A DNA stretch of 58,546 bases, from assembly GCA_027596075.1 (NCBI GenBank), contig JADGJC010000250.1, positions 1 to 58,546 of the forward strand. The letters are read 5' to 3'. The notes under the pieces were generated by a model. That model was given only the letters and a program-made list of their open reading frames with translations, was not told the DNA's origin and made no database searches. The translations under genes and the position numbers were made by a program. Position 1 is the stretch's first letter; the number at the start of each line of letters is the position of its first letter. Shown here piece after piece: positions 1 to 58,546 of this stretch. The stretch comes from Rhizophlyctis rosea (lineage: Eukaryota > Chytridiomycota > Chytridiomycetes > Rhizophlyctidales > Rhizophlyctidaceae).

Positions 1-321
1 CCGCGTAGTTCTACCAACGTACGTTCTCCCCGACCCGTAGCTGCATCCCGAAACCGTTCATACCGATCCGATTCCGTAGATGCTTCCCCACGAATAGGTG
101 TGATGTCGTCCCCACCCAAATTCAATCCCTCCGGTGCTCCCCTACCTGCAAAAGGCGTGCTAGCCCCGATAGGTGGTGTCCAAAATAACGTATGGCGTGG
201 AACGAACGGCTGGCCCGTTGTAGGGTCAATGTTGATCTATCTAACCAATCACGTGACACGTCCGAACTACCAGACGCGTCCCACTAGTCCGCATCCCTGG
301 AGTACTAATCTTCGAAGTTGA
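1..321 (+). other. Open reading frame entering from the left edge, unrecognised
   Basis: The first frame is open from base 1 to a stop at 321 (about 106 codons). It begins with an Arg/Ser-rich stretch and continues with a Pro/Gly-rich segment. I recognise no domain. Its last third runs into the left arm of the inverted repeat (231-299), so its end is probably accidental. It could be the tail of an exon or a piece of the retroelement polyprotein in another frame. The 3' end overlaps the chromodomain coding stretch in a different frame. Confidence 0.2.
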
Positions 322-760
322 GGAGTTGGTCAACATAAGGTGGAACGGAAGGCGCCGCCGCTTCGAGTGGCGCACCAAATGGAGGGGGTACCCGGACTGG
401 ACATGGGAACCTATCTGGAACCTTGCGGGAGCATCGGAACTTTTGAAGGAGTTCCGCGACAAGCACGGCATGGAACAAGAGCCCGTACGTGTTCGCAAGC
501 GTCGTCCGACTACGGCAATGATTTCGTGGGCGGACTGGGACTATGGGGAGGAACTTGCATTGTAGTTTCTCCAAGTTGAAGAGAGCGCATGAGGCTCACA
601 TTTAGCTAGTTATGTTGCGTGTATCGCATGATGTGCACGCATCCACTGTTTGGTTCGATTTCTCGCATGAGGAGAATCGAAGGGGAGAATGCAGGGATGC
701 GGACATAGGACGCGTCCAGTAGTTCGGACGTGTCACGTGATTGGTTAGATAGATAAACAT
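231..760. repeat. ~530-bp element with ~69-bp imperfect terminal inverted repeats
   Basis: Bases 231-299 and 692-760 are reverse complements with a few mismatches. Both arms carry the core CCAATCACGTGACACG (or its complement), followed by a GACGCGTCC block and GTCCGCATCCCTG. The arms enclose the chromodomain coding stretch. The structure could be a small DNA transposon or foldback element, or an inverted pair of a dispersed short repeat. No flanking target duplication was identified by eye. Confidence 0.6.
302..565 (+). pseudogene. Chromodomain fragment of a Ty3/gypsy-type retroelement
   Basis: In the frame through 302-565 the translation reads as a chromodomain. It has E-V-E-E-L at about 314-328, a basic RRRRFEWR strand, then K-W-R-G-Y-P and the aromatic W-T-W-E-P block, and an amphipathic helix (ELLKEFRDKH). 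Chromodomains of this type normally close the integrase of chromoviruses and steer insertion to modified histones. A basic tail follows and the frame stops at 565. No integrase, reverse transcriptase or clear long terminal repeat is visible in the window, and the upstream open frame is not in phase with it. It is therefore probably the 3' remnant of a broken element. A chromodomain exon of a host gene is the alternative. Confidence 0.6.
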
Positions 761-3480
761 GTGACTGATTTATGAGCTTAGTCAGGATCACGTGACCCTT
801 ATGTAATCACATCGATCGCTTACGTGTTTTTCTGTTGCACCTGTGCTACCTTGGGTGGTACATATGTGCGTGGGTGTGTGCGTGTTATGTTGTTCATTAT
901 TCATTTCTGTCAATATACATCCAAACAGTTAACTTTACCGTTGCATTTGAGTGTGTATTGCTTCAAGAAGGTCTATTGACCAGCACTTACCACGAACTCC
1001 ATCCCGACATCCGAGCCGACCACCATTGCCAATACCCTAATGCTCCCGCCATCGATGACCCCCCTCACCTCCGTACGCCGCAACGTCACCGCGACCTTGC
1101 GGCAACAGTCAGTAGCATAGTTCGTACATTAGACATAGACCCCAGTAGTGCAACGACGCGTTTCACGTGTCTAGATGAAGATAGTTGAGCTGGAGCTGTG
1201 CCACCAGCTAGCTATTTATCCTCTGACCCTGGTCAAATATAGCCGCATGATTGTAATTAATTTCTCGCATCCAATATGCAAGGTTGGACTTAGGAAAGAG
1301 ACGTTTGGACTTTGTACCATAACCCGATCGCTAACGAGACTCCCCCTTGTTTCGTTATCCGAATGAATGAACAGAAGTCCACCTCTAGCCTTTGGCTCTT
1401 TTGTTAGTTCTCACTTAGCTCGAATCGTGTCTGACTTAGTGTTCGGCCTTCGCTCATGCAACATAGGCCGTTCCAAATTTGCGGAATGGGGAGTCGTGAA
1501 GATCCCTTTACTTTTATTGATACCATCTAACATCGAACTTCAGTCCAATGCTGTTGGTAGATTAGGAGGGCCATCAATCCACAATTCCTGAAATTTAGTA
1601 AAGACGACATCGGAAACCGCTCACAAGACTGGCCATCAAATTTTGTTTCCTGTGCGGATTCTTTTGACCGCGACCGCTTGTAAGCATTCTCCCATTGACA
1701 ATGTACTCAGCTACTGTAGACCCTCAGCAAAACGGATCCGGTAACGTGGTGCAGACCACCTTCCTAAATAGTAATAGTGCATGACCTTGATGTCCCTACA
1801 TCTTCGGAAAATCATTCCACTTAAAGCGACATCTGCGCGATAGTTGAATCCCATCCCTCTCTCAAACGTGCAGGATTCGGCGCAGGCATAGCAGGAAAAA
1901 GCATATGAGGTCGTTGTCATCGGCATTTGAGGAAGAGATTCCAGAAGCTGAGGCAACTTTACTTCTGAGCAGTGAGCTGGTCTCTCAAACTCTCACAGGC
2001 ACCTTGTCCCTCTTCTCAAAAGCATTTTCTGACATCGATTCAAAAAAGTGGTCATGAACTTCGGAATGGCGTATCATTGAATACAGCATCATTGTGCGCC
2101 AAATCATATTGAGCACTTTGGTGCAATCGCAATCTGTGTTTGGAAATGGAGTGAATGACAAGGTAGGGGAGAAATGGCCGGATTGGCAATGGTTTTGCTT
2201 ACAAATGCTTGATTAACCCATTGATGGAAGATTCGTGCGAAGGATGAGTATCACAGCGATTCATATTCTACCGTTGTTCTGTGTTACAAATTGAGGTGAG
2301 CTCATTGACTGAATTCGTTGGACTCACAGATATCCCAATCATAACTGACAGGTATGCTCTGAGGTTCTCTCCTTCCTATCGCCGTCTGAACTTTTTTGCT
2401 GCTAACGAAAAGAACAACTAAACTAATATTCAAGGAATTGGAAATTGTCAAAATATGGACCACGGGAAAAACAGTTAAATGAGGGCAACTGGTGGTGACT
2501 GCCTAGACGTTGTTTGAACCAGATACTGCATCGCCTCTCAAGTCATCAAAATCCAAATGATGAACTGAAAGAGCGAGAGTCCTGACGCCTGGCGCGGTCA
2601 ACGCATGGGTGGCAATATCCGTAAACTCCCGTCGGTCCCGTCAGTAGCAAGCGTTTACAACAGTTGTGCAGTTCCAAGAAGAGGGACACTTCCATCTCCT
2701 CATTGTGCAAAATACTGCCTCCCTTAGCACTGAATTTTCGGGGCGTGTAACTTTTTTTTTGGACATTGGAAAGTACTGTACTATGACGAACAAAAAACAA
2801 TGAAGTGCACTGTCTGAATACTCAAAGTGACTCCAACATTGCGGGGCAGTCAATCAATGGACAGTCCATGCAGCTTCAACATTTCTGGGGGATCCGTTAA
2901 AGGGCGACGCATATTGGAAGGAATGGAGTTTGCAGCTGATTGGTCAAGGAGGAAAGCTGTGGGCTCTTCTTTCACGAATAGTTTCTTACAGCATGCGAAA
3001 TGACGTGACTTTGTGCGTTGTGGCAGCCTTGGCAGTTTCCACGTTGTTTTTGCGGAGGGAGGGTGAAGTTTAAGATGGGCTAGTTGATTCAAACTGCATT
3101 GATTGGAGCTGTGATGGGATCATAGGTATCTATTACCGGTCTATTTTATCATATACATGGGATTGTGAAGACCCATTTAAACGCATGTTTTTGCAATTCC
3201 CAATTTTCAGGAAATTCATCGGTGAGAGAGAAATTGTATACAGGATGGATGGTGGAGTCTGGACGCGTAAATGAAAGCAAAAGTTCCACCAACATTTGTA
3301 TGAGCAAAAAGCAAAAATAAAATCATGCACATCGCAGGTTGCGATTGCTGGCTGGTGATGGGCAGGGGTTCTATGAACCGATGACGCGTCCGGTTACATA
3401 ATGATGGTTTCCAAGTGGCGCGTGGTGGCTTGCGCGTCAATCAATTCAATGGAGACTGAGAGAGTCCAACAGCCAGGCAC
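761..3480. other. Intergenic stretch, no gene recognised
   Basis: No frame here resembles a known family. The longest open frames are about 117 codons or shorter, as expected by chance. Base composition is even, with no long tandem repeats. It separates the retroelement fragment from the leader region of the RRM-FCP1 gene. Confidence 0.5.
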
Positions 3481-3800
3481 CTCGTCCCTTCTTTCCCACG
3501 CTCCTTCTTTTTTCGACACATTTTCCCACCACACATTCTCACCATCGCCAATTCTCATTAACCACGACTACGACATCAATCCATCCACCAAGAACGTCTA
3601 CGAAGTCAAGGCATCCACCACATACATACCGCTTGCGATTTCAAGACCACTTTCCACGCTGCGCAGTCTCGACAGTCGAAATGGGCAAGACACATTCTCG
3701 ACCACCACCTCCAGCCTTTCAAGACCCACAAGTCGGCTACCTGATATATCCCGGGCACTATACCTTGGCACTCTGTGACCAATATCAGTGTTCGCGATAT
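3481..3800 (+). promoter_or_regulatory. Pyrimidine-rich leader-like tract upstream of gene 1
   Basis: From about 3481 the plus strand becomes rich in C, T and short CCA/CAC runs with few G residues. The pyrimidine-rich starts of the two spliced leader loci before genes 2 and 3 (about 21800 and 42370) look the same. This suggests a transcription start region for a non-coding or 5' leader RNA reading toward gene 1. No TATA box or splice pair is clear here, so the call rests on composition and position. Confidence 0.3.
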
Positions 3801-3903
3801 ACCAGGTCCTAGACCTGTGTTTAAGACATCCGCGCATGTCTTCAACTTCAACTTTCTACGCGACTGGTCAAGAGTCAAGAAGCCCAACGGCTCAAGCCTT
3901 CAC

Positions 3904-4048
3904 AAGACTAACCTTCTCTCCTTGCTTGAGTGTGGAAGCCACCCTGGCCGAAACACTGCTTGCACCCGAGACCCTTCTTGGGTCCTAAAAAGCGCCTACT
4001 CTGCCCAGGGGTGCGGTCTGCGCGGGGCCATAACGCTGATCCATAGGT
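3904..4048. repeat. Structured ~145-bp element, copy 1
   Basis: Direct repeat of 4079-4221. It starts AAGACTAACCTTCTCTCC and ends GCTGATCCATAGGT. A hairpin GACCC (3970-3974) - TTCTT - GGGTC (3980-3984) sits inside a longer potential stem GCACCC/GGGTGC. Relative to copy 2, the hairpin changes on both sides while keeping pairing. The reverse strand is open in frame in both copies, but no protein family is recognised. The reverse strand also carries a weak A-box-like string (AGCGTTATGG), so a pol III-derived SINE is possible. Confidence 0.55.
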
Positions 4049-4078
4049 CATACCATCACTTCTCTTCGTGCCATCTCC

Positions 4079-4221
4079 AAGACTAACCTTCTCTCCCTTG
4101 CTTGAGTGAGAAGGCTTATGCCCGAACACTGCTTGCACCCGAGATCCTTTTTGGATCCTAAAAAGCGCCTACTCTGCCCAGGGGTGCGGTCTGCTCGGGG
4201 CCATAACGCTGATCCATAGGT
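4079..4221. repeat. Structured ~143-bp element, copy 2
   Basis: Second copy of the element at 3904-4048, separated from it by about 30 bases. The inner hairpin is GATCC (4143-4147) - TTTTT - GGATC (4153-4157), where copy 1 has GACCC/GGGTC. This paired change preserves the stem. This copy also has a longer stem near its start, CCTTCTC pairing with GAGAAGG. It lies about 520 bases before the start codon of the RRM-FCP1 gene. Confidence 0.55.
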
Positions 4222-4599
4222 GAAACCTGCAACTGTCATGGCTATGACATTTCTACGCCTTCCATCCATCGACACAAGAGGTCCAATTTGAAATAACTTT
4301 GTAAAACACATAGATGGAGATACAGATATGGTCTGATAATATATATAAATATTCCTCACATTACAGTTGACCATGACCATCCCATATGGTATGCAAAAAT
4401 GGGATATTTTATATGATGACGACATTTTTCGTGAGGAGGTGATGATGGATTCAGGCCCAGAGTCATGGGGCGGAGTGGAAAGTTTGAGATGCATGCGTTT
4501 GGTGGCTGGTGGCATGGGAAACAAGCATGGATGGCATGAGATGACATGAAATTGTCAGAGTACCCAACAGTCGTGCCCCAGTTCGGGGGAGAAAATGTT

Positions 4600-4741
4600 C
4601 CCACGCTCCTTTGGCTCCAAATGTTCCCCCTTCCTTTCCCACACATATTCCCATCTATTCCCTACAAAATAATTTATAGCTTTTGCATTTCCTTTCCCAC
4701 CAAGCGACAATAAACCACCTCCAATACCAATTCATCACAAT
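4600..4741 (+). promoter_or_regulatory. Proximal promoter/5' leader of gene 1
   Basis: The 140 bases before the ATG at 4742 are C/T-rich and hold a TATA-like string AATAATTTATAG at 4668-4679. The region then becomes C/A-rich up to the start context CACAATATG, which has A at -3. This supports the chosen start but does not prove the transcription start site. Confidence 0.35.
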
Positions 4742-7700
4742 ATGTCCGAACTTTACGTCACATACTTGCCTCGTTCAACGACAATAGAACAACTGGAGCG
4801 GCGGTTCTCCGCATACGGCACCATCAGTGATACACGTATCATAACAAAGGGCACCCAAACATCGGCCTTCATAAGCTTCACGACCGCAGCCGCAGCCCAA
4901 AAAGCTGTACTGGAAGAAAAGACCCACAAACACCGCTTCCTCGGATCTTCAATACGTCTGTGTATATCGTGGTCAGTGTAAACAAAGGGTTTTACTGACA
5001 CAACCAGCAGGCGTGGAGATAGCAAAAACCAAACAAAAAGCAACCACACAATCCACCACACGACCTGCAAAACAACCCACCTCAACACCCAACAAACAAT
5101 CTACCAAGTCGACTGGAGCTGGTCTCCCTGGGCAGGCACGCGCAGCCTATTTACACTACGGGGAAGGGAGCGACGAAGTGAGAGTTAGTGTGCTGTTATG
5201 CAGCCCGTACCCGAAAGAACCCATCCCGGAGTAAGTGGCGGATTCCAGGGTGGTTCCAAATCACCTCTCTGATTGCAATTACTGTAGCGGCCTTCCAGAC
5301 GACCTGCACTTGAGCTGGATACTTGACATACACCAAATACATCACGAACTCAGTGCGAATGTTACAAAATATGCTAAGCTAATCATTCACGATAATCTGG
5401 GTGCTGTCTCTAAAGGTCCGTTTGGTCCGGTTGTTTCTCAATTGGTACAGAAGGGTGAGGTAGGGTGAATTCACAACTGGGCACACAATTAGCGATGTAG
5501 GGTCATAGTCTAATTTTCATATTCAAGGTTCTCGTCCACGGAATCGACACTCAATCCCCCATTAACTTTATACCCCTCCCATTCATCGCATACAACCAGC
5601 CACTTCCCTTTCTGGCAGATAGTGGAAACGTTGGAATATTGCTAATCGGCTACCCGCCTGTTCCCGGCCCGGCCAATCCCCTTTCCCTTTGGTCACTGAA
5701 ATCTCAGCAAGAAATCTCTCAAGTAGGTCTGCCCGCAATTCTTATCAGCGTGTCTTCGAGTTCTATTTCAAAACTCTGGTCTTTACACATTGATGCTTTT
5801 ACAATAGATCGCTGCAAATAGTCACACATCATCCAAGACGAACACCACCTCTCCAGAGGCAGACGACTCCACTCAAATCACTCGCAACATTCCCGATCAG
5901 GCGTTCCCACTAAAAGTTGAAAGAATCAATGTAAAAATCGGGGAGCGAGTCACACGTAACACCCATTTGTGTGCATACGACATCGGGGTAATCAGCCGAT
6001 GCCCACGAACCTTGGAAGCCGGAGTAGAGGGTGAAGTTGTCGCTATTGGGTTGAGGTTGGGCAGCATGAAGAGTGCCAACGTGTGAGTCTCATTTTCTGT
6101 GTCTTTGGTTGGAGTGGGTGAAGTGTGGTTCCGTTTTGTGCCTGCGCCATTTCTCTCTCCACGCGATGGGTTCTCCTGCTGAGTCTGCTAACATGGATAA
6201 TCCACTCTTCCCAACAGTTCCGACGATTTCATTATACGACGTATTTGCAAGCACATCTTGGACCGAAAGGGGCGCTGTAGGGTATGTGGATTGGAAGATG
6301 CGTAAGTTTTTTTCCCAGTGTTATAAACTCGCGAAAGCAAAAGCACTGACCATCGCATTCAGGGCCACCAATGAAGATCAGAGGAAGATGAAGCCTGATG
6401 GTTGGAATGGGAGGAATGGGCATAGTCAGAGTCGGACGATTGAGGTATGCAACCCATATTCCGTAGTGAACCTCCCCACTTTTACTGATATTTGCAATAG
6501 GTTGGGAGTCTTTTGGAGCAGCGGAAGCTCCTCCTCCTTCTCGACCTAGATTCAACTTTGCTGCATGCGACTCAGAAGATTCAAGTGGATGATTTTTACA
6601 AAACGCTTCCGAAAGAGGAGAAAGAGGTAAACAAATCCCGGCAGACCATCCTCTCACTCATGCGACGCACTAAAACCTGGTTTGTTTAGCGGATATTTCA
6701 GTTCACGCTTGACGAGTCCGGAGGTCAACCCACCTTATTGAAATTTCGGTAGGACTTTCGTAATGGTCTGCGCGTTTTTGTGAACATACCTTCTAACTTC
6801 AGCGTTCGTCAGGCCTCACCTCGAAAACTTTCTGGCCGCAGTTTCCTCCAACTTCGTGCTTTCCATCTTTACAGCTGGAACGAAAGAATACGCGAGAAAG
6901 GTGGTCCAGCTTATGGATCCTCAATGCGCCCTTTTCGGTGGACGAATCTTCTGTGCTGACAATATGATTACTGTTGGAGGTTGGTTGGATGGTGTCCATT
7001 GCCGGCTCAAGATGAAGATATGACTGACTCCCTTCCCTCCTCTAAAGGGACCTGGGTCAAATCTGTTTCTCATGTCGTGCCGGGTTTGGAGTCGGTGGTG
7101 GTCTGTTTAGATGACATGTGGAGGGCGTGGAATTTTGATCAGCGGGTTGTGCAAGTCTCACCCTGTATGTGGACTCCATCAACTGCCACAGGCACCACAC
7201 AATTCGGGGCATACCTCTCACTGACGGGCTTGCTTCTTGAGATACCTACTTCCCTACCGACACCCACCCGCCCAAAACGAACTCAGAAGGTCTCACAATC
7301 GCCGCTGACTTACTCCTCCACATTCACGACACATACTTCAAACAAACAGACAGTCTGAAGGACAAATCTTCTGTGACTTTGCAAATGGTGGACGTGGTGG
7401 ACATCATGAAACCGTTGCGACAGTCGGTGTTTGCCGGTTTGACTTTCTGTTTCACCTTGATTTACGGCGGCCATGAGGGGTCATTCCCCAAGTAAGTTCC
7501 ATTCATTCCCACACATGTCCTCAATCCAGTTTCTAACATTCCATTTGCTCCAGTCATCACTTGGTGAAGGCCTCTGAACGGTTCGGAGGGACCGTGGTGA
7601 ATGAGTTGACTAATAATGTCACTCACCTTGTTACAAAAGGCGTAAGTTGCATGCGGGTTGCACATTCGCCTAGTGATGCTCATCGTTGCTGGTGACTTCG

Positions 7701-8272
7701 GCAGGATCTTATTTCCGAGAAGCTGAGGCGAGCCCGCGGAATGTCTAGTGTGCAGATCGTTGATGTCGCATGGTGAGTGGTTGAGTTTTGCCCAGCTGTG
7801 TCAGCGGTGAACTCATTCTAAGGTGTTGCTTTGTCCAAATAGGCTTCTCCAATCCTTTTACACCTTCCAACGAGCGGACGAGAACGACCATCCGCCGCAT
7901 GTCGATTTTACGGCACTTGATGAGAAATTGCGCAAAACACAAGAGAAAACCGCTGGTGCCAGTGATGGAAGTGCCCCTAACACCACTGGATCAACGCCCT
8001 CCGCCTCTCCAACACCAACACCCTCCCCCCTCCATGAACATCAACACCAAACCCAATCAAACCCCTCTGCCGCCCCTCCTTCCCTGCAACAACAGACCTC
8101 CAACCCATCGCCCTCCTCGCCTCCTGCCCAACAGCAACAGAGCCCAACTGCCCAGAATGACCAGCAGCAGCAGGGGCAAGGGAGTGGGTTTGGTGGTGGG
8201 GGGAGTAGGGGGGCGAGTGGAGCAAGTGGAGCGTTGAGTGGGACGGGGACTGGAGGGTTGGATGGATTTTGA
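4742..8272 (+). CDS. RRM-FCP1: RNA polymerase II CTD phosphatase with N-terminal RRM
   Basis: FCP1-type serine phosphatase acting on the CTD of RNA polymerase II, here fused to an RNA-binding domain. Proposed exons: 4742-4955, 5011-5230, 5288-5459, 5528-5722, 5808-6082, 6218-6301, 6363-6444, 6501-6626, 6690-6748, 6813-6991, 7048-7164, 7242-7491, 7554-7641, 7705-7772, 7843-8272. Together they encode 852 aa in one open frame. Domains: RRM 1-72; unrecognised segment about 73-300; biotinyl-like segment about 305-358; zinc-knuckle-like C369-x-H with C379/C382; FCPH (HAD) domain 415-575 with the catalytic D429-L-D431-S-T433 and a later D-D pair (557-558); BRCT about 633-722; Ser/Pro/Gln- then Gly-rich tail. 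All key FCP1 phosphatase residues look intact. The N-terminal RRM is unlike yeast or human FCP1. The exon 10/11 junction and the extreme C-terminus are least certain: after the stop, another frame (8303-8450) has a plausible acidic tail. Confidence 0.85.
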
Positions 8273-8604
8273 TGTGCGGATCTGGATACTGAGGCGGGGA
8301 GTTTGCGGTGTGGTGGGGGAGGGGAAGAGAGTTTGGAGCGTTTGCTTGGCGGTGGTGGTGGTATTACGACGATCGACGACGAGGCGTTGGGGGGGTTGTT
8401 CATCTTGGAGAAGGACGTGACTGCATCCCTCCTATCTGTCATCCTCACGGCTTCAGAACTTTTTCTTGGCTTTACCTCCCGCTCATTACCACAATGCTTG
8501 GTTGTGAAGGAACTTTACCAGACGCCCCAACGTCCAAACCATACAGCACACGGAGGACCCATCCTTGTCATGGACCATATTCATTCATAATGAATGCAGT
8601 CTTC

Positions 8605-8960
8605 ACTTTCTTTTGTCATGGAATGACACATTGGTGTTGCGTCCCACTTTTGTATGTCTGCTTGACAAATGCAACTCATTTCGCATAAAAGGGTAAAGGT
8701 TGGCTGTCACGTGGCATCTCCTATGCACCAAATAGTCATTATCATGCCGCCGCACTACCAGAACAGCCATACTGGCTGTCTGCCCGTCTAAGATAAGATA
8801 CATATCAAGATCCTGTGAATGGCTTCTTGGAGAGAAACACGAGATCTTTCATGACCATCCAACATGTTCGTGTTAAGGAAAAGTTGGTGGAGTATTTTTT
8901 CTTCTTCACGTCCAGCGAGGTCGAAGTGCCGCGGCACGGTAGTGGTTTCTAACTTGTCTG
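8605..8960. repeat. Dispersed degenerate repeat, copy 1
   Basis: A roughly 350-base block. Its left part, TTTTGTCATGGAATGACAC with GCGTCCCA following, recurs at 9317-9367. Its middle (GCTGTCAC...CATTATCATGC, about 8700-8745) recurs at about 10084-10130. Its right part (GGAGTATTTTTTC...CACGTCC..GAGGT.GAAGTG, 8888-8946) recurs at 10298-10356. The left part contains the short palindrome TGTCAT-GGA-ATGACA. No coding capacity is evident. It is probably the remains of a non-autonomous transposable element. Confidence 0.55.
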
Positions 8961-9316
8961 CATCGCTTTGATAGCGCACCTCCCAAGGGCATAAATCAAA
9001 CTATCTCTCAATCGACGTGCCGCAACAAGAACAAAACAAGTCAAAAAGATTGTAACGGTCAACCTGCCTCGCCCCAAGGAGGCGTTCTGGCCTTGGAGGG
9101 AAAGTATTAGGGATTCTCCAGCAACACCGCGCCATGCTCCGCCGAGCGAAAGGATTGAGTGTAGCATTCCATTGTGCTATTAATACCGTCCTCTGTCACG
9201 CCCCACCTGCATTCATCACTATCAGGGGAGGAGTGCGAAGGCATGGGCAAAACTATATTCATTGTTACGGATCAGAACAAAATTGGGTCCATTTCTCTTG
9301 CGATCATCGCGGGCTC

Positions 9317-9367
9317 TACTTTCTTTTGTCATGGAATGACACACCGATGTCGCGTCCCAGTTGCATA
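9317..9367. repeat. Dispersed degenerate repeat, partial copy
   Basis: Matches the left part of the 8605-8960 repeat: ACTTTCTTTTGTCATGGAA, TGACACA, a short divergent spacer, then GCGTCCCA. The match fades by about 9370. Confidence 0.5.
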
Positions 9368-10079
9368 CGTGGGCAACTCACCCACGAAAAGACCCTAAAA
9401 ATGATAACCTTGCATCCCCATCGTACCACATCTGACATTCGCGTTGATTTGACGTGATTCCCAATTCAACCGGTGACGCCGGTATAGGAGTACAGTGCCA
9501 TCTACTTTCCAACGAATCTGTTTTCTCCAATTCGGTCATTTCCTCCTGTGATTAACAAAAACGAATTCCGAGATTATATGACGACTTTGTGCCATTGGGC
9601 TGTCCACCAAACCAGATGTGTTGCGTCATGCCCGTCAGCTATCTTCGCATCCCGGAGTTCATCAGTTGAAACGTCCATTGCCTCCTCACTTCATCAGGGT
9701 CCCTGGGAATGGGTCGTTTTCACCAACTTGGCCAAGATTTTGTCGGATTCATTACATTATGCGTTCCATGAAGAAATTTTCAAGACGTCCATGCATTCAA
9801 CCGTCAAGTAATCAGCCTGCATGCAGGCCCGCTTGATCGTGTCCACTGGGTACCGGATTCCAATTTTTTCCCCACCTAACACGCTGACGTTGTGTCCCAT
9901 CGTGTGCTTTGGTCGTCGATTCGTCCAACCATCTCATCTTGCAGAGCTGGCGAGGCAATACACTCATCGCCATGCGCATTGATCCATCTAACCTTCCATG
10001 ATACAGAGCGGATAGAGTAATTCTCTTAATGCCATTCAAACGCATTCCTGTGGTCTTGCCATCATAGTTGTGAGATAAC

Positions 10080-10356
10080 GGTTAGCTGTCACCTTGGATC
10101 TAATTGGCAACAAACGGCCATTACCATGCATGGAGTACCTTGACGGACTTGTTTTCTTTTCCTCACAATGCTTTGTTTTCTGCACTTGCTCAACTTACGA
10201 TTGGACATAAATCAAAAGCTTTTGGGATCGCTCTTTGCATCCTCGGCATGAGTCTACTTTGAGTAACTATTTTTCATGTTCCGGCATCAGGTCGAAAGGA
10301 GTATTTTTTCTCTTTCACGTCCATTGAGGTTGAAGTGATATGTGACGGTTGTGGTC
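10080..10356. repeat. Dispersed degenerate repeat, copy 2
   Basis: Same order of blocks as 8700-8946: GTTAGCTGTCACC, a CCATTACCATGC segment, then GGAGTATTTTTTC with a CACGTCC..GAGGTTGAAGTG tail at 10298-10340. Spacing between blocks is close to that in copy 1, so this is a repeat copy and not isolated short matches. Confidence 0.5.
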
Positions 10357-13300
10357 TGTGTTGCTTTCGATGAGCAGTGACCGAGTTGGTATGGGCATAC
10401 TGGAGCTACTGCCCAGATGATCTTATGTTCGTACCCTGGTACCATTTATGTTTTTTTTCTGGGAAGTGATCTGAGCGTATCAATTGGTTGACTGACCTTG
10501 CCTCGCCTCAATGCGATCCAATCTTGCTTCTATTAAAAAATCTCCTGTTGATGCGCATCACCATTTCGCCGCGCGCTCTCGAGCAAGGGGATCAAGTACC
10601 AATTTCGAGTGGATCGCGCTTTTTCCTCCTCATCAAACTTCTTTACGACACACTCGCCCACACCTCACCACTGGGCCGGTGAGGAATCTCAGACTGCCAC
10701 AGAACTAACTATCACAGCCAGTGCAAATAGGACCAATCAACGGAATTGAGCATGTGCTTCATCCTGAGCCGCCTCAACTGGGAATAGTTGGCCAATTGTT
10801 ACGTGTTTGCCTCTGGCGCCGACTGCAGTTTGCGTTCATAACCATCTGTAATCATGTTACAACGCCGCGGGTTGAAGTAAATTGCAAGGTTTGATCGGTA
10901 TCATTGTGCTACCCCGGCTAGTTCTGTCATATGCACTCAACTCTCTATGCAGCAATGCAAATCAACGCTACCAACACTGATTGTCAAGGCAAACAGTCAT
11001 GCATCCAAGCCATTGCAGAGAAGGAGACGGCTAGTTACACCTGTGCTGGCGTAGAAACAAGTGAGCGGTACTCACTTACCATGTTCCGTAACACGAGGGT
11101 CCACGGCTTATGTTTTGCTCGGGACAATGCTGAAATCATGCGTAATTCAGCCCAAGTTCCAACGGACAGTACGTCGAAAAAAGATACGGGAAACTGGTAG
11201 CTTTACAGATCCAAATGTGGACCACGTCACCAAGTAAAGAATCTGGTTATTTGCCTGCTCTCCCATGTTCAATTTCGACGCACAGTTACAGATATGACTT
11301 TCTGCAATTGTGGGTAAATGGAAACAACTTAACTAGATCGTCGCGCCGTCTTCAAATTCTGATTTCCGTCAATATGAGCCGTCGCCTATCATTTGGCTAT
11401 CATCCAGTCAATTAGCATTAGTCTAAGAAATGCCACATCATCTTTTTGGGAGGGACAAGGTTGACGGGATGGCGTGATGTCGTCGTCTTTGTCGTCACCA
11501 CGGCCAATGCGGGAGGTGTCCGGAGTGGATTCATGGTTGCGCTCATCCTCGGCTGATGGCGTCAGACGGGAAAGCGGATTGCAGCTCCTCATGGTTGGGA
11601 CCAGTCTTAGGCATGGTGTTGAGCAAGTTTGCAACAGAAGGTGAAGCTGTGCACACCCAGGTTCATTTGTTCCCTCCAGGATTGACTATGTAACCATCGG
11701 ACATCCACCATGCGAAACAGAGTGCAAAGATGGACATAATGATCTTTTTGCTGACCGTGCCCTGCTTGGAATGTTCGATTTCAATTCAACACAGACGATT
11801 TCACGCATTTTTGGATGAGTAATATGACGGCACGAGACTTGGGGCCTTGTACCGGTCATAGCACGGAGGGCGATGTTACAAAAGGGTTGAACGGTAGTCC
11901 ATTGATGCTTCACTTCCTGGACGGCCAATGTCTTTTGTTGCAAGTTATGTGTGCACAACAATTGTTCAGATCACTAGGATTGGGCAAGATGGTGTTCGCC
12001 CGTGTGCGCAGCGTTTCGCTCCCCCCATCTTACTTCAACCTTCGCTCAACCCGGTGGGCGTAGTCACAGAGTTGACTCTTGCTGGATTGGATCGCTGTTA
12101 GCACTCTTTAGGAAAGAACGGCTGTTCAAGCTGGCCGGACATGACAGGCCCATTGCCACATTCTTGCACTCACCAAAAAAGGAATTTACCCAACATGATT
12201 TTTCCAGATTTAGCAGGGTTACTCAAAGCTCTATGCCGCAATGACAACAGCAAACATCAGCTCCTCACACCTACACCTGGAAGACCCTCCTCTCATTGAT
12301 CAACATCGGGAAGCGGCTGATTCCCTCCTTGAAAGATGAGAAAAAGGTCCACAAAGCTTCGGTATCTGCAGACCCAAATGTAGATCATGCTGCCTATATG
12401 AATTGGATCAAACCACCTATTTAAGTGGCTGACTACCTTCCAAACTTCCATAGGCGGTCGCCATGCCGGTCGTATCCCAAACTTGCCTTTATCAAGTCCA
12501 TCCCGAAATAGCATCCACCTTATCTGGTGCACTGGCATTCGCACGTATTGCGTTCTGATTGGAATAACAGGATTTCAACCCGGTGATATGAGTCTGCAGC
12601 GCCCCAATCGTCTCTTTTTAAGCATAATTCTGTGGACGACTAGTGCCCTACTGTTCGTGCATATGCGAATTTACGGAACTAAATATCCCCTCATGCGCAC
12701 AAACACCGTGGAAAGACCGTTCGCTGCCCGGCACTGGGCTGTGGTTACTCGCCATGGCTTGAGGTTCTTTTTTGCTTCACTTACCTTCCACTCATTAGAT
12801 TCATTATGGGCGCCTTCATCAGAAGATCCTGAGGCGTCGAAATGTCGAATCTTACAGACTACTTGACCGGCTCTGTAGTAAGGCGACCCTCCATGCGGTG
12901 CTGAGTGACAAAGGGATGGTGAAAATGATGACACCGCCGATGCGGATAGACCGATTGCGCATAGTTCTTTAACACGATGCGCATCCACGGCAGGGACTCA
13001 TCCTCACCTGTTTTCTCTGTCCAATACCAACTGCGATATGGGCGCTTCATGATGATTCGTCTGATCAGAATGATTTCAAAACCTTAGGACAGGTTCTCGA
13101 TCGTTTCCAAACCGAAAGGCACCCACTCAGTGGTGCACCATTGCTACGGTTGTGTTTTGCCCGCCACTCATGTGATTTGTCTGGAAGCAGTGCTGATCAA
13201 TGCTGTCATCGTTCTCCACAGAAAAACACTGATGCCTCAGGGCATCAGACAAACATACAAGTCACAGTGATGTTGTGAGTGGGGCCACAGACCGGAGTAC

Positions 13301-14988
13301 GGCTACGTTCCTGCAGAAGGTTTGGTGGATCTAGCTACGTTCCTTTTGCAAGACAACCTGGACTGCCACAAATTTTAGTGCAATGTTTCAATGGCGAATC
13401 TCTTTGCGTTGGCCCAGAGGAGCGTGATTAAATCAAGCTGAAACGACGAATTCACTCTCAGTGAACATTGGGAAGGTGGTTCAGGCTTGTGTGGGGTTCA
13501 TCCAACCTCCGGCTATCAAAATGCTAACTTCCGATGATTCCAATCGCATTCCAGACCATTGACTGCCACACTTCAGACAGCTTGTGGCTGATTGCATGAT
13601 GGAGCCCAAACCTAGGATTCACTTTTTCATTGGTCATCATGCTATTCACTACGTTCGAATTGTGGGGCAAGCTCGGTGCTCTCATTTGGAGGCCTTGGAC
13701 CTCGCGGATGGCCACAGCAGTCCAGTTGCTTGCTGGGGAAGTTCCAAATTCAAAGGCGGAACATCAAAATCTGTGAATCCTTGTGAATGTATTCCTGGCT
13801 GGTAACATGGACACCGCTAGTAACTCCATGATAAACTTCTTACGGGACAAATAGTTGGCCCTACTGGATGACCATCAGGAAGGGTTCGCGGGCAACACCT
13901 TGTCCAAGTCTGAAATGAGAGATCACTGGACTACATTGACCTACTGCTTTTCCTTTCCAGTGATTGAGCAGATGACATGCGTCGCTCAGGATTTCACATG
14001 GCTTCCAAAGGCTCACAGCCACCAAACCATTTCTGCGCGGTTGGTGGACCTTCGCAGGTAGAGGCTCTGTCGAGTCACTGGCCTGCCTGGCCCGATCTCT
14101 GTGCCACCCAAACAGGTGCATTCTCTGTGCAACCCTGACGCGACCACTCCGTTTCAGGCTTCCACAACAACCGCGGATTGTGTTTTTTAAAAGGAAAAAT
14201 AACCTTGAAGCTGTATTCTCAGACAATCTATGGTAAAGAGTGAGGTGTTACCGTTTCCAAGGAACGCGGATACTTCTTACGGAACACGGAAAATTGCCGG
14301 GATACTCATATGTGACCAAGGAGAAATCTTGCCTCAGCTTCTTCTGTAGCAGTGGAGCAGAAGTAAGAGGTGTACGGGACACCTATCAGAGATGCACCAA
14401 AATTGGCGTGGTTGACGCTATGAAGTTGAAAAAGTATCAAACGTAGGCAGCAAATTGTGCGTCTCAGGTGTTTCACAAACTCAGTAAGCACTAAAGTACC
14501 CAAAACGCGGCATCACCGGGAGCAAAAAGTATTAAAACAGAATGTGAGTATGCCAAATGCATCATCCACAATTCTCATGGGCTGGAAATGGAGTGTTTTT
14601 TCCCTATCTGCTTCGGCGCGCATTGTTCTAGTTACACACGACGTTCAAACACTGCTCAAAACAAAAAGCAGTGGTTCGGCCTGTATTGAAAGCGATGGAC
14701 GAATCGAGATGTATGCTTAGTTGAGTCCGTTAACATGGAGGTACATGCCTTTGATCCCGCTCATTCCTGCCTTCTAGAGCTGGTGGAGGGTGCTACAAAA
14801 AATATGGAGGGGAAGAGGCTGAGATGTACCAAGGGGGATCCAACCACTGCCCATATAACATGAGCAGCATGCTAACTCGAGATCCGCTCGAGTTCAATGG
14901 CTGTCTTCAGAATGTAAAATGATTTTTTTGCTGAATGCCGTGAATAAGAGAGTCAACGTCGCTAAGCGATCTAAAACAACAGGAAACG

Positions 14989-16140
14989 TCAAACAATATT
15001 AAATTGATCAATCTTGTTAACCTTCGCGAACCGCGCACTACCACCGGCAGTCTCCAAAATAGCTTGAATCATCTCCTTAGTAGTCTTAGCATCATACTGT
15101 CAACAATGACATATTCCACCGTAACCTTATCCTTCCCCACGGTGATAACCATATACCCTTGATCCGCTCCGGTAGCATACTTCGTATGTGGCTGCCACAC
15201 AACAATGCTCCGGGGATCCTTGCGCTGGGACAAGTGCCATTGGTGCCCACAAACTCACTAGCTCACCTCCCTTACTGAAGCACTCAGTGTTGTAAAAAGA
15301 CAAATAGGGATCGGTGGGGATGTCAAAGACCAAGTCGGTGTGGATGTGCCGGATAGGAAGACCTTGTTATCAATTGTGTTGGGGAAGAGAAATATTATGA
15401 GACCCGGAGGGAGACTTGGAGCCGGGCGGGGGCAACTTGGTTGCCGAGGATGCGCGAAGTTGCGGAGCGGAACTTGCATGGGAGGACAGTGGTGTTTAGC
15501 CAAATTCCTTGTGAGATGCGGAAGATCCGTCACAAGGCCATGTAAGGCGCTGCAACAATGATGAATAAGTATTGGATAATAGCGTACCAGCAGGAGACTT
15601 CTCGTCAACTCCCTGCTGCTGCCTGCCGATGAGACGCGTATCCCACATGATGAAGTCCAATAGCTTGCCCTTTTGGAAGCTCCTGTAAATCTTGCCCACA
15701 TCGTCAATGTAGGCGGCAGGACCAGGCAAGTAATACAAGTATGCCTTTGTCCCAGCAATCTTGCGTTCAGTCCAAATGCTTCAGTTGCGGGGGTATGGAT
15801 TTCAGCAGCACGGTACCAGGCGTCGTTGGCGAACTCGTGATCATCCCAGATAGTAATCCAGCATGATCAACTTGGAGATGGAGGTCCGTCTTATACAGGC
15901 GGTGAGGAGCGCCGCATTGAGGAAGACTGGATGCAGCAGTGCTAAAAGATAACGAGCATCTCGTCTGGCTTTTGGCAAACCAAGTTCCCAAAAACCTTAC
16001 TTATGTAATAACCTCCTTGTTTGGCAAAGATATGTCCAATATTCGTTCGGTCACTGTACTGCCCGCTTTCATACCCATAGATATAGTCATCACGATGGAG
16101 TACCCTATGTACCTTCGAGCGGCGCGAAAAACCGCCATAA
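14989..16140 (-). pseudogene. PhoD-like alkaline phosphatase pseudogene
   Basis: Read on the minus strand, consecutive pieces match the PhoD-like metallophosphatase family. They are a VLHRDDYIYGYE segment (family V.H.GDYIYEYG) near 16090-16060; LYKTD near 15895; WITIWDDHEFANDAWY near 15865-15820; WTERK...KAYLYYLPG near 15785; IDDVGKIYRSF and a LLDFIMWDTRLIGR block near 15700-15630; RILGNQV near 15450; FLSGHIHTDLV near 15350; and a C-terminal part ending at a TGA at 14989. The pieces lie in different frames with short shifts inside conserved motifs, for example between the LYKTD and WDDHE segments and again before WTERK. The N-terminus is missing and a normal G-D-I-H reads G-H-I-H. It is a decayed gene, or less likely an intron-rich gene that I cannot splice. 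Confidence 0.7.
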
Positions 16141-16380
16141 GGGGCTGACGCTGACCACCCGGTCAGTCGTGCTTCCACTGGTGCTGAGCAATTGCCTGAC
16201 ATATGGTCTCACTGACAGATACACCAAAAGAAGCGTCATCAATTCGGCGTCTACTGCATCCTGACCCGTTCGTTACAATGCAAAAAGAAGAACTGTGGTT
16301 AAGGTTACGTGAAATGCCAGACCTTCAGGGAAGGCGATCAATTGAAGCGGAAAACAACAGAGAAGTGTAGGACATCGAGT
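16141..16380. other. Short intergenic segment
   Basis: The upstream side of the PhoD-like pseudogene. The expected N-terminal phosphatase region (signal peptide and the F-x-x-x-S-C-S motif) is not seen here, consistent with a 5' truncation. Nothing else is recognised. Confidence 0.4.
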
Positions 16381-16550
16381 CTATTCCAGTGGTGCGGTCC
16401 AGCGCATGTCCAGGACTGTCCCACAGTGGTGGTCCAGTGCTGGACCAGCACAACCACTGGAACCAGTGACCGTTGGGCACTGGAAGAAGTGGTCCTACAA
16501 CGCTGGAGGGCCACTGGTCCAGTGCAACATTGGGCAATGGATGCTACTAG
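16381..16550. repeat. CACTGG/CCAGTG-rich cryptic repeat tract
   Basis: About 170 bases contain at least eight CCAGTG, CACTGG or CAGTGG strings in both orientations, with additional GGTCCAG and CTGGACC words. One local near-palindrome is GGTCCAGTGCTGGACC at about 16431. The density is far above that of the flanks. It is neither a simple tandem repeat nor a recognised coding sequence. Confidence 0.6.
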
Positions 16551-19500
16551 TACTTGGTTCCCAGAAGTAGCAGCTCTTCATTCATCAACCTGACTGATAT
16601 CTGCGTGATGAAGCCTGGTGACGTTCAGATCGGAAAATCTTTTGCGCGTCAATTTTAGTTCAGTAATTTCTTCTTGCCCTATCGCGCAATCAGCTGTGTC
16701 ACAAGAGTCGAGACGGCAGCCGATCGCTTGCTAGTCCTTTCATTCGTTCTATCGATCAACACGTAACGAAATCAATCAAGCTCCACGATGAGCGGTAGAT
16801 GCCAAAAAATCAGCGTGTGAGAGAGAAGGAAACCATACACATTATACTGTACATGTTCTACACAGCTCTGCCCTCCGTTGGTCACAAGTGTGTAATGTCA
16901 CTGATGACCATTCAGGAGCAAAACTGAATTTTTTTTGAAGTGTACTGTACAAAAGCCGTCTGAACATTGATGTTCATGTCGACGATGACTCGCATTCAAA
17001 GATTGATTGCCGACAACTCGGATGGCGTTTGCGCTACCAAAACTGTGAAAGCTGCAGCAGCTCTACGCCATGAACTCCGTCCCTGGTTGAGGGGCAAAAA
17101 GTCCTCAATGGTGAGATTCCGGAGGTATCGGAAGTGGTCAATGGTCAGATCGGCACCAGGAGAGTGTAGTGAGAATAACATTTGCATGGCCCATACTTCA
17201 CTGTTCTGTAAAGTATTTTGATGATCCCTTGCAGCACTAGATCCCAACAAAAATAAGCTAAAAAACGTGCACGAAAAGTTCTGTAGTCGATAGGGGAGCG
17301 GTCACCCGCACGACAGGAAGGGGTTGTCATAAGCGTGGCTTCACCTTCCCAACCATCGCGACCCATGAAACATCATCGGGTTCCTCAACCTGACAAACTA
17401 ACGTCAAAAAAAAGCTACGCGCAGCTAGGCAAATCCAAACTTCACATGAAAAGTACCATTCGACGCTAGTCATGAGCTGTTCATTGTACTCATGCCCTGG
17501 GATGCGCACCAATATTCTGCAAGGCACTCTGTGCATCGGTCTTTAGCCAACCAACTCCAGGTTCGCCGTGGAGAAAAAGCAAAAGCCGTAAAGACTGCAT
17601 GCCGAAAGAGGATGTAAATGCGCTTTCCTGGAACCAGTGCAGTTTCCTACCAAGTACGCAGTTCGCCTCAAGGAGGCGTTGACTACTCACACGTAAGCAG
17701 ATGAGACATCTCGAAAGGCAATATGGGCATGAAGGACGTGGTCCCATCAGAGTGTTGCCGTTTCAACGAATGATTCGTGCTGCACATGGGGCAGGTTGAC
17801 TCCACCCGCACAATTTCATTGTACCAAGGTACGGATGAGATGACTTTTTCCTACATCCAGCTTCTTCCCCAACCAAAAAGAAGTACCAGGTGAGCATCGA
17901 TTCCACTAGAGTTGACTTTGACTTATACTACTAGTGGAAATAGCGGGACCCTCTCTTTTGGATCAATCTCTGAGCAAATGTGCATGTGCGTTAGTAGTTG
18001 AGAATGCCGTATAAGCGTCTGGCAAACTTGGCCTTCTTGCCCCACCTTCGCGACAAGCGCCCGGCGTCACCGGGGCATTCTTGAAAGAAACCGTGCCATA
18101 AGTGAATTGCATGAATTGATGTCCACCCAACAAGTTCTGGCAAGCGTTGATGTTCCTATGGACGATGACCGCGAATCTGATTGCGTGTCTACAAACACTT
18201 CGAATCGCGTTTGCTGTGAAAGGAGGCTGTAGCTTGGTGTCAACAACTATGTCCGTGTGTAGGGACAAAAACGGAGGCCCATCAAACGTCGAAATTACCC
18301 AGTTGCAAGGAAACGTCGGGGTCAGGCAAAGTAGCAGGTCATAATTAACTCCCGATCCAAATTAGACACTTGGAATTGAGCTATGGCGCACTCAGATGAT
18401 CCTCCCGTTTGACTAAAGGTCAGCACTGGGTACTTCCTCCCTCTCCATCTCAAATTCGTCGACAAGGGTGATGATGGATAACATCCACAAGACACCAAAA
18501 AAGTTGGGGATTAACAATGCAGGCCCATCCTGGCCGGGATTGGTTATGCCATAATATGAAGGGGTCGTCTAAAGCGTATGTCCACCTTCCCAACGATGGC
18601 GATCCATGGACATCACCCAGTCCCTCAAGTTGACAACTTACTTGCAAAAGAAGATGCTTGGAACATCTAGATCTTGCGTCCTTTGGATAAAAGTGCTACG
18701 GCATTGTCATCTTTATGCCCAACGTTCGATGAAGCCAGCCAATATTCTTCATCGTATTCTGTGTTCTTCTAATGTGCACGAATGTATTAATCACACTCGA
18801 TGACATGCTTTTCTTCCTCCAGCCATGACGGAAGGGTGCTCGACAACCAAAAAGAACCACTCGGGGAGCACCGGGGATTCGGCTAGAGTCAAAATTAACT
18901 GGAACTGGATATCACGGGAAGCCGGTGCATTATGCCATTCACTCAGAAGATGTTCTACTACGTGAAGTGCTTTCCTTGTTCAAAATTGCGCATAGGTAAC
19001 ACTTCCTGCAAATTCAAAAATATCTTGCTCGTAAAGGTAGTCGCACATTTGCGCAGTACATCAAGAGCGACATCATATCTACCTCAAGAAGACCTGACGT
19101 TGTCTCTAGAATAATGATACTTGCATTGCACTGGATCCCATTCAGACGCAAGCATAACACTCGCCTTACCCGAGGTCGAATAATGCAAACCCCTGAACTC
19201 GACCACATTCAAGGAAATTCCTCCATCATTTTTTATGCTTGAAGCGCTTGATGTCTGTGAGAAAAAGATACCGTCAAGGTAGTTAATGAAAGATATTACA
19301 TGGAGCGCAATCACGTTTCTGAATGTCCGTAGTGCCTATCTTTGCTGTTCTGAACACACTTTGCCGGATGAAATGCGTCATCTTCCGTCTAATCTAAGTG
19401 CACTAAGTGAGTTAAGTGTCGAAGTGCCCACAAGGGCGTGAAGAGAGCAATCCGTTGCCGAATGCAAGTGATGGAATATTGAACAAGTCCGGCGAAGGAT

Positions 19501-21740
19501 ATATTGATGCATGCTAACTTCGCAGAGCATATTCCTAGAATGGGTTGTGACGCTGCTGTTTTTAGGAGGTATTGCGTGCATGCCGTACCCTAAGCTGATT
19601 CACTTTACAGGCTTTGACGTATGGAAAGAGATAATCACCATCAACTTTGACGGACTCCGTCAATGACCATTATTGGTTGGTGTTGCTGGTAAAAAATGAA
19701 TGGTGCCTATCGAAGGGAAAATGCCAAACTCCGCCAGGGCACTTGAAGTGCTGACGGGAATCCATTCAAAGCTGGGCTTGATATGGAATGGAATTTGAAG
19801 TAGTTCCACATTGTGCCGATGTTGCTTGCATGGATTGGATGATAGCTGACTGTAAGCTAATGACTCTCTTGGCAGGGCAGCTGCGCAGTCTAGCAGCTAA
19901 TCCACGCATGAAGCCTGTGGGTATTTTACTCTCCTTTTTCACACATTGCCGTCAATGAAAACCGCAAACTCGCATCCCAGCTTTCAACGCTGTATTGAGC
20001 GTAGATGATGGGAACGCTACTGGTCTTGGCTTGAATCTCATGCACATCTACGTCCTGACGGAAGCATCACCATCACCGTTAGCTGGAGAAATTCTGTTAA
20101 AATACAAAATCAAAATTATGGGAACATGACACTCAAATGTCGGTGACAGTTGTGGTATCCAGAAGGAGTAGCCGTCTAACAACACGAAGCCGGTGAATTG
20201 GAAAAGTTTGACATTGGGAGTGCTGAACTTGGTAGAGGGGAGACCAAGCCCGTATTCGCTTTGTGCTTCAACACCATTTCTTTTGCCTTTGGCGCAAACT
20301 CCAACCCTAAGGTGTTATCCTGGTTGAGAAGAGTCCTTCAAACGTCACACTTGTAAAATAGAAGAAGGATTGATGAAATCAAAGACACAGCTTCTCAATC
20401 CACTATGAAGAGACTGCTCCAGCCAGCTCCATATGTTCGCTGACGGAGTCTTAAACAGGTCATTGGTGGAATAACCAAATGGTTTCATTCTGTTCAGGGA
20501 AAAAAAGATCCAGTGGAGAGGTGCGAACGCAGGGGGCCGCTGTCGCAAAGGTGGTCCCCTCTTGATTAGCTGTCTGATTTGTAAATCAATTTATCCAGTG
20601 GAGGTTGTCAAGGAGAAGTTGTTGCTGATTGTGATTAAATGGCTGTTCATACCTGAGACGGGCAAGGAGCAGGAGAGGAAGGAATGGGCAATGTGGATAG
20701 GACCCTGAATGGGTGTAAGCCACTTTGAGGACAATTGAGGGTTCGTGTGGGCTGTAACTCCACCCGTATGATCGTGGTGAATTTCCATGAAATGGCTGCA
20801 GATCCTCGAGATCTGGTGGGTACCATTGCCGCGACCATGGATCATTTTCGGTGCGACACCGCATGACATCAGGTGGTGAGACTCGAACCAAACATGGTAA
20901 GTGATATCGATTCGGGCTCCAGTATCTGATCAGACAATTTGGAGAATACCAAAAGTCTCAGACTTATTTTTCCCGGGTGGAAACTTCATCTTGCCACCGC
21001 CTCCACAATGTCATCATTGTTGTGCCCTTGCAATCTATTGAAGTCAGGGGTCTGACTCGTTTCATGAAGACTTCCCAATTGAATTTTCTTCCACCCTAGT
21101 TGCGCCTCCAATAAAGGAGAAAATTTTGTCTCCTTTGCAGGTATTCCTGACAACTGTGGCGGCACTGTTTGAGGTCATGGGCTCGATCGAAGCACTCATG
21201 ACCCGGTCGCTCGCGTGCACCATTGCGCGTCATCATCCCATTACATAGACTTGAAGTGGTATTTTTTTTTGTTTGCGCATATACTTCAATTCCCACATTT
21301 GTACTGTTGGCCTTCGAAAGAGATGAAAATTATGACAATCCATAACCAGCACATTGTCCGGACTCCCGATCATTGTTCCGTGATCGTTATATATGGGTGA
21401 TGCAATAAAGAAAAATGTGCGGCGAATGTATAATTGGAGGCGGAATATACAACTGAAGAAAGAAGCGCTCAAACACCCTGTACCGCTGATGTCATGTTCG
21501 GCTGACAACAAATTCGCATCTTTACAGAAACTTCAGGGAAACTGGGGTTCTGGTCCTACGACATGACGCGGTGTTTCCACTGAATTGATGATCCACCTGA
21601 ACATCGCGTACGATACGCTACCGTATCATTCAACCATATTGTTGTTTCTTACCGTTTTGTTGGTTGTAACGCGTAATAGGGGCTTTACCAGCAACGGAAC
21701 ATTGGATGTGGCTTGGACTTGCTGACCAAGCATGTCCATC
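16551..21740. other. Gene-poor stretch, nothing recognised
   Basis: About 5.2 kb with only short open frames (about 100 codons at most) and no family match on either strand. I see no tandem repeats, tRNA-like cloverleaf or long inverted repeats by eye. It separates the PhoD-like pseudogene and the CCAGTG tract from the leader locus of gene 2. Confidence 0.45.
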
Positions 21741-21789
21741 ACAGATCGATTCACCGATGGGAAATCGGCAAGTCCAAACCTGAGACAAG

Positions 21790-23410
21790 CGGAGGTCTTC
21801 TTGCCTCAATTTCTCTCCCCCATTCTTCCCACTCATCCGCAACACACTTCACCATTCACACGGAAATCACACACAACACGCGTGAACAATGCCATCCATC
21901 TATATTTCGGCTCAATCTATCGAATTGGCATAAGATTTATCGAAACTTGGTGAGTATTGCATGCTTTTTTGGTCGGATACCGCCAGTTTCACACTTTCCT
22001 CACCCACAAACTGGTTTTCCCACAGGTTCTCGGCCACCAAGAGCTTTCTATACCGAAAACACACCGCAAACCACGTTTTTTACTCTAGAACCTACCACAA
22101 CCGTCGGCACATAACCTCATTTCGAGTTCTCACCAACTTCGCCAGCACCACTTTCACACATGCTCAGAAAAGCGCATTCCCACAAGTGGCCTTCACCTTC
22201 TCGCTTTTCATCCAATTCTCGGGCCATCCATCCTCTCTCACAAAATAATCATCCACGGCACGCTCAATTTTTCCTACTCGCGTTTCCGTCAAGTTCTCCC
22301 ACCTGGCAAGGTCAACATACCGCTTGGATATCCGACTTCACAACCCTCCCGAAATCTTCCCAGCACCAAGTCAAGCCGCCACCAACGTCGCACCTCTTAA
22401 GTGTGTGACCAAGAACCACCGAATCCTTCCCCTACTGGTCTACCCGTCACACGTCTTCTCTCTGGGTCCACTGTAACAAGATTCCGCCGTCACCACTGCC
22501 AAGTCAAGACCACGGTCCCTGTGAACTGAGTTCCGGCTTCCACTCCGTTCCCCTCAAGTCAAGACCAGAGCTACCACAAGTGGAGAGGATTGGTGTGCCC
22601 CAGCCTTCAACAGGTTGCATTCGCCACCACTACCATCCTCAAGGCGTCGGAGAGGATTGGTGTGCCCCCACTTATTCAAGTTGCTGTCGCCACCACTACC
22701 CTCCTCACAGGGTGAGAGGATTGGACGGCCGTGACATCAAAACTGATGCCCCCTGCCGTCCATTACCATCCTCAGGCGTGGGTTAAGAGGATTGGGATAG
22801 CCGGGCAGGTTCACTTACAGTTGAACTGGGCGCCCCGTTAGCTTTCCCACTACCATCCTCTGTGTAGGGCGGAGAGGATTGAGCAGTCGGCGCGGCCATA
22901 CTTGAGTTTGCGTCCTTTTGCTGTCTCATTACCATCCTCAGAGGATTGGGTAGTCGACACCAAGTTTTCGCTTCAGCTTGGTGCTCCTTTTGCTATCCAT
23001 TACCATCCTCCACCATCCTTATCTCAAGACTGCGCGGTGGTCCTGGCTTCGTGCCACGGCCATCGGTTTCAGCAACCGCGGCCCTTTTTGGAGCCAAACA
23101 GACGCGCGGGTGCAGCGTGGTGGTTCCAAGCAGATGGACCACAATTTAAGACGCATGTATCTAAACGAAGCAATCTTTCTTTCCCTTGTGTGTGTTTAGC
23201 GAAGCGGGCACCTCCTTTTGGTGCATTCTTCACTTCTTCGTTTGTTTTCTCTTTTGTTTCCTTTCTCTGTATATAACTGGCCATCATTTGTTTGTTTGTT
23301 GAGACGTGAAGGGAAGGACTTTTGGTTGTTAGATACTTGTACATTAGCTTCCCTTTTTAAAATTAGTTTTGTGCTTCAGCATCATGTATCTGGTGGTGTG
23401 GAGGGTTGAA
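21790..23410 (+). ncRNA. Putative spliced leader/non-coding RNA locus A carrying a hairpin array
   Basis: A pyrimidine-rich start leads to a good splice pair (GTGAGT at 21950, CACAG ending at 22025), then a CT/CCA-rich exon with no conserved protein. It ends in six hairpin units (22584-23010) and a conserved tail around 23080-23170 (GGTTCCA.GCAGATGGACC, then AAACGAAGCAA). The layout and many words repeat in locus B (42370-43950), including a leader intron, while the possible peptides do not correspond. That favours RNA function. It points toward gene 2, whose ATG is 23806. It may be an independent transcript or the 5' UTR of gene 2. A non-coding transposable element is an alternative. Confidence 0.45.
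22584..23010 (+). repeat. Tandem hairpin array A (six units)
   Basis: Units at 22584-22640, 22651-22706, 22715-22773, 22786-22860, 22873-22939 and 22940-23010. Each starts AGAGGATTG and most end TACCATCCTC, so GAGGAT can pair with ATCCTC. Inside, a second stem differs between units but stays paired: TGGTG/CACCA (units 1 and 2), GGACGGC/GCCGTCC (unit 3: 22723-22729 with 22755-22761), GGGATAGC/GCTTTCCC (unit 4). Unit 6 has an inner hairpin CACCAAG (22958-22964)/CTTGGTG (22977-22983). Unit 2 has a C in place of A in its closing ATCCTC. Such paired changes indicate selected structure, probably in RNA. Confidence 0.75.
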
Positions 23411-23805
23411 TGCAAAGTATGCCACGGAGCATGGCTGTAAATAAGATATTATTGCTCTACATCTAGTACCAAATGGCTGGGGGCGCATAAATTATGTGGG
23501 TCCAATCAATATGGATTTGCAGGAAGCTAACCAAGCTAGTGGCAAACGTGAGTAAACTGAGTAATGTGGTGGAAGTGTGGAGCTGCCTGTCAAAGTAGCT
23601 CAAAGTTGTCAAAGATCGAGATTCCAGATCCATGACTTGTCCAACACCCTGGTATGTGGCACATGCCTCCCCGCTGGACGCCACACGGAATTCGTGGGAA
23701 ACCCTGTCAAAAGTTGAAACACCCCTTTTCACGATCTCTTTCCCACGCGAAATGCAGATGCCGGAAAGTAGACAATAGCTTAGAGAACGCTCATCTATAG
23801 CAACA

Positions 23806-26800
23806 ATGGCATCCACACAGCACCCAGTGAAGGTGCAAAACCTTCCAAGGGCTATCAAGCACTCCGACCTATATGACCGGTTCGCCGCCCACGGGTCAAT
23901 CGACCGCTTCAACTTCGATAACGTCTCGGTAGACGGAACATGTACGATAGGTTACAAAACACAACGCGGTGCTGAGACTGCTGTTGCGGCAGAGGCTGGT
24001 CAAACGCTGCTGGGCAGAGCTATCCGTATGTATACGAAGTGTGTACGTTGTTTCGTAAACTTGTCTGACCATCACTTTGATACTTGAAGGCGTGGAGCAT
24101 ACGCAAGCGATAACTACAAACAATACGGTATGTACTGCATGTCTTGGGTAATTTACTGGTCTGCGTGCGTTCTAGTTAGCATGGGTCATTTCCTGTATGC
24201 CTATATTTCTGACTTTTCGTCTAACGCGTCTCCTATGGTTTGTTTATTTACATCCTGGGTCCTTCACAGACGACGCAACCAACATCCGGCGCACCCTCCA
24301 CCTCGTCAAATCTTCCGACGCAACGTACATCTGCAACGGCGAATACAGACCAGAATGAAGGGTCTTCCCGCGGTGGTGGTGGTGGTGGGCAGGGTGGAGG
24401 CCCGGTGATGAATAGGAAGGGTGGTAGAGTCATTGGTGGGGTGGGTGAGGGGTCGGGGTGGGGGGATGTGAGGATGTTGGCCGACTCGACGGTGGAAGAT
24501 ATGACTGTCCTGGTGTTGTCTAAGACAGGCATGATTACCGACAATGGATGTTCGGTGGAATATGTGTACGCCGGCGGAAAACTTTACGGCGCCGAGTCTC
24601 CGACCTCCGCCAAACTCTCCCCAACCGTCTTCCCACCCACCACGAAAGAACAATCCTACCGCCAGATAATCTATACCTGTATCCTCACGTCATCAGCATA
24701 CCTACCCCCATCCCTCCTCGCCCAATCTTCCCTCACAACAAACTTCAACATCGACTCCGCCCTCCTATCATATGCATCCCGCATCCACAACGACCCCGCA
24801 AAACTCCGGAAGACATACCCTGGAGTCATGGATGTTTCTCAGAGCAGTGATTGCCCCATATCCATCCACGTCAGACAATTCTCGCACTCAACCGGGGACC
24901 TAACTTTGTACTGTAAAGGATCCGGAGAAGAAGTTTTGGGGAGATGCGCTAAGATATGGGATGGTGGAATGGATAAACCGGTTAAGTTGACGGATGAGCA
25001 AAGGCAGGAAAGCAAAATGATGGCGGAGAGAATGGGCCAGATGGGTTTTCGTGTGCTGGCGATTGCTACGTTACCCCTGCGACGTACCGAGTACCCAAAA
25101 ACACATGCCTTCATCATCGATCCGCCGAACTACCCTCTGGATGGGTTTACGTATTTCGGTTTGGTAGCGTTGACCGATGGGGTTCGGGAGGGAGTGAAAG
25201 ATGAAGTCTTGCGCTTGAAGTCGTTGGGTGTCAAGGTATGTAGCACCTTTGTTCTCTGTTCCAGCCTGCCTCATTCCCTTGTGTGTGAGAACCCATACGC
25301 CGTCAAACAGTGATGGCTTTCAGTGGGTGGTAACACCAGTTTTGAGGGAGAGTCTCTTGAATGTTTGTTGACTAATACTTGTCATGCATCACAGATTTGG
25401 TTGGTTTCGGGAGACGGCATCGAGACTGTCAGAAAGGCCGCAAAACGCAGTGGCATCCTATCCCACACACCTACAATCCGCAAAAAAACATCAACATCCT
25501 CCCTTTCCTCCTCCTCCTCCTCCACGCCCTCTGCGTCTCAAACCACCTCCAAAATCCTCAACGCCAATGCTGAACCGTTGACGGATTTGACAGAGCAGAC
25601 TTGGACGGAGGTTCTGGAATGCGATGAAGTCGTTATCGGTGGCGCGAAGAGCCGAGATGTCAAGACTCTTTTGGGATGGTTGGAGGGGTGGGAATACAAC
25701 GTGGGAGTTCTGGGGAAGAAGTTGGGGGTTGTGACGGAGGAGTTGGGATATGGGACTTTTGGGGATGGGAATGACCAGTCTAAGAGTGATAGTAAGGGCG
25801 ATAAGAATGATGATGAAGAAGCGGAGAGGGAAGGATGGGACAATGCTAGTTTTAAAGCAGAAAGTGAGGGAAGTGTATCTGAAGGGGAAGAGGGGGCAGT
25901 TTCGGAAGCTGAGGGTGCAGGATCAGGAACGGCATCGGAGGGAGAAGATGAACTTCGTCGTGAAGATTTGACGGACGCCGAGCTTGCACAGCAGTTGGGG
26001 GAGGAGGAAGAGAGGGGTTTTAAGAGAAAATTGAGGTCTAAGGGAAAGGCGAAGGAGATTTCGAGTGGTGGTGGTGGTGGTGGTGGAGGGAGGGGGGAGA
26101 ATAAAGGGAAGGGAAAGGCGGATGGTGGTGATGATGATGATGGTGATAGGGACTTTGCGCATTTGTTGAGCATTCCCATGGAGGCGGGGTTGACTTATGA
26201 TTTGACCGGGTTTACGCCGATCCTCGAAAACATCATTGTTGCACCGGCTGAGGGGAAGGCAAGACATCCGGTGGCGGACGATTGCAGTTGTGACGGGCGC
26301 ATCAGTAAGTGTTCAGTGTCAACATTCACAGCAACTATTGGGCTCATTTAGTTAACCTCTTTCTTTTAAACAGAGGCATGCAGGCTCGAAGACGACTGCG
26401 ACAACGTGAGTGTGTTTTGGGAGGGTGGGGCGTCATGCAAGGCGGGCGACGCTTGCCGCAATAAACGGTGAGATTGAGTCGGTGCGATTTATTTTCTTGG
26501 CAAGGAACTTACACAGACAGTCTACGATCTCCAGCTTGCAAGGGAAGCAATGGTCGAAGGTTGAGTTGTTTGCGGCTGGTGGGAAGGGCTTGGGTGTGCG
26601 GGCAGTTGAGGACATTGACGAGTGAGTTTGAGAACTCAAGCTGGCAACTTGTGATTTATTCCTCCCTCTGATCTCCCTAACCTCATCCCAGAGGCGCCCT
26701 CGTGGCCGAATACTTAGGTGAAGTGATTGGGAAGGAAGAGTTCGACAAGAGGGTTATGCAGTACGATGATGCAGGACATGTCCATTTGTATTTTATGGCG

Positions 26801-28675
26801 CTGGACCAGGGAGAGGTGAGAATTTTTGCCATGAGCCGTTGTCAAGCATTGGGTTTCTAACACCACACCGTTGCAGGTAGTAGACGCGATGAATTACGGA
26901 AATGTAGCAAGGTGGTTGAACCATTCTTGCACGCCGAACTGCACCTTGGAGCGATGGTCTGTTGGGGAGGAGGCAAGGGTTGGGCTTTATGCCAAGACCA
27001 GGATTAAGGCGGGGTCAGAACTTGTTTTTGATTACGCCATGGAGGTGTACGGGTATGTTTGCTTCATCTCTTGGCTACATCGCTGAAGAATACAGATGCT
27101 TAAACTCCATCTGCAGTCAAACAGACCAAGTGTGCGAATGCGGCAGCGCCAACTGTAGGGGAGTCATTAATGGAAAGGCTAAGAAGAAAGGTAGGCGTTC
27201 ACGACATGCTGGGCATGGACTTGCGTGGCAGGAGCTAATCATATTCTACTTTGCATTTCAGAAAAGAAGAAGCAATCCTCCACTTCTGACCACCACGACA
27301 CAACTGCCCATGACCATGATCAAGATACCGGGGGTGATGCGAATGAGGATGGGAAGGAGAAGGAGATGAATGGGGAGAATGGGGGTGAGGGCAGCGCAAA
27401 TGATGGTGGGAAGGGAAAGGGGAGTGGGAGTGGGTCTCAGAAGGAGGATGAGGAGGGTGGTGAGTCGGGGAAGAAGACGCCTGATGGGACAGGGAGAAGT
27501 GGGGACAAGACGCCGGATTTGGGTGATGGTGGAGTGGGTGGAGAGCAAGGTGGGGCTGAGAAGGAGAAGAAGAGGGATGATGGGGGTGGTGAGAGGGACA
27601 AGAAGGATCAGGAGGATGATGGGACGGGTGAGGGGGAGGGGGGGCAGCAGGATTTGGATGATCAGGAGAAGAAGAGGCGTGATGGCGGGGTTGGGAAGGG
27701 GGATGACGAAACGGGGAAGACGAATATGACGGATAAGGGGGGAAGGAGTCTTGATGAGAGGGAAGGGAAGAAGGACGCTGAGGACAATCAGGCGTTTAAT
27801 GGTGGGAGTAGCAGTCGTAGTGACGGTGTGGATTTCGAGGGTTGTTTTGAGGAGGAGGAGGGGAAGAAGAGGTTTGAGGGGTTGGTTAGGAGGTTGAGGT
27901 TGGGGATGGTGAGTTTTCGCCACCTTTGGGTATCCTCATGACTCTGACTCACGACTCTCCTTCAGGAGAAGTTGGATTTGGAGGAGTGGGGCCTGAGTGC
28001 GGAGGGTAGAGTGCTTTTTGCGGGGAAGTTGGAGAGGGGTATTGGGATGGTTAAGAAGTTGAGCGCGTATTTGCTTGGGTCTGTGCTGTTGTTGACCGAA
28101 GGTGGGGATGGGGAGGAGGATGGGGAGTTTGTGTATGGAAATGTAAGTATTTACCAGATTTGTGAGATGCGGTTTCATATGACGTCCTCCAGTTACTGAC
28201 CGCTCCTCATGCCCAGCCGATGTACTTCAAGAACATCACCGACATCCATCCCCCAAAACCGCACGACCTCACCGCCTTCCAAATCAACTACCTCGACAGT
28301 AGCATCACCCTTCGCGCTCCCACCGCGAACAATGCTCAACATTGGACGACATTGTTGAACAAGAGATGGGAGAGGCAGAGTGTGGAAGATGGTAGTCCCA
28401 GGACTGTGCTTCAGGCGCTGTCTAGGGCGGGAGCACAGGAGGGAGAGAGTCCGTTCCAGGTATGTACGGGGATGCGTCCTCATCTCATTGCCTTCCAGTA
28501 AGCTGACATTTTCAACCTGCAGCCTCTACGGAGGGAGATTACAAGTGCTCGCGCTGACATCCAATCCGCCAAGGACTACATCGCCACTGCGGAAAGCAAG
28601 GTGGACAGGATGGAAGGGATGGTGGATGATTTGGAAAGGGAGTATTTGAGGGTGAAGGGGCAGGGGTCGGGTTAG
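23806..28675 (+). CDS. RRM / dead P-type ATPase / SET methyltransferase / PH fusion protein, paralogue 1
   Basis: Exons: 23806-24025, 24090-24127, 24270-25235, 25395-26304, 26374-26467, 26535-26621, 26692-26815, 26877-27052, 27117-27190, 27262-27908, 27966-28142, 28217-28459, 28523-28675; 1302 aa. Domains: RRM 1-74. P-type ATPase N/P loop about 155-520, with the phosphorylation motif read L-S170-K-T-G-M-I-T (Asp to Ser), KGSGE at 302, FRVLAIA at 346, S-G-D-G-I-E-T at 413-419, and V-L-G-K-K-L (513-518) where ATPases have the GDGxND motif. Acidic stretch 536-600 with a UIM-like AELAQQLGEEEE. AWS Cys705/707/714/720/733/739, one Cys replaced by Gly729. SET about 745-870 with N828-H-S-C and C835, then FDY. 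Post-SET C878/C880/C885. Gly/Glu/Asp-rich linker 897-1112, PH-like 1113-1230, coiled coil 1253-1302. No membrane helices. The SET resembles the SET2/NSD group of H3K36 methyltransferases; the ATPase part cannot autophosphorylate. Confidence 0.85.
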
Positions 28676-31600
28676 ATGGGTTGGGTATTTTGATGTATGG
28701 AGGTATTTTGAGTTTGTCGGGATGATCATTGTGGGGTTGCATAGTTGATAATAAGATTTGCAATTGGGATCTTCCTGTTTAGTATGAATGCCATACTACC
28801 CCGCAATGTTTTGAATATTTGAACCTCGACGTTGGATTTAAGGGGGAAAAGGAAGCTCGAAGCAGATGTGGCTTATCCATTGTAAACAAATATCTGCGCC
28901 ACGGGCCCAAGACGCTGTTTCAATTGCATGCGCACCACGCACTGGGGTGAAGCACATATGCTCTTTCCAGCCTGACAACTTGGCGAGACTCTCCGAAATT
29001 CATAATTGCTGAGACTCTGTTTTCTTTTGACGAATTGTTCATAGAATGTTTCCAAAAGCAGCACCGGAATCTGCGATTAGTGGCGAAACATGAGACGGCT
29101 GTTCCGCACCCTTCTTGCGTGAACCTCAATGGAAAGAGCGGTTGTGATGTCTGGCACTGATGACACGTGCGCCCATGATGACAGATAAAATGTGTGCCGA
29201 CGAAGTGTATCGCACCCACTCTCAAGGTTTTTCCTTTTATAGTGACTCCATCGAAAGAATTGCTCAAAATGGAGGTCGATATGATATAACACATTTTGTG
29301 GTACTATGAGCCCGCTGAGAATTTTCTGCTATGCCAATTGAAAGGAGCAGCCAGGTGACAGGTTGAAGTTAGTACTAGCGGTTGGAAGCATGTGGGCACT
29401 TGATTGACTGTCACCTTTTCAGACTTCGCACTGATACCAGTCCTCCAGATTTCCGATCACGAAACCGGGGTATCATAAGCTATTAGTCAGTAGCAACGCT
29501 CCCAAAACAAAATCCAGAACGGGAGTCCGGTACCGATGATTCAAGTCTGCTCAATCTTTTTTGTGTTGGAAGAATGTTTGCTGGTTTAGGCGGCGATCGT
29601 GAAGCGAATGTGTAGGGGACTTGGTCGTTGAACGAGCAGCTTCCAAAAGTTTAGATTGATGCAGAAGTTGAAAACATCATCAACTCACTGGGTTGGCAAA
29701 ACTGACCATTACATCTGACCGGCACTAGGGTGATATGTTTCTCCAACCAGGGCAGGCACATGACTTTTTCGCAAATAGCTAGAGTTTACCTGAAGTGATT
29801 CACCCACGCCGCAGAACAGATCGTCGTCCCTGCACAAACATCGTGAGATGTTCACAGAGGACTGAACCAATTGGTGATTGGCGTTGGAAGGCGGGCCTGT
29901 TGGGTGCCGCAAAAAGGTTGTAGAGGTTTCATCTATGGAAACTTGGAGTGGACAGTTCAACCCACAACGAAGTGACATATATACTGGAAATTCTTGCACT
30001 GCGGTCCTATTAACAAAGTAAGCATCATGATTGAAGTTTCCTCTAATCCCTGCGGGCGGTAGCATCTGCCGATGTGCGCTGAGATTGAAATCGACATATG
30101 CGTACCCCCTTTTCGGCTTCTTCAACCTCTGAAGAAATGAGGTCTAGATTGATTTTGGATCCCAATAATGAACGAGTTGTCAGTTCGATAATGACCCCAA
30201 AATCGAAAATGACAGACGATGGTTGGATGCGTGCATACCGGTGGACGAACTGTGCAAACATCTCTTCAACCTTATATTGAGGTCAGACATCGTTTCCCAT
30301 TACATTGCAATTGGAATACTCGAAGCTTCCCGAGAATCCCCTCTTCCCCACGTGGTCAAGTAGATCCGGTATTCTTTCAAAGTGTGTGGCGCTGGCATAT
30401 CGTATAGCAAGTCTAAATAAGTAGTGAAACCATCTGTGACCCTTGTAGCCCCATCAGTCCGCCGGTTCTATTCACGTACATACCAGGAAGTGGCATACGG
30501 AGCACTGCGCACTTAATCCTGGCGAAAATCGGGCCTTCTTTCATAGCAACGTAACATGCAAACTGACCAAATCGTATATCCAACTATGAAATATCCTTCC
30601 GCCAAAACTAATTGCGGGCATATTGTTGAGGTTCAGAGACTTCCCAATGTTTATGATCAAATGCGGTCTCTAGAGGCCAGAAGGACGCGCAATATCGAAC
30701 AATGGTCTAGGAACCTTCAACGACCGAGCTTGAATGGGAATGGTTTATGTTTACACACGCTGGAGCACCCTTTGATTAGCAGCGCAACCGATGCCGGGAT
30801 TTGTGATGGATTTCCCGGGTATATCGTAGGTTTGTGTGATCTAGGCGCAGACATGCTGGGCAGTGCGAGTAGCATACCAAAGCTGGGGAAGTAGTAGAGT
30901 CATATATTCGGATCATCACAGTGAGCTGATCTGCATCTTTTGGTAGCTGATATTCCAGAGCTAGCAATCCGAAGCCTTTTTGCTGTTCTGGGGACTCTCT
31001 TAAAGCGAGAAGAGCACGTTCACCGGTCGGTTTCGGACATTATGAACTGGTAACTGCGCTGCATTGTTTAGAGAGTATCGGTAAGTGAATAAGCTATCGA
31101 TCGGGATCAGAAAGCAGGCTTGAAGAATGCAACAGATAATCTAGTCCCCAAAACTCACCAAATTCAAGCGCTGGTGGGTGGTTCGCGGTTTCGTACCCTC
31201 GTTTTTGCTACCAGTCCGAAAATCGAAACGAGCCGTAACCTTCCGAAAACCGCATTCTCGCGTAATGAAGAATAGCGACAAAAAATGTGTGGGTGCATGG
31301 AGGTGCTGAGCGGACGTTTGGCATCATCTAGCGATCTAATTCTGAAGAGTTGATTCAAAGCAGCTCCTCAATACAAAGCATCAAAGAGTGGACCACCAGA
31401 GGAGTGCGTGTTCAGTGCAAATTTGGACGGACTAATGACAACAGAGCGCATGATAGAGGTCACAAGTTGCCAAACCGGCTGATACATCGTCTCCCACATA
31501 TTCTTCAACTTGCTATTAGATGGAATCCACCCTCTCAAAAAGGCAATTCAGAGGCAAGGAAGACAGCTTAAGAGGGGGGGAAACAATTCTTATCCACGTG

Positions 31601-34600
31601 GATCAGCACCATGCAATCGATGTCAGGCGCGAATTTGCATATCTTGAGTGGAAGCTTGAGCTTCGTATCTGGCATTAGGACCTTTTGAATCATCCATCTT
31701 GGGCGGTTCCGGCAGAAGTGCTCTAAAAACAAGGACCAGGTACCACTCCTCAACCAAGACAGCACAATGAGCAATCCAATATCTGCACCGCATAAGAATG
31801 CCGTTCATTCCTCATACCATCAACAAAAGCCCATTTTCATACGCGCAGTGTTGTACACGCTGAGATGATGGCTGGGAATCGACGGATATGGAGCTGTTGA
31901 ACATACCCTGCTGAGCAACTTGAGCATGTGATTCGCTTCCTTGCAACACGACCCCAATGGACTGGCCTGTATGCATCTTTGCAATCACCCCTATTCAAAA
32001 AGGGCATTTTCGACGAATCATGCAGTTGCTCCCTTTTGGATTTGGCCGATGAAGAACTTATGTTTTGAGGCCGAAAAAGTGTCCCTTACCAATGGCTGAA
32101 CTCAAAATTGTATCAATGGCCAACTCCTTGAAATGAGCATGTAGGTCTTGTTGATTCCTGTTCTCCTCGCAAAAAGTTTGTTAGGGCTGCACTGGACTAG
32201 GGTGTAGAATAAACAAAGAACTGCGCCACGGGCCCATATGCGGCCGTTCGAATCTAAAAGTCATGAAACAGCTCATCAATGGATAGCAAGCTCAACACGA
32301 TCAACAAATAAGAATAAATCACGGGAATGAACCGAAAAAGACAGTGCCGTCATTTATTGAATTGAAAACACAATATCCATTTTTTTGGTTTGGATTCTGT
32401 TCTTGATGGGCGATAAAGTTGAAAGCAACTGTGAGGAGGTGACGGAATCATTGAAGAGTGCCTCGGGATCTGCGATCTAAAAAGTGATAGGTCCGGACAT
32501 AAGAGTGTACCCATTGGTGATGCTCGCAAGACATCATGGCATGTAGCGCTCAGAACCTGTAGTTCAAGGCGTGTGGGACCAGAAGAAAAGCTCAACGGCA
32601 ATTTATCCAAAGTGACCAATACAAGCGGGATGAACGCTATTTGGACTGATGGAAGTCTCCGTCACCTCGGGCGCTATCAGCGGAAGTAGTGCGCAAAAAA
32701 GTTTCTCAAGTTGCATCACCAAATCCAGGGAGCTAGGCATGGTTGATCTCGCATCCCAGCAAAGTCCTCGTGATTATGCATACTATCAACAAGCGCTGTT
32801 GTTGACACTGGAACAAGCCGCCGTTTGGGGTGCGAAGGATCCAGATAAAGTCTAAACGATGAAAAAAGTACCAATGAGACACTGGCAGTATCAGCAGAAT
32901 CATGGAAGGTACCCTGTTGAATGTGAAATGAAAGACACCGGCTACAACGCGTATTCGAACAGTGGTTTTACATGACCAACCATATAATGGCTTATGGTTG
33001 CCGGGCTCTGGACCAGTACTGCCACGCCACAGCCAAAAAAAGTAGATCTTATCAAGGGGTGCAATACACTGCGCGTCAATAATCGACTCCTCAAGAGGAA
33101 CATGCGCAGCCTTGTTTGATTCTGAGTTTTCTGTCCTATTGGCACGGAGATTGTCAGCGGCGCACTGCAGTGTGGACAGCACATTTGGCAGGGGGCTGCA
33201 TCGTCATACACAGAACCATCATCTTTGAAGATGAGCACATCTGCTATTGCAACTATGGAGGCGTGGGACGGAAACTATATACCAGGGATGCATATGGTCC
33301 GCTCGCTTCGGACGTGCCAAGCACATTGAGTGTGAATTGACCTGTCTTTGCTATGATGATTTCAAACAATTAGATCTAATGGCTTAATGGTGCAATCCTC
33401 GCTCTCGAGTTTTGGGAACGAACAACGAATGTCAAGTGTGGGGGAAAAAGTCTGCATCCCAAAGGGGTGGATCAAGGTTCCTATCAATACGCGACCCTTG
33501 ACATGAGCGTGTGTGATGTCCAACGGATTCCTGTCGAATATGCGAAAAGACTGTCAGCGAACGCACTGCAGTAGGGTGAGCAGGGATTCACATTTGGAGG
33601 GTTCTAGTGCTCCTCATTTCACTGACGACTTGTTCATCCGAATCTGATTGTGTAATGAACAGCTGACGAGAAACCAAAGACACCCGCTTCATCATTCCAG
33701 CTTCCGAACAGGGGACGGAGTAACCCGCCCAGCTGGGTAGTATTGATAGTTCTGTCCAGGCAAACACGTAAAACTCCACAACCTGATCGTCAGAGCCTGT
33801 GTGGAATGATAGCTAATGATGGTACGTGCTGAATGAGCTCTTCTAACTTCACCGCGACAGCGCAGCGCAACAGACGGTCCCATGGAACTTGTGACACTCA
33901 TATGCTTGCAAGCATACATATTGTTGTGTGATTGCTTTTTTGCAGCTGAGCAACAAGGTATGCAAAACAATCATTGTTGCGCGACACTTGCGGGCTTATG
34001 GCGGGAATGTCCCCGTACCATGTTACTTGCGGTTTTTTTTACCGTTCGCCCAACTTTGAGTGAGAGGGAACAGGAAAGAAAGTTATGTGTAGCAGGGCCA
34101 CTATAAGCGTGCAGTCCGCAGTTGCCCAAGGCCGTCCAACATTGCTACCGCGAGTCTCTGTTTGTATGGCATAGCTTGATTAGATATACCCTCCCATTAG
34201 CCTTCCGCAACCGGGTCAGCTATTGTGACGAAAGGCATCATAAGGTGAGGGGGCTGTGCTTGGCGCTGATCAGTGGATGAACTGTACTGCGAAGGCTTAA
34301 TTGTAGGATGGTAATGGTTTGTTGTTTTTTTGTGAATGACAGGGCGTTGCATAGATCAGCCATCACTGAACTCATGAGCCCCTGCTGCTGGCACTGATTG
34401 CACTCGCGTGTACGGAAGCATACTTTGGCCCACTTGAGTGCACGCCCGGCTGTCCATGTTTGAACGGGATGTGATCTGATCTCATAACCTCGAATATCGG
34501 TTGTGGAGTTAATTTGTTTGACTGGGCCGACAACATGGTGAGAGAATGGCAGAAATAGCAGCTTTGAAGACGCGTTTCTCTCCTCGGATTTTCGTTGCGA

Positions 34601-37600
34601 AAGCTTGGTTGCTAAAGCGCGGAAGGGACACTACGACGAGGAGTGACGGCCCGAAAGCAAGGATTGCAAACATCCATTCGCTCAGCTGGTATCGAAAAAA
34701 GGAAAAGGGAAATACCAGAATGACAACGAACGCCGGCTTCAGTCCCCTTCAGCGCTTGGCCGACGTATCATGACGTCGATTGGGCCTAATGGTCTACAAA
34801 GATGTAAGATGAAATCCATTTCGTGAACCCCACACAGTATGTTCTGAAAACGTGACGGCGGTATATCGCTTACACAAAGATATGCGCAAACAAAGTGGAG
34901 AGAGATTGCCAAATGGGTGGGTGTTCGATTTGGGGATGTTCCAAACCAAAGTGCTGGAAGATTTTCCACTCGAGCGCAAGGCTCAAGGTCGAGCTGATCC
35001 ACCAATCCCTCAGAAACGACAGCAAAGTGATGGATCAGGACCTAATCCCGCTTTCCCGCCCATCACTTTGAGTTGACACCAGCCGCATGCTTGACGCGCC
35101 GGTCTTTTCTTCAGATCTGTTGATTGACCTCCAAATTTTTGTTAGTGAGCCAAGTGTCAAGGCGATCCTGAGGTCATAGCATTTTGAGGCAATGGTCTCA
35201 ATCGCAAACAAGGCGACATGATCAGAGGAGCGTCTCATTGATCATCAAAATGAAGTGCTAGCTGACTGCTCCATGACGTGGACTCTGCACTGCCTTCTTT
35301 TTGGTTGCTGAATGGAACACACAGATCATACCCTTGTGAACTTTTGCAGATGCGATCTTTTGAATGTGGAAAGAAGAGAAGACTGCGCATAAGCCTGACC
35401 ATGTCGAACAGTTTCGGGAAAGCCAAAAAAGAAGCCGGAGAGCGATCGGAAGCTGGCATCCCCAGAAGCTTGACATACATGCAACAACAGGCTATCACGC
35501 AGGTGAGCGCAACTGACAATGAATTCAGAACAAATGTCAAAACGATACCTCTGGAGTTTCGTTTTGGCTGCCCCAGTGGTCAGATGAAAGGCAAACTGAA
35601 AAAACTTGTGTGTCGCAGTTGAGGAGTATGAGCCTGCAGCGGTCAGTTGCTCATGCAGTCCAATTGTTAGGGGAAGTCTCACTACCTGTTGCATAGCTTT
35701 CGTTGATAACCCTCCGCCCTTTCGCAACTGTTTGATATACTTTCAGGGACGACATGAATAACCGCGCTCAGCTGCGCTCTGCTTGACACGTTTCAGTGAA
35801 TGAACGGAAATGTAAAGCCTGCCTCACCATGAGTGCTGGTCCCATAATTTTTGTGCCTGGAAAGTAAGACATTGAGTGGCTCAGCGATTGCCAGCATTAT
35901 GTCTGCTCTGAGCCGGTCTGTAGACATGCTGAGAAACTCCCATTGTGCGCCGGATGCTGTCACTTCACCGCGCGAACGCACCTTTTGCAGCAACGCAGCT
36001 AGTACTTCTGAATAATTGCAGTTTTGCTTCATCTTTTTTGGTGGTGGTGCTTGCCTGCTTGGCGATGAGTTCAGGGAGGGTAACCTTCATTCAGGCAACA
36101 CCCTTCAGTGCGGAAAAGCACAGATTGCAGAGCCGCATTGATCATGTTGGAAAAGGAGCGCATGTCAATGCAGGTTCATGGAAGCGGTGATTTGGTGCGC
36201 TGTCAGATGCAATGGCTTTGTTGAAACAATCCAACAGAGAGAGGGGAATAAAACCATTCAAAGCACACCTGTTTCTTTCTTTTGACCTGGTCATTGGGGG
36301 TTGCAATGCTGTATGCCTGGAAGCTGGAGTGCCCCAGTATCGGATGAAACCCATTTAGCAGCCCAGTTGCTAGGCTGGGGAAGAGGTATCGCACATCCAT
36401 ACCATGGACTACACTCACAAATCCTCACCGGATTGTAAGATGGTAATACCCGCACACATCTGCAAAAAAGGCAAACATCAAAATCCTTAGCAAATTGTGC
36501 ATGCACTTCGAACAGCGGATGTTCCTAACGGAAGGAATCACTAACCTTGTGATACAGACATAGCACGAAGCTGATTGGACAGTCGGTTAGAAGGGACACC
36601 AAATGGAATGCTGTGCTCCCTTGAAGGGTGGGACCGGAACCATTTATATATCAAAAGATGGATCATTTGATTGCCCGACTGCGCCAGCTAAGAACATGGC
36701 TGTGCCCCATTGTTTGCCTCATTGCGACAGATGATCCCGCTACAGCCCGTTTCACCATAGTTGACCTCTCACGTGACCCAAAATCTGGCCAAGTTGGCCC
36801 CGTACCCATATGTTCAAATAGTGTTGTGCGACCGGTCAAATTGAGTGAAATTGGCTGTATTTGAGACACTACCGTAGCATCATCCAACCCTGTCAAGAAT
36901 CGGAGTTGTGCGCAATGCACTCAACCGATGAGGACATTTTCTTTTTTGCTCGCTGGCGGTCAGGGGACTGCACAAGTTGTAACAATTCGGGAATCTCAAT
37001 GATCCCATTCGGGCACAAGGCACGGTGATTTGAGTGTCCCTTCGATGATGAATGTAGGGTCAGTGCCCGGTGTCAGAACTACATGTTGCTTTCTTGTCTG
37101 TTACAGAACCGAGCACGAAGATGCGGGCTTTGTAAATGCCGCATGTTCCAGTAGAACACCAAACTACCAACTACAGAAACATCAACAAGCTTTTGAGCAT
37201 TAGAAAAATATGGACTGAGTAGCGAATGGGTAGGACGACATGTGATTTAAGCCCTTGCAGTGCGCTTGGAATCAGCTGGATCAAACGCTTGTGGCCGTCA
37301 ACAAAGAGAGGGGAAGTTTCTTATGAAAGGACATCCCCAAACACGCCGAGGAGCTTGGGATGCCTCCTTGACTACGGAGTCGTTGCACAAATTTGGTAAA
37401 CTCGACGAATAGCAGTGAGAAATGATTGTGCTGTGCGACACAAAAAGAGATTTTAACAAAGTATAAAGGGTCAAGCAACTATGGTTCAACTTCGGGAGAC
37501 CACCTGCCAATCCTTGACACATAAGTAAGATTAGAATAGCCGTCATTACTGCAGCAATCACATTCAAGCGAGAACGGGAAAAAAGCTATTGAAGTCCGGT

Positions 37601-40600
37601 AATACATCTGGAAGCAGGCGCCAGCCTATGCAGATTCGAACGGTGTGTGCTTTGGTATCTCGATCGTGCGATGGAAGATGGAATTCATTTTTATTTGACA
37701 AGTCTGGCAAAACCACGAGGGTAACGCAGGTATGGTAGATTGCAGCACATATGTTGTCACCGGGTTCTATGTTCGCCGCAAAATTGCGTGCTGACGCAAG
37801 AAAGGGAGGTTTCAAACGGAGTGACAGCTTGACCGTGACAAAAAGGAATACGGACAATACTGAGAGACGTGCTCAAGACAGCGTCATAGCTTGATACACA
37901 TGTATAAGGTAGGACAGCCCGCACATCAATGAAGCCGAATGCTGTGAGATAGATTTGTTTAATGATTTACACTCACTGCACTAATTGCATTGTCACATTG
38001 TATGCACGCGCGTTGTGCACTTGAAGAATGGGCAAAAAAAGGCCAAAGTGAAGCGCCTACGTCTGAACGGACTCGAAATGTCAATGTTCCACACGGAAGA
38101 TGTCGACAGAATCCTAATCCAAGGAGAACAGCAAGCTAATTCACAAGTCCGCCACAGAGGACGGCGAAGTGTTTGATCAGAGCCAAATCCATTTCTTTGG
38201 GGCACTGAAATTCGAAATGGGAGATGTGTACCCAAAACGCGAGAGAGGTTTTCCTTGCACTCTGGCGCATGATGGACAAAACTTTCCCTTTTTCTTCACC
38301 AAGCGTCGGGGAGCAGTGAAGATGAGGGATTCCTGAAAACTTACCATTCTGACGCCCAAACAGGACTGCATGGTCTCAGCCTCTCATTGACCCTCAAGCC
38401 TGGCATTGCCGTGATTCCGCCAAAGTCTGCCCAACAAGATGTACAGATGACGGCTTGGCAAAATCTAATCTTTGGCAGGTTCAAAAATTATGAGAAACCC
38501 ACTTTCGATTGGGAGACGAGTCCTTACGCTGAACGCACCATGCCACTGGTCATTGCCGCAAATGAGGCCCAAGAAGATTGAACTACAGAGTAGGAAGACT
38601 TGGACCAGTTCAACCAGCTTGTCGAGAGTCAAAAAAAAGGGCACCAGAATCATATGAGATGACTTCCAGAAACCTGCGGATGATCTCGAGATACATGTTT
38701 GGATATTGACTTGTTGCACAGGTGGAGGCTCCAATTGATGGAGACAGACGGCAGGTGGTTCCATTCCGTACATCTACCAAGCATACTCGGAGATGATTGT
38801 GCATTGCAGCACAAAAGAGATTCTATCCCAGTATGTAGGTTCAAATATGCAGGGCATGACTTTGGGAAATGACTATGGATCTCAACGTGAACTGAACAAA
38901 TTTTGAATCCCGTTCCTCCACGGATCTCCATTTCTTTTCAAATCGCGATAGCTATTGGCATCTCACGTGGGTAAGCGAGGAATCAGGGGATGTTAAGATT
39001 CATAAAAATATTACAATCGCATTGGAGTGGAAACGGAGATAAAAATTATTTTAGAGACTTGCTGGAACCCTTGGAAGCAGGCGGTGCCGTCCTTCCAGCA
39101 GGGGAGGAGGGAAGGAAGGGTGCTTTGATATATACTTCAAACATATTAATAACGCGCATTTCTCTTGGAACGTATCTTTGCACTTCACGTTGCTGACCTG
39201 AAATCGGCACATGGATCATATTATTCAGGATCTGGGCCATTGCACTCCATAGGTGCTAATGGTCACTAAAGATGTAGAGGGCGTCATCCATTTCATACTT
39301 TTCACGCGTCGCATTTTCTGAGATTGTGACATGCACGCATTGTCAATCAAGATAGGCACAAAAAAAGTGCGAGCGAAACCAGAAATGGATTCATGCGCTT
39401 GGGAGAGCGGATTTTCCAAACCGAAATAATGGACGAGTTTCGACTGGAGCAAGGCCCGTTCATTCACCAAACCTGCAGACAAGAAGTGTGAGCAGTCCGA
39501 ATGGATTCCAGCGTTGTTGTCCCTCACTTTGGTCTGAACGGAGTGCCGTCAATGCGCGCAAACATTTCCGTCACGTCTGATAGATGATCTCCCAACGTTT
39601 CTCTTTTGCCAGCCAAATGAGAATGGAGGCGTGAAGGTGTAGCCTCGATCTCCATCCGCTCACCGAATATCACGATCAAACGGTCTCATTGATCATGAGC
39701 CCACTTAATGGGGCCTGTTACGTGATGAACCCCGCGTCCTACACTTCTTTGTTGCAAAACGGAAGAGAAAGAACGCTTTACAGAACAAATTTTCGATAGT
39801 GAGAGTCATGCATCTTGCCAAGGAAGGATGCCCCCACCCTGGGGAACCGAAAGCGATTAGCCGTTTCAAGCTATGAGCTTGTGGAACACTTGCTTGTGCC
39901 AATGCGGTTTTCGAAACTCCAAAAAGAAACAGGAACGATTGCAAGGTGACGACTTCCGACTCGTTCAAGAGCTTGACGCACATGTTTGACAATGAGCTGT
40001 TGCATCGCTTAGCGCAAGCTGACAAGTTTGAACCCCCCCTCTAGTAAACTCTTTCATTGGTACTGATAGGTATTGGTGCTCTGCACAAAAAAGCCAGTGG
40101 AGATTCCATTAAGACCGTCAAACAACCAAGAGATCTGGTGATGACGATTGGAATGTAAGACAAAGTCACTTATCAACTCTAACCAATCCCATTGTAGGAT
40201 CGTGACGCCTGCATATCCCTACAAGAAAATGGCCGAGATACGTGCAAAAAACAGGGAAGGGGGAAAGTGGGAATAGGTTGCATGTGCTTCGCAATGGGGA
40301 TGGTTTGGATTCTGGAAATTGCTGACAGAAGTTTAGACTGGTGCACAATGCTGAGCTGACTCGCCAATCTTTCATGAAAGGTAGCAAGGCGATCGATCAA
40401 GACTCGAGTCCGCCGTTCTTGTCCAATACTTTGAACAGGCAGGTGTGTGGACAATGCAGGAGCCATTTCATCTACATCGGTCAATTGATCAGCAGAATTC
40501 TTTTTTTCAACTCGCCAAGCGTCAAGTGGTTCATTTCGGAAGTTGCAGCAATGGAGAGCTCCAAACTCAACGTGGCGAGCGGATCATTGATTATCAAAAT

Positions 40601-42330
40601 TCGGGTTGAGGTGAATGTTTCGAAATGTGAACCACTCCTTGGATAGCGGTTTTCATGGCCCAACCTGATTTACAGATGACAGCTGTACAAATGTAACCTT
40701 GGAGGGAGCAAAAAATCATACCACTGAATTACAATTATCAGTCAAGGGGAAATGACGGGTTCCGCTAACCCAGCACCCCAACCAATAGTCGTGATTGAGA
40801 GCTGAGAGACATCTCAGTACAAATTTACTATGACATTAACCACTTTACTGTAGTGTCAAAAAAGAGACATCAAGTCGGTGATTACATGACATCCCGGATC
40901 CCGCTTGAGAGTTCGAGATACATTTTTGCATAAAGATCCTTCATTCCAAAGTCACCCAAGTTGCGCATGGATTCGTCGATTGATTTGGAATGTTTGAGAT
41001 GAGTGAGATGGATCCATCTGCGAAATTCTACCCCTTGCACTTGTAACGTGAATTGTGAGGTGCGGCACAGAAAAATTCCCTAAACTCCACATAATATGTC
41101 AAAACAACCACGGGACGAATTTGTGAGATGACGGTTGTTCGTGCGGTATCATGAAATTGAGGAATATCAATAAAGGTAGTGCAAGGTCTTCAACGATCCT
41201 TAAGTTTGCAATACCCATTGACATCTCTCTTGAGTAAGCGACGTTCAATCAAATCCTGACCAATCAGATCATGAACCGCAGCATGCGGGACGCCCAACTC
41301 CACAAGAATGGTAAGTTTGCAGATCGTCTGCTGTTGTCTGGTCCCAGAACGGGGTTCTATGAAAGAGCGTAGTGGATCGGTGGCATGGATGCACGTCATG
41401 ACGCGAGGTGTTCGGTGGATCCAGACGGGTCTAGACCTCTGTGGGATCCGAATAATGGCGTGTTTCTTTCAGTGGCAGTGCATTGTTCCCCGTTCAAATG
41501 ACCGTATGGGAAGAAGTTCGCAGTTTAACAAATTAGTGGGACGGAGCTTCCGTCATTGAGACATGAATCCTTTTCAGTACACAGCGTGTCTTTTTTGAAC
41601 TGGGGTCTTGACGCCTGCTATGAGACTCTGTCGCGGCGTCACGTCCACGGAATGGATGAGACATGCAACAGGTGATCCACCGCCAAGCTGTGGATCATTT
41701 GTTTCTTGATGACGGGAGACGATTGTTTCAGCTGAACATTCAGCCACGAGTGTATAGAAACGTATATTTGGGGTGACGGTGTTGTTTGAGACAGATTGCG
41801 CGTGAACGGTGGGGAGTCAGGACCCACGATTTCTGTAATTGTGCAAATTGCGGATGAGGCAATTTTGACGGAGAGAACGTTTTTCCTTTCAGCGGAGGCG
41901 GATAGCCTCTGTCACCCGCAATGTGCGTTTTAATGACCCTAATGTAAGAGAAGAGCGAACGTGGCATGATGCTCAAAGGCGCAGACGCGTTTTTCTGCAC
42001 CAATGCGATGCAATCTAGCCCCTTTCTGCAGTGGATATTGAGGTCGACCCATTATTAGCATGTGGGTCACCCGATCCACCGTTGTGTGGATCAGCAGGAC
42101 GGGGGACGGAGTCTAGACCCTTGCGCTGCTCCCATATGTTATCAATATGTCAATTATGACGTACCGTTAAATTGCGGTGTGGTACGGGATGAAGCTGCGC
42201 ATTGGGTGCGGGACCCTGAAATTTGCCAGGCGAGACCCGTGTCTAAATGGGTGGACCAAATGTGGCGCGGAAAGCTGACCAACCAAATGTGATGGCAGAT
42301 CGATCGACAGATGGGATCGCCGATGACGAC
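28676..42330. other. Gene-poor stretch with faint ancient repeats
   Basis: About 13.6 kb with no recognisable coding sequence. Open frames are at most about 150 codons, which fits chance. Weak internal repeats are visible: CTTGA.ATGAGC.TGT...GATTCCTGT near 32130 and 33500; TGTCAGCG..CGCACTGCAGT near 33150 and 33550; AAACAACCA.G.GA...TG.TGA.GACG.TTG near 40120 and 41105; and CTGCGCCACGGGCCCA near 28894 and 32221. These look like decayed transposable elements. No conserved domain could be read from any frame. Confidence 0.45.
33150..33600. repeat. Pair of decayed direct repeats
   Basis: The string TGTCAGCG-CGCACTGCAGT followed within about 20-30 bases by CATTTGG.AGG occurs at about 33152-33191 and, with small insertions, at about 33552-33600. 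Upstream blocks near 33500 also match bases near 32130 (CTTGA.ATGAGC...GATTCCTGT). The unit length is roughly 0.4-1 kb and divergence is high. Confidence 0.4.
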
Positions 42331-42369
42331 CCAGAAAAGCGGAGTCAACCCTGTCAACCCTGTGAACCC

Positions 42370-43950
42370 TTCTTCCTTCTCTCCTTCACTTCCATTCCCC
42401 ATTTTCACTACCACCGACACCAACACCACATACTACGCGTATCGACAGCAAGTTTCCTCCTCCTTTTGTTACGACGGCACGAATACGGAAGTCTCGCGGA
42501 GTTCTGTCTGGTATGTTCTTTGCCAGTTTGCAAATGGTGCGCGGTTTCCAACGCAGCCTTCCTCACCAATTCTCGTTCACACAGGTTTCTGACCCACATA
42601 CCACTGGAACAAGCACAACCACGTCTCAACCACCTTTCCTCCGTCGCTTCACTCTCATAACCGCTAAACTACGTCGTTACCACCGGTACCGCCCCATATG
42701 GCCGTCCCACCTCACTCGCTTCAAGGTCTCCAGCCCCATTTTCACGAAACCACACCAATTCGCAACCTTCTCCCCTCCCACTCTCCACAACTCCTCTCTT
42801 TCTTTCCAAGACCTTTCCCCTCGCAACCTCTTTCTTTTGCGCCTGCCTTTCCGTCAAGCACGCCGTCGTCACCGCAAGATTTCGCACTTCCCACGGTATC
42901 CGACTCTCACGACGCCTTCCCAACCCTCAAACCTCAAGTTCGGCGGCCATCCACCCACCATCCATGCGAGTGGCCCAAGAAGCATCTCAGAACTCTTTCT
43001 TTGGTGGTCTACGCATCACACTTCGACTCCAGCACTTACGGTTCCCCTCTCAAGATGCCGTCTCGGTGGGCGGGAGTCTCAGGGGCTTTAAGCCGTCACC
43101 AGAAGTCTCGCTCGTCTCTTCCTCCGCGAACTACCGTCCTTCGCCATCCATCCTGCCTTCCTGGACCCAAGTCAAGACTCCCCACGAACTGAGCTCCGGC
43201 TCCACCTCAGTTCCCCCAAGACGAGAGCCACTCCAAGTCTGTCTTAGAGGATTGGTGTGCCCCAACTTCGGTTGCCTCGCCACCACTACCATCCTCGCCA
43301 TTTCTTCAAGAGGATTGGTGTGCCCCAACCTTGCAGTAGGTTGCATTCGCCACCACTACCATCCTCCATAATCGGGCGAGAGGATTGAGTAGCCGGCAGC
43401 CACACTTGAGTTGTCCTTTTTCTACTCTTACCATCCTCATGGCGTCGTTTCGAGAGGATTGGATAGCTGGCAGTCCTGTTTCTATCCCTACCATCCTCAT
43501 TCGGGCGAGAGGATTGAGTAGCCGGGATCAAAGCGCCACTTGGTCTCCTTCTTCTACTCATTACCATCCTCATGGCGTGGTGAAGGATTGGATTAGCCGG
43601 CAGCCACACTTGAGTTGTCCTTTTGCTATCCATTAACATCCTTGTGTACGGCGGAGAGGATTGAGCAGTCGGCAGCCACACTTGAGTTGTCCTTTTGCTG
43701 TTCTTACCATCCTCAGAGGATTGGATTTGCCGACATTGGGTTTTCGCTTCAGCCCTTTGATCCCTGCAGTCCATTACCATCCTCCACCATCCTTTTCAAG
43801 AGGGTACCTTAGCCCCTGGTCTAGCGCCCGGCTCTGGTTACTCACCGCGGTCCTTTTTGGGCTAAAAAGATGCGCTGATGCGGCGTAGCGGTTCCATGCA
43901 GATGGACCGTAACTTAAGTGGCAGGGCTAAACGAAGCAATTTCCTTCCAT
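42370..43950 (+). ncRNA. Putative spliced leader/non-coding RNA locus B carrying a hairpin array
   Basis: Counterpart of locus A. A pyrimidine-rich start (CTTCTTCCTTCTCTCC) is followed by a splice pair (GTATGT at 42511, CACACAG ending at 42594), a CT/CCA-rich exon, the shared block AAGTCAAGAC...GAACTGAG.TCCGGCT (about 43160-43210; locus A about 22500-22540), eight hairpin units (43246-43784) and the tail CCTTTTTGGGCTAAAAAG, GGTTCCATGCAGATGGACC, CTAAACGAAGCAA. Long frames here (up to 192 codons) are not conserved with locus A. It points to gene 3, whose ATG is 44488. The same alternatives apply as for locus A. Confidence 0.45.
43246..43784 (+). repeat. Tandem hairpin array B (eight units)
   Basis: Units at 43246-43296, 43309-43366, 43379-43438, 43453-43498, 43508-43571, 43583-43643, 43655-43714 and 43715-43784. 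The outer stem is GAGGAT/ATCCTC as in array A; unit 6 is degenerate at both ends. The second stem varies by unit yet pairs: TGGTG/CACCA (units 1 and 2), GAGTAG/CTACTC (unit 3: 43387-43392 with 43422-43427; also unit 5), GGATAG/CTATCC (unit 4: 43461-43466 with 43482-43487), GAGCAG/CTGTTC using a G-U pair (unit 7). Unit 2 adds an inner hairpin CAACCT (43326-43331)/AGGTTG (43338-43343). Spacers between units are about 0-15 bases. Confidence 0.75.
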
Positions 43951-44487
43951 ATCAAGCAAACAGGTCTTTTCTCTAATGTGAGTACTTCGAAATGGATGTT
44001 ATTTTCCGTGCATATAGCTGACCATTTTTTCCTGGCAGTTTTCACCAACACAACTCCCCGACGCAAAGTTTAGTTAGCTGCTTTTTTGCATTTTGTATTG
44101 TGAAGCACATGCACGTCTCTGTGTTCTTCTGCGAATAGAATCAGGTCACCAGGACCAATCACATGTGATTGGCGAAATGGCCATCCACTACCAAAACAAT
44201 GGCTTCCAATCTAAATTGTTGTAATGAAAATCCAAGGCGCGCCTCTAGCAGGTGCTGTGGTGAAGCTCAATCCGAGAAAGTGGATCACCACAGGTTGTTT
44301 TGGGGGGACTGAGACATTGTATGACTGTGGAAAGTGGCACAGGCTCACCGCGCCACACGCCGCACGCAAGTGTGGGAATGGGAATGAAACCCCTTTCTCC
44401 CTTTGACAGATCTTGATCCCTTAGAAATGCAGCAGTGAAAAGTTTGCAGGCAACGTAGAACAAACTATTCGAAGTGCACGCTGCAAT

Positions 44488-47400
44488 ATGGCTTCCACTA
44501 GCCATGCTGTTCTGGTGAAGAACATGCCTCTCAAAACCGCGCGAACAGATATCCAAACCCGTTTCCAAAACCATGGTCGGATCCTGTATATTACGTACGC
44601 GACGGTTGCCAAAGATGGGAGTTGCCATGTATACTTCAGAAGTCAGCGAGAAGCTCAGACAGCCGTCAAGAAGGAGGATAACATGTTGTTCAACGGACGA
44701 CTAATACGTGAGTGAACCCGATGTCTCCTACCTCTCAACAGTCACACTCATACCGTTTTGTTTACTTTCAGGAGTAGCAATTGACGACACCGCAACAAAC
44801 CTCGATGTAATCCTTTCTGCTTCATCAACAGTATGTATAGACCGTGACGGGTTTGCTTGACAGTTTCAACTCTTTGCCGCATTCTTCTGAATAGGTTTTA
44901 CGCTATCATATATACCTTCCTTGCTCACGCGTCTCCCCCACCCTTTTTGTTTATTTACATCATAGCCTACAACCCAACCCACCACCCACATTCCTTCCCC
45001 TCAAATCCCGTCACTCCAACATCAGCAGCATCAGCCGCAACAGGGGAACCAGCATGCTAATGCCGATGTCAGTGGATGGCTGTCCCGGATGTTGAGGAGG
45101 CGTGGGACGCTGAGTAAGGGGACTGTGAGGACGAAAGAGGAGGGAGAGGAGGTTGAAAGTGCGTTGGGCAATGCGTGGAGTGCTGTGAGAGTAGTTGGGA
45201 GGAAGGGGTTCAAGGATGTGAGCTTGCTAGTGATGTCTAAGCGGAAGGTTTTGACGGACGGGGAGTGGAGTTTGCGGTATTTGTGGGGAAAGGGTGTGGT
45301 GTATGGGCTTGATCAGTCAGTGATGGGCCGCAAGGTGGAGCCATTGGATATCAACTGCCAAGCGGTGCGATGCATGCTGTACGTCTCCGCCTTCTCGACG
45401 ACGGCCAGCCTACTCCCTAACAACAACATCCATGGCCCTAACCGCGTCGACAACATCCTCCTCCGCCTCGCAACGGACAAACTCTCCAACATCTCACACC
45501 TCCATACTGCCAGTCCCACCTACGTCAACATGCCCTATGACCCTAAGAAGGGCTATTCAGTGGCGGTCGTCAGGAGGACTCCCCAAATTATGGTCTATCT
45601 TAAAGGCATACCGGAGGTGGTGTTGGCTAGATGTGACAAGCTCTTCATCGGAAATGACAAGAAGCCAGAGAAATTCACGGAAGAACATCGGCAAGGCGTG
45701 ACCGCTATGCTCCATCGCATGCGTCGGACCGGCCATAGCGTTATCGGTTTTGCCGCACTGCCTTTGAAAGGAGTGGATTATCCTCGGAATTTGGTCTTCA
45801 CATCCAACCCCCCCAATTTCCGAACTACGAGCCTAACCTTTTTCGGCATGGTGGCCATCAAGGACTCTATCAAAATGGATATGGTGGAGAAGATCCAGGG
45901 GATCAAGGGGACGAATATCCAGGTTTGTACATCCCCATTCCTGTCACCCCTTTGAATTTGGACAAATAGTGTTCCTCACACGGGAAGCCAAGCTGGTTGG
46001 CTTTGTTATGTGAGAATACACTTGTTGAGAGGGTTGTAGTGTCCATCACACTAATAGTCACGCCTTTCATTCCTCCTTTCCATACTCACCTTTTCTAGCT
46101 GGCCATGCTTACAGCGGACCATCCCGATACCGCGATTTACATTGCAAAGAAGCTCGGCATCATTTCCGAAATCCCGGCAACACCCTCCTCATCCGCGAAC
46201 GACGCGTCCAGCACACCCGCTCCTTCTTCCTTCATTTCCGTGGACGCTCACATGCAACACTTTCGATCCATGGACGATGAAGACCTTTCCGACGTGTTCT
46301 CCCATCAGGACTTTGTGGTCGGCAATGCGAATGACCAACGCGCCATTGATTTTATCAGGGCTGCTGTTCAAGTGGGGCACACCGTGGCGGTTGTGGGGAA
46401 GAAGTTGAGGACTTTAGTGGAGGATATTGATGTTGCGGATTTGGAGGAGAGCGATGATGGGGATGAGTTCCAGACGGCGGAGGAGGAAGGTAGTGATGAT
46501 GATGATGGGGATGAGGAGGTGCAGATTGCTTCGGGGAGTCTTGACAAGGGGAAAGGCCCGGCTAGGGCGCGGGATGTTGATGCGCATGCGAGGAGTGATA
46601 GGAATGAGACGGCGGCGTTTGGGGAGGGAGACCAGGACTTTGCAAAACGATTGCAGGCGGCCGAGAAGGAGAAAGATAGGCGCTTTGATTTGCGGAAGAC
46701 ATTGAAGATTTTGGCGACGGGTGTTAGTGAGATTGGTAGTTTTGGAATGGGAGGGGCGAGTGGTGCTAGTGCTGGTGGTGGTGGGGATGACGAGGAGATT
46801 GATGAGCATGAGAAGGATTTGTTGACTATCCCCGTCGACCCCTCGGTGGGAACGCCCGTCTCCTCCCTCTTCACACCCATCACGAGCTCCATCCCTATTG
46901 GTAATGCAAAGGGGCGGGCAAAGGATCCTGTTAGTGGAACTTGCCATTGTGATGGAGTCACGGGTAAGGTTTCTCTTGTGAGGAACACGCCAGTGCATGT
47001 TGACTGACCTGGCTGCTTTTTCAATGTTACACAGAAACCTGCGGTCCCAACGATGGGTGCTCGCACCGCACCGTTTTTTGGGAGTGCTCGACGGAATGCA
47101 AGGCGGGAGAACGGTGTCAAAACCAACGGTGAGATGACGTGGACATAACTCGCACCATTTTTTCTTGAGACTGACATGATTTCCAAACAATGCTCAGGCT
47201 TCGGCGCAAGCAGTGGAAGCAGTTGGAGATCTTCAAAGCCGGTGAGAAGGGGTTGGGCGTGAGGGCATTGGAAGATATCGCGGCGTAAGTACTTTGTTCA
47301 AACCTTGATCATTATGAAGTAATTCTCCAACTATTTTATCTTGTGCCACTAGGGGAGAGTTAGTGTCGGAATATGTTGGAGAATTGCTTGATGCCCCAGA

Positions 47401-49188
47401 GTTTGAGAAGCGGAAGAAGGAGTACAGCGATGCCAATATTCAGCACTTCTACTTTCTTCACCTGGGAAATGGCGAAGTAAGATTTGATGATTGGGTTGCC
47501 TGGTTGAAGTCATTTTACTGACTCATCCCTGCTGTGCAGACCATTGACTCCCTCAACTACGGAAACGCGTCGAGGCTTTTTAACCATTCTTGCTCCCCAA
47601 ATATGAGATTGGAGAAATGGGGAGTGGGACGTTCCGCTCGTGTGGCGTTCTACGCGGTGGAAGGTATCAAAGCAGGCACAGAACTTTGCTTTGATTACCA
47701 GATGATTGTGTACGGGCAAGTCTCTCTTCGTGCTCTTTCAGTTTGAGCAGCTTTTGTAAATTGACCCTTTCTACCATACAGAAAGGAACAACAAATCTGC
47801 GCTTGCCGCAGCGAGGAGTGTAGGGGGTTCATTGGTGCGAGCGCAAGTAAGAAAGGTATGTTCCCTTCCTTCTTTCATTTGGTCTTCAGCGCCTGACGTT
47901 CCTCAAATTCCTCATCACAGAGAAGACGAAGAAAACAATCATACCCGCCCTCCAACAACCCTCCACATCCGACAACAACACCCACACCCTCCCCCAACCA
48001 CCGACACAGAACCCATCCCCCAAACCATCCCCACAGACCTCTTCCCCTGCACCACCAATAGCAACACCGCACCTGAGCTGCAGGATAAAACGCCCGGCAC
48101 GGATGCGAGTGGGGATAACCTGATTGAGGAGTCTGTGGTGGAAGAGGCTGTGGAAGGGAGTTTGTTGCCCTCTAATGGGAAGGAAGTCAAAGGCGGGGCG
48201 GATGCGGGTGGGCAGAAGGGTGGAGATGGTGCTAGTGCTGGATTGGAGGGGAGTATTGAGAGGGAAGGCGAGTCGAATGCTGGGGACGTGGAGAATGATG
48301 CTGGAGGGACGATGGTCGATGACGGGATGGAATGGGAAGGAGTATTGGGGGTGGAGGAGGGGAAGGAGATGTTGAAGGGGTTGGAGACCCGTTTGGAGGC
48401 TAGTGGGGTGAGTTATGAGAAATTTGAAAATCAAATGAACACTGTTGCTGAATGATCGGGTGTAGGAGACTATGAATTTGGCGGGGAAGAGGTTGCTGTT
48501 TGAGGTTGGGTTCGTTAAAGAGAAGGGTTTGCCGAGGGATGTGGGGGCCTATGTTTTGGACGGAAGTTTGTTGCTGACGGAGAGGGGTGGGGATGGCGAA
48601 GGGACGGAATGTACATATGGCCAGGTATGTGTAACTTCTGTATTTGGTATTCAAAGTTGTGCATATCACAACTGTTTGCGCATTCCATGATGGTGATTTT
48701 TGCATAGCCCATCCCCCTGAAAGACGTCACCCTTCAACCCATACCGTCAGAGCCGACATCCTCCCAACCTGCTTCCACCTCGGTCTCTTTCATGGTGAGC
48801 GGCACTCGGAGGGCATTTGAGACGAAGACTGTGGAGGAGGCCGCAAAGTGGAATGCAATGTTGGAGAAGGTGGTGGACGCGGCGAAGAAGGAGGACGATC
48901 CCGCAATTGGTGCTGCCAACCCATTGGAGCAACTGTTGCATAGCCCCAGACAACTTCTTAGCGAGTTTACTAAGGCTGCAACAAACGCTGATTCGGTGCG
49001 TAAATCATACTTTTGCGAAGAACATTTTGCTGTGACTAATATTTACTTTGCTTGTTTGTCTGCAGGCCATCGCTCTCATTGAACGAGCCCAGCGTGGACT
49101 CCGGACGGCGAACACCGTGCTCCAAGATGTGTATTCGGATCTGGAGAGGGCAAAGGAGGCGTATAGGAAGGAGAAGGCGACTGCTTAG
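44488..49188 (+). CDS. RRM / dead P-type ATPase / SET methyltransferase / PH fusion protein, paralogue 2
   Basis: Exons: 44488-44707, 44772-44830, 44966-45922, 46099-46963, 47035-47128, 47198-47284, 47353-47476, 47540-47715, 47782-47855, 47923-48407, 48466-48624, 48708-48995, 49066-49188; 1236 aa. Exons 1 and 5-9 have exactly the lengths of paralogue 1. Domains: RRM 1-74. P-type ATPase loop about 170-520, with the phosphorylation motif degraded to M-S184-K-R-K-V-L-T, Y-L-K-G-I-P-E near 306, M-L-T-A-D-H-P-D-T at 415-423 (family TGDHP), and V-G-K-K-L at 511-515 replacing the GDGxND motif. Acidic stretch 522-552. AWS with all seven Cys (694, 696, 703, 709, 718, 722, 728). SET about 735-860 with N817-H-S-C but Met824 where a zinc-binding Cys is usual. 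Post-SET C867/C869/C874. PH-like about 1048-1165 and helical C-terminus. The intron after exon 8 starts with GC. No membrane helices. Probably a nuclear histone methyltransferase; activity is uncertain because of Met824. Confidence 0.85.
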
Positions 49189-52100
49189 TGTTGGAAGTGT
49201 GGTTATGATTTTGCGAAATGCTGTTTACTTTATGTGTTCATAATGCTTACATCCTGGTTTGTGAAGTCCTTTGAATCATGCCGCTCGCTATGGAAAATTT
49301 CGAAAAATTTTGACGTGAGGAAGTGACGCCATGCACAGCACCTTTAAGCCAGACTGTGCCATTCTCAGTGACTGAAACTTTGAGAGCTTCACGGCAATGG
49401 CGCCAGGGTCCACACTGGAACACATTGAATCGTTATCCACTTTTGCGTGGATTACCAAATCCTTTAACCTGTCTGTCCATATGCAAGAACTAGCTATTTG
49501 AATACTTTAAGATGACGGGAACAAAAAACTTAGAGTAAATAACAATCCGCAAAATCGCCATACTTTTCATTCCCTCATAATGCATTTGGCGAACGACTCC
49601 GTCAAATTACAAGCAGGTGTCGGATGTGGTGAAATACAATGTTGTCGTCACGCGGTGAGCTGTGGTGAACTAGGAGAATCATAAACTCCAATGAAGGAAG
49701 GTAGCTCACGTATGCATACCACTTCCACAATCCTCCTGGATGCAAGAAGGTCTTGAGACAGTCACACGTTTTGTTGGTTTTTTTTTCCAGAGTACAGGGC
49801 GAAACGTCCCATTTCCTTCATACCACAATACGTCCAAAGCACGGCTTAAAACAACGGAAGGGCATCCAACTGGTGGCGACGGAGCCTCCAGCTGGTCAGG
49901 ATGTAGCAATCGTTAATATCTGACTAAAACATCCCTGCAGTCGGTGATTCGTACGTTACTTTTTTCCCGCTGGGCTCCACCCAGAGATAACTCCTGATCA
50001 CAATGCAAAAGCGAGTCATGTTTTGACCAATACCGTCAGCACGCCGAACTTTTCCGCACACCCGGACAAAGATACTGGGATATCACCAACATTAGAGGTC
50101 CCTACGTTTCATTGGAGGTTTATCATGATGATACCTAGCAAATTGGAGAATAGTCGGAAAGTGCCGACTCCTTACTCTCATAGTTCATCATGTTTCTCGT
50201 CATGAAGACAGAAAGTCGGCGTAGATAATGTGTTGGTATCCTTGACCGGACATTGCACACAACGCTCATGTATGATACCATGAATCCGATGTTATGCGCT
50301 GGTCACAAATCTGGCATTTGGCAATGACGGTTTTATTTGACGTTATTTGACAAGGTACTTTACTAGGTCTGGTATGGAAGTTTCTGTCGCCACCTTCCAC
50401 AGCAATTCCAGGGATTGTGTTGGACGATTGAGACTCTGAGGATTATACAGTTCCTGAGGGCAGCAACAAGGTATTTTCTCAAGTCCAGTCATATGTTCAT
50501 CATGGACGTTGGCTGCATTGACAGCACAATGTGCCAACGCGGCAGCTTGGGTGTTTCCGCTGCCGTTTGAGTTGGACGTGTTGACAAAATGGCGATTCAA
50601 ACACCACCGAGGGATGAAAAAAAAATCGATATGCAAAGGTGGATATGGAGTGTGACGTGGGCGATGATGGCTTATTTTCAACGGAGTCGACTTGGTTGTG
50701 TCAATGGACCCCAACTCACGAGTAATGGAGACCGCTTCACAGCGATACAATCGGAGTGTGGGTTGGTTTATCATTAGGTAAGAAAATGAACAGACTTTTC
50801 CCTTTGAATGCATCCTTCTTGTGCAAATAGCGCACAGCAGCGTTTGAGCGACATGACAGCGTTCGTGAGCAACAGCTATCACGAATCACCATTTTAGGTT
50901 CACAACGTCATCTGGACGGTTCGAAAGGGACAAGAGCCGCCCGGACCTTACTCAAAGGCTCTTTGAAGATGATACACGTCAACCAGTTCATCCAGACACT
51001 TCCAGTTGGACGTGCGCTCTTCTCCCAGGCCATACATCAGTGGGAAACGGATGGGGGTCAAAAAGCAAAATACCAGAGGGGTCATGCTTCTCACAAACAT
51101 ACCGCCTTCTCGTTGCTGTTGCATTTATCGCACGAAAGTGTTGACTTGGAATTCGCCCCCTCGAGCAAGCAACTTTACTGCAAGCCCAAGCTGCCCAAAT
51201 CTGCTGAGCCAAGAACCGGCGTGCACCAAATGAAAGATATCCCGTCATTGCAAAAAGACCTTGAGCGCACGTATATGAACTGTATCCTGAGTTCTCACAG
51301 AGATCTACGCATGCATGCACTATATTCCTGAAAGCGCGGTTGGATCCCCTCGGATCAGGCCGTCGAAGTCGCCTTCATACGGATGCACGAAGGCTAAGCT
51401 TCCATCTTTTGTTGTCCATTGGCACAGGACTTTCTTAAACATTATTCGGAACGGCACCTGGTCAGCTGAAGGCAACTGGTTCATAAACTTTAAATCAAGG
51501 CGGCCGGCCAGCCAGCACAAATATGAACAACAAACCCACTCCAAACAAAAAGGAATTTGCGAAGTCTGAAAGAATATGACAATCGGAGTGCTGGGCAAGA
51601 ATCAGCCTTACGACATCTTCATAACAATCGCAACGGGAGTTGAGGCACTCTTTCATACAGCTTGGCTCTGAAAGCAATGTCCTTCACACCACGATATGTC
51701 ATCCCATTCCGAAAAGAATTATTTGCAACCGGCGGCGATACTCTCGTCACCAGAAAGCACGAATGATCGAAGAATCGCAATGACGTCGTGGGCGTTCTGT
51801 TTCCAATAACGCTGACCCGCCTTTGGAAGATAGGTCTTCTGCTTTATGAACTGCATACTGCTTGGGTTGCTTACCACACATGAGACGTCAGGCAACTCTC
51901 TAATAGTGCCCACATACAGAGTGCGCCGCAACCCAGACTCATTGCGGGCACGATACCAGATGAGTGGTATTCTTTGGTGCACGTACATCATACAATCCAG
52001 GAAGCAGTAGTGGGAGAATCCTCCTGTGTATCCATGTCGCAATGCAAGATTGGAATCGAGGTCGAAAATGGTTACCATTCTACTTTGACTGCTTAAGAGC

Positions 52101-55100
52101 CGGCTCAATTCTTTTCTTCCACCTGGAGATGAAGATGGAAAGAGTTCTCATACAGCCATTGAGACCATTCTCCTCCACTTGTCGCGTGAGAACAATAAGC
52201 TTCTCCACATCCGTTAGTGGATGCGTAGGGATTGGTGATGAGAGCCATGTCAGTGTACTGACATGGTCAACCAGAAAGGAGAGGGTGCTCATCTCGCAGT
52301 GGAGTGGTGTGCAGGCAATCTCAGATCCCTCTAATTTCCTTTTCTCATGCCAGAAGTTGCCTTTCGAGCGATCCAGTGTTTGCTTCGGAAGCCAATACAT
52401 CTGTCTGGCACTCATCCCACTTCCAAGAGGCCCAAGCGGCACTGGTTGGCGCCGCATCTACGTGCCTAACAGGAACGGCCCATTAATGATTTTTTTTTCG
52501 CATAATGTGTTATAGTCTATTCGTAAAGACCGTTGCATTAGATGGATGCCAAGGTCTGACATAAAGCGGATCCCGTGACCAACACACCTCCCAGCCACAT
52601 GAAACTTTTCACAAATATATGAGCATATGATTGTGATGTAGCAAATGTAGCATGGAATAGAAAAGCTGGAAATAAATTTGTAAGTGAGATTTTACCACAA
52701 ACTTAAGCTCGATGAATATGTGAGGAGGAGAGTCACCGCCACTCAACGAATGAAATGAGTACCATCCAACCATACCACGATATGAGTTGACATGGAAAAA
52801 AAAGATGCATGGGAGTCATCAACGGACAGCACCCCGATCTGCCTGAAGGAGGAGATATGCACATGATGAGATGGAACGTTGGTCTTGTTGCAAAACGCAT
52901 ACGAGAAACAGATTCAATCGTGGGTCATGCTGACAAACATCTTTGTCCATAAAAGGGTCTCATAGCCCACTGAAGGACGAATGGTCAAGGTTGGAGAGCT
53001 CAGAAGAAATAACCTAGGTGACGCAGTCTCATAAATTGATGGGTTATTCCCGTGTAACTGCTCGAGCGTTCGCGAAATTTTGTGTGCGTCGTCGGAAAGG
53101 ACAAAACACTCAGGCTTGCGATTATGGGATGGAGGATCTTTTTTGGTGGGGCTTATTCGTCATCAGCTGGAACCTTCAATCTCCTGCTGCGAAACTCGCA
53201 TGCTACCCGTCCCACATGGGACTACTAGAAACCGTCTGAAGACGCCGGTCAGTTCCGGTCTGAACAGTGCCGCAACCCACGCTGATCGCAGGCGCAATTC
53301 AGGCGTACAGCTTCTTTTTGCGAAATTTGCTCGCGGCTCACAAAAGTGAACTTGGACAAAACTCGTACTGTAGCTTCCTTGCATACCGGAAGTCTGTCCT
53401 ACTGTTGTTGAAGAATTGCCGTTGATACCTTTATGAGTACGAAGCACTCATGTTTTGCTTGTTTGCACCTCGACACACCAAGCAACTCGCTTCCTTTCAT
53501 CTTGACATAACCGCCTTGCCTCTTATATGTGTCAGATTTTTGGTGTAGTTCATTGCATAATATTGCAGCGGTCAACAGCAATATAATTGGACTCTTGTGG
53601 AACCCACAAAGCAAGAAAAAGAGTTGACATTCTCCTATGGATGGGCGCTTCTTGCTGATCCAGAGTGAACGGACTATGCCCAGATCAAACCGAGAGATGC
53701 TGCCGGAGGAAATATAAAACAACACATGGCCTGACAGAGAGAATATATGTTGCCAACAGCTCAGGCTGAATAGAATCCAATCTGTAACTTTGGAATGAGT
53801 GAAGTGGATAAAACCCAATCCAAACTCCAAAAGCAGTCAGCCAGTATTGCATACATCGCCCGCTGCGATACTCCATCCCCTGCGCGATCGGCAATTTTTG
53901 CACTGTTTGCTGGGGTTTTGTCCCCTTAAATATAAGGCCATAAAGATTGAGTCCATTTCGTCGATTGATGAAAATCCGGACGGTGCTAACGCTCTCTAGA
54001 GTCTTGGACGTAGCATCATCACATCGCACCATCATCTTGCCAATTTTTGTATCAGAGACTTGCGATACACATACGAGCACATTCTTCAATTCTGTCGGGG
54101 AAGTTTCATCAGAAGCCTACTGCGGGAAATTATGTAATTACCCTATGAATTACTGGATCCTTCTCAAGCTCATAAAGTCGTATTTCTATAATTTCAAAGT
54201 TGTTCATTTATGTTGATGACACTCACGTCGCCCAAACTTTGTACAGCGAGCATTTGGGAAGAGGAAGGATATGGATTGGGGTTGTAATCTCAGCGATGTC
54301 CCTCTGGTCCATCAATGAGCAACGACTCAAGTCTGACGGAGGTGCTCAACACCGAAGCGCAGAAGTCGCGGACGAACCAAATGAGTTTGAAGGAGTATTT
54401 TAGGGAGAAAAATGCGAACTTACATCTGTCTATGATTCGGGGACAGATGGATATGCCAATGCCCAACAAACGGCTCTCTCAGCTTCGAGTCGCAATGCCA
54501 AAAAACAGGAGCATATGTCGCTTTCAATGGGCGGAAATGGATGGTAATTAACCGGCGCATCACTCGGAAGATCGCGCACCTTGAGGTAGGTGTTCGTATT
54601 CTCTTTCTGCATCAAAGAAGGCAAAATGGGCAAATGAGGAGGCGCCTCAAACAACAATTTTTTGAACCAAACCTGATATGCGTCACGACATTGCTGAAAT
54701 AGTAAGCACCACTTTGATGATCACTGAGGCTCATACTGCTCATCATCACAGAAGGCTAGCCCCCCCGATACGATGTTCCATTGTGTCCCATAACCGAAAG
54801 CTTTAAGGGCTCGTGAAGAACGCACGTAACCATAGAATACACGTTACTGGGGTGGAAACAATGACTTGTGTAAATTGATCATACCCGGCATAGAAAAAGA
54901 ATTTGGGCGAAATTTTAACAGACTACGAATGCTAGTGCTTGAACAGATTCTTTTGTCAATGCTGCACTTGTCGCGCGATGACGCTCAAGGAAGTAGCACG
55001 GAGGCAGCTCCAATTGACTTTGACCATATGCAAATCACTAAAGGCACTCAGAATAAAGGTCACTGCTGTTCAAAGAAAGACTGACGGGTGCCGCCCACCA

Positions 55101-56335
55101 CGCGCCCAATGGTTTCCCGAGTCCAAATCACTCCACGCACTTTTTGCAACGTGTGGCATCAGTCGAAGGGTAAACGCATCGAATTCGGGGAAGGGTGAAA
55201 CCATGCTCCAATGCGTTGTGTCTACAAAGAGTCCATACCGTTTGACATTAGAGCGCTGTGAATGGGGCATCGGATGTTTTGTTTGAAGTACGAGTCATGG
55301 TACTTGTCACTTATCGGATTGAGAACAACCGTTCCACGATGCAGGACTGCACGCAACGATATATCTCGCCGACATGTGGAGTGATTTCTTTTCGTGCACC
55401 TGAAACCATTTCGCTCGCAAAAGGAATGGAAACATTCTCCGACGTATCCATGCTGCATCCGGAGATGGTCTTGAATTGACAGAGCGTTATCCTACATATC
55501 TCAACCACCACCTATTTACCCATCTGTCCTGAGCGCTTTCTGCACACCAAATGGATCCTCCCAAAACTCCAATTGGTATACATCCATCCCATTAGAACGC
55601 CCAGATCGCACCTCAAATGCGAAGAAATTCGACATCAAACGCGCACAAGAGCCACTCAAAACGCTGCATGATTTTCGCTCGCAAGGCAGGTCGTCCACAG
55701 GAAACAAAAGGACTGATCAGGTTTACCAACCACAGCTGCAGGACCAGGTGTTTGTTCAAACTGACACCTTTTTCTCAAATGCACACATCAGCCTTCACGT
55801 GCAAAACCACCAAGACGCACCCACCATATCGAGAAAGATGACGACAAAAAGTGAGTGCAATGTCACCCCGAAGATGGATCATCTCGTCACTCCTTTGCGA
55901 GGAGAGAAGTGGAATAATAATTCAACAGATCCCATCCATATACAATGCCGCACCCCTTGAAGCATTTGCAACCTGACCTTCGGTTTGTTATGCACACGCA
56001 AAACACATATGTAGAAGGCCCCGTCAGAGGTCATCCCCCAAAGGAGATCAACAAAGCAATATACCTAGGGATATGGGTTGAGTTATGATCCCTTGATCGG
56101 AAAATGAACCTCCTTCTCATCTGGTTTCAATGGGTATCAGCAATCAACAGTGATGCACCTGATGCACTTCCAGTACTGCGTCACATCACAAAGTCACTCA
56201 GGAATACTAACAATGCCCCCAAATAAACCCACGTCATTGCCTATCTGAACAAATCATCCGCGCCATTCCAACCTATACTATTGGACATCTACATAACAAA
56301 ATCCTACATATATATACAACCCCCAACCTCCAACA
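49189..56335. other. Gene-poor stretch, nothing recognised
   Basis: About 7.1 kb between gene 3 and the CLC gene. The longest frames are 183 codons (51964-52515, plus), 179 codons (50343-50882, minus) and 143 codons (53399-53830, minus). None shows a known motif, neighbouring frames do not splice convincingly, and such lengths are near chance expectation. No tandem repeats, tRNA or long inverted repeats were seen by eye. Confidence 0.4.
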
Positions 56336-58352
56336 CTACCTCCCCTCCCCAACACCAACCAACGGCACCCCATCCCCCACCTCCCCTTCCCCACTATTCC
56401 TCCCACTCCCCACAGCACTTCCCCCACCACTACCCCCCCGACTACCCCCACCCCTCCGTCTCCGTCTCCGCATCCGCGGACTAGCCCCAGGACTCCGCCA
56501 AAGCGCCTCAAAAGAACTGGAGAGAAATGAAGAAGAAGAATGAGAAGAGTGGGCATCGATGGCGATTAGGATGTCCTTTTTCGTAATGATACCCGCGAGT
56601 CGGCCCCGATGTACGAGGAGGATGTAGCGTGGGGCAAGCTTTTTGAAGAGGTCCTGTGATGCGTGAAAATCAAGAGAGGCAAAGCGGAATCAGTAAAGCG
56701 CCATTGAGGAATGGCGAAAACCAACTATTCAGAAACTCAACATCCCACACAAATCTCCAAAACACATTCGCAAACCCATTCTCCAGCACAATCAACCCAC
56801 CACATTCCAAGCCGAAGAAAACTCACCATAACAAACTCAACCCCAACCCCAGGACCCAAACACAACGGCGTCCGATCCACAATCCCACTAAAATCTACCA
56901 CCCCATCCCCCACACCGCCTACGCCCCCCACCCCCCGGGGGCGGCCCCGCCCCCCCGCCCCCCCCCCCGCGCCACCCCGACCGCCAGCCCTCTCAAAAAC
57001 AACCCCAACCTCATCCCCAACCATCTCTCCAACCCTCCCAACCCTCCCAAGCGCCCCCCTCAACTCCTCCCTCCCAACATAGCCCACAACAACCCCCTCC
57101 TCAACCCTACTCACAACCGGCCACCCCGTAAACCCTTCCTCCTCCAATGCCCTCCTAACCTTCCCAACACTACTAACAACCTCAAAAACCCTCAACCCCG
57201 TCCCACCCTCCTCACCAACACCCGCCAACCCCGTTCCATCACCCCACCCCACCCCAACGTCCCCCGCAGTAAGAGATTCCAACCCCGCTCCTTCTTCGCG
57301 GGGATCCAGGAAGGGGTATTGGTTTAGACGTATTAGATGCTCCGCAATGCCGCCGTGGACGATGGCGTCGCCTGTTACTTTTGCTGCCATGAGTGTAATC
57401 ATGCAGGGTATGATGTATTCTAGTGTGCCCGTGAGTTCGAACATTATCACGGTAAGAGAAACTATAGGTGGTGATGATAATGCAGTGGTTGAAGAAGAAA
57501 CGTCATAAGTAAACAAAAGAATTCATCTCCTTTCGACCTTCCGGCAGAGTAAACAACCAATACCAATTCCTCTCGAACAACGAAAACCGCAACTCACCAG
57601 TCATGCGCGTTACACCCCCCAAAGCCGCAAAAGCCCCCAAAAGCGCATACATCCCCGGCGTCACGCACGCAACGTCCGATCGACAAGTGGAAAACAGGAA
57701 AAAGCTTGGGTGGGCCCTATTAGACGCAAAGAAACAGAATGGGCAATTGACAATGGAATGTGAGTTTTCCTTGTCGTCGCCCAAAATCCACAAACCGCAC
57801 CCCAAAACCCACAACCAAAAACTTACAACTGCCAATATTCCACCGCAATCCCCAATATCCGTCCAAATAGCGCACCCCAAACCATCGGCGGAATACTGCC
57901 CACATCAAAAATTGGAAAAGGAAGGAAAGGGATACAAAGGCGTCAGCGACATCTTTACCAACCGCCCCTCAAACCAAAAAACCCCCCCTCACACGACCAA
58001 TTCCCCCTCCGCCCCACAAGAGAAACTGAACTTACAAAATCCCCGCAGGAACTTTCATCCCAAACGTCAAAACCGTAAACCACCACCTCAAAAAAACGGC
58101 AACACCCAACCCCGCCACGATCCATCGCCGATTCGTCATGCTGTTCTCGGTCACATAAAGACGGAAAAAACAATTAACACGGGCCGGAAGAGGGGGAAAA
58201 GAAAAACACGGAATTCAGTTTAAATGTTTGAAATGAAAGACGGTGAAAGGTAGGGGGAGGACGGATGAATGAAAACTCACGCGCAAACACCATGGAAATC
58301 ACTCTCTCGACACTCCTTGAAAAGATACTCTAAAAGTTCTGACGCGTCCGCT
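56336..58352 (-). CDS. CLC-family chloride channel/transporter, C-terminal part (5' end beyond window)
   Basis: Voltage-gated chloride channel or Cl-/H+ exchanger of intracellular membranes, eukaryotic CLC family. Minus-strand exons: 58352-58281, 58140-58036, 57895-57827, 57716-57598, 57461-56827, 56653-56336, all in phase (about 439 codons). Landmarks in order: [31 protein letters not shown] joined to [16 protein letters not shown] (the GKxPxGxFxP anion-pore motif type); [51 protein letters not shown]; then two CBS domains, the second with [21 protein letters not shown]. The linker between CBS1 and CBS2 is very Gly/Arg-rich (56930-57000). The C-terminal tail is Ser-, Arg- and Gly-rich and ends at a TAG at 56336. 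The N-terminal half, including the first anion-binding motif, lies to the right of the window or in its poor-quality end. Confidence 0.85.
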
Positions 58353-58439
58353 CTGATTGTCGAAAGACATAAATGGGGTAAGTTTGATTTCAATGTGATT
58401 TCACCATACCAAAAAGAGAGAGTTACCACCACGCGGCAC

Positions 58440-58546
58440 TCCCCACCAGGCGACCAACCAAACCCCCCGCGCCCCCCCCCCGGCCCCGCCCCCCCCCGCA
58501 CCCCCCCCGGGCGCGCCCCGGGGGGGGACAGGCGAGGAACCCGCGG
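58440..58546. other. Extremely C/G-rich window end
   Basis: The last ~100 bases are dominated by runs of 7-10 C and blocks such as GGGCGCGCCCCGGGG, unlike anything else except the CLC linker. No exon of the CLC gene could be followed into it. It may be a genuine GC-rich intron or promoter, or low-accuracy sequence at a contig edge. Confidence 0.4.

Follow-up and report, generated by a model that had tools for sequence, protein, structure and literature searches.

In the chytrid fungus Rhizophlyctis rosea, two paralogous genes, here called A and B, encode predicted lysine methyltransferases that likely derive from Set2 and that carry an N-terminal RRM followed by a non-catalytic sodium-pump head, likely a docking scaffold rather than a pump; we hold this reading with moderate confidence. 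Both genes lie in the window, the whole 58,546-nucleotide stretch of contig JADGJC010000250.1 that was analysed, and comprise the following features.

23806..28675, forward strand: gene A, 13 exons, 1302 aa; equals NCBI 'histone methyltransferase set2 [Rhizophlyctis rosea]' (P0001)
23806..24025, forward strand: A exon 1, RRM (aa 9-74), Pfam RRM_1 27.7 bits
24486..25235, forward strand: part of A exon 3, P-type N domain and start of the P domain (aa 159-408), S170 in the phospho-Asp place (codon 24519-24521)
25395..26304, forward strand: A exon 4, remainder of the P domain (SGD; LGKKL replacing the TGDGxND region, 25710-25724), acidic linker, first AWS cysteines (from 26283)
26283..27190, forward strand: A AWS-SET-postSET module (exons 4-9), from Pfam, the PDB SETD2 match and intron positions
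27966..28459, forward strand: A exons 11-12, C-terminal block conserved with B
44488..49188, forward strand: gene B, 13 exons, 1236 aa; NCBI 'Histone-lysine N-methyltransferase setd2 [Rhizophlyctis rosea]' (P0012, 1225 aa)
44488..44707, forward strand: B exon 1, RRM (aa 8-74), Pfam RRM_1 29.1 bits
45203..45922, forward strand: part of B exon 3, P-type N domain and start of the P domain (aa 173-412), S184 in the phospho-Asp place (codon 45236-45238)
46099..46963, forward strand: B exon 4, remainder of the P domain (TADHP; VGKKL, 46393-46407), acidic linker, first AWS cysteines (from 46942)
46942..47855, forward strand: B AWS-SET-postSET module (exons 4-9; intron 8 GC-AG), from Pfam, the PDB SETD2 match and intron positions
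48466..48995, forward strand: B exons 11-12, C-terminal block with a weak PH match (E 0.2, below cut-off)

An open frame runs through all 13 exons of each gene, exon 1 and exons 5-9 are of equal length in both (220, 94, 87, 124, 176 and 74), and the two proteins match from end to end (E 5e-149), far above chance. The coordinates, exon numbers, open frames and matching lengths given in the initial annotation all hold when checked on the sequence, and the NCBI models agree: the record for A matches at 100% over 1302 aa, and that for B at 98%, short of a 20-aa piece in linker 1 and of 2 aa at intron 8, and longer by 11 aa at intron 9. Our model of B requires one GC-AG intron (intron 8, 47716-47781) and an acceptor at 47922 with its boundary directly after ...CACAGAG. 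The same annotation took the identical exon lengths to exclude a chance join of neighbouring genes, an argument that fails: lengths of 87, 124 and 176 are also present in a separate Set2 gene of the genome, so they are inherited from Set2, and we dropped them as proof of fusion. What excludes a chance join is exon 4: in A and B alike, a single open frame within it runs from the distal P domain into the first AWS cysteines. That a neighbouring RRM peptide, pseudo-pump and SET gene were misread as one gene is very improbable: exon 1 alone could yield a roughly 100-aa RRM peptide, its open frame being 102 aa long in A and 96 aa in B, and both gene models are predicted, but head and AWS share the exon 4 frame in both copies, two diverged paralogues have the same domain order and exon 1 length, and NCBI holds an identical model of A. 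At the sequence level, the fusion of RRM, pump head and SET module is real.

Profile and structure-database matches identify the head as the N/P domain of a type IIC (Na,K/H,K-ATPase) pump: Pfam Cation_ATPase is above cut-off in A and B, PDB sequences match as Na,K/H,K-ATPase (1.4e-20 for A, 1.6e-21 for B), and the best NCBIfam family is TIGR01106. Residue roles follow Na,K-ATPase, with its adenine-stacking Phe, its Mg2+ Asps and the Lys of its SPxxK motif. The phosphorylation motif DKTGT has become SKTGM in A and SKRKV in B, with the Asp missing from both, and the GDGxND Mg2+ site has become LGKKLG in A and VGKKLR in B, with both Asps missing from each paralogue; passages of PMC6592433 describe DKTG as the phosphorylation site and GDGxND as a conserved signature. 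The adenine-stacking Phe position holds Gln in A and Tyr in B, and the Arg equivalent to R667 of the same-genome pump C633 is missing from B only. Kept in both are the Lys-Gly of KGxxE in the N domain, the TGD-site Asp and 14 of 44 conserved pump columns, scored on 13 of at least 14 database P-type proteins (without P0011) plus C633. Neither protein has a membrane helix (best 19-residue hydropathy 1.45 in A and 1.25 in B, versus 2.99 in the partial C633 model), and the actuator domain, E1-E2_ATPase, has no listed Pfam match in either up to E 10. A pump fold is predicted for exon 3 of A and B in structure models built with pump sequences in the alignment. Pfam, PDB matches, hydropathy and lost motifs thus agree on the membrane-free, dead P-type head that the annotation had placed within both proteins.

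In loop trees, the head of A and B clusters with R. rosea's own type IIC pump genes, and A and B share intron positions with a pump gene of this genome. When the partial C615 row was included, C633, C615, A and B formed one group (92/91), with an inner branching order that lacks resolution. The trees used 7 of 21 genomic PF13246 places (A, B, C633, C615, C262, C482 and C19; C615 in one tree only) and 11 of at least 14 database P-type proteins (P0008, P0009 and P0011 left out); the C633 model is partial, with 8 exons. Type IIC P-type ATPases are reported from basal fungi in portions of PMC1479386 and PMC9609216. Compared with the Na,K/H,K-ATPase alpha chain, A and B have the N domain, part of the P domain, the TIGR01106 match and the C633 grouping in common, whereas membrane helices, an actuator-domain match, the phospho-Asp and GDGxND are absent.

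Pfam SET is above cut-off in A and B, AWS is above it in B and slightly below in A (21.3 vs 23.3 bits), and the best PDB match of both is SETD2 (2.5e-48 for A, 1.3e-46 for B). The catalytic motifs NHSC and FDY are kept in both modules; of the 11 cysteines common to Set2 and Ash1, A lacks one, in AWS, and B a different one. Four intron positions of the module are common to the canonical Set2 gene of the same genome (C312), which favours a Set2-type module. A SET tree of 14 rows, 10 of them listed database SET proteins and with the long SETDB1 and SET1 rows left out, places A and B together (94/97), does not separate Set2, NSD and Ash1, and does not join A and B to Set2. Of the SET2/NSD-like module originally described, the AWS-SET-postSET order is thus confirmed; the Set2 type comes from intron positions, with the three families unseparated in the tree.

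The genome has 28 SET places, two being A and B; wider regions were taken for C312, C59, C19, C551 and C116, and models built for C312 and C59. C312 is a separate Set2 gene with an SRI match (3e-11) and a WW match just below cut-off, and we ruled out A or B as the Set2 orthologue on that ground. An SRI profile search of the genome gave no match, not even in C312, where an intron splits the SRI; there it was recovered in the hand-built gene model. A and B have no Pfam match to SRI or WW up to E 10, a search that a divergent helical tail could escape. In Set2, WW-SRI couples the enzyme to RNA polymerase II. Like Set2/SETD2, A and B have the AWS-SET-postSET order, the corresponding best PDB match and the four same-genome Set2 intron positions; unlike it, they lack a WW or SRI match and carry an N-terminal RRM and a dead pump head. 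They are likely extra Set2 derivatives.

The RRM of each protein exceeds the Pfam RRM_1 cut-off of 20.7 bits. The RRM RNP consensus includes aromatic positions that stack on RNA; by sequence reading, aromatic residues are absent from these usual RNP1/RNP2 positions in A (VKVQNL/DGTCTIGY) and B (VLVKNM/DGSCHVYF), so that RNA binding by either RRM is doubtful. At the other end, A and B have a conserved C-terminal block (50/131; z 13.2), but the PH-like identity proposed for it is not established by the weak hints obtained: PF00169 matches B only, below its cut-off (E 0.2), a PH profile from the same genome gives 3.3 bits in A and 2.9 bits in B, equalled by 1/200 and 3/200 shuffles, hhalign gives a probability of 1.4%, and among the PDB chains that the A+B profile matches up to E 10 there is no PH chain. 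Linker 1 (z 3.7) and the acidic linker (z 4.7) also score moderately above shuffles, and conservation therefore extends beyond the domains.

The origin that we infer is that a Set2 copy was joined at the DNA level to a pump-gene fragment and that duplication of the fused gene then gave A and B. The predicted enzyme would methylate a lysine, probably H3K36. A and B would not take the WW-SRI route to RNA polymerase II that guides Set2; instead, whatever partners bind the RRM and the dead head would bring them to their target. In this mechanism, a lysine methyltransferase would be retargeted by means of a pseudo-ATPase scaffold, the scaffold role of the head being likely and reached by elimination. 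The wider proposal, that a duplicated Set2 gene captured a dead, membrane-free sodium-pump head, which then came to target a new family of chromatin lysine methyltransferases, with a P-type pseudo-ATPase at work in the nucleus, stands in our judgement at even chances.

The elimination concerns two other roles of the head. As a sensor, it would bind nucleotide, Mg2+ or another ligand without turnover and switch the methyltransferase on or off. The retained Lys-Gly, TGD-site Asp and 14 columns, the predicted exon 3 fold and the aromatic Tyr of B at the adenine-stacking place speak for this role, as does a precedent in Plasmodium, where a P4-ATPase domain acts upstream of a fused guanylyl cyclase, though it is reported as active (PMC7858053). 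The nucleotide or metal sensor suggested by the initial annotation is nevertheless disfavoured, and we regard it as unlikely: the phospho-Asp and both GDGxND Asps are gone from A and B, the Phe site is Gln in A, and the Arg is missing in B only, so that no common ligand pocket is kept. A functionless head, whether passenger or decaying fragment, would leave only the RRM and SET parts to matter. Loop identity is 27.6% between A and B, close to what A (25.8%) and B (29.3%) show with the pump C633, and the distal P domain is weakly conserved (11/60), as this role would have it; yet long open frames and the predicted pump fold are retained in both copies, and loop similarity lies far over shuffles (z 23.8), unlike that of linker 2, which makes a functionless head quite improbable. 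A scaffold role is what we retain.

Set1 is not known to have an AWS. Fungal Set1 proteins resemble A and B in combining RRM and SET in a single protein but differ in having N-SET and SET-assoc domains, according to sections of PMC9692433, and in having no pump head. Apicomplexan guanylate cyclase-P4-ATPases likewise fuse a P-type module to a signalling enzyme, as passages of PMC6592433 and PMC7858053 describe; in contrast to A and B, they are of P4 type, are membrane proteins with helices, and have a cyclase partner. PMC6592433 terms the P. falciparum GCbeta ATPase domain degenerated, and in P. falciparum GCalpha ATPase activity is reported to be essential. Our literature searches list no protein with RRM, dead P-type head and AWS-SET-postSET, in line with the original remark that no described protein with this order was known to its author. 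No other protein with Cation_ATPase and SET is among the matches listed in protein searches, which gave at least 11, at least 75 and 5 proteins, the first two sets drawn from at least 7993 and 7990 candidates. These searches fail their own control, since the one with the A+B alignment missed B and those with B missed A, so absence outside R. rosea is not shown.

P-type ATPases are familiar as membrane pumps. In A and B, a chromatin-type enzyme has taken up just the cytosolic head and kept it through gene duplication, which offers a natural test of what such a head does after losing its catalysis and its membrane part. Because the genome also contains type IIC pump genes and Set2, with intron sites in common, one can trace exon by exon how a new multidomain protein arose. 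Around the two genes, 30 other open frames of at least 120 aa (from a list of 69 that includes the frames of A and B) yielded a single Pfam match, to PhoD and below threshold, and the analysed DNA has no Rfam match and no tRNA. The public names set2 and setd2 conceal the fusion and label the paralogues as Set2.

Two paralogous genes of the window, A and B, combine an RRM, a P-type head (the cytoplasmic N/P domain of a type IIC, Na,K/H,K-ATPase pump), an AWS-SET-postSET module and a C-terminal block:

23806-28675: gene A, 13 exons, single open frame, 1302 aa
44488-49188: gene B, 13 exons, single open frame, 1236 aa

Of the 24 introns, only B intron 8 departs from GT-AG, being GC-AG, and B intron 9 is in frame only with an acceptor 2 bases past the first CAG. 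The alignment of protein A with protein B spans their full length (E 5e-149, identities in 381 of 1325 columns). Protein A matches the public 'histone methyltransferase set2 [Rhizophlyctis rosea]' (P0001) at 100% over 1302 aa, and B matches 'Histone-lysine N-methyltransferase setd2 [Rhizophlyctis rosea]' (P0012, 1225 aa) at 98%; compared with our B, the NCBI model is shorter by 20 aa in linker 1 and by 2 aa at intron 8, and it is longer by 11 aa at intron 9. The window thus belongs to the chytrid R. rosea (order Rhizophlyctidales) or to a strain with the same A. These names hide the fusion, and the canonical Set2 sits on another contig, C312.

That head and methyltransferase form a single gene is best proven by the DNA of exon 4 (A 25395-26304; B 46099-46963): in both genes this exon runs from the second P-domain half through an acidic linker to the first two AWS cysteines, uninterrupted by stop or intron. 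The initial annotation had instead relied on equal exon lengths. The equality stands but loses strength as proof, because the run 87, 124, 176 recurs in the C312 Set2 gene and thus belongs to Set2; exons 1 (220), 5 (94) and 9 (74) are equal in A and B and not in C312, whose counterparts of exons 5 and 9 measure 115 and 95.

C312 encodes a canonical Set2, with AWS, SET, SRI (3e-11) and a WW match slightly below cut-off. Introns 5-8 of A and B occupy the same alignment columns in C312 with the same phases (2, 2, 0, 2), and intron 4 agrees in phase, its position lying six columns off beside a gap. None of these positions (introns 4-8) was found in the aligned gene C59 (L030), an Ash1-like AWS-SET gene whose introns differ from those of Set2. 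The SET part is predicted to be catalytic in both proteins, since NHSC, FDY and 10 of the 11 cysteines common to Set2 and Ash1 are kept in each.

Phylogenetic analysis of the head joined A with B (support 98/96) and this pair with C633 (95/97), a type IIC pump gene of the same genome retaining DKTGT and GDGVND. Trees with a single paralogue, which answer the long-branch concern only in part, still grouped the head with C633 (B alone 97/96, A alone 88/91). A second type IIC pump gene, C615 (L028), also carries DKTGT and GDGVND; with its partial row included, C633, C615, A and B grouped at 92/91, the tree leaving their internal order unsettled. Intron 3 (phase 0) of A and B falls exactly at a C633 intron, a match with a chance of about 0.002 by a rough count (two C633 introns, some 1,050 possible sites). 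C615 lacks this intron, reading through the site, and the second C633 loop intron is missing from A and B. Type IIC pumps of basal fungi are already published (PMC1479386). Taken together, the Set2-matching introns, the grouping with C633 and the shared C633 intron make a DNA-level chimera the best view of the fused gene: a fragment of a pump gene would have been joined to a copy of Set2, and the product then duplicated into A and B.

The head had been described as a dead P-type loop without membrane helices, and this was borne out. Hydropathy showed no membrane helix in A or B. A set of 14 canonical pumps has 44 columns with conservation of 90% or more; of these, A retains 19 and B 21, with 14 retained by both and 18 lost by both. 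The phosphorylated Asp is replaced (S170 in A, S184 in B), and the last Thr of DKTGT and the SPxxK-region Lys are lost in both, as are D, N and D of GDGxND, where both read GKKL and the last Asp is a gap. At the position of the adenine-stacking Phe, A has Gln and B has Tyr, which remains aromatic. Both keep the KGxxE Lys-Gly, the TGD Asp and several core positions. The common GKKL suggests that inactivation preceded the A-B duplication.

A-B identity by region (z from 300 shuffles)
RRM: 31/76, z 18.7
Head: 77/271, z 23.8
Distal P (later P-domain part): 11/60, z 8.1
AWS-SET: 113/217, z 44.6
C-terminal block: 50/131, z 13.2
Acidic linker: 42/135, z 4.7
Linker 1: 22/79, z 3.7
Linker 2: 32/95, z -0.3
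Tail: 21/67, z 1.7

Conservation of the head is clearly above that of linker 2, and its A-B identity (27.6%) about equals that to C633 (25.8% and 29.3%). We infer that the head is probably constrained for fold, not for site.

Set2 is linked to elongating RNA polymerase II through WW and SRI; a Pfam search found neither in A or B. The simplest reading is that both are retargeted Set2-type methyltransferases, with the RRM and the dead head each engaging partners that would guide the enzyme. The RRM may bind protein, because aromatic residues are absent at the usual RNA-stacking positions; RRMs can do so, as hnRNP L with SETD2 illustrates (PMC8575775). The dead head could possibly act as a sensor instead, but ligand-type residues are lost, or unlike between A and B.

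Among the papers listed in our literature searches, titles and abstract beginnings showed no RRM-P-type-SET protein, and the main text of a fungal SET survey contains neither 'ATPase' nor 'Rhizophlyctis' (PMC9692433). In our protein searches for fusion relatives, neither paralogue retrieved the other. The nearest published idea found is the alveolate guanylate cyclase-P4-ATPase fusion, which, according to PMC6592433 and PMC7858053, keeps its membrane helices, unlike A and B, and requires ATPase activity in P. falciparum GCalpha.

The C-terminal block, initially called PH-like, is conserved between A and B, but its PH match is weak, and PH identity is only possible. PF00169 matched B only (E 0.2, below cut-off). 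When a profile was built from seven PH stretches found in the R. rosea genome, it gave 3.3 bits for A and 2.9 for B, scores reached by 1/200 and 3/200 shuffles, and the match covered just the last strand and helix (hhalign probability 1.4%); an A+B profile against PDB gave no PH chain among the 11 sequences listed.

The self-comparison of the window showed no DNA-level match between genes A and B. It revealed a dispersed repeat upstream of A (22499-23184) and B (43167-43948), 71-75% identical between copies, rich in TACCATCCTC...GAGAGGATTG hairpin-like units and without Rfam match; further copies lie on C35 (89%), C5, C108 and C605. An open frame at 15261-15866 (-) has a PhoD phosphatase match below cut-off (E 2.7e-05), and 3903-4221 holds 1.8 copies of a 173-base unit (90%).
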